NCBI GenBank assembly: GCA_031213475.1
Contig: JARUPZ010000013.1
Coordinates: 988,001 to 1,052,000, forward strand
Direction: 5' to 3'
Length of the DNA: 64,000 nucleotides
DNA from: Nereocystis luetkeana
Lineage: Eukaryota > Sar > Phaeophyceae > Laminariales > Laminariaceae
Below the pieces are notes generated by a model, which was not told the DNA's origin, did not search any database, and worked only from the letters and a program-made list of their open reading frames with translations. The position numbers and the translations under genes were made by a program. This document shows, one piece after another, positions 1 to 64,000 of the stretch (its first letter is position 1; every line of letters starts with the position of its first letter).

Positions 1-430
1 TCCTTGGTTCTTTATCTCACTCTGTTTACAAACAGCGGTGTTTTTTTTTTTTTTTTTTTCAGCTTGTTTTTTTTCAAGTGTTGGCCACCTCGCCTGCGGG
101 GGGGGGGGGGGGGGCACAACAGATTGTTTTTCTAGTTTTTGCTTTTATTTTTTTTTCTTTTTTTTTTTAGATTTGTCTATTTTCTTTTTGTTTTCTTTTT
201 GATTGTTTCCTTTTGTTTCTCTATTTCGTAGAATGTGTATGGCGTACCCGTCGTATCTAGTATGATGACATGGCATAGCATTGCCTGATATATGGCAACG
301 TAGTATCCCTGTGGCGTAGCTTTGTGACCACAGAACTTGCATCTCTTCTAGGATTGAAGAATCGGCACGGACACTGGTTGTGCTGGAAGTCGACGGGTAG
401 AACGAACGGTTTATTGTGAGGAACACACAC
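1..430 (+). mobile_element. LINE-A 3' tail, start outside window
   Basis: This is the 3' untranslated end of the LINE-A family. It aligns over its whole length with the plus-strand tail at 7990-8473 and, inverted, with 1195-1700. It runs from a pyrimidine-rich stretch with T and G homopolymers (about 41-59 and 100-114) through the conserved block around GGATTGAAGAATCGGCACGG to the family's terminal AACACACAC at about 421-430. No coding part is visible. Small ORFs here are low-complexity shadows. Unique sequence follows to 552. Confidence 0.7.
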
Positions 431-552
431 CTGCCTAAAAGAATCCGCACAGGTTGACACCGATGTCACGGAAAATTCGTGGAATCATGCTATAGGCGAG
501 GGGATTTAATTTCCTATTCGACACTTTTTGAGGGTCAGTCCTATTAATTTAT

Positions 553-782
553 TTGTTGAGAGCGCCTTGCAGCGTGGGTAGGCCCAATCGATGCGAGTCG
601 ACGAGGGAAGAAAAGGCTGAAATCTTCTCGCGATAAAAAAATGAAGGCACGTACCGTAGCGGGAAGGGGGGAGAAGAGCCTGCTATGTGACCCCGGATCT
701 GAGTTACGAGTAGGAAGGAGAGAGAGAAGAAGATGTGCGAAGATAATGAATGGGATGAAAATATATATATATATATATATAC
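553..782 (+). mobile_element. SINE-1 body, tRNA head missing
   Basis: Copy of the SINE-1 body, starting at GTTGAGAGCGCC and running through GAGTCGACGAGG to the end block AATGAATGGGATG. The tail is an (AT)n run at about 763-782. The tRNA-like head seen in complete copies is absent, so this copy is 5'-truncated, as is usual after target-primed reverse transcription. The next SINE-1 starts 6 bp downstream in the same orientation. Confidence 0.8.
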
Positions 783-788
783 GTATGA

Positions 789-1134
789 GCCGGTCGCCCC
801 GGTGGTTCAAGTGGTTAACCTCGAATTCTACTTGTTTGAGTCCTGGGTTCGAGCCCTAGGAGGGTCGGACTTTGACTTTATTTGCAAAAATAAAAAAAGG
901 GATTCAATTGTTGAGAGCGCCTTGCAGCGTGGGTAGGCACAATTCGATGCGAGTCGACGAGGGAAGAAAAGGCTGAAATCTTCTCGCGATAAAAATGAAG
1001 GCACGTACCGTAGCGGGAAGGGGGGAGAAGAGCCTGCTATGTGACCCCGGATCTGAGTTACGAGTTGGAAGGAGAGAGAGAAGAAGATGTGCGAAGATAA
1101 TGAATGGGATGGAAAAAAAAAAAAAAAAAAAAAA
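789..1134 (+). mobile_element. SINE-1, complete tRNA-derived SINE
   Basis: The head at 789-870 is tRNA-like. It has a box A-like GTGGTTCAAGTGG at 802-814 and a box B-like GGTTCGAGCCC at 846-856, which are the two internal RNA polymerase III promoter boxes. A non-tRNA body of about 240 bp follows, then an A-run at about 1113-1134. Five copies in this window have this head (789, 5871, about 12276, 33982 and, inverted, 36601). The head carries a body and poly-A or AT tail every time, so it is a SINE and not a tRNA gene. Confidence 0.9.
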
Positions 1135-2076
1135 TATGGATAAAGTTTTCTCACACATTTCATTTTTAGTTCACGTTTCCCTGAAGTCCTTCTTGTGGTC
1201 AGGTGTGTGTGTTCTTCACATGAAACCGTTCTTTCTACCCGTCGACATCCAGCACAACCAGTGTCCGTGCCGATTCTCCAATCCTAGAAGAGATACAAGT
1301 TATGTGGTCACGAAGCTACGCCACAGAGATACTACGTTGCCACGTGTGCAGTGTGCACTGCAGTGGGCAATGCAAAGCCATGTCATCATACTAGATACGA
1401 CAGGCACGACACACACAATCTAGAAATAGAGAAACGAAAAGAAACATTGCAAGAGAAAACAGAAACAAAATAGACAAATCGAAATAGAAAAAGAAAAAAA
1501 TGAAAGCAAAAACTAAGAGAAACAATGTGTCGTGCCCCCCCCCGCAGGAGAGGTGGCCAACACTTGAAAAAGAACGAGCTGGAAAAAAGAAAAAAATATA
1601 ACCAAAACACCACTGCTTGTAAGCAGAGTAAGACAAAAAACCAAGGAAAAAAAACAAAAAACAAAGAGAAAATAACAAAGGGGAAATAACAGGCAGACCA
1701 AAGCCCAAAACACCTTCCAGGTGGTGGCAGCAGTTTGTGGTACGAGTAGTATAGCCAGGTTTCTCTGCTAATCCGCCTGGTACCTTGCTACCCAGACTGC
1801 CGTCTCCGCCCTGCGTTCGTCAACTATGCCCAGCCCCTTGGCGTCAGACAATACGAAACGAGCAGAGCAGGTTCGTCATCCAACCACACCACACGGCTCC
1901 TTCAGTACGGCTTATCAATCAGAAAAGGAAGAGAATAAATAAAATGAAAATCACGGAGAATCAGCGCAGCAAAGAAAAAAAACAAAAACAATAAGAGAAG
2001 ACAAGGGAAGACCACGTTCGAACCAGCTGCACCAGTTGGTAGCACTATTAATAGTAGTATGGTCATGTTCTACTTC

Positions 2077-2397
2077 CTAGTCGGTCTGGTGCCTCGCTAC
2101 CCTGTCTGCCATCTCCTTCCTACTTTCGTCTACCGCCGTTTCCCTTCTACTCCTCCCGTTCCCCCCCCTCTCCGCATTCCCTTGGTCGGGTTTTCTGCCA
2201 CTTCTCCTTTTGCTCCCTCCACCCCCGTTCCCTTGGACACCATCCACGGCGGATGCGCGGCGCTGCCTACTCATCTCAGCCTCAGCCTCGTGCCACCTCA
2301 CCATGAACCGTTCGGCTGCTTCAAGGATCCCCCGGTACCACTTCCCCGCCTTTTTGGCTGCAGTGGACCACAACGCGGTCTCAACTCCAAACACCAA
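2077..2397 (-). pseudogene. LINE-A ORF C-terminus
   Basis: The C-terminal end of the LINE-A protein. It has the block AAKKAGKWYRGILEAAERFM followed by a low-complexity Gly/Arg tail. LINE-B at 27301-27605 has the related AAQKAGRWFQRVEEGAEAFM, so this block is a family trait and not a chance ORF. The function of this tail is unknown. The plus-strand frame over the same bases (2059-2415) is a shadow. Confidence 0.65.
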
Positions 2398-2828
2398 GGG
2401 GGCAACTTCCGTTGACCCTTCGGTGGCTCGGAACTCCCTAAGGTCTTAGACTTTGCATCTATGCCAAGTCTTACTCTGTCCGCCTGGTCTCGGGTTCTCC
2501 CCACATTACCCGACTGGGATAGTCGCTCCTTGCTCTGCCGTGCCACGCCCGCCGCAAAGAAGAGCCGACGTTTACGAATGGTCGTTTCGATGCTCTCGCA
2601 ATGTGTCATCTTGAGGGCTTTCGCGTACGAGGGGGTGGCATGGTCAGTACGAAGTCGGCGCTGGAAGCCAATGACTCGCAACAGGACTTGGTGGTGAGCC
2701 GTTTGAAGCTTGGCAAAGTGTTCCGCTCTGAGGGTCCACGTCACACACCCGTACAGCAGGGTCTCAATCACCTCGGCCGTCAGCATTCGGAATTGAAGGC
2801 TAAGGGGGGCGGTTGTCCTATCATACAA
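2298..2828 (-). pseudogene. LINE-A RT thumb/C-terminal part
   Basis: Continuation of the same protein after the duplication. It contains the conserved LINE segment LLYGCVTWTL and then SYAKALKMTH and the RRLFFA block near GVARQSKERL. These are typical of the region after the RT palm in CR1/RTE-type LINE proteins. A frameshift near 2500-2400 moves the true C-terminus into the frame at 2077-2397. The homologous plus-strand copy at 6809-7183 supports the reading. Confidence 0.8.
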
Positions 2829-2908
2829 CTCCGGGCCGAACCGTCAGCATTCGGACTTGAAGGCTAAGGGGGGCGGTCGTCCTATCATACAACTCCGGGC
2901 CGAACCGT
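2781..2908. repeat. 64-bp tandem duplication in LINE-A RT
   Basis: Two adjacent units, 2781-2844 and 2845-2908, each start CAGCATTCGG and end CGGGCCGAACCGT, with few differences. The unit length is not a multiple of three, so the duplication shifts the RT reading frame. The plus-strand LINE-A copy has a single unit here. Confidence 0.9.
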
Positions 2909-3441
2909 TTGAGGCATGCTCGCATGAGGCGGATCCGTCGGCCGATTTCGAGCGAGAGCGCAGCTTTTTCGTGTATAACGCCGCCTATGTGTAAGGACTG
3001 GGTCGTCTGCTTATTCCTCTGGTCTGCCGCTTCGATGACGAGCGATGGTGTGAGAGTTGTCTGGTCTGGTGTTTGTAGGACTATTGTCTCTGTCTTCTTT
3101 CCCGACACCGTGAGGCCTGCTGCTTCGAAGACAGTCACGATGACTGTCATCATTTTCGCGAGCCCTTCAACCGACTTCGAGACTATTCCTGCATCATCGG
3201 CGTACAACATGCCCCGTACCGACCTTCGCACGCACGCCAATGGCTCCTCCTTCCCTGTTCGAACTACTCCAGCTTCACTGAGTTGGACCAAATCCCTTAC
3301 AATGTCTTCGTCTTGGCTGAAGCGTACTAGTACGACGTGTAACGCAGCAGCGAAGAACACGTTGAACAGTAAAGGTGATAGTACACAGCCTTGTCGCAGC
3401 ACATACATATTATTGTTGTTCTCGAGTCCGTGATCACACAA
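2821..3441 (-). pseudogene. LINE-A reverse transcriptase, palm part
   Basis: Encodes the middle of a non-LTR reverse transcriptase. The motif LRQGCVLSPLLFN (the QG..SP..LF block) is followed by the catalytic GMLYADDAGIV (YADD box) and the downstream GLTVSGKKTE block. The first residues before LRQGC come from the adjacent C-element tail, so the apparent start Met is not a natural start. The frame ends artificially at the second unit of the 64-bp duplication at 2781-2908. LINE RT copies the element RNA at the nicked chromosome. This copy has no endonuclease and is dead. Confidence 0.85.
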
Positions 3442-3480
3442 ACAAAGGTGCTGGAGCTATAGGAAGATCCCGAAAATCAG
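3412..3480 (-). mobile_element. C element fragment
   Basis: On the plus strand it reads TTGTTGTT, then GAGTCCGTGATCACACAA and GGTGCTGGAG. This matches the longer C elements at 25163-25385 and 59988-60176, with an internal gap. The element's 3' end is the (CAA)n-type tail on the minus strand, which here touches the truncated end of LINE-A. Confidence 0.65.
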
Positions 3481-3759
3481 TAAAAAATCCAATTTCGGAC
3501 ACTCTGTTAGCTTACGGGGGGCTTGGGGAAAAAAGTATGCCCAATCTTCTAATACCCTGGTACGCGTCTTAAAATTTGTCTTGATCCATTTTTCAGGAAG
3601 GGCTCGTCTTACCCGGTTTTTTGTTGCGTCCTTTGCGCGTCTTAGATTTGTCTTTGAACTTCACCACAGGCCCAGCTTAGCGTGTCTTAGTTAGGGTGTT
3701 TTCGCGACCGCAGAGAGCTGTGAGATCATAACACGAACACCCAGCAATAATTACTTGAA

Positions 3760-3992
3760 TACAGTATAGGCCCGCCAACAAGAAACGGCCCAATCAATGA
3801 GAATATAATGTTCACTTTTTGGAGAACGATAAGAAAACTGTGTGAAGAAAAACGGCTCAGTGATGAACATTACACTAAAAAATCCGATATAATACCCTAT
3901 ACTCAAGGTTGTTTGGAGTTTGAATGCGCCCCAATAATAATCTCAGAGACTTGCCCAGATTAGGTGTTTCTTGTTGGTGGGCCCATGCTGTA
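3760..3992. mobile_element. mariner-like MITE with 27-bp inverted repeats
   Basis: The left end TACAGTATAGGCCCGCC continues with AACAAGAAAC. The inverted right end reads TACAGCATGGGCCCACC and also continues with AACAAGAAAC. The interior of about 180 bp has no ORF. The outer TA with CAG following fits Tc1/mariner-type ends, where TA is the duplicated target. Assignment to that superfamily is inference, because no transposase is present. Confidence 0.7.
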
Positions 3993-4494
3993 GGGCGTTT
4001 ACGAAAAATTGGCTAGGTTGAGTGTACGATTTAATGTGTAGACAACACAGACAACTAACTGCCAGACTGATCAGTGCTGTCTTGTAGTCTGTGTGTTTCC
4101 TACCAGGTATATATTAATAGTACACATATATATGACAATCCAAGCCACAAAAACATTTAATGTATTGCTGCGTGTGATGGTAAAAGTGAACGAAAATGAG
4201 GTGTTTGCATTTAATCTAAACTCTGTACATCACATGATGAGGAGATGGATTTTGTGTGGTCACCTGTATACCACGGATTATAATCTATAATAGGAAGGTC
4301 AACATGAGTCTACGTTCTACTCCGAGTAAGTCGTTTGAAGGTATTGAGTTCTGACATGAACTCCACCCCCCCTAGCACGAACTCTGTTCACTGGTGCGTC
4401 TAGTTCGCGCTGAAATCAATCCGGACTCCTAAAACGGGGCCTTCATCCACAAAACCGCTTTCAAATCGTGTCCCTCGCACAACGGTTTTCGTGG
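3993..4494. other. unique intergenic sequence
   Basis: AT-leaning sequence with no ORF above 65 codons that looks coding and no recognised repeat. Confidence 0.5.
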
Positions 4495-4609
4495 TATTAC
4501 GGGGGCCCATAGTTAATAGGACCAAATATAGTGAGTAAAAATGGTTAAATATATAGTAGGTTTTTTTGTATGCCATAGGTCCTATTAACTATGATGGTCC
4601 CCCGTAATA
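4495..4609. mobile_element. MITE-T copy 1
   Basis: A small element bounded by TATTACGGGGG and its inverse CCCCCGTAATA, with subterminal ATAGTTAATAGGACCAAAT and its inverse making terminal inverted repeats of about 30 bp. It is non-coding. The outer TA may be the duplicated target, as in mariner-type MITEs. Other copies are at 4611, 29840, 32148 and 33552. Confidence 0.8.
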
Positions 4610-4610
4610 C

Positions 4611-4725
4611 TATTACGGGGGACCATAGTTAATAGACCTATCTATCATATGGTATACATAAAAACCTATACTTGACCATTTTTACTAACATAATTTGGTC
4701 CTATTAACTATGCCCCCCCGTAATA
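4611..4725. mobile_element. MITE-T copy 2, inverted beside copy 1
   Basis: Same inverted-repeat ends as copy 1, with the interior (GACCATTTTTACTAACA) in the opposite orientation. Only one base separates the two elements, so together they form a larger palindrome-like unit of about 230 bp. Confidence 0.8.
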
Positions 4726-5870
4726 GTAGATAGATGGTGACAAACAACCCCTCACTGCGGGAACTGTCCACTCTGGTATTATATTTCTGTCACACTTCTC
4801 TATTATTTGCTTCGTCAACCAACCGTCGACCACTACAATATACAAGCACAACAGTTACTTTTCGATTTTACACAAACAGGAAGACGATAGTAGTCCTTGT
4901 CGTCTATCTCATGACTTTATTATGCATACTGTAGGACGAACAATATGTTTTAACATCACTTCATCAGTGATAGCAACAGCAGCAGCAGCTCATTTCCTCA
5001 AAAAACTCCACCCGACATAATTTCGGGAGTACCGATGCCCGATTTAGGTGCCACTTTGAGCCATCACAGCAGCAGCAACGACTACAGTAAAAAATATTCG
5101 CAGTTAGAACCATCCTATACAAAAAGTCAATAGGTCAATCAATATTTATTTGTAAAATGAGAAGATTTCAACATGTTGTAAAGTCATGTTACCCTCCCTT
5201 ATCTGGGTTATATAGTATCAGTGCGCAGAATGAGTATGTATGCATATTGTCCTGTTGACCCGGGCAGCATCCAGGGGAGTCACTGGCCCATATCCTTGAC
5301 AAGGGGATACATATAGAATACGCGCGAACGGCTTATCATAAAATTTGTAAATTCAGTAGAAACGGGATATAGACGAGACATATTACGCAGCTTGCAAAGT
5401 TGAGTATCAACTATGTAATCAGTCGAACTCACAGCTGACATATTTCATCATTTTATAAAATAAATAGCAGGGTGTCTTGTCAGGTTGCGCAGATCATACT
5501 AAAGCTCGTCACGTTAAATCTGGTATCAACTTGCCTTTCACAAATGGACAATATGTCTACCTTTACGTGGTGTGGCTATTCCTTGCACATTCACTCGTGT
5601 TTCTTAGCGCAACGAACTGTGTATTTACGCGGTACCTGGTACCTAGTATACGCTTTCTTTGCTGTCTCCTGTGCGCCTGACGTCGAGTATCTGTTTCTTG
5701 GCATTGAAGCGGATTTTCGTGAACAATCCCAAAGCCTATTATGTGTAAGAACACCACGAAAACACATGCACCAGGTATTATTATAAAACTCCAGTTAGTT
5801 ACTTAGTAAGGGCATCCCTCCGACTTTGAGTTGAGGAGCCCGGTCAGTCATATAATAAGTACTGGTGTAT
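4726..5870. other. unique intergenic sequence
   Basis: No gene or repeat family recognised. A few short tri-nucleotide runs (CAG near 4975) and one TACCTGGTA word at 5633-5641 are the only notable items. ORFs of up to 104 codons at 5472-5786 show no recognisable domain. Confidence 0.5.
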
Positions 5871-6225
5871 GCCGGTCGCCCCGGTGGTTCAAGTGGTTAA
5901 CCTCGAATTATACTTGTTTGAGTCCTGGGTTCGAGCCCCAGGTGGGTCGGACTTTGACTTTATTTGCAAAAAAAATAAAAATAAAAAAGGATTCAATTGT
6001 TGAGAGCGCCTTGCAGCGTGGGTAGGCACAATTCGATGCGAGTCGACGAGGGAAGAAAAGGCTGAAATCTTGTCGCGATAAAAATGAAAGCACGTACCGT
6101 AGCGGGAAGGGGGGAGAAGAGCCTGCTATGTGACCCCGGATCCGAGTTACGAGTTGGAAGGAGAGAGAGAAGAAGATGTGCGAAGATAATGAATGGGATG
6201 AGCAAAAAAATAAATAAATAAAAAT
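5871..6225 (+). mobile_element. SINE-1, complete
   Basis: Complete copy. The tRNA-like head is at 5871-5952, with the GTGGTTCAAGTGG and GGTTCGAGCCCC boxes. The body starts at about 5999 and the tail is A-rich, with an (AAAT)n end at about 6203-6225. It is followed tail-to-tail by an inverted SINE-1 body. Confidence 0.9.
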
Positions 6226-6297
6226 ATCCTTTACTCCTCTCGTGTAGCAGGGGCGATGTGTCGATCTGCCACTACTATCTCGACTGTCATTGCTTAT

Positions 6298-6515
6298 ATT
6301 ATTATTTTTATTTTTATTTATTTTTTTGCTCACCCCATTCATTATCTTCGCACATCTTCTTCTCTCTCTCCTTCCCACTCGCAACTCAGATCCGGGGTCA
6401 CATAGCAGGCTCTTCTCCCCCCTTCCCGCTACGGTACGTGCCTTCATTTTTATCGCGAGAAGATTTCAGCCTTTTCTTCCCTCGTCGACTCGCATCGAAT
6501 TGTGCCTACCCACGC
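6298..6515 (-). mobile_element. SINE-1 body, inverted, truncated
   Basis: Minus-strand SINE-1 body from its T-rich (tail) side at about 6298 to GCCTACCCACGCTG at 6515, where LINE-A sequence begins abruptly. The head is absent. With the copy at 5871-6225 it forms inverted arms of about 200 bp around a spacer of roughly 70-100 bp. Confidence 0.85.
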
Positions 6516-6529
6516 TGTCTCGAAGTCGG

Positions 6530-7183
6530 CTGAAGGGCTTTCAAAAAATGATGACAGTCATCGTGACTGTCTTCGAAGCAGCAGGCCTCACGGTGTCGGA
6601 AAAGAAGACAGATACAATGGTCCTACAAACACCAGACCGGACAACCCTCGCACCACCGCTCGTCATCGAAGCGGCAGACCAGAGGAATAAGCAGACGACC
6701 CAGTTCTTACACATAGGCGGCGTTACCCACGAAAACGCTGCGCTCTCGCTCGAAATCGGCCGACGGATCCGCCTCATGCGAGCATACCTCTAACGGTTCG
6801 GCCCGGAGTTGTATGATAGGACGACCGCCCCCCTTAGCCTTCAAGTCCGAATGCTGACGGCCGAGATGATTGAGACCCTGCTGTACGGGTGTGTGACGTG
6901 GACCCTCAGAGCGGAACACTTTGCCAAGCTTCGAACGGCTCACCACCAAGTCCTGTTGCGAGTCATTGGCTTCCAGCGTCGACTTCTTACTGACCATGCC
7001 ACCCTCTCGTACGCGAAAGCCCTCAAGATGACACGTTGCGAGATCATCGAAACGACCATTCGTAAACGGCGGCTCTTCTTTGCGGGGGGCGTGGCACGGC
7101 AAAGCAAGGAGCGACTATCCCAGTCAGGTAATGTTCGGGACGGTAGCTGGTGGGGAGAACCCGAGACCAGGCGGACAGTGTAA
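6530..7183 (+). pseudogene. LINE-A RT fragment
   Basis: Begins at the KMMTVIVTVFEAAGL segment, which lies after the YADD box in copy 1. It continues through LLYGCVTWTL and RRLFFAGGVARQSK to the end of the thumb region. A single in-frame TAA at 6791-6793 interrupts an otherwise continuous frame where copy 1 has a sense codon. A one-base change near 6540 also shifts the frame at the truncated start. The fragment is dead but well preserved, so the insertion is probably fairly recent. Confidence 0.85.
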
Positions 7184-7224
7184 GACTTGGCATAGATGCA
7201 TAGATAGTCTAAGACCTTAGGGAG

Positions 7225-7564
7225 TTCCGAGCCACCGAAGGGTCAACGGGAGTTGCCCCCTTGGTGTTTGGAGTTGAGACCGCATTGTGATCCACTGCAG
7301 CCAAAAAGGCGGGGAAGTAAGTGGTACAGGGGGATCCTTGAAGCAGCCGAACGGTTCATGGTGAGGTGGCACGAGGCTGAGGCTAAGATGAGTAGGCAGC
7401 GCCGCGCATCCGCCGTGGATAGTGCCCAAGGGAACGGGGGGGGAGGGGGCAACAGGAGAAGTGGCAGAAAACCCGACCAAGGGAATGCGGAGAGGGGGGG
7501 GAACAGGAGGGGTAGAAGGGAAACGGCGGTAGACGAAGTAGGAAGGAGATGGCAGACAGGGTAG
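7225..7564 (+). pseudogene. LINE-A ORF C-terminus
   Basis: Same C-terminal block as at 2077-2397, with KWYRGILEAAERFM and then a Gly/Arg-rich tail that ends at a stop at about 7564. Minus-strand frames over these bases are shadows. Confidence 0.65.
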
Positions 7565-8473
7565 CAAGGCACCATGCCGACTAGGAAGTAGAACATGACC
7601 ATACTACTAGTGTTACCAACTGGTGCAGCTGGTTCGAACGTGGTCTTCCCTTGTCTTCTCTTCTTGTTTTTGTTTTTTTTCTTTGTTGCGCTGATTCTCC
7701 GTGATTTTCATATTTTTTTTTTCTCTTCCTTTTCTGATTGATAAGCCGTACTCAAGGAGCCGTGTGGCGTGGTTGGATGACGAACCTGCTCTGCTCGTTT
7801 CGTATTGTCTGACGCCAAGGGGCTGGGCATAGTTGACGAACGCAGGGCGGAGACGGCAGTCTGGGTAGCAAGGTGCCAGGCGGATTAGCAGGGAGAACCT
7901 GGCTATACTACTCGTACCACAAACTGCTGCCGCCACCTGGAAGGTGCTTTGGGCTTTGGTCTGCCTGTTATTTCCCCTTTGTTATTTTTCCTTGTTACTT
8001 TTTTCCTTGGTTCTTTGTCTTACTCTGTTCACAAGCAGTGGTGTTTTTTCTTATTTTTTTCATTTTTTGTTTCTTTCTTTTTTCCAGCTCGTTCTTTTTG
8101 AAGTGTTGGCCACCTCGCCTGCGGGAGGGGGGCACGGCAGATTGTTTCTCCCAGATTTTGCTTTCATTTTTTTTCTTTTTCTCTTTCGATTTGTCTACCT
8201 TGTTTTTGTTTTCTCTTTGATTGTTTCTTTTCGTTTCACTATTTCATAGATTGCGTATGTCGTGCCTGTCGTATCTAGTATGATGACATGGCTTTGCATT
8301 GCCCACTACAGTGCATACTGCACACGTGGCAACGTAGTATCTCTGTGGCGTAGCTTCGTGACCACAGAACTTGTATCTCTTCTAGGACTGAAGAATCGGC
8401 ACGGACACTGGTTGTGCTGGATGTCGACGGGTAGAAAGAACGGTTTAATGTGAAGAACACACAACACACACAC

Positions 8474-8739
8474 ATATATATATATATATATTATCATCCC
8501 TTTCATTATCTTCGCACATCTTCTTCTCTCTCTCCTTCCGACTCGTAACTCAGATCCGGGGTCACATAGCAGGCTCTTTTCCCCCCTTCCCGCTACGGTA
8601 CGTGCCTTCATTTTGTTCGCGAGAAGATTTCAGCCTTTTCTTCCCTCGTCGACTCGCATCGAATTGTGCCCACCCACGCTGCAAGGCGCTCTCAATAAAT
8701 AAATCCTTTTTTTTATTTTTGCAAATAAAGTCAAAGTCC
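8474..8739 (-). mobile_element. SINE-1 body, head missing
   Basis: Inverted SINE-1. An (AT)n run at about 8474-8491 precedes the end block CATTATCTTCGCACATC, and the body continues to GCAAATAAAGTCAAAGTCC at about 8739, where the tRNA head should begin. The head is replaced by unrelated sequence. Confidence 0.8.
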
Positions 8740-9950
8740 GTGGATACCGGTAGTACTGCTGCTATATGTTGTGCGGAAATCACTGCCACCCATCGTGAGA
8801 TTCGAGCTCCATCTACCTACTCTATTAACTGTTAATAGTAGCAATAGAGGGTAATTTATTATGTAAATACTACACCACTATTATTAAATTAATGTAATGT
8901 GGACCACACGGGGCCTTTGGATGGAAGGAGTGGGAACCAACGCCAACCATGATCGAAACCAACGATTATATTTCAGAGCAGTACCCAGATCGGGTATACT
9001 TAGATCCAACCCTGAAAAACAGTCGAATATTTGTGTGTGCTGGTGACATTAATCTACAGAGTCTTACGTCATCTACAGAAAATTCGAAAGGTGAATCGAA
9101 TCTTAGACTGAGAAGTACGGAGGTGTTGTATTTGTGCTATTTAAAAATAACAAAACTGAGAAGTACGGGGGTGTTGTACAGCGGTCGTCGTATCTGTAAT
9201 ATTTAATAATAACCATGTATTTTTCTTATTGCTTACCGGTACGTCGGCAGCGCAGTGTACATACCTGGTACTAAATATTTTGATTATATTATATACCTGG
9301 TACCTGGTATGGCGTTTCTGCTGAGATTGAGGCTGTTTGATACAGGACAGACCCACACCTACGATGATGCGATGGAGCTTGGATGCGGCTAAGGACGCAA
9401 GACAATAACGTAAATAGTGCATAATGAGATGGAGAAGGGAGCAAAGACAACACAAAGAGTATCGTAGATAAATCATAGAAGAGGGAAGTAGACATACCCT
9501 GGTAGAAGGTAGATATAGACCTTGTGCATTGGTTTCCTTTGTTTCCGGGGATTTTTTGTTTCTGGAATGTTTGGAGTGATCAGCGTTGACGCTGCACTTT
9601 GTCTGACGGCAAGCAAATAATAATAAGGCGTACCTGGTACCAGGTAGTGTTGTTATTGTTTGTGGTGGCTCAATAATTCTGGATTCACATTTCACAGGTA
9701 GACTTCTACCCTTACCGTGCAAAACTCAGTAAAATCCCAAGGATGATACAAACGACCACTCACTACCTGGTACGTCAGAAGCCCCGTTCTCGTCGCTCCT
9801 ACCTCTCACGGAAATCCTCCTACGCTTTATGAATCAGGCTAACCCGAACTCTGATGGTCCCGCTCCTATCTCTGCGAGGCTATCTAACACTCACCCCATA
9901 TGGCCAGCCTGACCACTCTATTCGTCTCCTCCATGCTATCACCGTTATTC
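8740..9950. other. intergenic, dense in TACCTGGTA words
   Basis: No supported gene. It holds six TACCTGGTA/TACCAGGTA words (9262, 9294, 9301, 9631, 9638, 9764). It also has a short imperfect duplication of ACTGAGAAGTACGG.GGTGTTGTA, about 50 bp apart near 9110 and 9158. A 193-codon minus-strand ORF (9141-9722) has biased composition and no domain. Confidence 0.5.
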
Positions 9951-10002
9951 TACGTTTTTTCGAGCGCAACAAAAACGGAGTTTGCTCCTTCCCCTGCCTC
10001 CC

Positions 10003-10879
10003 TCACACGTACGACATAAACACCCGAGATGCCCCCATTTCTGCGCGCTGAATTAGCAACTCCGAGATTCCTTGGGACGCAAGCTGGGTGCCCCCCCCGA
10101 TCCTTCCTGAGTACAGCGCGCACTGCATGGGGTCTCTACCGTTGCTACCTACCATGAATCTCAGCGCCGCGACCGCTCCCGTCCTAATAAACACTTTCCA
10201 CCAGACCGGGTGCTCCTAACGGTCAACGGCGCTTCCGCCGGTAGCAGGGGGTATATGTGGACCGATTTGAGCAGAGTTTCGAATGCACTCATCGACGCCC
10301 CCCCCCCGACTCCTTTTCCGTTACGAGACGCGTTCGCGTGATGGTGCACCCTGCCCTTTGTTGGCCACACTTCGACGCCGAAAGCCTTACCTGCACTGCT
10401 GTGGCGATCGCTTTGTTCTCAAAGGCCACCTGCACTCCCTCGAGAAAAAAAAAACTGTTTTTTCCGCGCCAGACAAAAACCCGAAATGAATCTGCCCCCT
10501 TTCGTGCGCCGACAAATCTGACGCTCGGCATAAAATAAAATTCGACATGGCGAGTCCTACCACACTACGCAAACCCCGTCTTCCATGCTCACAAACACAG
10601 TTTGTCGCCCTTCCGCTAGCATTGCCCACGTCAGGGGAAATCTAACTCGTTTTTTTTCTTTTGAGACATACCGTGTGCCCCGTCTATCCACTTTCCCACT
10701 GCGGCTATCATGCAATGCGACAAAGGAAGCTCCCAGCCTGCGATAATCTTGTGGAAAAATATATTGGCCGCCAAGTACCCTCTGACGGTCGATTCCTGGT
10801 GATTATTCACGAAACAGCGGGACATCATGAATTCGAGTAGTTCAGTCAGCGCTGCATTGGGGCCGTCAACAGTATGCAA
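10003..10879 (-). pseudogene. DIRS-like tyrosine recombinase
   Basis: The fragments read in order on the minus strand. First is a core-binding segment with STVRGYLAANIFFHKI (about 10879-10631). Next is NFILCRASDL with the box I arginine (about 10533). Then comes a beta-hairpin-like stretch with SASKCGQQRAGC (about 10330). Last is the catalytic C-terminus LYSGRIGGGTQLASQG...MSYV (10194-10003). The family normally has HSxR followed by GRW and a final tyrosine. Here the His is Tyr, GRW is changed to AEM, and the terminal Tyr remains. At least two frameshifts separate the parts. The enzyme would have joined circular cDNA to the chromosome. Confidence 0.75.
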
Positions 10880-11264
10880 CCACGGCCCTTTACCGTGCGC
10901 TTTTCTTGCTTTCCCCCAGGCGTGCCACTTTGCTAGTTTTTGTGCGTACTCTTCGCGACTAAATCAAGCGCGGGCGTTTTAACCAATTCCGTCACCTCTT
11001 CCTTCTTTCCACCCTTGTTGCCCCCGGCTCCTGTGAGGCGCGTGCGCGCACGGTATGCATACCATGACTTCAGCGAGACAAGCATCATATATATATGGCG
11101 CGCGAGTGTTCTTCTGCGTCGTTCATCATGATGAGGTTCCATAGAATGCCGTCGTCTTTGCCAGGAACACAACATCGAAAATCTCCGAACCCCGCTGACC
11201 AATGGATTGTTCGTACCGTACGCTGGAGCGGGCTGGCTCCCTGACCTTGTCTGCCAGTATCACT

Positions 11265-11828
11265 CTAGACCACCATGATACTCCGTCCGCTAAGGTATCC
11301 TGCCCACCTGGAATGTGTTTCGCAGTGTCGTTCCATCCTTACCGCGAGTTCAAGGCCCCCCAGCATTCTCACGAGTAAACACGCCCTTCTGTCTGTCGCC
11401 CCACCGCTTCGACACACCCACGACACGGCAGCCATGTTGTTATTTCGCCTCAAGATCGGGTCCACTGCCGCGTCCGGCCGGTCTGCTACCAATTCGAGCA
11501 TCACCCACGCTGTCACAGCCAATCCCAGTAGTATCTCTAACAGGTTTATAATGATGGTACAGGTCTCCTGAAGATCGGCTTTCCTTTTAAGTTCTGCAGT
11601 CAACTCTATCGGATCGGCAAGTCGTATGACCAAAACAAACTTCTGCTCTACGCAGAAACATCCCACCGCCTCGAAACTCGCGTCAGAAAGATAGTGCCTT
11701 TTCGCGGGTCGTTTTATCGCCGTGTAGCAGGGCGTGCTACGCGCCTCTCCTTCTAGTTTAAGCTCGTTAGCTATCGCCCAGTATCCAAACAAGAGGTTAG
11801 CTTGAAACTCTCTGCCAAGATCTACCAC
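11265..11828 (-). pseudogene. DIRS-like RNase H domain
   Basis: An open 187-codon segment with YLSDASFEAVGCF, INLLEILLGLAVTAW and RRNNNMAAVSWVCR. These are the three blocks of the RNase H that follows RT in DIRS-type elements (DAS, INxLE and SDNxxAVxW). In the last block the usual Asp of SDN is Asn. RNase H removes RNA from the RNA:DNA hybrid during cDNA synthesis. The segment is the C-terminal part of the RT polyprotein. Confidence 0.75.
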
Positions 11829-11831
11829 GCG

Positions 11832-13731
11832 GTTCTGTTTTTTTTCTAGCGCTTAGGCCGTCTAAACCGGTCAGTCGCAACAGCCTCCATACGAAATACC
11901 TGCCAGCTCGCACTACGTATGTATGTATGTGAGGTTCCACAACTTCCCGGCCATGCTGAGAACGCCCCTCGTGGTCGCTCGCCTTCTGCTCAAGGGCCAA
12001 TAATCAAGCAGCGATATTTTTGTAACGTCGGCCTTTTCGCGCGGGAACGAGATTCTCACTGTCTGTGTGAGAGCTGATAGTCAATTATAACGCGCCCATC
12101 GTGGAAACCCTGCCCGTACTCTTCGTCGGGGCTAAGATGGGCGTTACTCGCTCCTCCCTCGGTCCAAATTAAAGCGCACGTGGTCCGAGGCAAGAGAGGC
12201 TGGCGCGATTAGGGCGGTCTGGTCGCCGTCTGAATGTCGAATCCTGACTAGGAGATAGTCGTCTACATACACGGTCGCCCCGGTGGTTCAAGTGGTTAAT
12301 CTCGAATTCTACTTGTGTTTGAGTCCTGGGTTCGAGCCCCAGGTGGGTCAGACATTTATTTGACGATATTTGCAAAAATAAAAATAAAAAGGATTAAATT
12401 GTTGAGAGCGCCTTGCAGCGTGGGTAGGCACAATTCGATGCGAGTCGACGAGGGAACAAAAGGCTGAAATCTTCTCGCGATAAAAATGAAGGCACGTACG
12501 TACCGTAGCTGGAAGGGGGTAGAAGAGCCTGCTATCTGAGTTATACGAGTTGGAAGGAGAGAGAGAAGAAGATGGGCGAAGATAATGAATGGGGATGAGC
12601 TAAAAAAAACAAAAAAACACGGTTGTTGTGGGAAATAGGTCAGAAATCTCTCTCCCGCTGTGCGCTCTGATTTTGGCGTCAGGCGGAATCGGCGTGGGTG
12701 TGCCTTCTTCCCATCGATCTACCACCTCAACGCGGGCTATCATATTTTTTGCTTCGTCTAGAGGCTGGCTCGACTTGAGTTTGGTGTTGCAGTGCGCGTG
12801 TTTGACCGCGACCTGTATGAAACCCGGAAACCTGGCGATCCCGACCATCTGAACGTTAAGCAAAGATCAAGCACTAAAAGATCCCCTACTACTGTGTAGC
12901 AAACGTTGTGAGCTTGTCTACCCGCACGTTCCTGAAGGCGTCCGACACGTCGGTTTTACTCATAAGTATGCTCTCTCTCTATGGGGAACGTTTTTCTCGG
13001 TGTCACGAGTTCGTAAAAAAACGTGGGAAGCGCGTGTGCACACAGGCATTGGGGGGCAGTGTCAGGGCCAGTGTCGTCCTTTAGCCCACCTTTCTTCCCT
13101 CGACTCTGCTCATCGAACGGTAATTTTTTTTTTTTATCCTGACCTTGTGCGTCACTACGGCCGCCGACGGGGACACTTGTAGATTGGGGATTTCGTGCGC
13201 TGCTGAGTTTTGTATCACTAAGCATTTTTCACGTCTCACATCTTTGTCGATTATCTTCCAGACTGCTGGCAAAGGCTCGTTGACTCTGGGGTGGTTTCGG
13301 TACTGTAATGCGCGCTCTAGATCTACGCCTGTCGCTGCCGCGTTCACCGGCACCCCCCCCGTGACTGTGGTGACGAGCTCGTGCACCGGCACGAGCCCTT
13401 TCAGATCTCCGAAGTATCGTTTTATGTTTACGGGGTCTATCATCAGTGCGACCAGATATTCCTCTAATAATGCTCGAGCTACGCCCCCCACGACTCCTTG
13501 CTTATCTCGCATCATGGGTGTGCAAATGTTAGCGAGAGTATAAAGCAGTTCTTCTCTTTCTCGTACGTCAAGATAATCTTTTCGGAGTTTTTCTTCATCT
13601 GCGTGTCGTTGTTGTACCATGTATTCTGATCGTTTTCGACTAAGCGACTCCCCAATAATAGGAAGCCGTGAGCGTGCTGACCCGTTACTCTCTCGCGCGT
13701 CGACCGAATTGAGCGCGGATTCATCTAACAA
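11832..13731 (-). pseudogene. DIRS-like reverse transcriptase, split by a SINE
   Basis: From the N-terminal side: PLPAVWKIIDKDVRREKC and IPNLQVSPSAAVVTHKVRI (the start of RT in DIRS elements) at about 13290-13090. Frameshifted TFDEQSRGKKGGL and MSKTDVSDAF-like sequence follows near 13100-12940, then GFIQVAVKHAHCNTKL near 12820. The catalytic YVDDYLLVRIRHSD is encoded at about 12269-12228, with TAT-GTA-GAC-GAC at 12258-12269. Thumb-like sequence with RAGRYFVWRLLRLTGL ends near 11860. SINE-1 sits between DLFPTTTV and YVDD. At least three frameshifts are present. Confidence 0.75.
12269..12623 (+). mobile_element. SINE-1 inserted in DIRS RT, with 7-bp TSD
   Basis: Near-complete SINE-1 (about 12276-12616) with box A and box B in the head and an A-rich tail. 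It is flanked by ACACGGT at 12269-12275 and 12617-12623, a perfect 7-bp target-site duplication. Removing the SINE and one repeat restores continuous RT sequence through the YVDD box. The body has small deletions compared with other copies. Confidence 0.85.
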
Positions 13732-14321
13732 TGGTGGCTGGGCTTGCCCTTGCTCTCTCTGCCGAGATTAGTGCGTTTCTGTGCTGCTGTGGGGACTTCT
13801 CGGCACTGAACGGCCGGACGGGCCCTTTGATTTGAGCTTTCTGCGGGATCGACAATGTATCGATTCGCGTGAAAGTGGGATAGTCTGACCCGCTGCTCAA
13901 GCTGGTCTTTGCTGTGATATTTGTCTTCCGCGTATCCGATACTGCCTCGGTTTCCGTCGGGAGGGGGTAATCTGGCCCTCCGCTCACACCGAGCCTGCCG
14001 TACTGAACCTTCCCCAGCCTCGGTACACTGTCCCGATTTGCATCGGAGTGGGTAATCTGGTCCTTTGTTCAGGCTGAGGGCCCCTTTTACTAAGTACTTC
14101 CTTCTTCTGGTTACTCACCGATGCATGTACGTCACGAAGCTGGTTGTCTGATTCGTGAGGTTATATGTCTTGCTGTTTTCGCACATGTCATGCGAAGGAA
14201 CCACGCTGTCTGAGCTGAAAATATCATCGACTCGCCCTCCCGCGTACGCTGATCATAGGGATCCCCGTGCATGCATGATGCGGCGGGGGACGGAGGGGGG
14301 AGGCGGGTGATTCATGCAAAG
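13732..14321 (-). other. DIRS spacer with repeated GPDYP peptide
   Basis: Between gag-like and RT regions. Three degenerate repeats on the minus strand encode variants of L-x-x-G-[PS]-D-Y-P (near 14055, 13975 and 13890), part of them in an open frame at 13987-13721. A degenerate ATAGGGATCC..CGTGC repeat follows at about 14250-14360. The protein here is probably a disordered linker. The function is unknown. Confidence 0.4.
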
Positions 14322-16283
14322 CTAGATGAAAGGATATGGCTGAAAATAGGGATCCACGTGCTTGTTTACTGCGACGTGGGGCGGGAGGGTGGGTGTGCCG
14401 GTCATGCGAAGGTGGATGGGACGAGTGGCCTGGCTTGTTGCTACCCTGTGCTCCTGCGTCAATAATATTCTCTCCTTGCCGTACGGTCTTTTGCCGGGGC
14501 TCTGTCTGAAACGAGCTGCTGCTTGATACACCGTGTTTGTTTCGCGGTACCCGACTCTCACCGTGAAACAGGGCCGGCGATACCGACCCGGGAGTGGGCG
14601 CAGGGAGAAGTTCCCCCGACCTCCTGGCGTCTCCAAATACTGTCCGTTCTCCCATCTCTCCTGCCCCCCTTCGGTCGGCCAGATGGCTGAGCCCGTATTG
14701 TCAATTGCTGCCGTCCTCCCGGTCCGCTCCGTCCCCAGCGGTAGCACCGCCCCTGCGGCCGGCTGCGTAGTTTCTGCCAAAGCTCGCAACGCTCGGGGGT
14801 CGGGACGCTCCCCCTCCCTCCTCCTCCCTCCCCCCCACCGACTGCAGCGGCAGTGCGGTACTGCGGCAGCCGGTGCAGCGGCGGCGGCGGCTGTGGCAGT
14901 GCTTGCAGCTGCTACTACTGTACGGCGACCAACGGAGCTGTGCTGACGTCTAGGTGGGTTGGGAAAACGCATAATTTTCCCGCCGGCACACATTGCCGCG
15001 CCACTCGAAATTGTGCAAGCCCGGCGGAGTCTCCCGCTCCAGCATGCGAACCTTGAACGGGGCCCCACCTCCTCCTCCAAGGCCGATCCGGCCAAGCGTC
15101 GGGGCAGTTCCTTGCCCTCCAACGCTGGGGGGCCTCTTTCTCTTAGAGCCTGCTTTTTCGGCCGCCTGCTTCCAGAGCATCTGACGCTTGTTGAGGCTGG
15201 ATCCCGCGCCTTCCTCCACCAGCTTTCTCTGCCGCATAAAGGCCAGCGTGACCATGGGGACGCCTATGTGGCCATGGGGACGCCTGTGCCAGACGGGGGA
15301 GCTGCGTATTGGTACTTGCAGCGCAAGACGCCCCCCTGTTTTGGGAGGTCGATCATCCCCACCTGCAGATCGCCGTTCTTGACAGTGAGAAGCACCTCGT
15401 GGACCTAGTCCTTGTGGTCCAGGAGTGTTTTGAAGTGGCGACACGGATAGACCTCCACTGTATTTTGCACACGTTCCAGCCCCTCTTGCAAGGTGCGAAC
15501 CCGGGTCTTGCACACTGCCTGCGCTCCTTCCATGCCTTACTCGAGAGTTGCCATAAACGCCGCTACGAACGTGGCGAAGTGTACTTCAGCTGGCATACCC
15601 ACCGGCTCCTGCTCGACTGGCGGAGGAGGGTAAACGTCTTCGACCGCTACTTCGGACAGAGCCCTGAGCTGCTTTGTAACAGCTTTGGAGACGCACGCCA
15701 CCTTGTTAAGCGTAGCAGATGTGGGCGGGTTACAACCTCCTGCATGTTAAAGCCCCCGCGAGCGATGAAAAACATCGAGCCTTTCATTACATGGCATAGG
15801 GTCTGTCGCCTGCTTTGCGGTAGCTTTTACGCCCGCGGAGATCGCAGCCTGCAGGTTTGCGTCTAGCAGCACTGGAAGCGGCTGATCTCCAATGGTCCCG
15901 CCGGCCCACGGGGCCAACAGCCCCCCGGCGATAGCGCCCCCCGGAGGTTGGGCAACATGCTGAAGCGGCTGGAGTAGCTGCGGCTGCTTCTGCTGCTGTT
16001 ACTCCTGCTCCTGCGGTTGGGCCTGATTGTTTTCGAGGCATATCAGCCGAGCCGTGATCGCGCGATTGCTCGTCAACAACTGCTGCAGCACGGCCATCAT
16101 GGCAAGATCGGCTGCTTCTGCTGGAAGGCCCGGGCTGATGATCGTGTCCCCGCCTTGGCCGATGTCTCCAGTACGTGCTCCAGGGCCAGGCGGGCTAGCT
16201 CGTTCCCTTTTCTCACCCCTCACATCCAGCAGGGCGTCCTCGCCTCCCGCTGAGAGGAAGGGCTGGTCGGCCATGACGTACAA
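14322..16283 (-). pseudogene. DIRS-like gag-type region
   Basis: Three open minus-strand segments in different frames: 16283-15999 (starts near MADQPFLSAGGEDALL), 15513-14950 (basic, with KLVEEGAGSSLNKRQML) and 15122-14322 (266 codons). Position upstream of RT, basic composition and low complexity fit a gag protein. No zinc knuckle is visible and no sequence family is recognised, so the call rests on position. The plus-strand frames over this region are GC-rich shadows. Confidence 0.4.
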
Positions 16284-16340
16284 GAAAATCGATCACTTGC
16301 CTGGGCACACTACTGCCCGCTTTCGACACAGCGATGCTAC

Positions 16341-16466
16341 GAGCTCTCGTTGTTGCCGCAGCGGCCGTCTAAGACCAAGCAGATCTGGTGGCTGGACGCT
16401 TTCGAGCTCTCGTTGTTGCCGCAGCGGCCGTCTAAAACCAAGCAGCTCTGGTGGCTGGACGCTTTC
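16341..16466. repeat. 63-bp tandem repeat, two units
   Basis: Units at 16341-16403 and 16404-16466 both begin GAGCTCTCGTTGTTGCCGCA and differ at a few bases. On the minus strand they lie in frame with, and upstream of, the gag-like start, separated by one stop codon. They may be a remnant of the DIRS terminal region. Confidence 0.85.
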
Positions 16467-16554
16467 GACTGTCGTCTGATCTTGCCTCGTCTCACGATTC
16501 TGCCAGCTCCTTCGAATTCCAAAACGCCTCCGCAAACTCTACCTCCCTACGGGA

Positions 16555-17290
16555 AGTTATATTTCTTCCTACCCAGTCGATTTCCAGCACAATGAGTGTC
16601 CGTGCCGAGTCTTCAGTCCTGGAGGGATACAAGCCCTGTGGTCACAAAACTACGTCACAGAGATACTCTTAGTACTCTATTGTTATGCAGTACTTGTAGG
16701 CATAGCAGACAAACAATGCCATATGTCATGGTGTTGCAGAGCAGACAAGCAATGCCATATGCCATTGTACTGGATACGACAGGCACGACATACACATTAT
16801 ATGAAATAGAGATCACATAAGAAAACAAAAAGCAAACCGAAACAACAAAGAACAAGAGGGAGGGAGGAAATCGTCGTGCCTCCCCGCGGGGGATGTGGCA
16901 GAAAAGGCAGAACGAGCTAAAGAAGCAATACCACTACATATACTCGTGAACAGAGTAAGAGTAAGAACCAAGGGAACGCCAGGCACAAATACAAACAAGC
17001 AAAGAAGACGCCCCAGGTTATACTTACAAGTCGGTCTGGTACCTCTCGCTACCCTGTCTGCCGTCTCCGTCCTGCTTTCGTCGAACATGCCTCACCCCCG
17101 GAGAGGATGCGTCAGACAACACGAGTACGAAACAAACAGAGAAGGTTCGTCATCCACCCACGCCACAAGGCTCCTGTCATCAGAAGGAGAAGGAAGAACG
17201 ATAAAAAGTAGCAATAAGCAAATCACGGAGGATTAGAGCGCCAGAGCAAAATAACACAAACAAAAAATTACGCTCTAACAAGCTGCAGCA
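16555..17290 (-). mobile_element. LINE-A copy 3, 3' part, split by copia-1
   Basis: Inverted LINE-A untranslated tail, aligning with 1240-2035. It runs from CCAGCACAATGAGTGTCCGT near 16580 to the AAGCTGCAGCA junction at 17290, where the copia LTR begins. The element resumes after the copia at 23104. It is more diverged than copies 1 and 2, so it is older. Confidence 0.75.
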
Positions 17291-17613
17291 TATTCGATAT
17301 AGCTTGTCTCACCGAACAGCCTTGCTATATGTTATGGTTACATACGGTGTGTCACGTGGATACGGGAATGACCCTACAAGCAGTTTCACGGGTATCCACG
17401 AGTAGGCACTGCATGAGAAGGTTTCCGGTATTCGGCTACGAGTAGTTGTTTATGGGGAAAGGAGATATACTTTATCTTCTTCACACTGCGTGTTGCAGTG
17501 GCTAGCTTAGAGCCCAGTCAGTGTGTCCGTGGCAGCACATCCATTGGTTAGCTCGCAACCTAGTGTGGCTGTTGGAGCGGATCCATTCATCGCATACCAT
17601 CGCTATTTGAACA
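17291..17613 (+). repeat. copia-1 5' LTR
   Basis: Starts TATTCGATATAGCTTG (TG of the canonical end mutated to TA) and ends CGCTATTTGAACA. It matches the 3' LTR at both ends and in blocks such as GAGTAGGCACTGCATGAG and GGAGCGGATCCATTCATCGC. It is about 323 bp, less than half the length of the 3' LTR. Confidence 0.9.
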
Positions 17614-17639
17614 CGTTAACGAATTTTTTCGAGCAAACA

Positions 17640-18637
17640 GCCTGATAATGCCGGGTAGTGGATCTGAAGCGGACGGGGCGTCAGTGTTGGATGACCTGGT
17701 CGGTCTCTTGAGGAAGCTGGTCGGTCTCTTGAGGATCGAAAAGAAGATGAAGATCGACGCGAGAGCGACCAGGAACTCCGACGTCAAGACCATGATCGAC
17801 TGAGGACGCAGTTGTTCGAGGAAATTGATCGAAGGTACACTTCGGTTCGTGAGCTTGCGCCTGGTGATACTTGCGAGCGGGTCGGAACCGCTACCAGTGC
17901 TGGGGAAGTTAGGGGAGTCAGCTCCAGTGGGAGTATACCAGCTCTTCGTGAGGTCGTAGGCCTGCCCGAGAGTGGTGCGAGTATTAGCGTAGATAGTCAT
18001 AGGGCTGAAGTTGGTTCTTGCGAATTTGGAAGCCTTAAGCATTCGGTTCCGAAGTTTAGTGGGAAATAAGAAGATTTTCCACGGTGGAAGGAACACGTCG
18101 AGGTGTTTACTTCCATGGTTGGGCGTATGCCCTCGTTCCTCCTAGTCCATGACATGATGGTAGGCTACGTTTCGAAAAAAACTCAGCACTTTCTCTCGAA
18201 GGGGTTCAGTGAGATACAGATTAAGACAGCTAGATTAGCGTGGATTTGTCTGGCGGAAAGCATAGTAAACCGCGGCCTACTTGGTAGAGTATTCGCAACG
18301 AAATCACCTAGCGCTGGGTGGAGGGCGTTATGTGACTGGTTCTTGCCCAAATCAATGACAGAACAGGTCGAGAGGTCGGCGGTGCATGATGCGGCGAAAA
18401 AAAGAAAAGGGAGAAGAGCCCATGAAATGCTTTGGTCGGGTTGAGAAGATAGGAGGAGTACTCGCTTCCCTTGGTGTGACAAAGTCGGATGCGGACGTAA
18501 ACCGCAGGATAACATTGGCACTGAACTCCGACTATGAAATAGAGGAAATACCGAGCCTGTACCGCGAAGGTATCACACGCTCAGAAACCGTACGCATAAT
18601 CCGACAACGGTACCTCCGCATTCCCTCTTCAAAATAA
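17640..18637 (+). pseudogene. copia-1 gag
   Basis: The first frame (17812-18069) ends KHSVPKFSGK, followed by an in-frame TAA at 18067-18069. It continues in the same frame as EDFPRWKEHVEVFTSMVG and, further on, GWRALCDWFLPKSMTEQVE (to 18444). This is a gag signature of copia elements. A frameshift near 18400 leads to LGVTKSDADVNRRITLALNS (to 18637). Gag forms the virus-like particle. Here it is broken by one stop and one shift. Confidence 0.75.
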
Positions 18638-18857
18638 AATGTCGTGGGACAGGCTCTACTTTCGGATGGAGCTGGCCGTTGTGGTCGCGCAGGTAGAGGA
18701 AATCACACGAGTAACTGCTGATGAAAGAACAAAGCTGAAAAGGGTAGCAATAGCAGCAATCCCCAAGCCCCCACGCAAGCCCCACGCCCTCAGCGATCGA
18801 CGAAGTGAAGGGTAATCTGGCGGAGGTGCGCAAGGCCAGAACAACGGCGGTGAGACT

Positions 18858-19160
18858 GTGTGCTGTCTTGCGAAATGCACGCTTGGTACGAGTACTGACT
18901 CGTGCGGTGAGGAACCTGGTGGAGGCGTGGGAGATAAGTGGATAGCAGGTGGTGGTGCATCCGCTCACATGACTCACTCAGTTGACCTTTTGAGCTACGT
19001 ACGACTTTACCATGACAATATCAGTGACACCCACCTGATCGATGTGGTGGGGAATGGCACACTGACTGTTTTACCTCGAGGAGATGTGACTTTGTTGAAT
19101 ATGGCTCACGTGCGGGACATCAGGTTCAACTTATTTTCGCTGATGGCTTCTCATGGGTAA
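18858..19160 (+). pseudogene. copia-1 aspartic protease
   Basis: Contains DKWIAGGGASAHMTHS, the counterpart of the copia protease W-x-x-DSGAS-x-HM site, followed by LYHDNISDTHLIDVVGNGT and LPRGDVTLLNMAHV. The catalytic Asp of DSG is Gly here, so the protease would be inactive. The downstream bases carry the pre-integrase segment (FHCVRGHSNELLRRE near 19420) in another frame. Confidence 0.8.
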
Positions 19161-19518
19161 GGAGTAAGATTCACGACTCAACAGGAAGGCTTGTGCAGTT
19201 CCCTTCTCGATGGAAGGTCGAGGTTTGAAGGAGATGAATCTAGTTATTCTGAGATCGCATGCAGGATTGAACAAGACGACGTCTATGTGCCCTTTCCCTT
19301 GTTGACCCCCGACCCCCTTAAGGACAGTGCAGAATCTGGTGGCAATCCCCCCCTGACTTTTTCCGTGCTTACCCCCAGTGGGTACGCATATACCGAGAGT
19401 GATGCAGACGCCACTGTTTTCCACTGCGTGCGTGGTCACTCGAATGAGCTACTGCGAAGAGAGACCGCTAAATCTCTCGCCGGGAAACTGGTAGGAAAGC
19501 TAAGACCCTGTATACTCT

Positions 19519-20643
19519 ATGGCGAAAGGATACCGCAAGCCAATCCCTAACCGTATTTACTCACGCTCGACAGAAAAGTTGGGAAGAGTTCTTGTTGACT
19601 TAGGCGGCCCTAAAAGAACGCCTTCCTTGTGGAGAAAGCAGTTTGTCCTGCTAGTGAAGGACGACTACTCCCGCCACGCGTTGTTGTATTTTCTGAAACA
19701 TAAGACGGGTTCAGGGGACGCTTCTAGGAAGTGTTTGGCTGACGCGCGCGCGGGTGGAGTACCCTCGAAGGTTGTAATTGCAGGATCCCACAACGGGGGT
19801 GAGTTTGTTGGTGGGGAATTCGAAGAAGCGTGTAAACAGGTTTGCATCAAGAAGGAGTTCAATGGCGCCGACAGTCCAAAGCAGAACGGTGTTGTAGAGA
19901 GGGCGCTGGGTATCATCCCGAACGCAGCACTCGCAGCGTGTATCCAAGCGCCTATCCTCTTTCCCCACGTTCAACTGCAGCCGACTAAGCCCCTGTGGGC
20001 GGAAGCGGTGCACTGGGTTGCTGATGCTCTGAAGTACACCGCCACCACCGCTAACCCCGGCAACAAGTTGCCGCATGAGATGTTTTATGGGACTGCCGCA
20101 CATGCTTCCGCACATGCTTCGCCGCACACGTTTCTTCGCCCAGCATACTGTCGTAGGAAGCGTCCGTCGAAGTCATCCCCTTGGGCCGAGAGCTGTGTTT
20201 ACCTCGGGCCGTGCATCGACCACCCAAGTGACTCCTTACGGATGCCCACGTGGGTGAAAAAAGTGGTAGATACCAGAGACGTGACTTGGGAGGCGACACC
20301 CCATGCAGGAGCGGCGCCGCACTCGCTGACGGAGATGCCGGAGCAGAGAGGGGCGATGGAGCGGGGAGAAGATCCTGATCCGAGAGGGACGGGGGGTTTT
20401 TCTTCCGCCCCGACGACTCCAATGCCGGTATTGGGGATGGGAATTCCTCACCAATTCCGTGTGGTGTCTCCGATGACGCGGGCTAGCGACGGTTTGCAAC
20501 CCCAAGGTGTGGTCAGCAGCGAATCGCCCGACAGCGACTCTTCATCTCGGGTTAGGAGTGATGCAACATCCTTTGCCGATGGAGCCCCGACCCCGACTGC
20601 GGCCCGGACTGCTGCCCGCCAACTTGGAGCGCACATGCCATGA
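19519..20643 (+). pseudogene. copia-1 integrase
   Basis: A 374-codon open frame. The DDE catalytic core shows VLVDLGGP (first Asp), KDDYSR, then IAGSHNGGEF where the family has SDNGGEF (second catalytic Asp replaced by His), and SPKQNGVVERA with the catalytic Glu. HEMFYG and YLGP blocks follow and then a Ser/Pro-rich linker to the RT. The frame is long, but the enzyme would be inactive. Confidence 0.85.
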
Positions 20644-20723
20644 CCGGATGATGATTAAACTATTCGGAAGGGACGTACGAGAGCGCAGACTCGAGGGCGC
20701 TTAATAGGGAAGCTGATGCTTGA

Positions 20724-21965
20724 GTGATCGGTGCGATCGGACCCTGTGATGAAGGCCGCATATTCCAAGCGCTACTGGCGGCGCAAGATGCAGGCGGTGA
20801 ACCGGCTAGGTTACCGGATTCCTTGCCAAGGAGGCGGAACCGGAGCCAAGGTGGTATTCCGCGGCGTGTTCGTCAAAGTATTCGGACGTTTGGACGGAGG
20901 CGATGGAATCGGAATTTTATGGACTAGAGGCCGCTAGCACTTTTGCTGAGATTTCGGAAGTTCCCGAGGGTAGCAATATTGTGGATTCAAAGTGGCTCTT
21001 GAAGTAGAAGGGTGACGAGCACGGCATGATTGATAGAGCCAAGTCGAGATTGGTAGCGAAGGGGTATAGCCAGGGAGAGGGAGTTGACTACTTTGATATG
21101 TATGTTCGCCCCCACTGCATCAACCACGTCTAAAAGGCGAGTAGCAGCAATGGCATGCAAACTTGCCTGGATGTTTTTTGGATGTTGATCAGGCTTTCAT
21201 CCAGTCAGAGTTGGATACCGATATGTTCTTGAGATTGACCTCTGGGTGTGGGCGGTTATCGGGTAAGGTCGTCCGACTCAACAAAGCTCTTCATGGGCTG
21301 GAGCAGAGTGGTCGCTCGTGTTATAAGCTACTGTCATCAACCTTGGTAGAGAGTGGCTTGAGCAGTGTCTGGTAGACCTGGGCGTGTTTCGACTGATCTT
21401 GAATGGCGAGGTTGCTGCAATGCTGGTAGTCCGCGTGGATGACATCAAGATGGCAGCCACCAAGGAAGTCACGGCTTCCTTAGGGATCGTGAGCAGGGAA
21501 CGTTGGATTTTTCGCAGACTCAATTTAGTCGAAATGTGGTCGGACGTTTCGGTATCACCAAACCCAGCCCCATCCCCGCTTCTCTGCCGTTGGACCTCAG
21601 ACACGTGTGTAATGAGGACCCCGAGGTGGGCTCAAGTTACCGCGAAATGGTGGGGAGTCTGATGTGGATTGCGAATCAGACGTGGCTGGACGTCGCCAAT
21701 GCAGTACGGCCGGTTGCGCCGTTCTCCCATGACCCTAAGCAAGTACGCGTTAAGGCGGCTAGAAAGATTATCCCTAAGCTTGCTGAGCGCCACGGCTCAT
21801 TTAGGTCTGTCGTTCGAAAGGGACAGTAAACTAGAGGACGTGCAGTTTGGAATACGAGTTGGAGACATACGTGGACGCGGACTACGCCCACAAGGCCGAC
21901 GGCAAGCGTTCGGTCTCTGGTGTGGCCGTCTGTGGCGGGGGTACACTTGTGTCGTGATTTTCTAG
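20724..21965 (+). pseudogene. copia-1 reverse transcriptase
   Basis: Starts with SKWLLK, a TAG stop, then RAKSRLVAKGYSQGEGVDYF. After a second TAG come FLDVDQAFIQSELDTDMFLR, VVRLNKALHGLEQSGRSCYK and VVRVDDIKMAA. The last is the YVDD box with Tyr changed to Arg but both Asp kept. At least four frame changes are needed to read through. The order and motifs match copia RT. Confidence 0.8.
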
Positions 21966-22010
21966 GGCGCAGAAGTGTGTCACCTCATCTCTATCACAGA
22001 TGCGGAGTAG

Positions 22011-22371
22011 GTGGCTATGGCAGACGGGGTGAAGGAAGCCCTTTATGTGAGAGAAGTGTTGGTTTTAGTGATGCCCAGTTTGGGGTCGCCGAGCATTGAA
22101 GTGTTTGAAGACAACAAAGGAGCGACAGATTTTGGCCAAAAACCCGTTGGGCTCGTCCAGCAGCAAGCACATCGACGTAAGGTACCACTTTCTGCGCGAG
22201 TTGGTGGGGAAGGGAGATTTGGCGATGAAGTACCTCCGGACGGTAGACCAGCATGCGGACATTCTCACGAAGGCTATCGGCAAGAAGAGGTATGAGAAGC
22301 ACCGCGATTTCCTGATAGAAATTGAATCAGTTGTTCTTCTTGATTGGTGTTTGTGTATCGAGACTTATTAG
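22011..22371 (+). pseudogene. copia-1 RNase H
   Basis: Fragments of the copia RNase H C-terminus. VKEALYVREVL is in one frame (22011-22295). SSSKHIDVRYHFLRELVGKG and DQHADILTKAIGKKRYEKHR are in the other (22096-22371). KHIDVRYHFLRE and DxLTK are highly conserved in copia elements. It ends just before the purine tract. Confidence 0.85.
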
Positions 22372-22380
22372 TTGATCCGG

Positions 22381-22392
22381 CGGAAGGGAGGG
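22381..22392 (+). promoter_or_regulatory. copia-1 polypurine tract
   Basis: CGGAAGGGAGGG lies directly before the 3' LTR start TGTTCGACATAG. This is the place and composition of the primer for plus-strand DNA synthesis. Confidence 0.75.
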
Positions 22393-23098
22393 TGTTCGAC
22401 ATAGCTTGCCTCACCAAACAGTCTACGAGTAGCAACAAGTTATGGCTACATGTTAATTAATCTCTAAAGGTATAGACGCAGCTGGCACGGGAACGCGTGG
22501 TTGACTCCAGACAATAACACGGGACTCCTCTTGTACATTGTATATTCGATTTGTCGAGCCGACTCGCCTCATATGGCCGTATGGAGCTACCTCTAACGAG
22601 TGGCATTTTTGGGGTACACATTACCCCTATATCCCAATACCCTACTACCGGAATCCCTTTCCAGCATGGAACTCCTCAACCTGCGATGGATATTATGGAT
22701 CGTGTTCTTGAGTACAATCAACATTACATACGGTGTGTACGTAGTTACGGTTACAAGTTTTCTATTGTCTCGTGGAAACACCTACGAGCAGTCTCACGGG
22801 TATGTACGAGTAGGCACTGCATGAGGAGGTTTCTGGTATTCCGCTACGATTAGTTGTTCATGAGCAGCGTGGAGAGTTGATTCACATGCTCACTCCACAT
22901 TTCCCCCCGGAATCGTTTACCTCTTCCCGGGCAGACATGATGAATACATCTTGAATTATATCCTTCACACCGCGTGTTGCACTATGGCTAGATTACAGTC
23001 TAGTGTGGCCGTGGCAGCATAATATCCATCGGTTGGCTCGCAGCCTAGAGTGGCTGTTGGAGCGGATCCATTCATCGCATATCATCGCTATTTGAACA
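22393..23098 (+). repeat. copia-1 3' LTR
   Basis: Runs from TGTTCGACATAGCTTGCC to CGCTATTTGAACA, with canonical TG...CA ends. It carries about 270 bp (roughly 22453-22723) and a further block of about 100 bp near 22860-22960 that the 5' LTR lacks. One LTR has therefore lost or gained sequence since insertion. Confidence 0.9.
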
Positions 23099-23103
23099 CA
23101 GCA

Positions 23104-23190
23104 CACTTGGAGGCACGAGTAGCATAGACATGTCCCTCTTACTACTACTGCTGGAGTCGGCCCGGTGCCTTGCTACTCTGTCTGCCGTAA
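23104..23190 (-). mobile_element. LINE-A copy 3, continuation after copia-1
   Basis: Continues the LINE-A alignment broken at 17290. CGGTGCCTTGCTACTCTGTC corresponds to TGGTGCCTCGCTACCCTGTC near 2090 of copy 1. Homology fades at about 23190. Confidence 0.65.
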
Positions 23191-23419
23191 TGCTACGTGG
23201 TACAATCAACCTAGAGGTTTTAATCAGCCGGCCGTCGCCTCACCGTGTTACTCGTTATCATGTGCAAGCACGCACGGTATGCACTATGTGCAGCAGGGCC
23301 GACAAAGCCGCCGCGACTGTCGCGGTGGCTAAAGTGTGCGCAACGGTATACGAACGGCAGAAAATCGTACAACAAACAATCGACACAGCAGTTAGTTCTC
23401 CACATATCCCGAGATTAGT

Positions 23420-23580
23420 ACGGTACCGCACTATATAAGGCACCCAGTACACAGTGCGGCACGGCGCTATCCCGTGTTGGTGAGGGTTCCCGCCATAGTC
23501 CGGAAAATTTCTTCTGGCGACCCACCGCAATATATATCGTAGGACCACCCACCACCGTGACTGACTGTGTCTATATATCC
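23420..23580. repeat. repeat F copy 1, with TATA-like box
   Basis: Begins ACCGCACTATATAAGGCACC and ends in GACTGACTGTGTCTATAT. It is homologous to 24990-25081 joined to 25641-25715. The conserved CTATATAAGG looks like a core-promoter TATA box, but no transcript or coding part can be assigned. It may be the start of a longer mobile element. Confidence 0.6.
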
Positions 23581-23584
23581 CCTC

Positions 23585-23660
23585 CCTGCCTCGGCAAGGC
23601 ATGCTGCGAAGCGTGCCCTACCAGGCTTACAGCGAGTGGGGTAGGTCTTTCTGGTGGGTG
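23585..23660. repeat. short repeat shared with 61157-61236
   Basis: CTGCCTCGGCAAGGCATGCT through GAGTGGGGTAGGTCTTTCTG recurs inverted at 61157-61236. Both copies can be read as LPRQGMLR..PYQA.SEWGRSFW, so the pair may come from a coding repeat. No domain is recognised. Confidence 0.6.
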
Positions 23661-23945
23661 TAAGGCCGGGTTCAGTCCATTTTACCTTACTGTACGGTAG
23701 TTGGGAACTCTACATTTGCGCGGTATTTGGTGGGGTGGTTACGATAAACCACAGAAATGCCGATATTGCGCAGTAACTGTTTGAATGGAACGTGGCAACA
23801 TGATTTCCTCGGTAACGATTTGGATGGGAATGGGAAAACGTGATTCGCTTGGTAACGGCTTGGATGGGATTGGTAGTAGCGATTTATCACCGAAACGTAC
23901 CAGGTACCATTTACCGCGGCAAAATTTCCGAAGTGAATGAGCCCT
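23660..23945. repeat. degenerate GGATGGGA-type repeats
   Basis: Contains imperfect copies of GTAACGRYTTGGATGGGA (near 23812 and 23852) and GGAACGTGGCAACATGATTT-like words. It is non-coding, with one TACCAGGTA at 23898-23906. Confidence 0.4.
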
Positions 23946-23949
23946 GTTT

Positions 23950-24395
23950 TTTTCTGGTTTTGTTTTTCACGAGGCAGTACGAGTAGTATGTACGTACTAG
24001 TTATTTACCTCACTGGTCTTTGCACAGGTTATTAACGTCACTGGTCTCTGTAGTGTTAGCGAGTAGTATACCCTTCATCATGTCATGGGGAATGACCCCC
24101 GCAACTATCAGTGACGTAGTATCATAGCTGTGCTGCACCTTATTATGTCGGACAGTCCGGGAAGAGACGGCGATCGTTGATATTTGTGTGGTGGTTTTTG
24201 GTTCGATTGCTCCTTTTCCACTGCATGTCCGCGAGTATGCATCCCAGACAGCAAGCGGGTTCCTCTCTGTGTTAACGACTACCACCGTGCGTTTCGTACG
24301 GTGCAGGCAGCGCTCCAGACAGCAACCGCTGCAGTCAGTAGCAGCCACGAGTTGGTTGTTTGTGGGAACGATGCTGTAATTGAGCGAGGAAGTAC
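23950..24395 (-). repeat. repeat E copy 1
   Basis: Aligns inverted with 60195-60625 at clear identity, including AACCAACTCGTGGCTGCT and CTGCACCGTACGAAACGCAC. A 161-codon minus frame (24495-24010) exists, but indels between the copies break the shared frame after GAIEP, so a conserved protein is not proven. The shared stretch PTNNQLVAA..SGCCL..CLHRTKRTVV is the best-conserved part. MITE-P sits at its upstream end. Confidence 0.65.
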
Positions 24396-24407
24396 CGGCG
24401 GTAACGT

Positions 24408-24492
24408 TTAACCCTTTTAGGACCGCAGTCTCGTTTTGGGGACAACTACTACTACTGAAGGTCATTTTAGACTGCAGTCCTAAAAGGGTTAA
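24408..24492. mobile_element. MITE-P copy 1 (TTAA-flanked)
   Basis: Both ends carry TTAA (24408-24411, 24489-24492) followed by inverted CCCTTTTAGGACCGCAGTC-type repeats. The total is 85 bp, almost all palindromic. TTAA targets and CCC-starting ends are typical of piggyBac elements. This would be a tiny non-autonomous derivative. Assignment is by ends only. Confidence 0.7.
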
Positions 24493-24989
24493 CACTCGTA
24501 CTGCTGCTATTAATAGCTAGCTGTAGTTCAGTTTGCGCATTGATTTCATCTTTTTTTTGTACGCCTTCTTTGTCTCGTGTATTTTGTGAACACGGGCCCC
24601 TTCGTTTGAGAGTTCAACAACAACAGCAACAACAATAACAACAACAGAGTAGCTACTACCATACGTACCTGGTACCTGGTACGTCGTATCGTTGCTGCGT
24701 ACTATTCAAATACGTACTGCTGTGCATGATATTATTGCAGATTCATTTATTTATTATTATTTGCCTTCTGACAATGTGCAGGGCGTTATTCATCCATACG
24801 CGACCTTCGCGGTAAAATTCGTACCAGGTACTCTACGCTGCACATGAACATATACATGAAAAAAGCAGCTCTTTTCAGATTGAACCGTTATTTCTACTCG
24901 TCGTGCAACGGTATAGGACCAGCAGGATATCGCGCTGTAAACGCTCTACACAGCAGTTCTCCTCGTATCTCGAAATAATAGTGTGATAC
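24493..24989. other. intergenic with short repeats
   Basis: No gene. It contains a (CAA)n stretch near 24618-24650 and three TACCTGGTA/TACCAGGTA words (24666, 24673, 24822). CATACGCGACCTTCGCGGTA recurs near 25840. Confidence 0.45.
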
Positions 24990-25080
24990 CGCACTATATA
25001 AGGCACCCAGTATTTGGTGCGGTACGGCGCTATCCAGTGTTGTTGTTGTAGTGAGAAGTCCCATCAGAATAGTGTTCAGA

Positions 25081-25167
25081 GTGCCGGCGTCCCCGGTGGC
25101 TTGGTAGGTGGTCCGCGTGCCTATCAATATCAATTTCGTGGGTTCAAGTCTCACCGAGTTGTTCTGG

Positions 25168-25217
<50 letters not shown>

Positions 25218-25640
25218 CTCACATTAACTCTCTGACGAAGGAGTCCGTGGTCACACAAAGGTGCTGGAGCCCTATAATTGGAAAAACCCTTGAAAAAAAA
25301 AAAAAGAAGAAAATTCGGCTGCCTCAAAATATACAAGACGGAGAAACACAAGATAAAACCAATCAATGTGCAAACTGAACTATTAAGTGCATGCTCGTGG
25401 CTTTTTCTTGCAAAAATGAAATTGATTATTAGCGGAAAGCGCGAGAGCGTGAGTTAGCTACATTCAATGAAATTCGACGAGCAGTGGGAATGCTGAACCC
25501 TATGCGCGACAAAAAATAAAGGCACGTACCGGGGGGGAGAAGGGTGGACGCGTGTGACCACGGCTTGTCCAGAAGCTTGTTGAGGGTAAAACCTCCCACG
25601 AGTAAATAAGGCTGGAAAGTAAAAGTGATGTTGAAAAAAA
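25081..25640 (+). mobile_element. SINE-2, split by a C element
   Basis: The tRNA-like head at about 25081-25156 has CCCCGGTGGCTTGGTAGGTGG (box A region) and GGGTTCAAGTCTC (box B). The head continues after the insertion as GTGCATGCTCGTGG at 25387. The body holds GCGGAAAGCGCGAGAG and GGCTGGAAAGTAAAAGTGAT and ends in an A-run near 25640. A possible 5-bp duplication AGTGC flanks the whole element. It is a second family, distinct from SINE-1. Confidence 0.8.
25163..25385 (-). mobile_element. C element inside SINE-2
   Basis: On the plus strand, (TTG)n at about 25167-25216 is followed by CTCACATTAACTCTCTGACG, GGTGCTGGAG, an A-run, and ends ACCAATCAATGTGCAAACTG. On the minus strand this is a short element with a (CAA)n 3' tail. 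It is homologous over its length to 59988-60176. No ORF. Confidence 0.75.
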
Positions 25641-25861
25641 AGTGCGAATATTTTCTTCTGGCGACCCACAGCGCTACCGCGGGACCACGGACTGTGACTG
25701 AGTGTGTCTTCGTATGTATCTAAAGAGAGTACCTCAACGTATGTATGATTGCTGTATACGTACCATACTGCTGTGCTGAATGATACCAGATACGGTACCG
25801 CAGGTATTATTAATAGATTAACAGGTTAATTCATACGCGACCTTCGTGGTAGGATTCATTT

Positions 25862-25965
25862 GTTGTTGTTGTTGCTCTCACATTAACTCTCTGACGAAGG
25901 AGTCCGTGGTCACACAAAGGTGCTGAAGCCCTAGGAAGTTCCGAAACACAAAAAAAATCGAAAAT
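25862..25965 (-). mobile_element. C element, 5'-truncated
   Basis: TTGTTGTTGTTG, then CTCACATTAACTCTCTGACG and AAAGGTGCTGAAGCCCTAGG. The 3' end is kept and the 5' side is lost after about 100 bp. Confidence 0.7.
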
Positions 25966-26004
25966 ATTCTGTGCCAGGTACGTACATTTTCTTTTCTTTT
26001 TTAA

Positions 26005-26317
26005 TCATCACTTTTTTTTACTTCCAGCCTAACTAACTCGTAGGAGGTTTTACCCTCAACAAACTTCTGGACAAGCCCTGGTCACAGGTGTCTACCCTTT
26101 CCCCCCCCGGTACGTGCCTTTATTTTTTGTCGCGCATAGGGTTCAGCATTCCCACTGCTCGTCGGTTTTCATCGAATGTAGCTAACTAACGCTCTCGCGC
26201 TTTCCGCTTATCAATTTTCTTAAGCAAGAAAAAGCCCTGAGCATGCACTCGGTGGGACTTGAACCCGCGAAATTGATCTTGATAAGCACGCGGACCACCT
26301 ACTAAGCCACCGGGGAC
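26005..26317 (-). mobile_element. SINE-2, complete, inverted
   Basis: The tail side starts near 26005 (CTTTTTTTTACTTCCAGCC). The body has CGCTCTCGCGCTTTCCGC. The inverted head at about 26247-26317 carries GGGACTTGAACCCGC (box B complement) and CTACTAAGCCACCGGGGAC (box A side). It is the clearest uninterrupted copy with head and tail. Confidence 0.85.
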
Positions 26318-26413
26318 ATGAAATATAGAATACGCAGCCCCAAAAATGACTTCATATACCTGGTAATCTTTTTGTTGTTCTAAATATTATAGGTGCTCTC
26401 CCAACAAAGATTA

Positions 26414-26745
26414 CTATGCAGGGCTTTCCCCGGGATTTTGCCCGTTGTAAAAAACCCGCGGGATTCCACGGGATATGGGATATTCCCGTGACCCCGTGGA
26501 ATTTTGAAAATCCCGTTCCCGTCCAACCTGATTCCGTGGAAATGTTCGCGATCCCGATCCCGTCCCGTTTTTTTTTTAATATCCCGATCCCGTGCAAACA
26601 AGTCCCAATTTGGGCAAATTCCGTGAAATCCGTGTCCCGGCCCGTGCGAACCCGTGAAGTTTGAGATTTCCCAAATCCCGTCAAAACCAGTCCCCCCGTG
26701 GTTTCGTGCTCCCACGAGATTTATCGCGTGATTTTTTATACAACG
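26414..26745 (+). mobile_element. hAT-like CCCGT-rich element, part
   Basis: Starts CAGGGCTTTCCCCGGGA and is filled with variants of CCCGT and its complement, ending near CAACGGGAATTTACAGGG. CAGGG ends with CCCG-rich subterminal repeats are typical of Ac-type hAT transposons. An inverted relative lies at 29330-29711. No transposase and no 8-bp duplication could be confirmed. ORFs of about 110 codons on the minus strand are repeat shadows. Confidence 0.5.
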
Positions 26746-26766
26746 GGAATTTACAGGGATTATTGG

Positions 26767-27605
26767 TGTTTGTTTTTGTTTTTGTTGTTCTCACATTAAC
26801 TCACAATTCAATGCAGTCCGTGGTCGCAGGACAGGCTCCAATAACTAACTCTGGAGTGGAAGAAATACCTCAAGTAAAAACAGAGGCGAAAAAAAAAAAA
26901 CAAGCATACGCACTCCACCACTGCGGACACCAGGGAAGCAAAAAGGAGACTATTAATAGCAGACAAAAACCAAAAAAAGAAGATGAAGCTAAGCAAAAAA
27001 AACAAAACAAAACAAAAACAGACGCAGATAGATAGCAAAACGCAAAAATAAGGCAAAACGGACCATACTAACAAAGACACAAAGAGGTACAAACGGGAAT
27101 GAAAGAAAAATGAAAAAAAGAAAAAAAGAAGGGACAAAAAAGCGATAATCACGGGCGGGGGGGAAATAAAATACGAAAGGCAGGCACTGGAGCATACAGA
27201 CACGAAAAGTTGCCCAGATGGCACCATGCTAGTTACTTGGGTCCCAAAGAAAGGAGTGCATCATGACGATGATGGCCATAAATAACCAGGCTTCAGTCTG
27301 TTAGACCGCCTCCCCTCCCCCCCCCCCGCCATTCCCCCTCATCCCCCTTTCGCCCCCCCCCTCTTCCCTGCCATTCTGCACACTCGCGTTGGCGTCAACG
27401 GCTGTGGTCGCTGTTGCAGCTATTCTATGCCGTTCTGCCGATGCCTCCTTCTCATCTATCTGTATGCCATTTCCGCATTGCATGAAGGCCTCCGCCCCTT
27501 CCTCGACCCGTTGGAACCATCTGCCGGCTTTCTGTGCTGCCTCGCGCCACCCTTCGAGCTTGATGCCGAACTCCTTGAGGTCCTCCTCAAGGTACGAATC
27601 AGCGG
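26767..27605 (-). mobile_element. LINE-B 3' part
   Basis: Minus-strand LINE end with the protein C-terminus at 27605-27301, then a purine-rich untranslated region. It terminates in a (CAA)n-type tail, seen on the plus strand as TTGTTGTTCTCACATTAACTC near 26780. The same 3' end occurs at 28803-28975 and, inverted, at 34690-34975. Confidence 0.75.
27301..27605 (-). pseudogene. LINE-B ORF C-terminus
   Basis: Reads YLEEDLKEFGIKLEGW and then AAQKAGRWFQRVEEGAEAFM, ending in a Gly/Arg-rich tail. The DL-x-x-FG segment is characteristic of the C-terminal region of RTE/CR1-type LINE proteins, and the second block matches LINE-A. All upstream coding sequence is missing. Confidence 0.65.
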
Positions 27606-27679
27606 TTAAACGTGCTCACAACTCAAAGGCAGAAAGGCATGCTTTCGAACCTTGCCTGTAGCATTTGTTTTTGGATGTT

Positions 27680-28577
27680 TGCCAAAATCAGGTACACCTT
27701 GCCACTTTTCGGCCAAAATCAGATACGGTCTAAAAACAAGTACAAAACACACGCCAGGAGCCCTGCTATTGGCCAAGCTGGCATTGTATCTCATTTTGAC
27801 ACGAAAATGCCAAGTTTTTTATACCTGTTTTTTTCTACTCTGTCTAGATTTCAACTGATTTTGGCCAGGTTTGAACCAATCAAAGAGGCCATACGTCCAC
27901 TGTTTTTTCTCTGAGTATATGCGTCTGCCCTCCCTCGGTTGAAATTCTTCAGTATCAACGTATAAACTCTGTACCCATACGTCGTACGTAAAAGTACGTA
28001 TTTACACATGCATGCTTGCGTGCGCTGGTTTCACTTTTTCTTCTGTTGTGGGGTGTGCGTTTCAGTTTTAATTAGCTGCTGTCGTGATGTGGAATCGGCA
28101 CGGACACTGGTTGTGCTGGATGTAGACGGGAAAAAAGAACGGTTTAGTGCGAAGAACACACACACTCTGTGTGTTGTTTTCTTTGGCCACAGCAGTCGAT
28201 ACAGCACCATGGTCTTTGTCTGCACCACCCCGCGTCGAGGTGGTCTCAGGTTTGGTAGGACAAGATAATTTTGTGCCGAGCAGGCGGTTCCGCGAGGACG
28301 GTCTAGAAGATTTAAAGCTGTCAACGGGGGGGGGGCGGCAGATACTCTTGGCGCCCCCGCCGTTGTAACGGACGAAGCCTATTGGTAGTGTACTCCCTAA
28401 ACCAAACAAAACAATGCAGATTTTGAAGGCCATGTGGCACGCTTTATGCTTTACTCATTATTTTTTCCCAGACTTTTTCATGGACAGAACACCGCTCGAG
28501 GCGGGCATTTTTACTTGATTTAAGTATGTAACCTATTTTGGCACAAACGGATCAGGTATACCTGATTTTGGCATTTT
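27680..28577. mobile_element. possible inverted-repeat element
   Basis: The left end TTGCCAAAATCAGGTACACC, with GGCCAAAATCAGATAC about 24 bp further in, has an imperfect inverted counterpart at 28530-28577 (AGGTATACCTGATTTTGGCA). About 900 bp lie between, including a LINE-A tail fragment. There is no transposase. A non-autonomous DNA element or chance inverted repeats are both possible. Confidence 0.35.
28095..28165 (+). mobile_element. LINE-A tail fragment
   Basis: AATCGGCACGGACACTGGTT through GAAGAACACACACAC is the last 70 bp of LINE-A. This is a severely 5'-truncated insertion. Confidence 0.75.
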
Positions 28578-28802
28578 CCCTTTCTTTGTTTTTTAAATGT
28601 GCTACGAATGCACGTAAATTTTCCAGATATAGTTTCTATACAAATTTCCCATGATTAAAAATGTTTTCGTTTTACGTAATTAATTATTTTAAAAGACAAA
28701 TTTTCCCGTAAGTTTAAATTTCATGAAAAATAGTTCAGTGCGATCAAAAACGACACGAATGATGAATGCGCCCTCCGCCGGTGTGACTCGCCGCCCATAC
28801 AG
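28578..28802. other. AT-rich spacer
   Basis: No gene or repeat family seen. It is AT-rich up to a (TTG)n start. Confidence 0.4.
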
Positions 28803-28975
28803 TTGTTGTTGTTTGTTGTTGTTGTTGTTCTCACATTAACTCACAATTCAATGCAGTCCGTGGTCGCAGGACAGGCTCCAATGACTCTGGAGTGGAAGAA
28901 ATACCTCAAGTAAAAACAGAGGCAAACAAACAAAAAACAAGCATATACGCACTCCACCACTCACTGCAGTATAAA
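28803..28975 (-). mobile_element. LINE-B 3' tail
   Basis: TTGTTGTTGTT, CTCACATTAACTCACAATTC, CTCTGGAGTGGAAGAAATAC: the same as the start of the LINE-B copy at 26767. Truncated after about 170 bp. Confidence 0.7.
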
Positions 28976-29329
28976 CACACGGGCGCCACTTTTTTATGGC
29001 CTGCACACGCACAACAAGTAAGTGTGAAGGTGTTACCTACTGAGCTACAGGGGTAAAAGATCGATCGATTACCCAGCCCAAGGTAATCCTTACCTGGTAT
29101 AACACAAGCTACTACCCCGATCTTGACAAGAGAGGGGCAGGACGTCATGAGCGGTGCCGGGACAATTGCCAGCGATGGCGTGCCGACGAGTGAATGAAGT
29201 CATTAACTTCGCGTATGATACAGTAGTAGTACTAAAAAAAGTGCAATCGTATAATTTCATACCAGGTACGAAACACTATGTATGTTGTTGCTGTGTACCG
29301 TACAAATACCGGGCAAAATGGTTTTTATT
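28976..29329. other. spacer
   Basis: No supported gene. It contains TACCTGGTA at 29091 and TACCAGGTA at 29260. Confidence 0.4.
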
Positions 29330-29711
29330 CCCCGTCTCGTGCAATCCCGTGATACGTTAGTCCCGTCCCGTGGAGTACCGCGTGCGTTTTTCGTCCCCTA
29401 AAATCCTGTCCCGTAAAATCCCGTGATATCTCAACCCCGTCGCGTGGAGTACCGCGTTTTTTCGCCCCGTGAAATCTCGTCCCGTAAAACCCCATGGCAT
29501 CTCAATCCCGTCCCGTGCAATCCCGTGAAATCTCAATCCCGTCCTATTCTTTCCATTCAATCCCGTGATGGTACCATCCCGCCCTATACTTCTGTCCCGT
29601 GCTTTAAATACCCCTTCCTTCTTATTATCCCGTACCGGGGAATCCCGGGATATTTTGATCCCGCAGAACCCTTTCCCGAGACGAAAATTCGGTCCCGAGG
29701 AAAGCCCTGAA
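29330..29711 (-). mobile_element. hAT-like CCCGT-rich element, inverted
   Basis: Dense in ATCCCGTG and CCCGTCCCGT, ending at CCCGAGGAAAGCCCTG, which is the inverse of the start of the element at 26414. The opposite end is not recognisable. Same family as 26414-26745. Confidence 0.5.
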
Positions 29712-29839
29712 AAGATTGCGCCGGTGATCTCAGGTCTCAGGGCATATATTCTAAAAACACTGGAGTAGATGGAGAAAAAGGATGCACAGGTCTGATTGAT
29801 ACGTGGCTACGTATATACGAGCACCTTCCATGTATGTAC

Positions 29840-29925
29840 TATTACGGGGGGGCATAGTTAACAGGACCAAATATTGTTAGTAAAAATGGTCAAATATATA
29901 GTTTAACTAGGGTCCCCCGTAATAA
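29840..29925. mobile_element. MITE-T, internally deleted
   Basis: TATTACGGGGGGGCATAGTT at the left and GGTCCCCCGTAATA at the right. The right inverted arm has lost the TAGTTAATAGG part. 86 bp. Confidence 0.75.
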
Positions 29926-30098
29926 TCCTGTAATCAAATTCGGCCCTTCAATGACACTTTCGCTCTTCTTATTCGTTGTATGTACTCGTATTTGGACGCT
30001 ACAAAATCGCATTAATATAATACAGCTGTAGGCGCTGCACTTTGTCGGGAAAAAAATGAAATATTAAGGATACTGATGCCATAAATGGTATGTTGTTC

Positions 30099-30482
30099 CT
30101 ACGTATGTATACCAGGGGATGTTTCCCCAACGTTGCGGAGGGAGGGCGCAGGCACCGACATGTACAATACGTTCACCTTAAGCATTACTCGGGGAACCTT
30201 CCATGATGGCACTCTCCCCTGTTTGACACGTCTGGTCTGTACGTTCGGTGTCCATCTGAAGCTCTGGTCCGGCGACTTGAATGACATCCTTTTCGTAAAT
30301 TCACCTATTTTCCCACACAACATTCGTATTTTGTCAAACTCTTCTTGTGGTTTCCCATTTTTTTGAAGAATTTCCCGACTATTATTAATAGTGCCGTGGC
30401 CGTTCGTTGTATAGTTCCCATTTTGAAGTTTCCGCAAGCTGTCCTGGCGGTCACGTCGATCTCTCTTATTTCCACCTCCCAA
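30099..30482 (-). CDS. hypothetical ORF, 127 aa
   Basis: An open minus-strand frame from an ATG at 30480-30482. The predicted protein is basic and hydrophilic (starts MGGGNKRDRRDRQDS). No domain, signal peptide or membrane segment is recognised, and there is no second copy in the window. It could be a real exon, or chance. The composition is more protein-like than that of neighbouring ORFs. Confidence 0.2.
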   Translation of the reverse strand: MGGGNKRDRRDRQDSLRKLQNGNYTTNGHGTINNSREILQKNGKPQEEFDKIRMLCGKIGEFTKRMSFKSPDQSFRWTPNVQTRRVKQGRVPSWKVPRVMLKVNVLYMSVPAPSLRNVGETSPGIHT

Positions 30483-30771
30483 CCATATGCGATTCGTTAA
30501 ACACGAGCAATAGCCCCTGTCCCCCCCCTCACATTCAATTTCCTGCTCGCAATCACCAAGCGAGCCAGCTGTTTTTCCCGCCTCGCAAGAATCAGGTCAC
30601 TTCTCGCAGGTCCTAGGATCATACATACACCACGCGTGTCCCCATCCCTGGTCACATCGTTTGAAAGGGCTTCTACTTACTACTTACTGTTACAGTAGTA
30701 ACTACTGCTAGAGAAGCCGCCAGTCGCTTCGAGCGGTTTGAGTTTCGACGGTATTCTGGTAGTTAACAGAC

Positions 30772-30848
30772 ATGAAGGGCACCATGGCGACGATGATTTT
30801 GGCCTACGCAGCGACTGCAGCAGGAGCAGAGGACTTTTTGGTTTCCCG
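30772..30848 (+). CDS. candidate first exon with signal peptide
   Basis: ATG at 30772 opens 25 codons: a short basic start (MKG), then a hydrophobic, Ala-rich core (MATMILAYAATAAGA) with a plausible cleavage after AGA, followed by EDFLVS. The exon ends at a strong donor, CCCG|GTGAGT, at 30849. No continuing exon is identified downstream. A related exon-like sequence with the same GTGAGTTC donor context lies at 36036-36114. Inference only. Confidence 0.35.
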
Positions 30849-31340
30849 GTGAGTTCAAGCGCGCGCCATAGATATACATACCAGGTACATGATACGTCGT
30901 CTATCACACGGCCACCCCGAGTTCGACCGCGTTTGTTTGCTATTGACAATTTTGCAGTATAAAACAACAACTAGTTACTAGCTCCTCCTGTGAGATTGAG
31001 AACTCCGTCGAGACTCATATTTGCAAGCTGTGTGTGCCATTAACACTTCGTTCGCGCGCCACCTCTATCTACAGATCGAGTTTAGTTAGAAGTTTTTTTC
31101 TCAGATAGGCGTGTGTGGCCATACTTGGGTACTATCTACTGCCGCCTAGAGTCCTGTCTCGCTTTGTTGTGCGAAGTTTGCAACCCATTAATTTATTTCA
31201 ACACGACATATTGTTTATGAACCCTGTGTGTTTTACACCAGTTAGTTTGTGCTGGGGCGTTTTCGCGTGTCGTGAAAAAAGTATACAGTCAGTACTGACT
31301 GGTGTATCATGCCTCCGCGTGACTGCGTGACCGCCCAAGC

Positions 31341-31574
31341 TTGCTTGAAATGACAGAGGATGAATGTAAGGTATCATCAAATCAAGCATTTTTTACGGCC
31401 GCGTCAGACTTTTTTTGCTGGAAAGGTGTGCTAGGAAACTGTCCGAAGGGCGGGTTTGATTGCGGTGGACCTGTGTCGAACTATACCCCTCCTAATGTTA
31501 AACGGCGAATGGGTGTTCGCTTTGACTTCCAAGTCCGCGGCCAACTGAATAAACTGCTGTACATAAACAACTAA
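31341..31574 (+). CDS. hypothetical ORF, possible exon
   Basis: 77 codons ending TAA. The second half (NCPKGGFDCGGPVSNY, then RRMGVRFDFQVRGQL) looks protein-like and has paired Cys. An internal AAAG|GTGTGC could be a splice site. It lies 0.5 kb after the candidate signal-peptide exon on the same strand, so the two could belong to one gene, but phase and joins are not shown. Confidence 0.25.
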   Translation: MLEMTEDECKVSSNQAFFTAASDFFCWKGVLGNCPKGGFDCGGPVSNYTPPNVKRRMGVRFDFQVRGQLNKLLYINN

Positions 31575-31608
31575 CTGCGTTTTGGGCTTCTTTTTAATCG
31601 TGCATGTC

Positions 31609-31663
31609 ACGAGTAAGGCTGGAAAGTAAAAGTGATAAATTAATGAAAAAAAAAAAAAAAAAT
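31609..31663 (+). mobile_element. SINE-2 tail fragment
   Basis: ACGAGTAAGGCTGGAAAGTA, AAAGTGAT and an A-run at about 31644-31662: the last 50 bp of SINE-2. Confidence 0.6.
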
Positions 31664-31869
31664 GTCGATCGCAAGCGGGTATATTGACTGCCATAAACAC
31701 AATCAAACGTCATTCGGGAAGGCAATGAGACATATATGTGCGAGTATAGCACCCACGCCTTCTTAGCGCTAAACACCGAATAGATCGAAGGCGAATGCGG
31801 ACGGTAAACGGCTGCTATACTATATTATTATTGTTTTTCGGGAGACTCGAGTCCGGATCGCTTGTCTGC

Positions 31870-32310
31870 AGTTTTATTTTGTCTAATTTTTTCTCTTTCG
31901 ATTCGTTTCTTTTGTTTTGATTTGTTTTTTTTCTTGTTGTCTCTTTCATGTATAATAGTGGTGTGTGTATTGTTGTGCCTGCCATATTCAGTATGATGCC
32001 ATGGCATTGCATTGTCTACTATTAATACTATGTGCTTACTGCACACGTAAACAAGTACCAGGTAGTATCTCTGTGGCGTATATTTTTGTGACCACATAAT
32101 AACGTTTATCTCTCTAGGATTGAAGAATCGGCACGGACACTGGTTGCTATTACGGGGGACCATAGTTAATAGGACCAAATATTGTTAGTAAAAATTGTTA
32201 AATATATATGTTTTTATAGATACCAGAGGTCCTGTTATCTATGGCCCCCCGTAATAGCTTGTACAATGTATGTGCTGAATGTCGACAGGTACGAAGATCG
32301 GTTTACAACA
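31870..32310 (+). mobile_element. LINE-A tail, carrying a MITE-T
   Basis: Diverged LINE-A untranslated tail from the T-rich stretch near 31870 through AAGAATCGGCACGGACACTG. It is interrupted at about 32147 by MITE-T and resumes near 32270 at TGCTGAATGTCGAC, ending near ACAACACACAG. It also contains TACCAGGTA at 32056, where other copies have GGCAACGT. Confidence 0.7.
32148..32256. mobile_element. MITE-T inside LINE-A tail
   Basis: Ends TATTACGGGGGACC and GGCCCCCCGTAATA, with interior AGGACCAAATATTGTTAG. The host LINE tail continues after a few unaligned bases. Confidence 0.8.
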
Positions 32311-32461
32311 CACAGCAGCAGTAGTCCGCCACTCTGACGCAAAAAGTAAAGTAAAGATAGATAGAGCTTCAAGGTGAAGAAGAATAGACGCGTACGTATC
32401 ATACTCTTGTAGTACACGATGATACGCATGCCACAGTTACGCTATTCGTATTTATTTGTGA

Positions 32462-32760
32462 GTGTGCTTCACATTAAACCGTTCTTTCTACCCGCCGACA
32501 TCCAGCACAACCAGTGTCCGTGCCGATTCTTCAATCCTAGAAGAGGTACAAGTTCTGTGGTCACAAAGCTACGCCACAGAGATACTACATTGCCACGTGT
32601 GCAGTAAGCACTGCAGTGGGCAATGCAAAGCCATGTCATCATACTAGATACGACAGGCACGACATACACAATCTATGAAATAGAGAAACGAAAAGAAACA
32701 ATCAAAGAGGCAACAAAAAGAAAGTAGACAAATCAAAAGAGAAAAAGAAAAGAAAAAATA
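32462..32760 (-). mobile_element. LINE-A tail, inverted
   Basis: Begins TGCTTCACATTAAACCGTTC, the complement of the LINE-A terminus, and continues through CAGCACAACCAGTGTCCGTG to the A-rich complement of the T-rich region near 32750. No coding part. The closest match is 8160-8460. Confidence 0.8.
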
Positions 32761-33551
32761 CGTACTCGTACGAGCGGCTGTTGTAGTACTCAAACTGCAC
32801 TACTTACTTCTTCAATGTTGTCGTGAAGCCATATTGCCACACACATATATATATGTACATGCAATAGCCTCAAACGCTATTATACCAGGTACCGGTATTG
32901 TTTTTTTTCAAACGCAACCAAAGTCCTAGCCAAAACTGCTTCCTTCTGAAGAGGGCGAAGAGAAGAGTCGGGAGTCGGGAACGTCTCGTAGAAGACCATC
33001 CGGGAATATTACACACATATAATATGATGTCATGTTATTTCTCACAATACCCACCTGGTGGTTTATACCTGTGGCACCAGGTACCTGGTAAAGGATACCA
33101 GGTGTTTGTGTACGTACTTGCATCATAAAAATGTATACCAGGTATAATACTCTTCTTACAGCTCTGTGCCACATGCAGCACTCGTTCGTGTGCGGTAGAA
33201 CAACGGTGATGGCTGCGGCCGACTGTTTTTTGAGTCGTTTAAAGTGGCGCATGGCAGGCAGGAAGAAGCCGAGCAACCCACGCACTTCCGTATGAACAGA
33301 GTAAATCGCATGTGGTTCAGCAGGGGTCCCCCACAGTATTATTGTGAGTTAAAGGCTGGTTAAAGGCGGTGCGTCAGCGAGACCAGCGTTACCACCTTAT
33401 ATATATATTGGGGATATAAAAAGCCGCCTTTATTTATTCCAGGTCATGGGTCATGAGCGAGCGCAATTCCTTCCTCGTGCCAGACGTTTTTTTTTCGCCT
33501 TGTGACATGTCTCATGTCGGGGTATACCGCCTACCGGTATCTCAAACCTTT
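32761..33551. other. intergenic with TACCAGGTA words
   Basis: No gene. The words occur at 32883, 33082 and 33136. A short ACC[AT]GGT-rich patch lies at 33047-33110. Confidence 0.4.
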
Positions 33552-33684
33552 TATTACTGGGGGCCATAGTAAATTATAATATAGGACCAAAGACTGTTCT
33601 GTTGGTAAAAAGAGGTTAATTAATACCTGGTATGTAGGTTTTTGTCTCTACCGTAAGTCCTATTTACCATGGTCCCCCGTAATA
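33552..33684. mobile_element. MITE-T, diverged
   Basis: Ends TATTACTGGGGGCCATAG and ATGGTCCCCCGTAATA. The interior has GAGGTTAATTAATACCTGGT where other copies read GGTTAAATATAT, so TACCTGGTA at 33624-33632 is extra here. Confidence 0.75.
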
Positions 33685-33981
33685 TAATTAGTGAAAACCG
33701 CCCGTGACGAACTATTAACACTATACTATTGTATTATAGTTGAAAATTGAGTCGTGTAACCCGAAAACAAAACTGACCGCAGTAGTTGTTCTAAAAGGCC
33801 CCCAAATACAAAGAAAGACGGTAGTAATAATAGTAGTATCTATTAATAGTCCACAATGTCATGGAGATCTGCATATGGGGGGGACTTGCGTTTGGTATTC
33901 CGTTGACGACATAAAAAGTGTCGAGTCCGTATTAAAACAAAATATATCGCAGGTGAAAAGAGTACGATGCCATGCCATGAA

Positions 33982-34335
33982 GCCGGTCGCCCCGGTGGTT
34001 CAAGTGGTTAACCTCGAATTCTACTTACTTGTTGTGTTTGAGTGCTGGGTTCGAGCCCCAGGTGGGTCGGACATTTGACTTTATTTGCAAAAATAAAAAT
34101 AAAAAAGGATTCAATTGTTGAGAGCGCCTTGCAGCGTGGGTAGGCACAATTCGATGCGAGTCGACGAGGGAAGAAAAGGCTGAAATCTTCTAGCGGTAAA
34201 AATGAAGGCACGTACCGTAGCGGGAAGGGGGGAGAAGAGCCTGCCATGTGACCCCGGATCTGAGTTACGAGTTGGAAGGAGAGCGAGAAGACGATGTATG
34301 GGATGAGCAAGAAAAAAAAAAAAAAAAAAAAAAGA
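33982..34335 (+). mobile_element. SINE-1, complete
   Basis: Head at 33982-34072 with GTGGTTCAAGTGG and GGTTCGAGCCCC. The anticodon-side loop is slightly expanded (ACTTACTTGTTGTG). The body ends GTATGGGATGAGCAAG before an A-run at about 34312-34335. Confidence 0.9.
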
Positions 34336-34589
34336 CGGAAAAATAAAATGAAAATGAAACGATGAATTAAACAAACCGAAAGACACACGATGCCTGAATG
34401 AAGCGGGTCGTACCATGTACCTGTTTTGTTGTTCTGTGGTGTGTCGCAGTCGGTGGTGGTTGTGGTGGTTGTTGTGCGGTGTTGTTAGATAGAAGATGTT
34501 GTTTTTATATCACCAACTGAACTGTCGGATCAAGAGTCCGTGATCACGTGATCACACAAAATAAAAAGTACAAGTTTTGAAGATGAGGT

Positions 34590-35100
34590 GATGATGCACA
34601 TCTCACACAAAGCCATATCGTACGAAATAAGAGTCCACACAGAGCGTGCCTCCTGCCAGTTACATACGTATATACTGGTAGTACTATTTTTCGAGTTTAT
34701 GCGTTTTGCTATCTATCTGCGTCTGCTTTTCTTTTTGTTTTGTTTTTTTTGCTTCGCTTCATCTTCTTTTTTAGGTTTTCATCTGCTAGTCTCCTTTTTG
34801 CTTCCCTGGCGTCCGCAGTGGTGGAGTGCGTATGCTTGATTTTTGTGTTTGCCTCTGTTTTACTACCGAGGTATTTCTTCCACTCCAGAGTTAGTTATTG
34901 GAGCCTGCCCTGCGACCACGGACTGCATTGTATTGTGAGTTAATGTGAGAACAGCAGCAACAACAACAACAAGAATTATGTAGACGTATAGCGGGGTATG
35001 AGGTAGGTGATGTAAACCTCGCACAAAGCCATTGTTCGTACCACCTGGTGCGAAATAAGAGTCAACACAGGGTGCCGCCTGCCAGTTAGGTACGTATGTA
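34590..35100. repeat. duplicated segment flanking a LINE-B tail
   Basis: The segment at about 34590-34680 (CACACAAAGCCATATCGTAC, GTGCCTCCTGCCAGTTACAT) recurs in the same orientation at about 35000-35100 (GCACAAAGCCATTGTTCGTA, GTGCCGCCTGCCAGTTAGGT). The second copy has CACCTGGTGC inserted after CGTAC. A LINE-B tail lies between. Confidence 0.65.
34690..34975 (+). mobile_element. LINE-B 3' tail
   Basis: The plus-strand complement of the LINE-B end at 26767-27050: GCTATCTATCTGCGTCTGC, TTCTTCCACTCCAGAGTTAG, GTGAGTTAATGTGAGAAC and then (CAA)n. No coding part. Confidence 0.75.
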
Positions 35101-35115
35101 TGTAGACGTATCGGA

Positions 35116-36035
35116 TAGTTTCATACCAGGTATGTGGTAGGAGTAGTAGACTGGGTGTGCATGTGCGTAGTGTGTAGTCGCCCGCCTACATAACATATAC
35201 CAGGGTACCTGGTACCAGGTACGTACAAGTCGCCTCAGAACCCGAAGGGTCTGCACACATATTGCGTTTTATATTGCGTCCCGTATTATTTTATGTAGTG
35301 CTCTACACGTGGTACCATTTTCAAATTTTGTTGCAAAAATTACAAAGCACCTGGGCCACAGAGGAACTAGCTTGTTTTATTTATGATGTGTGCTACTACT
35401 TACTGCTGTTGGTATAATATTTTGCGGTATACTACAACAGGGCGGCAAGTATATAGTAATGATCGCATGGCATTTTAGTAAAATAACAGGTACCTGGTTG
35501 CTCGTATGATATATACCTGGTACTACCTATATACCTGGTACTTTTTGTACCAGGCATGGCGTTTAGTATATATGCGGTGTCGGAGGTCTAATTCATTATA
35601 CCAGGTATACACAATGAATATTGATATAGTGTAGGCCATGGAGGTACACACAACATATATATACATGTAGCATAAAAAGGACGGGCGCTTGCTTGATCAA
35701 TGAATTATTTTTTAACGTCGTCGTGATATCCTAGATAACAACGAGTATTTACAACAATATTTTATTATAGTCGGCGCCGGATTCATACGTGCCTATTATG
35801 GGAAGGCCTTAAAACTCGAAAATGTATTGTACTTTTCGATTGCTTTATTTATTAGGGTTGCAGTTTTTTTTTCACACGCACGCCCACGCATCGATCAATT
35901 ATGTTTCTTTCGGATGAAAGCACAGGAAGTCTCTAACTGTCACTTAGAAATCAATAACGATTGCGTTTTCCTATCTATCCTATCTATCCTACTTATGATA
36001 TGATACGATACGATACAACAACAGGTGGGTTCGCA
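35116..36035. other. intergenic, dense in TACCTGGTA words
   Basis: No gene. The words occur at 35124, 35206, 35213, 35514, 35532 and 35599, the densest cluster in the window. AT-rich otherwise. Confidence 0.45.
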
Positions 36036-36114
36036 ATGAAGGGATCAGCCTGCCTTCGCGCCAAAGCACCTTCGTCGCGGCTCCGGCACAAGGGACTTCT
36101 TCCGCGGTGTCTCG
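36036..36114 (+). CDS. exon-like sequence related to 30772-30848
   Basis: ATG at 36036, about 26 codons (MKGSACLRAKAPSSR...) and the donor CTCG|GTGAGTTCCAGCG. The end aligns with 30772-30848 (GGACTT.TT......TC.CG|GTGAGTTC.AGCG). No hydrophobic core is seen in this frame, so it may be a decayed copy. Very tentative. Confidence 0.2.
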
Positions 36115-36231
36115 GTGAGTTCCAGCGTGGGAGTGAAGTTCGAGTTTTCCTGTTTCGATGTTCACGCTGTGACAAGGCGTCGCGGGCATGTTGTACTATT
36201 AATACTGTATTTGACTGCCTTCTCACGACGG

Positions 36232-36601
36232 TATATATATAATATATATATATATATATATTCTCATCCCATTCATTATCTTCGCACATCTTCTTCTCTC
36301 TCTCCTTCCAATTCGTATAACTCAGATCCGGGGTCACATGGCAGGCTCTTCTCCCCCCTTCCCGCTACGGCGGTACGTGCCTTCATTTTTATCGCGAGAA
36401 GGTTTCAGCATTTTCTTCCCTCGTCGACTCGCAACGAATTGTGTCTACCCACGCTGCAAGGCGCTCTCAACAATTAATTGAATCCTTTTTTATTTTTATT
36501 TTTGCAAATAAAGTCAGATGTCCGACCCACCTGGGGCTCGAACCCAGGACTCAAACAAATAGAATTCGAGGTTAACCACTTGAACCACCGGGGCGACCGG
36601 C
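36232..36601 (-). mobile_element. SINE-1, complete, inverted
   Basis: (AT)n at about 36232-36260, then the inverted body. The inverted head at about 36517-36601 has GGGCTCGAACCC and CCACTTGAACCACC. A small GCG duplication (CGGCGGTACG) lies in the body. Confidence 0.9.
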
Positions 36602-36757
36602 TATATCCTTCGGAGTAATGGAATTATTCAGAATACGGAATCCCGATATTATTATGCATCTTCTGTGTGTCCATGAGCGAAACAGCTTGAATCAGCACAG
36701 TAAAGATATAATTTTGTACGAGGGTGTATTTTGTTGACCATTCGACATTTTTTTTTT

Positions 36758-37323
36758 TTAATTATCACTTTTTACTTTCCAGCCTAACTCGTAGGAGGTT
36801 TTACCCTCAAAGAGCTTCTGGACAAGCGGTGGTCACAAGTGAATGTGTATGTCGTGCCTGTCGTATCTAGCTAGTGTGATGACATGGCATTGCATTGCCA
36901 ACTAACTGCTTGCTTTGCTTACTGCATACATACCTGGTACGTGGCAACGTGGTATATCTGTGGCGTAGCTTTGTGACCACAGAACTTGTATCTCTCCTAG
37001 GTTGAAGAATCATCACGGTCATTGATTGGTTGTGCTGGATGTTGACGGGTAGAAAGGACGGTTTATTAATGTGAAGAACACACACACCCTTCTCCCCTCC
37101 GGTACGTGCCTTTATTTTTTGTCCCGCATAGGGTTCAGCATTCCCACCGCTCGTCGATTTTCATCGAAAGTAGCTAACTCGCGCTCTCGCGCTTTCCGCT
37201 GGCCAATCAATTTTTACGTAAGAAATAAACCCTACGAGCTTGCACTATTATTAGGAGGTGAGACTGACCACGGAATTGATCTTGATAGGCACGCGGACCA
37301 CTTATCGAGCCACCGGGGACGCC
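36758..37323 (-). mobile_element. SINE-2, inverted, split by LINE-A tail
   Basis: The tail part is 36758-36837 (CTTTTTACTTTCCAGCC to GTGGTCACAAGTG). The body and head are 37088-37323 (CTCCCCTCCGGTACGTGCC to GAGCCACCGGGGACGCC). The alignment with 26005-26317 is continuous when the middle is left out. Confidence 0.8.
36838..37087 (+). mobile_element. LINE-A tail inserted in SINE-2
   Basis: AATGTGTATGTCGTGCCTGT through GTGAAGAACACACACAC: the last 250 bp of LINE-A. It contains TACCTGGTA at 36931-36939, absent from sister copies at this position. Confidence 0.8.
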
Positions 37324-39173
37324 GTCAATACGTTTTATGGCTAGCAGAATAACGCCCGATACGCCAATCAACGACCAGGTGCATACCCGAAAACAGGATA
37401 ACAAATACCAGGTATATTTTTTCGTCTCACGGATGAGACCAACTCTTTACCAACAAGAAGAGAGCAGAGAAATGTCAGCGGGCAGAACAAACGACATGAT
37501 GGAACCATCCATCTGAAGCATGTGGGACCCCTTTACCTCCCTACGTGCCCACCATCTATATCTATCTCTCAATGTCGATATATAGGAGGGAAGAGAGAGG
37601 AGAGTACATCGTGAGTCCTGTGCTTTCATGTGCTTTATTTTCTGGTGTACAGCACAGTATACTATATCAATACTCTTGGACTGTCGTAACATCGAATATC
37701 ATAGTGTTTTATGATGCGACTGACTGCGCGATGGCCAGTATTATAGATACTACTACTGATGCAATCCGGTACACTGATCGCTGACGCAGTCAGCAAAACA
37801 TCTACTGAATTGACGCAGCCAGTACCCCGTTCTGTGAGACGTGCGATGTTGTGGTCAGTCTCGATTCCGAATGTCTTGGTATTCTAGTGCGGCCATGTAT
37901 GTGCTGTATCTTGATACGGCCAGTAGTGTCCGATGTGTTGTATCACGGAAGTTGTTGGAACTATCGCCATGATGACAAGATGCTCCTCGAGGTCGTCGGG
38001 CACTCGGACACTGTCAATCCTGAAGATTGCCGGTGCTGAGAGCGCGATATGTCACCGGTGGGTTTTGTTGTGTAGATATTCCGTGGATGCATGAACACTT
38101 CAACACGACCCAAAGTAAGCATCAAACATTCATTTAAATTTTGTCGTCGAAAGCAAAGGAAAAGCGTTCGAACTTGGTGCACGCGCGGCCATTACTCTCA
38201 CGTACGTGCACAAGTATTCATAAAACATATATTTTGTATGTAGTGCAGATCATCCCAATTTGCCCGATGATTCCAATGCCAATTGGAAGGACGGTTACAG
38301 GAACGTAGTTACCTTTCTTGGCATCCTCGCTAATCATTCTATTTTCTCTCGCATAATGGGATGGTCGATTTATTCCAGCTGCAAAACTAGCCGATGCATC
38401 AGACTTATCATCGCCCCCAAGATTTTTTGGGAAAACGGCATTTAACCCGCAAGGGTGGTTTGTTTATTTTTTGTCGTCCCCCGCATAATATCGCAACGCG
38501 AATCCCCAGTTTTTTTTATACGAGTGTTACCCAACACTAAAAGAACATGCGACGGTTTAAAACCCGGCATCCCAGGTCACATTGTCATTTAAACCCTCCA
38601 TCGAATTTCGCCGATCGTTGTTCTTCGCGCCTCGTTAACCTCCCCCGACCCCCACCACAGGGGCATGCATGCAGGACTCTCGCAGTCGACGAGTCGCTTC
38701 GAAGAGCGCTCATACGCAAAGGGATTTTTCGCAAACACCAAGAGCAGGAACAGCTTCACCAGGGTTTCGGCCTCCGACGATGACTCTGAGTGAGCACATA
38801 CAATTGGGTGCACGGTACATCTGCGGAACGGTGTACATTCCTGTGTTTAGCCTGTTGCGATGGTTTGTCCTGCAGCAGTTGTTCGATGTTGCCTCGCCCA
38901 TTAAAAAAAATATGGGCGATATTTGTCAAAATGGCACGTCGGTGTCTAGTTAGGTGTAAGTTTACCATCAAAATCACCTTCTCTTCTCGGCATTCAACTC
39001 ACTAAAAGTTGTATTAATAGTATGCCTATATCTGCCCCTTCAGATTTTGCTCCTCCTCACAAACAAACGGGTTTTATTTCTTGCATGATGTCATTGAGGC
39101 CAGATATAACTCGTTCGTGGTACGCGCGATCGAAGTTTCACACATTTCCTGCAAAGAAAGGTGAGTTTCCACC
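37324..39173. other. intergenic, no supported gene
   Basis: Several ORFs of 60-95 codons exist on both strands (for example 38547-38783 +), but none has a recognised domain and frames overlap heavily. A TACCAGGTA word lies at 37406. I could not support a gene. Confidence 0.4.
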
Positions 39174-39558
39174 AAATAACAAACAAATCGGAAAAATGGG
39201 AACGAAACAAAAAATGAGAACGGACGTTTTTTTTTAGAAAGCAAACCAATTGTGTACAACTAACTCCAAGAAAAAAAGTTGACAGCCCTGTGGGGCTGTA
39301 CAGCAGCCTTCGAATGAGCTGTCGCTCAGGCTGGAAGTCCTCGGCATCGCCGCGGTAGCCAGCATCTAGAGAAATCACAATAGAGCCAGCGTATATCGCT
39401 TTTTGCGCCCACCCGAAGGCACGAGATGGAGCATGACCGTTCTGACGAGCTCCTCTCACAGGGCTGGCCAAGGGGTTTCGCAGGATCATTTTGGTTATCT
39501 GATACACCACATGGTTCTGGAGATACGGCTTGGTTCTCTTTTTAGGCTTCGTTCCCAT
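39091..39558 (-). CDS. element G ORF, unknown function
   Basis: Starts MGTKPK at 39558, inside the terminal repeat. The first 85-95 residues match the ORF at 54372-54692 (for example SPVRGARQNGHAPSRAFGWA and DAEDFQPERQLIRRLLYS). After LGV a small indel shifts the frame, and the ORF runs out of the element to 39091. There is no transposase motif or other known domain. The protein could be a captured host exon or a real element gene. Confidence 0.45.
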   Translation of the reverse strand: MGTKPKKRTKPYLQNHVVYQITKMILRNPLASPVRGARQNGHAPSRAFGWAQKAIYAGSIVISLDAGYRGDAEDFQPERQLIRRLLYSPTGLSTFFLGVSCTQLVCFLKKNVRSHFLFRSHFSDLFVIWWKLTFLCRKCVKLRSRVPRTSYIWPQ

Positions 39559-39580
39559 TTTTCCGATTTATTTGTCTGTT
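39178..39580 (-). mobile_element. element G copy 1, TIR element with 4-bp TSD
   Basis: The ends are AACAAACAAATCGGAAAAA (low side) and the inverse of AACAGACAAATAAATCGG (high side), with ATGGGAACGAA just inside both. AAAT at 39174-39177 and 39581-39584 is a perfect 4-bp target duplication. 403 bp. It matches the copy at 54354-54752 in the opposite orientation, nearly identically over the shared ORF. The superfamily is undetermined. Sola, Chapaev and piggyBac types also make 4-bp duplications. Confidence 0.85.
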
Positions 39581-39584
39581 AAAT

Positions 39585-40197
39585 CCCCGATCCCACAGCT
39601 AGCTGCTATATTTTTGTTTTTACAAAAAATACCTATACATACATATATATTGTTTCCGAGGTTTTCTTCTTTCGGGAAAGTTATGAGTGATCCATGTTGA
39701 AGATCATGCTGCACATTGTCGGATGGCAAGAGAAATAATCATATCTATACATAATAAGGAGTTGGTGGCATACGTCCCTAGCTAGCAGTGAATTCACGAT
39801 GCAAGGGGGAGGTGTCGACCCGGGGCATGGTACCGTTCCTTCTAAAACCGGACACCAATATTTCGATTGATTGTGACACGGTGATACCAAAAAGGAGTAG
39901 CCGACTATCCTTCTAAACCATACTAACGATTCTATACAGGTTCACGGGTATGTTCACATCATGCGGTAGGCTTTCCAAAACAATTTCAAAGGGTGGCCAA
40001 CACAAGACGTTGTGAGGGTAGTCTGCGAGTAGATGCATTAAGCACTCATACGCTATCCCGGGTTCGTTCCTTGGCATTTATTTGGTGACTCGCGACGACT
40101 TGCTGACAGCGAGGCGATCCGATCTCGTTCACCAATAATACCTTGTGGATGACTAATGTTTAGTATACTCGTCTCGGTCGGCCCACAGCTGCCATGA
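39585..40197. other. region upstream of lipase
   Basis: The first exon of the lipase, with its start codon and perhaps a signal peptide, should lie here or further up. No convincing ATG exon was found. No repeat family is recognised. Confidence 0.4.
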
Positions 40198-40238
40198 TCG
40201 GCGGCGAGAGAACAGTTTTTCGAGTTTCGTGTAACCAG

Positions 40239-43200
40239 CGGCCCACAACGTGTGTTTGGCAACAACACCAGTGCGCAGGCGGAGCTCAAAGTGGACCTTG
40301 ACTCCGAGGAATTTTCCTGTCAAAACGCCTTCTTCTTCGCCAAGATGTGCGAATTCGCTTACTCCAGCAGAGAAGAAGTGAAGACTATTTTTCAGGGCAA
40401 CGAGACCGTGACTGGTCTGGGTTTCGAGCACTTCAAGTGGTTCGAGGTGGGCATCAACATTAACATAGTCGCAGTTAGTTATGTTTGTGAAGCCTGTTCC
40501 TACTGGCACGATCACCATATATATCATGTGCGTGAGAACGATAAATAAATGACGTACTAGTAATTATTACTACCGAAACCTGCCCCTGGGTCGAAAACCT
40601 CAATATTCACGCAAGTGGAAGCCACATATTACAAATGTCGATTGTCCGCATGAGTAATGCACCATACATTACTATGTGTCGCTTTTCAGTTGCATGTAAT
40701 TCCTTGAGCCGTATGGCCCGTTGCATCGTAATTCGGAGACCAGTCTGTAGACCTCCTTAATATTGCAGTGGCCGTTGCTGTAATGGTCACTTTTTTAACA
40801 CCAATTATCCCCCCTGAAGTCCCAAGCCGGTCAATGGTGCTTTTGTACGAAGTACGTATTCTTTCAGTATTAATGACAAACTCGCCTGTATTTCGTATCT
40901 GCACACAATTAGAGGTCCGCTCGGTGCGGTATATCTGAATATTGCCCCTCGGGACAACCTCTCGTTTCTCGGTACCCCTGTCCGGCATGTCCTGCTTCGT
41001 AAAGGCTCCCAAGAAGGCGTCGGAGAGGTCAATTTTCGATGCCGTCGAGGACACTGAAGCTTTCGTCGCGGCTGACGACGACGTGGTTATGGCCGTCTTC
41101 CGCGGTACCATGGAGCTAACAGACTGGACCACCAACCTCGACTTCCTGCCGACAAGGGTTGCGGAGTCGTGGGGCCTGACGGGAGAAGGCTGCGACGTAC
41201 ACGAGGTGGGAAACTACTTGCCTGCCCCAATTTTTACACACGGATAAAGTCTACGTCTCTTCGGTCTGTTTGTACGGAGTGGCCGCGAAAGCAGTGACGA
41301 GGAGCGTCAAAGCGGGTGTCGAAAGCGCCCGTGGGCCGGGCTCTCAACCTGGCAACCTGTTTGCAGCTCCATAGTTACGTTGCTACTAGTAGTGAGCAGC
41401 TTCGACAGTGAGAGGAGGGCGGCGGTAAATTTTAATGCCGAGAAGAGAATAATGGACCTCCAGCTTGCGCTGCAGCTACCGCGACGGAGTTGTTGGGTAC
41501 TACAACAATGATTGCGGACTACAGACCGATTTGGATTGACATGGCACATATATATATGTGGAAGTCTATTGACCAGTAAAATAGTTTTCTGTCCATCCGG
41601 CGAGGGGTAGCAAATATACAAACAAACGCGTGGTATATATATGGTTGCTCCGAACGTTGGATAATGTATGTCGCGTGTTGGCGCGGCGTGTAAGACAATT
41701 AATTGTTGCTTGAAAACGGCGGACCCATGTTCTGCTCTCCGCGTTTTCTCCTGGGACAAACCGGCGGCAGGGTTTCAATGATGGCGTGAATACGGTGTGG
41801 GACGGTGACAACGGCATGTTCGCAACAATCAAAGCGCTCTGCGAGGAAGAGGGCAAAAACCGGAAGCTGTACGTCTCGGGGCACTCGCTCGGAGGCGCCC
41901 TCGCTACTGTCGCCGGAGCCCGACTGGCCTTCGAACACGACATGAAGATCGCCGGAATGTACACTATCGGCAGCCCAAGGTACTACTGCTGTGTGAGGTC
42001 GGCAAGTAGACATGACATATCCAAGGGTATGGACTAACTATGTGCTGTTCGCAGACTCCATGGGTCCCGATGTCACACTTCTCGGCCTCTCCTTTCCCTC
42101 CACACTACTCGACGTTTCCCCGTTGACAAACCTTCCGTTCGCTTGATCAAGGCGATTCGTTTACGTCGTATGGTATTTTGCTTCGCTCCGGTGATACGTC
42201 CGCGTTCTGAAGGGTTGCCAAAGTCCTGGTCGATTATTTTGAACGTCCCCACCCGACGCTAATACACTCTGCCGTTGCCGGCCTAACTTCCCGCGCCCTC
42301 TCCTCAGCTACAACGTTCGTAAGATGAATATGATAACACTTCGATCTTTTCAAACCACCCCCCGTGAAATTCCTCCAACAGGGTGTTTGACGGACAGATG
42401 TCGGAGATTTTCGACAACAAGATAAACCACGGCACCGCCCTCAAGGACAAGTACTTCCGGTGCAGGAACAACAACGACATCGTGCCGCGCATGATGCCTC
42501 CCCCGTTCGAGCACGTCGGTACCGAGATCTACCTTAACCGATTGTGAGAAAGACGACCTTACTCTGTTCACTATTAGTATATACTGTGGTGATCCCACTA
42601 TGGTGTCGCTTGAATAGTGCCGGCTGCCCGCTGCTATAGTGCAGATAAAATCGTTCGGCACATACATGACATTGTGGGTTCGACCAGCGTGGCAATGTGC
42701 GGAGTAGTGCCGGTTTGTCGATAATATATATAGTGTCTGTAGCGTTGGCTGTGCCATACCGGCACTATAGATTGCTACTGTAGTCATATTGGTCCTATTA
42801 TACCGGGATTTATTAACTGTGGGAAGTACCGCGATAACCGGAAGCTGTTCGCTCGACGCTCGCGCCTGTTCCACCCGCGACCGACGGTCGAACGTAGGCA
42901 CACACACGGCGAAGGAGGCAATGTTTCTCCTAAATAAAGACAAACCCCACCTATGATATTTCGTTCTTGCCGGGACGCATGATATATGCGCGAGGGGTGT
43001 ACTTGTTATTTTAGGCTCGTTGTTTGAGGAGCTCTTAGGTCTCACTAAACATCTGGCGTAAAAGCAAGCGTGCACACGGACATGCACACCTAGCTTAACC
43101 CGACGAAAAATAAACACGATGGCAAGGAAGGGTCTGTAACGACAAACAATGATGGCGAGGTCCTCAGTTGAGAAACCCAAATCAGTCAGAAATATTCCGT

Positions 43201-43945
43201 ACAATAAGGCAAACAAGGGCTATCCCTGTCGTATAAAGCGTCTGCCTCGCCTTGCCGCCGCGATACGTCATAACGATGATGAAGTGAAGGGGTCGCCCGA
43301 TGCTCTGTATGCAATAATTGTGTCACGTCGCTCAACAGACGTTGTCTATCCGCGTTTCGCTCAATAGCCACTACCAAATTCTACTAGCAACTGTAGGAAC
43401 GCAAACGAACTCGTATAAGGTATATATATATGATGTCGACACAACACACTCGGGCCGCCTCCACGGGCCCTCTAGACTGTCACCGCATCGGTGCGGAAGG
43501 GTTCCGACTGCACGTGACTCTCCACGTTGTCTCTACGTGTATGTTGCATGTGCCTTGCTACGCTCCGTGCTTGACCGATGACCTTAGCACGAAAATATGT
43601 ACCAGGTATATTACTGCTCTCGTTGACGTTTATAGCCCGGGTGTGCAGAGGAACGGCTGTTTAATTTCCTGGTCAGCTACTTTCTGAAACACCCTTCGCA
43701 CCCACTGATCCCCTCTCATTGCATAGCTGTACGTCGAATCATCCTGACGGTATGACTCCACCATGACCCGTTCGTTATCCATCTCCAGCGGAGCCATCAA
43801 GCCTACAAGCATTTGGGACCGCCTTGCGGGCCGCTACGACTCGTACATCAAGCTCCATTTCGGAGAGGACGTCGACGACCACATGTCGTCCGAGTACATC
43901 AGGATTTTCGAACAGTTGGTGATCGATGAGCACGCTGGCAAATAA
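40239..43945 (+). CDS. class 3 lipase gene, five exons seen, 5' end missing
   Basis: Exons: about 40239-40446, 41005-41205, 41771-41979, 42382-42543 and 43789-43945. Every intron is GT-AG and the reading phase is kept across each join. The protein is a triacylglycerol/ester hydrolase of the Lipase_3 family. It has the N-terminal FSCQNAFFFAKMCEFAY, then DTEAFVAADDDVVMAVFRGT with DWTTNLDF. The Ser nucleophile is in VSGHSLGGALA and the Asp in NNNDIVPR. The C-terminal DDHMSSEYIRIFEQL is the likely His site, before TAA at 43943-43945. About 310 residues are visible, and family members are usually about this size or a little longer. The 40239 start is a probable splice acceptor (CCAG|CGG). The frame is open to 40198 but has no ATG. 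Intron 4 (1245 bp) is the longest. All active-site residues are present, so the gene is probably functional. Whether it is secreted is unknown. Confidence 0.88.
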
Positions 43946-45024
43946 TGCGGCGCTTAATAAGGTGATTCATTTTTTCGAGCATAGACGCGCGCGCTACTCT
44001 ATACCATAATATATATATATATACCTGGTAGGGCATAACTTTCAAAACAATGAAGACTATTCTATGCCTCACTGAGGAAGTACCCAATAATGCACGCCTC
44101 TTCCTCGTTGGAACACCTTTTTCGTTTTACCCCATTCGTCGTTGTATTCCTACGCCGTGGGTTTTTTCGTGGGGTTGCACCTTCATTTTTCTCAGAGTCG
44201 ATGCGTGCTACAGTTATTCATAATAGATATGCAATATTGTTTTTCTGAGATTATGATATTCACTTACTTGAGGAGCTCTATACCATTGCGTAGTCATCAG
44301 TAAATAACCCAAAAACCGACTCAACCCTTGTAGAACCGCAGTCGTTTTTTGGGGGCGAATCCATCTGATTCCACGTAGTTTGTCCCCAAAACGGGACTGC
44401 GGTCCTGAAGGAGTTAAAACACAGAAGTTAAAGTGCAACCCGAAGGATGATTCTCAAGGCCTTGGTTCAAAAACAATGTAATTTTGCGAAACAAGAATAT
44501 TGACATTATTCCGACGATTTTGAGTTAGGGGGGCCCGCCCTGTCATTCAGTCAACATAGTTTACCCAAACTGTGCTTTATCTATCGTAGCGCGCGTCAGT
44601 CAGTCTTTGGTGGACAGATAGGAGTCAGTATTTGGTGGACAGATAAGAGCGCTCAAGCGGGGAGCCTCTGAGAAACAGTGATGTAGCATGCCTCCAACAA
44701 TAGTTGTTTCGTTGATCGAAGGCAGGGGATTAATTTGATCACAACCGCTTATGTAATATGTATTGCTCGTTGCCATCGTCGACGTTTGATGGAGGCCTCA
44801 GCCCGATAGGTGTTGGCTTGACTTGACCGTCATTCGATCAGGATATATATACTTACTTGACGAAATTGACAGAATTGCTGTATTATTGCTGTAAGCCCGG
44901 GGTATTTGCAGATGGCGTCCGTCCAGGCCTCGAACAACAGCGATAGACGAGACCTTACGACTGCGAGATAGCTACTCGTAGGGTAACAGTAGTGTTTGGG
45001 TTCCGACTATGCATTTGGGAGAGC
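43946..45024. other. downstream of lipase, no gene seen
   Basis: Contains TACCTGGTA at 44032, MITE-P copy 2 at 44321-44417 and a short tandem TTTGGTGGACAGATA repeat near 44608-44645. No supported ORF. Confidence 0.45.
44321..44417. mobile_element. MITE-P copy 2
   Basis: TCAACCCTTGTAGAACCGCA at the left and GGACTGCGGTCCTGAAGGAG, then TTAA, at the right. TTAA is kept on one side only (44414-44417). The flank to about 44520 also resembles the flank of copy 3 (ATTATTCCGACGATTTTG here against GTTATTCCGACGATTTTG there), so the repeat may be longer than the palindrome. Confidence 0.6.
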
Positions 45025-45463
45025 ATGGCCGCACCAGCTCCCGTCTTAGTCCCCAGCACCTGGTGGAACGACAATGAAGGTAAATATCAACGTTCTTAGT
45101 TATTACCAATGCAATTAGTTGTACATGAGAGTTATGTTATCATCGATGCTAATCCACGTGGTGCGCTCGTTGTGCATCTGTTACGCGTTGATGCTGCAGG
45201 TGGTAGGTACCTGCTATTACCGAGAAGGTCTAATCACACGAGGAGGGTACCGCGGAGCCCAAGCAGACGTAATTACGGGCGAAAAAAAAGGTTTATTTTC
45301 CCACGGGTCTCCCGGACCATGCCAGGGAGCGGCGACCAACCCTCAGGGGCCGCAAAAGCATCATCGATATTTCCATATGGCGCCAATCGAATTTAAGCGA
45401 GCCACCATCACCACACATGTCCGAAAATATCTCCAGATTACTGGTTGGACCGGGCACACATAA
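45025..45463 (+). CDS. possible two-exon gene, unknown function
   Basis: ATG at 45025 opens MAAPAPVLVPSTWWNDNE and ends at the donor GAAG|GTAAAT (45080). An acceptor GGTAG|GTACC at 45206 would continue as GTCYYREGLITRGGYRG, then KKGLFSHGSPGPCQG and APIEFKR, to TAA at 45461-45463. Phase agrees (one base plus two). The second exon is open and has a natural-looking composition. No family is recognised. Another acceptor (CTGCAG at 45199) gives a different frame. Confidence 0.35.
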
Positions 45464-47589
45464 CTAAGGGCTGATTTGCTCTGGCCGAGGCGTCAGGACC
45501 TTTGAGGCGTGAATTGGGGGGGAAAAAACATCAATCGAGGATGCCTTATTTTTAGAGTAGAACCGAGGCGTCAATCAATGACACCTTCAAAATAGTAGAG
45601 GCGACATAATATACGAGTACCAAGTATCCAAACCGACATTTTATGGATCGGCTGCATGAATACGTCGTGTGTGGTGCATAATATATGGTATCATAGGCAT
45701 GTAGAGGAATCGGCGCGTGGTGGGCAGTGCTGAACGTCGCGGTACCGCCATTGACTAGGAGCGTTGAAGTAGCACGGCTGACGCACGTGGGTCAAGTGGC
45801 CGTCGCGTGGGAGACACGTGGGCAGTTTTCTTCTAGGTGCATGTAAAGTAAGTTTCGGAAGTGCACCTCCTAGGGTGTCGTAGCTCGCAGTAAGTAGTGC
45901 CCAAGGGGTTTGGGAGGTACACCGTTAAACACAGGATGAGGTATTGGTCCAATGGTCTCCATTGCTCAAGTTGAGAATAGCGTAGGGGGGGGCGGGTTCT
46001 GGACTAATCCAGACGGGGGATCACGATTTACGACTGCCCAGACCTCCCTTGAGGAGTGTGTCGAGTAACACGGCTGGCTACACAAAACGAATATCATTGG
46101 TACTGTTTCATGCCTAGAATGCAAGCACGGCGAAGCTCGGGCACTGTTACTTCCTGCAGTTAGGTCACACAACACTATTGATCGTGATGACATATGTATG
46201 TGTGCCCAACACTTCTGTCCGTCTCTGCCTGCCCCATTGCTCTGCGAAACAAGAAACAATCCCTGCACGAGCCCGGTTCAACACTCCCACTCAAACATGG
46301 GGAGAGATGGTTCCCGCTTACTACCATCACCGCGTCGCGTCGGCCGTGCCTTTAACGCCAACTAACTGATCGTTGGCTCATATCCTCTTTCTCAATGTAA
46401 GCCTCCATGTATACGTATATATTCAAAACGTTCGATCACACCCCACGGGTTTACATCTGCACCGGCGCTTTAGGGGGTATACTACTTGTGATCGAGTGGA
46501 ACATGTCTGTTTGAGCACTCGGCAGAACGGCCACGAAAACAACAAAAAAAGGGGCCATAGTTCAGATTCGTTAGAGTTCTTTCGTACATAGCGGGGGAAA
46601 TTCGTATGGGTCCCCGGGTTTGGCTATCACTTGCCATCGCGTCCCGCAATGACCCATTTTCAATCTCCGCACGATGAACTGCGGTAACTCCCCATCTTTA
46701 CTCCAAGGGGGCGCACGTACGTGGATGCTCAGAACTGTCCCAAATGTTCAGGCCCCCTTTTCTCTCACGGGTTTCTCGTATTTCACCAGCCTGCCGCGTC
46801 CTTCAAGATGCAGAACGGGTGCAGACGAAGATTGAATTTCCACTTGTCGTAATTCCCCAGTTATATGTCGGGCATCCACCCTATTGCCCGGAGTGGTACG
46901 GTGGACTGATCGTACATTGGCAGGCAGTGCCACTTGAGGCGTAGGTTTACCAGAGACGCGCACCCGTGGATCTCGGCAACAAACCCGCCTTGCTCGCCTA
47001 CAGTTTCCCCAAGGTACACAAAAGTCGCGGATTGTTCAAAACTGGCCGGCTGCCTCGACTAGAAAAGTCGCCCTGCCCTCTCCGAACATTGCGTCATCAA
47101 AACCATCCAATTCAGTCGAAACAAAGCGAACGCTCAGAGGCATACATAAGCACCACGATGGCATACCCACTAGGCCCTTTGTCGATATATATGTCTACCC
47201 TTTTCACGGTGTCTGTGTGTCCCCCGGGTTGGTTGCAGCTCCGTGGTTTCCTGGGGTTTATGTCGACCTCTGCCGGTCGCCTTTTTGCTTATTTGCCGTC
47301 TCCTGCTCATTTCACTCGACGCACACCATATATATCCTTCACCACATCTGCAATGGCACCGAACCACTCCATCGGCTTGCATACGATAGTGCCGCACTAA
47401 ATAGTACCAGGTATGTTGAACAAGACTGGCGGGAGAGCCTATCCTTGCCGTAGGCCTCCTCCAAGCCAACCCAACCCCGATTTATTAGCGTCCTCAAACC
47501 CGTGAGCCTAGCATCCTGCCGTTGGGTCGGCAGGGGTTGTACAGACCCCCCAACTACTGTCATGGCGCTGCCGCGGGCTTTCAGGGCAC
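45464..47589. other. intergenic, no supported gene
   Basis: ORFs of up to 144 codons (46966-47400 +) have no domain. The frame ending WYGGLIVHWQAVPLEA near 46944 looks partly protein-like but has no clear splice partners. A TACCAGGTA word lies at 47405. Confidence 0.4.
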
Positions 47590-48060
47590 TGCTCACGGCA
47601 CTGTGACGCCATTCCTATGGGCTTTCACGGGTCTCCATGGCGCTAACATGGCATGAGGGGGGGCATTCCATATATATATATGGAAGGCCACAGCACGGCA
47701 ATGGTAGGCCCCGTGCTAGTGGCAGATCCCGACACTGCAATGGGAAGTTTTCATGGCAATGCTATGAAACCCTTTAGGCACCAAACCCTCTAGGCACGGC
47801 CATGGTACTCGGTGCCATAAACGCAGTGAGTGGCAGCGCAATGAAAATCCATTGCAGTACCATGCCACTGCCATGAAAATCGATCAAAATACACGCAAGC
47901 TCATGAAAGCCCATCCATGTACTTTCTTCGTGTCAGTGCCATGGCAAAGACCCGAAATTGCCGTGGGAGCCCATGCGACAGTATCATGACCGTGTATGGC
48001 AGGCCACAGCCCATAGTAGCGCCATGAAACCCTATGGGGACCGCCTTGAATGCCCGTGAA
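47590..48060. repeat. degenerate CCATGGC/CATGAAA short-repeat tract
   Basis: Dense in variants of GCCATG, CATGGCA, CATGAAA and GGCAATG in both orientations over about 470 bp. There is no fixed period and no ORF of note. A (AT)n palindrome sits near 47670. Confidence 0.55.
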
Positions 48061-48639
48061 GAAAAGACAAATGTTGTACAGCTCCGAAGCGATCAGGAGC
48101 ATGTAGTATCACAAGGTGTTGTTGGATCTGACGAGCGTCCGGCTGAACTGCTCTAACTCATTCTAGACGAAGATCAGTATGGAAACCACAGCGTGATGGC
48201 CGTATCGCATGGCGGGGGCGTCGTTCCTGTGGGTACGCCGCCGCCCTGCCATGTGGCGATCACACTGGCTTGCAAAGATTCCACATATTTGCTGATGTAT
48301 ACGCTACGATCTTGACAGATTGGAACAGCTCGGCCGGGAGCTCATGATCAACATTTTTGCGGTTCGACATGGTCCTGGTCGGTTTTTCTATTTCCATGTC
48401 GAAGGCAGATCAATGAGAGGTATGCACGGGGGGGCACACCTGGAGCTCTCTGACGATGTGGGAGTCAAGCTCTGACGACGTAGCAGTGACTGTTGACTTA
48501 GCGATGCTCGTCGAGCAAGTGTGGAAGCAACGTACCCACCGATCGTCAATGAGCCCCATATATATGACGAAGCGTCTGTCGTCTTCATTCGACGTAGTGA
48601 AAACTGCACGAAATCATCACTTCGAAATACATCCCCTTG
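48061..48639. other. spacer
   Basis: No gene or repeat family recognised. Confidence 0.4.
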
Positions 48640-48960
48640 AGAGGCTTGTACACCCCCTCCTTCGGCCTGCCCCGTCCCTTGGGATGGGCCGAGGAAGCCC
48701 GCCAGGATCTGCAGCGGTCTAGCGACAGTTACACGAACTCCGGGTTAGGTAGAGAGGGAACCTTGCGCGGTCCGGCTGGTGGCCTGCTCGAGTTAAGGAC
48801 CGCATGGGGTGGTGGTGATGTTTTTTCTTCCTAACCTCGACGCCAAGGAGCTCATCCCTCAGGCGGGACGGGTACATCACCACAGCAGAGAGCTCTACGT
48901 AGGCAGCCGCGGGAGTGGAGAGGCTGGCCACAGCGTGGGGATGCATGCACGACAGGAAGT

Positions 48961-50068
48961 ATGAGAGTGTCGGCATTGGCTGGGACGGCTGCACCCAGCC
49001 AACAGAAACCAAACACCGGGCTACGAAACGGAGAGCCACTTTCACCATACATAGAGAAGAAAAATAAACAAAAGAAGAAAAAAAAGAGGCGGGGACGAGC
49101 CTCACGTCGGCTGGCAAAGAAAGCAGCACGCGAGGCTAGTAAGAGACAGAAGGAGGCACATGTGGCGGTAGCGACCTACAATGTGCGCACCCTGGCTGTA
49201 AAGGGGAAGAGAGGGTACGGACATAACGAGCGTGTACTGGCGAAGGGACGGCAACTCGGCTGCGACTTCATTGGTCCGCAGGAAACTCGGAGGTCCGGCA
49301 GTACGGCGTTCCGTGCGGCAGGGTATCGCGTTTTCTGTTCAGGTCAGGAAAAAACAGCTGCCAGGCAAGGGCTGTACGGAGTAGGTCTAGCTGTTAAGGA
49401 ATCGTTGTGCAGTAAGTCTGTCTACACTCATCCGTTCGTTGACGAGCGGCGAATGTCTATGCGCTTTGAGCTGGCTAGCAAATAAATGCGAGGCAGTTAA
49501 TTTCGTCGTTGCGTCTTCTCCAACTGATTGTACCAAGGACGCCGAACTGAAACGTATTCTCTGGCAGAAGAAGCTGGAGGACTTACTTGGTGGAAAAAAT
49601 CGTCATACGAAAGAGTGCCTGTTTGTACTGATGGATGCCAACGCACGAACTGGACAGAGGATGAAAGGGTGCGTTGATGATGAAAGTAGAGTGTTTGGAG
49701 CATATGGATGTGATGTTCGTAACGATAAGGGCAAACGACTCCTGCCTTTTGCCACCAATTGCAAGTTAGCTCTCACCAACTCGTTTTTCAACAAGCGCAA
49801 GCGTGGGATATCGCATACACATAACGGCGCCAGCCCGAAGGACCGTAAGCGGATCGACTACATCCTAGCCCGTCAAGCCCATCGACCTAGAGTACAAGAT
49901 GTTAAAGTCGTCCCACGGCCTTCTGCCCCAGCGAAGGCTGGCTCAGACCACAACATCTTGTATATCAAAGTCCGACTCGGTGGCCACTTTGCGCCCAACA
50001 GACAAGTACGTAGACCGACAAAACGCCGAGAATTCGACTGGAAGCTTTTTATGTCCGATGGCAAGTAA
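48961..50068 (+). pseudogene. LINE apurinic-type endonuclease
   Basis: A basic N-terminus (KKNKQKKKKKRRGRASRR) precedes the endonuclease blocks VATYNVRTL, FIGPQETRRSG and YGVGLAVKESL (frame 1, to 49485). The second frame (49439-50068) holds LFVLMDANARTG, RKRIDYILARQ and GSDHNILYIKVRL. These are the catalytic N, E, D..N, and SDH motifs of the exonuclease/endonuclease/phosphatase fold. One frameshift near 49480 separates them. The usual LQET reads GPQET. The enzyme nicks target DNA to prime reverse transcription. Confidence 0.85.
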
Positions 50069-50257
50069 GTGTCGTAAACGAGTAGTCGCCAGAGTCATTT
50101 CCACTCTCAACCAGCTTATCCAGCCCCGTATTACGTCTGGTATGGTTGAGTTTTTCACTACGGCTATTAATTATTGTTGATGCGGTCGAAAAAGAGGTAC
50201 CACCCCCTCCACGTTGACACCGCGGAAATGGATGGGGTGAGTCTGTCGAAACCTTGG

Positions 50258-50660
50258 CGGCATTCATATCAGCATGGACGGCGAGGGAGGATGCGCGACA
50301 ATTCTTGCGTGCCCACCCCCGGGATAGGACCGCGTGGAAGACACTGGGTCCTGCGTGTGCGAACCTGCAGAAGGTGAATGCCGCAGGACAGCACATGCGC
50401 ACTTCGAAGCGTACCTTGCCGAAACCGAACGACTCCTAGCGAACAACGACCAGAGAGACTTTTACAAGCACCTTAAGGGTACGGTAGGATTGGAAGGGAC
50501 TAAAGCGAGGAGCGGCGAACAGTTCATTAGGGACGAGGAGGGCACGCTCTTACGGGATAAGGTGCGAATTCTTGAACGATGGGCGGGGTGTTGCCACAAA
50601 CGCTTGAACATGAAATCGCTGAAACTCGATCCCACGATCATCGACCTGTTACTACTCGTA
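50258..50660 (+). pseudogene. LINE linker before RT
   Basis: Reading through frame changes: AAFISAWTAREDARQFLRAH, then AHAHFEAYLAETERLLANND and DFYKHLKGTVG, ending FIRDEEGTLLRDKVRILERW. This is the segment that connects endonuclease and RT in CR1/RTE-like LINEs. The RT domain itself is missing. Confidence 0.65.
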
Positions 50661-50762
50661 CTTACTTGCCAAGAATACGTTTCCATCTCTTCAGTTGGGA
50701 TGTTTTTGGGGCTGGTTTGTGCTCTATACCTGGCAGCAATCATCGCCATTATCAACACCCAT

Positions 50763-51105
50763 AGCCGGCGTCCCCGGTGGCTTCGTAGGTGGCCCGCGTG
50801 CCTATCAAGATCAATTTCGTGGGTTCAAGTCTCACCTACTATATAGTGCATGCTCGTGTAGGGATTTTTTCAAGCATCAAAAAAAATGATTAGCGGAAAG
50901 CGCGAGAGTGTGAGTTAGCTACATTCGATGAAAATCGACGAGCAGTGGGAATGCTGAACCCGATGCGCGAAAAAAAGTAGAGGCACGTACCGGGGGGGGA
51001 ATAGGGACGACACCCGTGACCACAACTCGTCGTGCAGAAGATCGCTGAGGGTAATACCTCGTACGAGTTATAGTAGGCTGGAAAATAAATGTGATGGTTT
51101 ACAAA
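50763..51105 (+). mobile_element. SINE-2, complete
   Basis: Head at 50763-50838 (GCCGGCGTCCCCGGTGGCTT, GGGTTCAAGTCTCACC), a body with GCGGAAAGCGCGAGAG and GGCTGGAAAATAAATGTGAT, then an A-rich end near 51105. It confirms that head and body are contiguous in the family. Confidence 0.85.
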
Positions 51106-51330
51106 ACACACACACATGGAGAGTCCCTCGCGTCCGGTCCGATCTTTAACACCTTGAGCCTCCGGGAAAGTCAGAGAATAGACCAACCCGCTTGTCTCTC
51201 GGTTGCGGGTCGCGCGTCAAACACTCGCAATGTCCGGCCGCTCCTTTTTCGGATTTTTTTTCCAAAAGACTTGATCTTCTTCTGAACTTTCCATTGATTG
51301 CCGTGTGTGGGGGACACACTTGTTGCGAGT

Positions 51331-51590
51331 TAGGGGATCCGCCTAGTTAGGGGATCCCTTTTGCCTTAGGGGATCCCTTCTTACCTTAGGGAATCCCATC
51401 GTGCCTTAGGGGATCCCCTCTTACCTTACGGGATCCCATCATCATGCCTTAGGGGATCCCCAACAGGCTTAGGGGGCCCCCAACAGACATAGGGGATCCC
51501 CGACAGCCTTAGGGGATCCCCACTTCTGTTAGGGGATCCCCAACAGGCTTGGGGGAGCCCCAACCGGCTTTCGGGACCCTCAATATGTAT
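51331..51590. repeat. minisatellite of CTTAGGGGATCCC units
   Basis: About a dozen imperfect units of roughly 19-25 bp, each with the palindromic core GGGGATCCCC or a variant, separated by AACAGG, TTACC or TTTTG-like spacers. A further isolated unit lies near 51683-51700. Non-coding. Confidence 0.8.
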
Positions 51591-52139
51591 GTGTGTATTG
51601 TATGTGCACCCAACATGTACGAATCGTATGTGATATCGTGTCTGCATTCAGATTGGTTTTCGGAAATTATCGTGATCATTAAGGGATCCCCTAAGGGCCC
51701 ATTTTAGCGGGGAACGCTTTATGGAAGGAAACAATTAATTTCAATAAAGTTCAATTTGATTTCGGAAAAAATACGTGCTTGGGTCCTATCGGGGAGCAGC
51801 GTACTAGCTGTCAATCAAAAAATAATTCGGAAAAAACGCACCGCGTCACACAACGCCCAGCCGACAAACAACGATACGCGTAGACGAGAGCGAAGGTTTG
51901 CGCTGTCGCGTGCGCGCCGCCGCCAGCCTTTTTTTCTCTTTGGTCGCGCAGGATAGGAAAATATCACTCTCAGAGTTTCTTGGGTGGGCGGAGGGAGCCC
52001 TCAAGCGCCACGTTACGTGCGGAACAGCAGCGGTGATGCAGCTATCGAGGTCTCGAGCGTATTCTCCGTTTTTTGCTCGTTTGCTCGGTTTTCGCGATTG
52101 TTTGCCGATTTCGCACTCCGCGCTCCAAACGCAAGCGTC
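51591..52139. other. spacer before copia-2
   Basis: No supported gene. ORFs of 66-117 codons here overlap the start of the copia fragment in other frames. Confidence 0.35.
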
Positions 52140-52899
52140 GTCTACGATACTTTACGGTGTACACGACAAACTGGACCGCCTCCGAGCGATAGGCAAAAAA
52201 GCGTTTGTGCCTGTCGAAACTCACGCAACGAAACTCGAGGACAAGGCTTGAGAAGGAAGACTACGCAGCTACAGCATGAACAGCAAGGCATTCCGCATAT
52301 ATATACAACCCTGAAACAAGACGAGTAACTGAGAGCTGGAATGTCATCTTCATCGAGACCCCAGTGTCAACCCCAATTGACCCATACACCAGCAACCACA
52401 AAGGCGACGCGACCGGCCCTCAGGAAGGCGGTGCCTTATCAGGGAATATTACCGACATCAGCATCACCGATCACGATGAAGTCCCTCGCCTACTTACTGC
52501 GGAAACTGTTGGAACTTACCACCCAGGATCTCAACTCGTCAACTATTCAGGCGGCGTCGACACCCGGAACCAGCGCTACGCCAGGAACACCACTGTCCGG
52601 AGACGACGAAAGCACACCGTCACCCGACACGACTGCGACAGGAGTACAACTCACAAGGAGGAGCCATTCGCATGAGGACACGGGCAAATGGCGCAGTTGC
52701 GCCCGTCTCACCCAAGGAACTGAAGGCCCACCAGCACCGGGAACTGCGTAGCCTGAGACTTCTTGCTAGCGAGGCGGCATGCAACGTAGATGCGGTGCAC
52801 GAGATGGAAAGCCTGCTGGAGTACGCCTTGGCAGCCAGGACGGAACACCGGTCAGATGGAGGAACACAATATGGAACTCCTTCCCGGCTACGCCTTGGC

Positions 52900-53520
52900 T
52901 ACTAGCAACCCCATTTCGGAGCATCGTTCGGATGGGGAGGTGACAGCTATTTCGAACACGTTCAAGGAGGCGATGGAAGCACCGCAAGCAGTCAAATGGA
53001 AAGAGGCAGCAGACAGGGAAAAGGCCAGCCTCCAAAAACGAGGTGTTCGACGCCGTGTCTTCGGCCTCAGTTTCCTCGAAGGAGGTCATCGGGGCGAACT
53101 GGTTTCAAGGTCAACCCTCCCCACACGCTGAAAGGACAAGTCACGGTTCAGGACTGGGGACAAGTGCCGGGAATCGACTGTGGTTGCACCTATGCTCCGG
53201 TATGTCGTATCCGGAGCACCCGGATGGCACTCTCCATCGCTGTACAAAAAACAAATGAAACGTACTTCAATTCAACGTCCAGACAGCAACCCTCAACGCA
53301 AGTGTTCAAGAGGCGGTATACGTGAAGACCCCTCCGGGCTACGGGTCTACCGACGCTGCACCTGGACTCCCTCATGTCATGAAACTCAAAAACGGTCTGT
53401 CCGGACTCCGCCAGAGTCTTCGCAAGTGGTTCAACACCATCAACGATTCGCTTCTGGACATGGGGTTCCCAACCAACTGCGTCTAACCTATGTGTCTACA
53501 CCATCGGCACGAGCGGCACG
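52900..53520 (+). pseudogene. copia-2 reverse transcriptase
   Basis: Three frames are needed. They hold TFKEAMEAPQAVKWKEAADR and KGQVTVQDWGQVPGIDCGCT. The frame near 53320 gives VKTPPGYGSTDAAPGL, and the next gives MKLKNGLSGLRQSLRKWFNT. The kLkkgLyGLrQs.r.Wf block is typical of copia RT. The catalytic VDD region near 53545 reads LYVDALLLL, with the second Asp lost. Confidence 0.75.
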
Positions 53521-53881
53521 TTCAGCATACTGACTCTATACGTGGACGCCCTGCTACTACTTGGAGGACACACACCGGTACTCCAGGAACTCAAACATCC
53601 AACGGGAACGGAGCTTTACCATCCCATCACTGGATCCCTGATCTTCCTGAGCCAATGCACGCGTTAAGACATCACCTACGCCGTCAACCAGTTGCCCCGA
53701 GCCACAAGGAAGCCATCCAAGCTCCATATGACAGCGGCCAAGCACCTCCTCGGCCACCTGAAGGGAACTATGTCCCTGGCACGTACGTACCAGACAGGAT
53801 GCTTCTAACCTGGCAGGCTTCTGCGATACGAGTTGGGGAAACAACCCCGACAACGGAAAGTCAATATCCTCTTACCTGTGT

Positions 53882-54190
53882 ATGATGGCCGGAGGACCAC
53901 TAAGCTTCAAGACCGCACTCCAGAAAGTCACAGCTCAATCAACAATGGAAGCAGCACTCATCTCTATGGCCCTTGCGAGCAAAGAGGCGGTCTATCTCTC
54001 GAACATGATAGATGAGCTAGGATTCGGAAAGCGATTCGACTGCGTACCACGCTTCTTCGACAACACAAGCGCTCTACGCATTACGGGCAACAACACGTAC
54101 AGCTCACGCACGAAGCACATCGCCCTACGATTCTTCTTTCTGGTTAAGGGGGGAACGATCCATCACGTGGCGACCCTGAAGCAAAGCTAG
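53882..54190 (+). pseudogene. copia-2 RNase H
   Basis: MMAGGPLSFKTALQKVTAQS, TMEAALISMALASKEAVYLS and KHIALRFFFLVKGG match the copia RNase H and align with copia-3 at 55798-56120. In the copia-3 copy the MEAE acidic residue is intact, but here it is MEAA. A stop follows HHVATLKQS. Confidence 0.85.
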
Positions 54191-54353
54191 CTGACATGGG
54201 GGCCAAGTTCCTCAGTACGAGTCCGCATCGGCACGTACTGGGACTCATCAAGGGGTATACGGGCAAGAACAAACGATAGAGAAACGAAGACATTCATACA
54301 AGATCAACCTAGAAGGAGCCCCGTTTACGGTGCTCTTCGGTGTACACACTAAA

Positions 54354-54752
54354 AACAGACAAACCGGAAAAATGGGAACGAAGCCTAAAATGATAACCAA
54401 GCCGTATCTCCAGAACCATGTGGTGTATCAGAGAACCAAAATGATCCTGCGAAACCCCTTGGCCAGCCCTGTGAGAGGAGCTCGTCAGAACGGTCATGCT
54501 CCATCTCGTGCCTTCGGGTGGGCGCAAAAAGCGATATACGCTGGCTCTATTGTGATTTCTCTAGATGCTGGCTACCGCGGCGATGCCGAGGACTTCCAGC
54601 CTGAGCGACAGCTCATTCGAAGGCTGTTGTACAGCCCCACAGGACTGTCAACTTTTCTTCTCGGAGTTATACACAATTGGTTTGCTTTCTAAAAAAACCC
54701 GTCCGTTCCCATTTTTTGTTTCGTTCCCATTTATTTGTCCGTTTTGTCTGTT
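54354..54752 (+). mobile_element. element G copy 2, in copia-3, with 4-bp TSD
   Basis: Ends AACAGACAAACCGG and, inverted, AACAGACAAAACGG, each followed within 20 bp by ATGGGAACGAA. TAAA at 54350-54353 and 54753-54756 is a perfect 4-bp duplication. The flanks GTGTACACAC and CTGGACCGCCTCC are contiguous in copia-2 apart from the insertion point. This gives precise insertion evidence. 399 bp. Confidence 0.9.
54372..54692 (+). CDS. element G ORF, 106 aa, unknown function
   Basis: ATG at 54372 lies within the left inverted repeat. The protein (MGTKPKMITKPYLQNHVVYQ at the start) is basic, with SPVRGARQNGHAPSRAFGWA and QLIRRLLYSPTGLSTF. It is nearly identical to the 39-kb copy over about 90 residues. 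No transposase catalytic triad can be recognised in so short a protein. It may be a remnant of a longer transposase, a captured host exon, or an unselected frame. Confidence 0.45.
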   Translation: MGTKPKMITKPYLQNHVVYQRTKMILRNPLASPVRGARQNGHAPSRAFGWAQKAIYAGSIVISLDAGYRGDAEDFQPERQLIRRLLYSPTGLSTFLLGVIHNWFAF

Positions 54753-54756
54753 TAAA

Positions 54757-56215
54757 CTGGACCGCCTCCGAGCGATAGGCGCCAGAGCTTTTTTGCATGT
54801 TGAAAGAGACACAACAAAAGTCGAGGACAAGGCGTCGGAAGGACGACTCTGCGGCTATAGCATGAACAGCGAGGCATAGCGCATTTACAACCCTGAAACG
54901 AGATGAATAACGGAGAGCCGCAATGTCATCTTCATCGAGACCCCAGTTTCAACGCTAATTGATTGACCCATACCCCAGCAGCAACAACGGCGACGCGACC
55001 GGCCCTCAGGAATCAACTCATCATCAGAGAACACTGCTGACATCAGCATCCCTCAAGCAATAAAGCTCAAAAAGAGTCTCTACGGACTCCGCCAGAGTCC
55101 CCTCAACTGGTTCAACACCATCAACGACTCGCTTGGGGGCATGGGGTTCACACCAACCACGTCTGATCGATGTGTCTACACCATCGGCACCGGCGAAACG
55201 TTCAGCATGTACTGACTCTGTACGTGGACGGCATGTTTCTGCTCGGAGGAAATGCACCGGTACTCGAGGAACTCAAACGTAAGCTGATAAACGGTTCACG
55301 ATGACTGACATGGGAGACGTATCACTGGTTCTAGGCATGCAAATAACCAGATATCGCGAGGCCGGGACCTTAACAATCAGCCAAGAACACTACACCAAGA
55401 CCATCTTGGCGCGGTTTGGTATGGCGGGATGCAACCCGGTGCACACGACGGGGGCTGGCACGAAACTTTCTACCGATCAGCCGGACGTGACCTCCTGCTA
55501 GATCCCACAGGAAAGTAACTTTGTTAAACCATCACTGGATCCCTGATGCTCCTTAGCCAATGCACTCGTTACAACATCACCTACTCTGTCAACCAGTTGG
55601 CCTGAGCCATGAGCAAGCCATCCAAGATCCATATGACAGCGGCCGAGCATCTTCTCCGATTCCTGAAGGGTAATACCCTGGCATTTACGTACCTGACACG
55701 ATGCTTCAAATCGAAAGGCTTTTGCGATGCGAGTTGGGGAAACAACCCTGACGACGGAAAGGCAACTTCCGGATACCTGTTTACGATGGCCGGAGGGCCA
55801 CTCAGCTTCAAGACCGCACTGCAGAGCGTCACAGCGCAATCAACAATGGAAGCAGAACTTATATATCTGGTCCTTGCGCGCAAGGAGGCAGTCTATCTCT
55901 CGAGCATGATGGCTGAGCTGGGATTTGGAAAACGTTTCCGTAGCGTATTACCACTCTTCGTCGACAATACTGGCGCTCTACACATTGCGGGCAACAGCAG
56001 TAAGTACAGCTCACGGACGAAACACATCGCCCTACGATTCTTCATTTTCAAAGAGCTAGTCAAGGAAGGACGGATCACGATCCATCACGTGGCGACCACG
56101 AAGCAGCTCGCTGACATGGGGATCAAGTTCTTCAGCAAGGGTACGCATCGGCACCTACCTACTGGAACTCATCAAGGAAGGGGTATTATAGGGGAAATAG
56201 CGAGAAATAGATAAA
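54757..56215 (+). mobile_element. copia-3, internal part, same family as copia-2
   Basis: Integrase end (KLDRLRAIGARAFLHVE, then GRLCGYSMNSEA), a large deletion, the RT second half, RNase H and the 3' tail. The alignment with copia-2 is clear from both its ends. A purine-rich GAGAGGGAGTATTGTG near 56302-56317 could be the polypurine tract and LTR start, but no LTR pair was found. Confidence 0.8.
55609..56214 (+). pseudogene. copia-3 RT end and RNase H
   Basis: An open 201-codon frame. It has FLKGNTLAFTYLTRCFKSKG, then FCDASWGNNPDDGKATSGYL (first RNase H Asp), SVTAQSTMEAELIYLVLA (Glu), LFVDNTGALHIAGN (Asp) and SSRTKHIALRFF, with QLADMGIKFF at the end. All RNase H catalytic residues are present. 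Upstream, 55030-55500 holds KSLYGLRQSPLNWFNTINDS and TDMGDVSLVLGMQITRY in broken frames. Confidence 0.85.
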
Positions 56216-56375
56216 CCAAGAAATTCAAACAAGATCGACCTGGAAGGAGACTATACCATGGCGACATCATACGTGCCTCCACAGGTGATCGGACGAGCTA
56301 CGAGAGGGAGTATTGTGAGGCCACACATCAACACAACACCTAAACACCTACTGACTAGAGCGAAACGCCTACAGG

Positions 56376-56630
56376 ATGTCCAACGATCAGCAGCACGTGA
56401 ATCAGCGGAAGGAGCAGTACCAGCAGCAACGTGAGGAGGCCAGTATCGGAGATGCCTCCTCTGACGACGGAAGCACGACAGAAGAAGCACGGCGCACTTG
56501 TTTGTATGACAGGTTTCCGTCCCTCGAAGCGGACTACTCCGGGAAGCGAGCGGTGGAAATCTTTAACTGGGCACTTGGGACATCCAAGATTTCTCTGATG
56601 AGTGTTTCGGAGCATTCGTGTGGAAAGTGA
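56376..56630 (+). CDS. hypothetical ORF after copia-3
   Basis: 84 codons, hydrophilic (MSNDQQHVNQRKEQYQQQRE), followed in shifted frames to about 56950 by acidic/basic sequence (KEWGAWKKYHLEKLKEREDK). It resembles a coiled-coil gag or a host exon. No domain is recognised. Its position just beyond copia-3 could make it part of a neighbouring element. Confidence 0.25.
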   Translation: MSNDQQHVNQRKEQYQQQREEASIGDASSDDGSTTEEARRTCLYDRFPSLEADYSGKRAVEIFNWALGTSKISLMSVSEHSCGK

Positions 56631-57182
56631 TAGAGAGCAAGGACCACACCACCTTGGTGGAAGTTCAGAGTTACTTTGGCCTTCTGGTCACCCCGTGGAC
56701 CAAAATTGGTAAGCCCAGCCGTTAACAGCTCAACTCTGTAAGCAAAGTCCACGATAGAAACGAGCATGATGCTGGAGTTGACAAGGAGTGGGGGGCATGG
56801 AAGAAGTATCACCTTGAGAAGCTTAAAGAGAGGGAGGACAAATGCGAGTACAGCCTCAGTAGGATGAAGGATAGGGTAGCGCGTGGCAGCGAAGAGCGCA
56901 AAGCCGACCTAATCGGACGCTGTCAAGGAGTGTCCAACCGAAATAAATGAGGCATGCGATAGCTCACCTCGCGGAGGACATAATAGGTAGGTAGCATCAC
57001 TTCTACCGTGTCACGAAACGTTAGGGCACACCTAGATACCGCGTCACGCAACAATTAGAGCAGACGTTAAAAAGTTCATGAAGGATCAGCTAGAGTCCAG
57101 AGACAGGGGGTGCTAAAACGATCTCAGAAGAACGTACAAGGACTAAAAAATGTTTGATATGGTGATGGCATTTATTTAGAAG

Positions 57183-57950
57183 GAGTGTGAAAAATTGAGA
57201 TATTCGGGCGATCCACTGGTCGCCAGTATATATATGTTCGTTTCAAAGTCAGTAGTAGTAAGGGTATATGTTCAAGCATGAGATCTTCGAGAGATCCACA
57301 AGCCACTTGTAAAGGTTCATTGGGAAGTCAGTAAAAAGGTATGCAGGATGCTGACCACATGGTGAGGCGTTCAATGATATAGGTTCACCTTACATTTTCT
57401 GAGGCTCCTCACTTAACCCTTTTAGAACCGCAGTCCCGTTGTGGGGACAAACCAGTCAAATTTCAAGTACTTTGTCCCCAAAACGGGACTGCGGTTCTAA
57501 AGGTCCATACCTCACCCGGAAACACAGTTCAGCAACAAATCGGAATGCATCGTGGCGACTATATCCCATGGCCCAAGTCTACAAAAAACAATTTCGAAAT
57601 CAAGATGTGTTATTCCGACGATTTTGGGGTCAAGGCACCCCTTTTTTCAGAAAAAAAAAAATAGCGGAAATAAATGTGCTACCTCTATCTATCGTAGAAC
57701 GGGTCTGGTCGTGCATGGTGTCTACGTTGTCGGGTCGATTAGTTGTTCGAGTGCCTGCATACTCTTACTGACTTTTTGATGAACATTTATTTACCGGTGA
57801 CTGAGTCTCGTGGATCTCTCGAGGATCTCACTCTTCAGACTTGGGCATCCCCTTAAAGGCTTCACTGACTTTGTAATGAGCATCTATATATCTATCTACT
57901 GGTCACCAGTGGATCACCCGAATATCTCAATCCTTAGCACACCTCTCCCG
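57183..57950. mobile_element. large inverted-repeat (foldback) element
   Basis: 57183-57350 and the complement of about 57740-57950 share AATTGAGATATTCGGG or a close variant, GATCCACTGGT.., GAGAGATCCAC.AG and AAGTCAGTAA.A in the same order. This gives arms of about 170-200 bp around a 390-bp centre. The centre contains MITE-P copy 3. No transposase. Outer ends and target duplication are not resolved. Confidence 0.65.
57413..57505. mobile_element. MITE-P copy 3
   Basis: TTAACCCTTTTAGAACCGCA at the left and GGGACTGCGGTTCTAAAGG at the right. The right TTAA is lost. The arms, with GTGGGGACAAA against TTTGTCCCCAAAACGGG, are almost perfect. Confidence 0.7.
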
Positions 57951-59987
57951 TGGAGCACAAAAACAGCTACTACTCGTACAGTGCTATAAGCATACCAGTC
58001 AGTACTGTTCTCTTCCATTTTTGGCGCCACAGACAGGTCAATATATATATATATATTATCCGGATCCATCCGTGAACTTCCTGCGATGAAACTGCGGTCG
58101 GCACTGATGCCACTATTTCTATAGTATGCTGTGTCTGTCGCCTCGCCTTCGTTGTTGAAGTATATCAACTCTGCAAACCTATCCGACCGTAAGGACGTCG
58201 CTCGCGAGCAGCAAACGGTCTGAACACTCATCATGCCGTGTCTGAATCCGGAGCAATCCTTCAGAGGGGAAAATAAGGGCAGTAGTATCCGATTGTGCGT
58301 CGTTGACATTCACAACCACGCGAAACGCGCACGAATAAGAATTATACCGCTCCATACCGTGCTCTATCGCGGTCTCTGCCACTCGTTCGGCCGACCACCG
58401 TCCGCTTCGTATTAGTTCTCAATCGTTATTTCATGTTTTATTGTGGCGATGAACGGGTGCTCTCCGGTTTTGCCAGCTTCTGTATCGCTATCCGGGTGCT
58501 TTGGGGGGAGGTTGGCTTGACGTCGGGTGCTTTCGTTTTCTCGTGCCCCGATGTCTTTTAACCTCGGCATTGCGCTGTATCATGCGGGACGGCCGCCACG
58601 CAGAGCAATACATCGTCAAGCACTACATCTCAACTGAAAGGCTACGCTGAAGTCACATCATGCCGTGGTGATAGCCAGGAACAACAAGCAGACCCCTGTT
58701 AACAAGAATCACTTTGGCAAGACAGGTGTTTCGCTTCACCCCTCGGTAGGCGAGCCTCCTCCCACCCCAACCAAGAGCACCACCAGCCGCCGTGACAACG
58801 GTAGCAGTAGCGCTAAGGAGAGGGTAAACTTCTCAACGCCGGATTCGACCACACGGGGTGGTGGACACGCCTCCCCTTCTCCGCGCCAGCAACCTAAGAT
58901 GACGATAAGATGACGTCTTGGATCCCCCCTTCCCGCAAGCGGGGCACCTGATGGTCCCTAGAGGAGACCTTCGGCGTTCGATGTCGAGGTGGTTCATTAC
59001 CGAAACGGTTCGCACGATGAACTGTTCCTCTTGATGCCGGAGCTGAAAGTAAGTGGGAGATTTGCTTCAGGCTAGGCTGCTCTTTGCCCGCGGGATGTCC
59101 GCCCTGTAGCCCGACGTTGGCAGGGCGGTTGTAATCGGGCGTCCCCTGCCCCCGCCCCTGAACAGGCGCGAATAATTACAACAAGAGACTAGAGTGTGCG
59201 TGTGCCGATGACCGCTCTTGTAACACCCAACGTCGCGAAGGTAGGTGAAGGGGACGGTGAGACTATGGCAGCAGTAGGAGGAGGTGAAAAAGGAGTTGAA
59301 GAAAAGCGTAGGGGTAACCGCCAAAAAAAGGAGAGGGATACCTGTAGGCCTGGATACCCTGGCGCTGACGCGCTGAGAGACAACGGGCGCGGTCGAGACG
59401 GCGCTTGGGGAAGATTGGCATGACAAGGGATGACCGGGCTTGCGCGGCGAGACTCAGCGGAATGTCCGAGGGGGATTTTTTGTGTTCTTATTATTCACAG
59501 ATGTGATGGTTGCGAAACAGCGTTTTTTTATTCTACAGCGGCAACACCATGTTGTCGCTATGCTGTGATGACTTTACACACAGAAAACTCTGTCCACACG
59601 GGCTATATACAGTAAAGCAGAAGAGGAGGGGGGGGCAACTGCACCGACACCTACCTATACATGCTCTATGAGAAGCACGAATCCAGTTCTCGCTCTCGTG
59701 CACAGACACCTATACATTATCTACGTGCTGTGTGAGAGGCACGAACTCTAGTTCTCGTGGACAGTATCGTGAACTAAACAAACAACAAGCGCACCACCCA
59801 CACTTTCACGGCCAACACGTTGTCGGCCGTTTCCCATCCCCGTCTCCCGCCCACCCTCCTCTCTCCGGTTTTCCAACCTTCGCAGACAGTGGCAGTGGAC
59901 GGGACCCCTCTTGAAGCAAATTCCGGGAAATTCCAGTGGAGATTATTGAACAGATTGCCGTGGCGGAGAACGACGGACGAGGGATAC
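57951..59987. other. intergenic, no supported gene
   Basis: ORFs of 60-131 codons lack domains. 58665-58913 (+) encodes a Ser/Thr/Pro-rich 82-residue frame that could be part of a disordered protein but has no support. An (AT)n tract lies near 58042. Confidence 0.35.
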
Positions 59988-60176
59988 TGTTGTTGTTGTT
60001 GTTGTTGTTGTTGTTCTCACATTAACTCTCTGACGAAGGAGTCCGTGGTCACACAAAGGTGCTGGAGCCCTAGGAAGATCCGAAAAAAACAAAAAAAAAT
60101 CGAAAATTCGGCTCCCTCAAAATACACGAGACGAAGAAATCGCACACGAGATAAAACCAATGTGCAAACTGTACTA
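59988..60176 (-). mobile_element. C element, longest uninterrupted copy
   Basis: (TTG)n at 59988-60015, CTCACATTAACTCTCTGACG, GGTGCTGGAGCCCTAGGAAG, an A-rich stretch, CAAAATACACGAGACG and CCAATGTGCAAACTGTAC. It matches 25217-25385. It abuts repeat E at about 60180. Confidence 0.75.
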
Positions 60177-60194
60177 ACATGGCCACGGGTATAT

Positions 60195-60625
60195 CCTCGC
60201 AACTAAAACATAGAGTTACCCCCGTTCCCACCACTAACCAACTCGTGGCTGCTGACTACAGCGGATGCTGTCTGAAGTGCTGCCTGCACCGTACGAAACG
60301 CACGGTAGTCGTGAAAACGAAAGAGGAACACATATATCTGCCTGCTATCTGGAGTGCTGTCAGAGTGAAGACTCGCGGATATGCAGTGAAAAAAGGAGCA
60401 ATCGAACCTTACTACCACACGAATATCAACGATCGCCATCTCTTCCTGGACTGCCTGACACAAAAAGGTGCAGCACAGTAGTTATGATACCACTTCCCTG
60501 ATAATTGCGTAGGTTATTCCCCATGAAGGGTATACAACTCGTTACACTACAAATACCAGTGACGATAACAAGTACCGGTAGATACTATTCTGCCTCGTGA
60601 AAAACAATACCAGGAAAAAACAAAC
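60195..60625 (+). repeat. repeat E copy 2
   Basis: Same repeat as 23950-24395, here on the plus strand. The 100-codon frame 60179-60481 shares TNQLVAA and SGCCL..CLHRTKRTVV with the other copy, but later indels differ. Homology runs to TGCCTCGTGAAAAACAATAC near 60610. Confidence 0.65.
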
Positions 60626-63560
60626 TATAACTGCTTCTCTCGTGATGACAGTGTGCGCGCAGATCATGGGTCTCCCTGCACCGTCTTCCTGCCGCTCTTC
60701 ATGGCCGCCTCATCGCCTTGGCCCAATCCGCCCGCTCCTTTGCGCGTGTACGCGTTGCCATTCCCTTCCAGTCGATTCCCTTTCTCCGTCATCCTGAAAA
60801 ACAAAATGCTCCTCGCACTTGCGGTTCTGATCTGAAAAATAAAAATTCTCGCGCAGGGGGAGGTCAATCCGTCTCTTCCCCGCACGTCGACGCTCAGTCT
60901 CCCTCCTCCCTCGTCGTCGAATCCAGCCTCCTACCGGCGTAATAGACTGTGCCGTAGTGTGGCCTGTGATGGCGCCTGCCTCCGCGCATGGACACCCCGA
61001 TTGAGCGTTGCTGCTCTGCCGCAGCTGCCTAAAAAGACGCGCGAATCGTAGGTCTCCGTGCCTGGCGCACCACGTACGACCCAACTCTACTGCCGCCTGA
61101 GCCTCGCGGCCACAGGCAGCAGCAAGAAGGTATCACTCCTTGAGGGTGAGTCCGGCCTGACACCCGCCAGAAAGACCTACCCCACTCGCTATTAGCCTGA
61201 TAGGGCATGCCTCGCAGCATTCCTTGCCGAGGCAGCGAGGGGAACGGAGGTACTAGCCACACGTCGTCGGTGAAATTATCAAAGAGAAACTTCGGGGTGG
61301 GAAGATATAGGGTGTTCTTCTTGCGGGCATGATTGATTGAGTCTGCGGGCTAACCCCCACCGTTTTCGGTGGTCCTCAGACAATACCGCAACCGTTGCTC
61401 AAATAGTTCAATATCCGAAGCTGGTTGTCATCACCCGACATGTGCCTCACCTGTCCCTGTCCGGTGGGCCAAGCATTGGTGTCTATTAATGGGAAAGTCA
61501 TGGTCACAATTATGTCTTCTTGACGTTGGTTTTCGCGTAAAATTCCCTTCTGCCTTGTGGTTGATTCCGTCGTGAAGCGCGTGCGGCCCGTGCGGGGCTC
61601 TCGTGTGGCAGGGCTGGACGACAGTGGAGAGATCAATCACTTTTCGGGAAAACGTCGAGCGTGTGCCACTGTTGTTCTAGAACATCCAAACCTACACATG
61701 AGACTAAAATGCCGTTGTCTGCCGACACTATATATATCAGGAAAACGTGACAAAACGTGTTGCAGGCAGCGTAGCACACTACTACGGCATTGTTACCGCG
61801 TGTCACTGCGTGCACATCCGCTGTGTCACTGTTAATAGGTCGACTTCCGCGCTACCTGGTACGGAATGGGTGTTATTCCACCATTCCCAGTGCGATGTAC
61901 CTCTGGGAGTTGTAACAGGGGAGTGTGGCGCGTTCGGCGTATTTCGGTGGCGATGTTGGGTAGAAAGGGCCGAGGGGGGTGACGGTGGAGGGGTGTAATC
62001 AGGGCATGCTTGGCCGTAGTTGTATGGCCATTGACCCTTGTTTCCCTACAGTGTCAGGACGGAGCACGTTAGATTTTCACCGACCTGGCAGACATTGCTA
62101 GCACCAAACGGGAATCGCCGAAAGGTGTCGGGCGAGTCGCATGAAGGGCGAGATGCTCTCTACGAGGAACCACTTTGAGACGGGATTACTTGCACTATGT
62201 TGGCGGGGGGGGGGGTGAGCGGGGGTGAGTAGGGGGAGGGGGGGGGTCTGGCATAGAAGAAATGAACCTGGAAAGTAGCTCGCGGAGTGTTTACACACGG
62301 TTCTGGAGACTCCAAAGTAGCACTCTCCCCTTGTTTCGCAGGCGAAAAGCCTTGTCGTGGTTGATTAGAGTCACCGTCATTTCCAGAGGGGAGGGATCAT
62401 GCCAAAGTATTTAGCTCGGGGGAGGCGACGGGAGCGGGCGGAGGGGGGGGGGGGGGGGGGGGGGGTCGTGCCAAGAGCTCAAACGTTTGAGAGGCTTGCC
62501 ATTGTGCGGTCGACGACCAAACCGGTCGTGTTGTGGTGAGACCCCCGCCGTCGATATAGGCTAGAGCAGCGTGCCTGCGGCGGCATAGCGCAAGTGCTGC
62601 TGGTGTAGATCACAGCACGACGAATATAGGGCGTGGGTATTAGATGAGGGAGGATATATACATCACCAACTGAGTTGTATACCTGGAATATTCATATCAG
62701 ATCGATCCCCGCGGCCCGGACGCCCAATATTCAACTCGGTAGATTTCCGCGACTTCACAAATTGAAGCGCGCGTTGCGTGGTAGCCCATGCCCCACAAAA
62801 ACAGGTCTTAAACCAGTGGAGCTCTGCTCCCGGCTGAGTGCCGCTGTGCCTGGCTATTAAAAGAAGAGGATATCGTAGGTAGAAAAACACGGACCATGTG
62901 GATAGGCTATCCAAGTCCAAGTCCAAGACCGCGAGTGCACTAACGCCTCCTCAACCTGTGTTATGCACGGATACCAGATATGTTCCGCCGACTTTATGCT
63001 TGCACCTCCTTCTCCGGGACCGTGTATTGACGTCTACGTGCAACCGGGCGCACACACACAAACTTTTCGAATATCGGCGTGGGGGGGGGCGTTAGAAGCT
63101 TATAGCTCCTAAAGGGATTGCAGCTATAAAGCCCTCAAATCCGCATGCGGCACACCAAGCATGGGACGTGGGGTTGTGGTGGTTGGTAAGTAAACCATGG
63201 AGGCGATGGAAATCGAAGGAACTCAAAAGGATGATAGCGTTACGACTGTTACCTCGCATTGGGAAGACCTCGCACATAGGGGTGAACACCGAAAGACCCG
63301 GCTCGGACAACGAGGTTGAAGGGAAAAGGGAAGGAGTGCGGGCATGGGCGGGTAAGCCGGTGGGGTGTGTCAACTCGTGATAAACAATGAACATTGCTTT
63401 GATATACTTGCAGTAGGGCTTCGTGATACATGCTTCAATCACTCCGCATGTGGCATGCTTTGGACACTAGTACGTACGTACGCATGCTACGATAAGAGTG
63501 CACCTTACGTGTCCTCAGGCTCTTCGCCTGACCGTAAGGAGCGCTGCACCTCACGCACAA
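60626..63560. other. intergenic, no supported gene
   Basis: GC-rich ORFs (for example 60710-61084 minus, 124 codons) show no domain. It includes the inverted partner (61157-61236) of the repeat at 23585, one TACCTGGTA at 61853, G-rich tracts near 62201-62247 and a 23-base G run at about 62443-62465. Confidence 0.4.
62443..62465 (+). repeat. poly-G run
   Basis: About 23 consecutive G. It could form a G-quadruplex, or its length could be an assembly or sequencing estimate. Confidence 0.8.
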
Positions 63561-63570
63561 ACTGATGTTG

Positions 63571-64000
63571 AGAAAATATGTAGGCTTAACCCGATGAATA
63601 ATATAGGTAGGTATATCATGAACACTAATGTAAACCACTTATGGCGTTCCAGCTATATCCGGGCAAGGATCCCTAAAAAACTGATGCTGAGAAAATATGT
63701 AGGATTAACCCGAGGAACAATATAGGTAGGTGTATCATAAACACTAATGTGAACCACTCCTGGCGTTCCAGCGATATCCGGGCAATGATCCCTAAAAAAC
63801 CTGATGCTAAGAAAATATGTAGGCTTAACCCCATGAACAATATAGGTAGGTATATCATAAACACTAATGTAAACCACTCTTGGCGTTCCAGCGATATCCG
63901 GGCAATGATCCCTCAAAAAACGGATGCTAAGAAAATATGTAGGCTTCACCCGATGAACAATATAGGTGGGTATATCATGACCACTGACGTAAACCACACC
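63571..64000. repeat. 120-bp satellite, at least 3.6 units
   Basis: AGAAAATATGTAGG recurs at 63571, 63690, 63810 and 63930 (spacing 119, 120, 120). Each unit also carries AATATAGGTAGGT and GGCGTTCCAGC.ATATCCGGG. The array runs off the window. The unit is a multiple of three in length, which leaves an artificial 114-codon repeat ORF on the minus strand. Confidence 0.92.

Follow-up and report, generated by a model that had tools for sequence, protein, structure and literature searches.

TACCWGGTA as a probable excision scar of a TA-inserting DNA transposon in a brown-algal genome

Footprints left by comparable transposons

Excision of a DNA transposon ordinarily leaves next to no visible trace, which is why activity is usually gauged from the copies that survive. 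Among the described systems with which the present case can be compared, Sleeping Beauty reportedly leaves a footprint of the form TACWGTA (TA-CWG-TA). By our own reasoning, its overhang resembles the one considered here in being of odd length and nearly self-complementary, and a central mismatch would then give a W centre. The footprint of Sleeping Beauty is described as its 3′ overhang (PMC7827188), and a TA target duplication together with the retention of the element's 3′ overhang bases is common to both cases (PMC7827188, PMC8151067). Sleeping Beauty differs in leaving three bases rather than five and in that its element and transposase are known, and the cited accounts, as far as they are drawn on here, describe no such abundance.

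Tc1/mariner footprints are given as 2–4 bp, with 0–3 for ZB (PMC7913693), and Passer is reported to leave 0–4 and to favor the palindromic target consensus AAGTACTT (PMC9976928). These elements (Tc1/mariner, pogo) likewise cut and paste at TA, but the dominant scar described here is 5 bp long and very uniform. In another brown alga, Ectocarpus, 17 Mariner-Tc1 families with almost 12,000 copies, mostly non-autonomous, have been reported, although the main text of that study does not use the word "footprint" and the passages drawn on here describe no CCWGG scar (PMC12477816). Natural excision sites of rice DNA transposons have also been viewed at genome scale; 8 of 94 were reported as perfect and the rest carried deletions, filler or both, whereas a single clean scar recurs genome-wide in the present case (PMC4423477).

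TACCWGGTA is read here, with a probability of about 0.8, as the canonical excision scar of a TA-inserting cut-and-paste DNA transposon. A literature search covering few subscription journals and no bioRxiv preprints listed no report of such scars; the word itself occurs in 109 papers, of which the 20 listed look unrelated.

Abundance and position of the word

The window, the whole 64,000-nucleotide stretch that was analyzed, contains 33 exact copies of TACCWGGTA (18 TACCTGGTA and 15 TACCAGGTA; Table 1), whereas shuffled windows yield 0.31 on average and never more than 2. One-mismatch variants occur 0–2 times each within it. This bears out the strong over-representation claimed by an earlier sequence-only reading, 31 of whose 32 coordinates are exact; its 44032 should read 44022, and it overlooked the copy at 4101. 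The word occurs at 182,395 places in the 465-Mb genome, one per 2.5 kb, whereas its reversed form has 1,744. That reading had named two contrary outcomes, a genome-wide count at background level and the placement of all copies in one alignable repeat family; the count is far above background and the copies are not part of one such repeat. Its description of a palindrome apart from the central W, overlapping itself in 7-bp steps, also holds. Its choice of CCWGG, with the link to methylation, as the unit is not supported, the unit being TA-CCWGG-TA, inserted at TA. The W center is itself a clear feature of the word, with 182,395 copies of TACCWGGTA against 10,882 of TACCSGGTA.

The stretch 9773–23897, which the same reading had linked to DIRS and copia elements, is indeed free of copies, but an equally long gap at 47414–61852 indicates that the first is not peculiar to the so-called DIRS/copia stretch. 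The Poisson chance of zero copies is 0.011 for the first gap and 0.006 for the second (14,000 bp each), with GC-binned expectations taken from a sample that includes the window. A Pfam scan of 19 distinct ORFs from the window, 8 of them inside the DIRS/copia-labeled stretch, detected no family, a result that neither confirms nor disproves those labels. The window contains no tRNA or Rfam family. A class-3 lipase gene within it (Table 1) indicates that the genome belongs to a brown alga close to the kelps.

Table 1. Putative scars, related repeat copies and a lipase gene, in window coordinates
Feature	Position	Strand	Basis or remark
Putative scar TACCAGGTA	4101..4109		exact search
Putative scar TACCTGGTA	5633..5641		exact search
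Putative scar TACCTGGTA; TACA just before, possible compound scar	9262..9270		exact search
Putative tandem scar TACCTGGTACCTGGTA, copies at 9294 and 9301	9294..9309		exact search
Putative tandem scar TACCTGGTACCAGGTA, copies at 9631 and 9638, W bases differ	9631..9646		exact search
Putative scar TACCTGGTA	9764..9772		exact search
Putative scar TACCAGGTA	23898..23906		exact search
Putative tandem scar TACCTGGTACCTGGTA, copies at 24666 and 24673	24666..24681		exact search
Putative scar TACCAGGTA	24822..24830		exact search
Putative scar TACCTGGTA	26357..26365		exact search
Putative scar TACCTGGTA	29091..29099		exact search
Putative scar TACCAGGTA	29260..29268		exact search
Putative scar TACCAGGTA	30879..30887		exact search
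Putative scar TACCAGGTA	32056..32064		within repeat copy 31964-32146, 7 bp longer than sibling copies here; left flank too diverged for strict empty-site filter
Putative scar TACCAGGTA	32883..32891		exact search
Putative scar TACCTGGTA	33082..33090		exact search
Putative scar TACCAGGTA	33136..33144		exact search
Putative scar TACCTGGTA	33624..33632		diverged repeat copy; single alignment has 12-bp gap, uninformative
Putative scar TACCAGGTA	35124..35132		exact search
Putative tandem scar TACCTGGTACCAGGTA, copies at 35206 and 35213	35206..35221		exact search
Putative scar TACCTGGTA	35514..35522		exact search
Putative scar TACCTGGTA	35532..35540		exact search
Putative scar TACCAGGTA	35599..35607		exact search
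11-bp insertion TACATACCTGGTA, motif at 36931	36927..36939		vs sibling repeat copies; may be a compound scar, TA-CA-TA-CCTGG-TA
Putative scar TACCAGGTA	37406..37414		exact search
Putative scar TACCAGGTA	43600..43608		between last two matched lipase exons (intron)
Putative scar TACCTGGTA	44022..44030		86 bp beyond end of last lipase match
Putative scar TACCAGGTA	47405..47413		exact search
Putative scar TACCTGGTA	61853..61861		exact search
Scar-free sibling of repeat copies 31964-32146 and 36841-37088	8249..8463	+	
Scar-free sibling of the same two copies	32457..32673	-	
Scar-free sibling of the same two copies	1202..1420	-	
Scar-free (empty-site) copy	5253..5370	-	110/121 identities to scar-bearing L017:7979
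Class-3 lipase gene	40216..43936	+	tblastn matches of P0002: 40216-40449, 41002-41202, 41753-41986, 42374-42568, 43790-43936; further weak match at 38671-38790 (E 0.003)

A 7-bp insertion at TA with a symmetric target preference

Comparison between paralogous repeats shows that the word, where its origin is visible, arises by insertion of 7 bp at TA. A clean empty site, defined as a gapless sibling, at least 75% identical, in which the join holds a single TA, was present for 13 of the 110 merged motif loci, compared with 7 of 895 TAN5TA loci that served as controls (Fisher p = 6.7e-9); four of the seven positive controls are motif loci viewed with a shift, and one is a one-mismatch copy. The difference from the empty site is exactly 7 or 14 bp, at TA, with intact flanks, and the best scar/empty pairs are L011:518 (95/99), L011:3233 (113/117), L013:8366 (71/74) and L017:7979 with its counterpart in the window (110/121). 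At 97 of the 110 loci no clean empty site was seen in the sample, where 70 of the 110 have no paralogous flank at all, and two gapless matches whose join lacks a TA (L011:8186 and L020:8821) were left out of the count. As to polarity at L011:518, the best 40 of 637 candidate relatives of the empty copy span 219–223 bp (query 221 bp) and none has seven extra bases at the site, under a scoring that picks the best candidates and is thereby biased towards empty copies. Among 175 insertions surveyed in aligned repeats, the ACCAGGT rotation was the commonest 7-bp insertion (5 of 15). A scar-bearing sibling was found in the sample for 14 of the 110 loci; since scars multiply along with repeats, independent events must be fewer than 182,395.

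After collapse, the 97 non-tandem sites show dyad symmetry of the target at positions −1 to −7 (p down to 2.5e-16) and nothing significant at −8 to −12. Insertion at TA without flank loss, combined with a dyad-symmetric preference that ends at 7 bp, suggests a symmetric integrating complex. Viewed against the IS630-Tc1-mariner group, the loci show insertion at TA with TA duplication (13 of 110, one TA in empty sites) and a palindromic preference around TA (−1 to −7, 97 sites), but the dominant scar of 5 bp lies outside the footprint range of 2–4 bp given for the group (PMC7913693).

Decay of the word is transition-rich and resembles that of neutral DNA, with 73 one-mismatch copies in 8 transition words and 60 in 16 transversion words, against 1.68 for each shuffled word. 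Tandem copies at 7-bp spacing are in large excess (15,917 against 2), and the sample holds 13 where random TA choice would give about 1. By hand count, 59 distinct tandems among those listed comprise 40 with the same W twice and 19 mixed, and another set of 12 divides into six of each. The same-W share of the larger set exceeds the independent-event prediction, so some tandems may be plain duplications. Ten aligned copies of one repeat carry arrays that range from 2 to 3 units.

Proposed excision mechanism and its alternatives

The sequence-only reading gave no mechanism; the one proposed here is that the word is left behind by excision. An element would insert at TA and duplicate it, and its excision would leave the five terminal bases of each end behind as flanking 3′ overhangs (CCAGG and CCTGG). 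Because these are complementary save at the center, end joining could anneal them directly, and repair of the central A·A or T·T mismatch would give CCAGG or CCTGG, a product TA-CCWGG-TA that would exceed the original site by 7 bp. A preponderance of W over S centers would follow from the annealing of a 5-nt overhang with a single mismatch at its center. Such a scar points to a transposase, perhaps Tc1/mariner-like, with a 5-nt stagger, beyond the reported footprint range of 2–4 bp. Each scar would offer two TA sites 7 bp apart that match the target preference of the transposase, and could therefore be re-used, so that 7-bp tandem steps accumulate; re-use is probably the main source of tandems. 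Scars would afterwards decay neutrally, and they are probably more numerous than resident element copies. The odds seem to us about even that a TA-specific transposase with this unusual stagger excised ~10^5 times in one brown-algal lineage, with excisions far outnumbering resident copies, a ghost transposon known from its scars alone and end joining that nearly always made the same repair.

If true, this would amount to a genome-wide, datable excision record, as the self-complementary overhang would render each clean excision readable as one exact word, about 180,000 marks in all. From scar counts one could date repeats, set excision against copy number, gauge how faithfully ends are joined and map the choice of targets in a brown alga.

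The same word might stem from short templated or end-joining insertions, CCWGGTA being added at breaks by, for example, a polymerase or telomerase-like activity, or else from 7-bp slippage. Array lengths that differ (2 to 3 units) among the copies of a single repeat, the predominance of same-W tandems among those listed (40 vs 19) and the absence of a source element in searches of the sample and of DDE_3/DDE_1 matches are in keeping with such a process, which nevertheless appears improbable given that insertions lie at TA with the flank fully kept, that the dyad-symmetric preference ends at 7 bp and that slippage alone cannot make mixed-W tandems. More doubtful again, and already largely refuted, is the idea that the copies mark the termini of numerous, diverse small inverted-repeat elements with a TA duplication and a TIR starting CCTGGTA. 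One segment, L010:9156-9489, resembles such an element in its 20/20 inverted end match, but its relatives place the word inside a larger repeat, removing only 7 or 14 bp restores a single TA, and base preference is absent beyond 7 bp on either side, so that a shared TIR is absent.

This lack of flank preference beyond 7 bp also speaks against a conserved transcription factor, replication or methylation site under selection, an account of similarly slight likelihood. Such a site would fit a sharp word with few variants whose density varies with base composition (Spearman −0.34 against GC); however, copies came by insertion wherever their origin is visible, one-mismatch copies are transition-rich like neutral DNA, and the genome carries the word 182,395 times, once per 2.5 kb. 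Ciliate internal eliminated sequences have TA boundaries. Scars of a comparable programmed DNA elimination, carried out by a domesticated TA-specific transposase, would agree with the TA boundaries, the uniform junctions and the lack of an intact copy in the sample, but the scars have been inherited, duplicated with repeats and decayed, and are thus heritable rather than remade each generation, which makes this account very hard to credit.

For the excision reading, a search for a source in about 0.28 Mb of sample revealed no intact element ending in CCWGG, and a 20-base inverted-end comparison of CCWGG pairs gave nothing convincing. The empty-site filter passed 22 of 720 candidate end pairs, which on inspection matched the locus's own flank or neighboring repeat units. 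L010:9156-9489, the single strong inverted-repeat candidate, was rejected after genome-wide follow-up: in the 10 relatives aligned, out of 41 listed matches, the word sits within a larger repeat whose boundary lies about 170 bp away. In 264 kb there are 102 half-sites, TACCWGG without a following TA, and every inner hexamer occurs at most twice; where two half-sites have inner sequence in common, their outer flanks match as well, so that they are repeats, the L010 pair being the rejected candidate. An apparent one-base-shorter scar, TACCGGTA (19 copies), had an empty site at 0 of 17 tested loci. In the spacing scan, TAC/TAA microsatellites dominate spacings 1, 4, 7 and 10, with over 160 sites at each, and for this reason non-repetitive words alone were used there.

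Among large TA-flanked insertions between repeat copies, the sole clean element is the TTACGGGGG MITE, and a scan of viral contigs for the abundant MITE gave 0. DDE_3 (PF13358) had no match among 30 candidates scored in six frames without introns. Transposase sequence of the DDE_1 type (PF03184, pogo/Tigger) is present, with 28 matches, some containing internal stops. Six of these 28 pogo-like matches, in five stretches (L041–L045), were inspected and showed no CCWGG-ended inverted repeats, the inverted repeat in L043 reaching the stretch edge with its ends out of view. Two of the stretches, L044 and L045, represent a single 3.7-kb segment that occurs in two copies with 100% identity.

Other TA-flanked scars occur alongside TACCWGGTA, namely TATTAATA (6/59) and TACWGTA (4/87), and suggest a general route to reading extinct transposons from their scars.

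Abundance and decay of TACCWGGTA

The 465,085,209-bp assembly, in which the window occupies C13:988001-1052000, has TACCWGGTA at 182,395 places and its reversal at 1,744. The count is thus above background and the word a genome-wide feature, with about one copy per 2.5 kb. The number of independent events is lower, since scars get copied along with repeats; 14 of 110 motif loci have a scar-bearing sibling within the sample, which comprises the window, twenty 10-kb stretches and de-duplicated genome-search loci chosen by the motif itself (280,830 bp in total). Genome counts may also be slightly inflated, as small contigs may partly be duplicates: 3,701 bp are 100% identical between a small and a large contig (C809 and C2; stretches L044 and L045). 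The over-representation proposed by the sequence-only reading is borne out in the window by 33 exact copies versus a mean of 0.31 in dinucleotide shuffles, with 0–2 copies of each single-mismatch version. Of its 32 positions, 31 are correct to the base and one is ten bases out; the copy at 4101 was missed. Besides the copy-free gap it described at 9773–23897, a second stretch of equal length is free of scars. Density drops as GC rises (Spearman -0.34, 2-kb bins), which fits TA targeting, the exon context coming from one gene, the window's class-3 lipase. Its best protein matches are in Undaria (68% identity; labelled Undpi1, presumably Undaria pinnatifida) and Laminaria digitata (64%), followed by Scytosiphon and Ectocarpus, which places the genome in a brown alga near the kelps.

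The S-centred word TACCSGGTA occurs 10,882 times (its control, 1,899), versus 182,395 for the W-centred form. The excess of the S form over its control, about 9,000 or about 5% of the W count, is compatible with ordinary decay of the central base. With the centre excluded, the sample holds 73 one-mismatch copies in 8 transition words and 60 in 16 transversion words (shuffled-word mean, 1.68), a transition-enriched spectrum with no sign of constraint on the word.

Insertion at TA and target choice

Read as TA-CCWGG-TA, the word would be a 5-bp scar left at a TA by an excised transposon. For the empty-site test, which covers 0.06% of the genome, each scar was cut down to one TA, and the sample was searched for sequences that match without gaps over the resulting junction (merged loci with sufficient flank, identity at least 75%). 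Matches were found for 13 of 110 motif loci versus 7 of 895 other TAN5TA words (Fisher p = 6.7e-9), with identities as high as 95/99 and 113/117. Four of the seven control positives are motif loci seen in a shifted frame, and a fifth, TACGAGGTA, differs from the motif by a single base; this one-mismatch copy also accounts for one of the three empty sites among 972 controls placed away from motifs. Two further motif loci have gapless matches but no TA at the join and were left out of the count.

At the motif, the window repeat copies around 32056 and 36931 exceed their siblings at 8249, 32673 and 1420 by 7 and 11 bp respectively, the former failing the strict filter because its left side is too diverged. 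Three scars in L016 occupy the same TA position of a repeated unit, and one of these is a double scar of 14 bp. For the empty copy of L011:518, none of the 40 scored relatives has 7 extra bases, as they span 219–223 bp against a 221-bp query, although scoring the best 40 of 637 candidates favours empty copies; from this comparison the scar-bearing copy looks derived. Compound 11-bp insertions (TACATACCTGGTA, TACCAGGTACGTA) also occur, as if 2-nt and 5-nt scars adjoined.

Target choice was analysed at 97 non-tandem sites with the scar removed, against all TA sites. The two flanks share the same bias (left-right correlations of 0.58 to 1.00 at -1 to -7): T is avoided at -1, and the favoured bases are C at -2, A at -3, -5 and -6, and A or T at -7; positions -6 (p = 1.3e-11) and -7 (p = 2.5e-16) are strongest, and -8 to -12 have no significant bias. 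This symmetry is the trace expected from an integrating dimer. Because the bias ends at -7, it argues against a common repeat adjoining the scar, in agreement with the earlier view that the copies are not one larger repeat.

Given the preferences at -7 and -6, an existing scar is well suited to further insertion, and its re-use is to be expected. Double scars number 15,917 genome-wide versus 2 for the reversed form, and 13 in the sample versus about 1 predicted by random TA choice. Some may instead be plain 7-bp duplications: W is the same twice in 40 of 59 distinct tandems (hand count of the first listed, one contig) and mixed in 19, a same-W majority that counts against a purely insertional origin, while a separate set of 12 divides into six and six. 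An array in ten aligned repeat copies (L031–L040) has two to three units, variable between copies.

A five-base stagger would account for the central W. Should a CCAGG overhang meet its partner, four positions would pair and the centre would mismatch (A opposite A, or T opposite T). A 3-nt stagger, with two CCA overhangs meeting in a one-base overlap, ranks lower because the same word would need a mismatch at the only contact.

Source element and related scars

The source element was not found. Intact ends should appear as TACCWGG with no TA following, yet in the 102 half-sites of this form counted over 264 kb every inner hexamer occurs at most twice; agreeing pairs, considered as element ends, were rejected as parts of shared repeats. 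The genome profile search gave no DDE_3 match among the 30 candidates scored in six-frame translation and 28 DDE_1 matches, and no CCWGG-ended inverted repeats were seen around the six inspected (five stretches). The possibilities are that intact copies are scarce, that the element has been lost, or that its ends are unlike those expected. Two of these stretches, L041 and L042, hold long open frames matching DDE_1 (pogo-like) with no flanking inverted repeats of at least 12 bp in the stretches seen, possibly host genes derived from transposases.

The scar resembles a Tc1/mariner-type footprint in its TA target and in the element-end bases that stay behind, but lies outside the reported 2–4 bp range. 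For this reason, and because neither element nor transposase was seen, it is not placed in that superfamily. For brown algae, the nearest account describes 17 Mariner-Tc1 families of Ectocarpus, and the term "footprint" is absent from its main text (PMC12477816). In a study of rice, just 8 of 94 excisions were perfect (PMC4423477), which makes one clean scar recurring on a genome scale unusual. The literature search, partly of excerpts, found no report of such a repeated scar.

A survey of TA-flanked insertions also turned up TACAGTA, TATTAATA and the recurrent TAAATA and TAGATA. Clean empty sites were found at 4 of 87 TACWGTA loci, the word expected of a Sleeping Beauty-like CAG footprint, and at 6 of 59 loci of TATTAATA (59 copies in 281 kb). 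An abundant MITE of about 107–110 bp, inserted at TA, reads TTACGGGGG...CCCCCGTAA between TAs (also written TTACGGGGGACCATAGTTAATAGGACC...CCCCCGTAA). TATTAATA is probably its own scar, of end bases TT + AA; if so, a visible element stands beside its putative scar.

Features of the window and sampled stretches (L-numbers)
Feature	Location	Remark
Class-3 lipase gene, multi-exon	window 40216-43936	tblastn matches
Scar	window 43600	between last two matched lipase exons
Scar	window 44022	86 bp beyond last match
Scar-free stretch	window 47414-61852	
Compound 11-bp insertions	window 36927-36939; L011:3954; L011:5819	
TACAGTA insertions at TA in repeats	L019:2417; L020:3527; L025:270	
Abundant MITE	L016:7645-7753, with many further loci	window has related copies near 4492-4726
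Kilobase-long imperfect palindromes	L012:33-2379; L010:8702-9974; L016:6970-9308	
Open frame	window 2824-3456 (-)	YADD motif at 3193-3204; looks retroelement-like by eye
Inverted arms	window 2503-3156 vs 6545-7134	96%; beside the open frame
Array of ~20-bp TTAGGGGATCCC units	window 51343-51579	
120-bp tandem repeat	window 63559-63997
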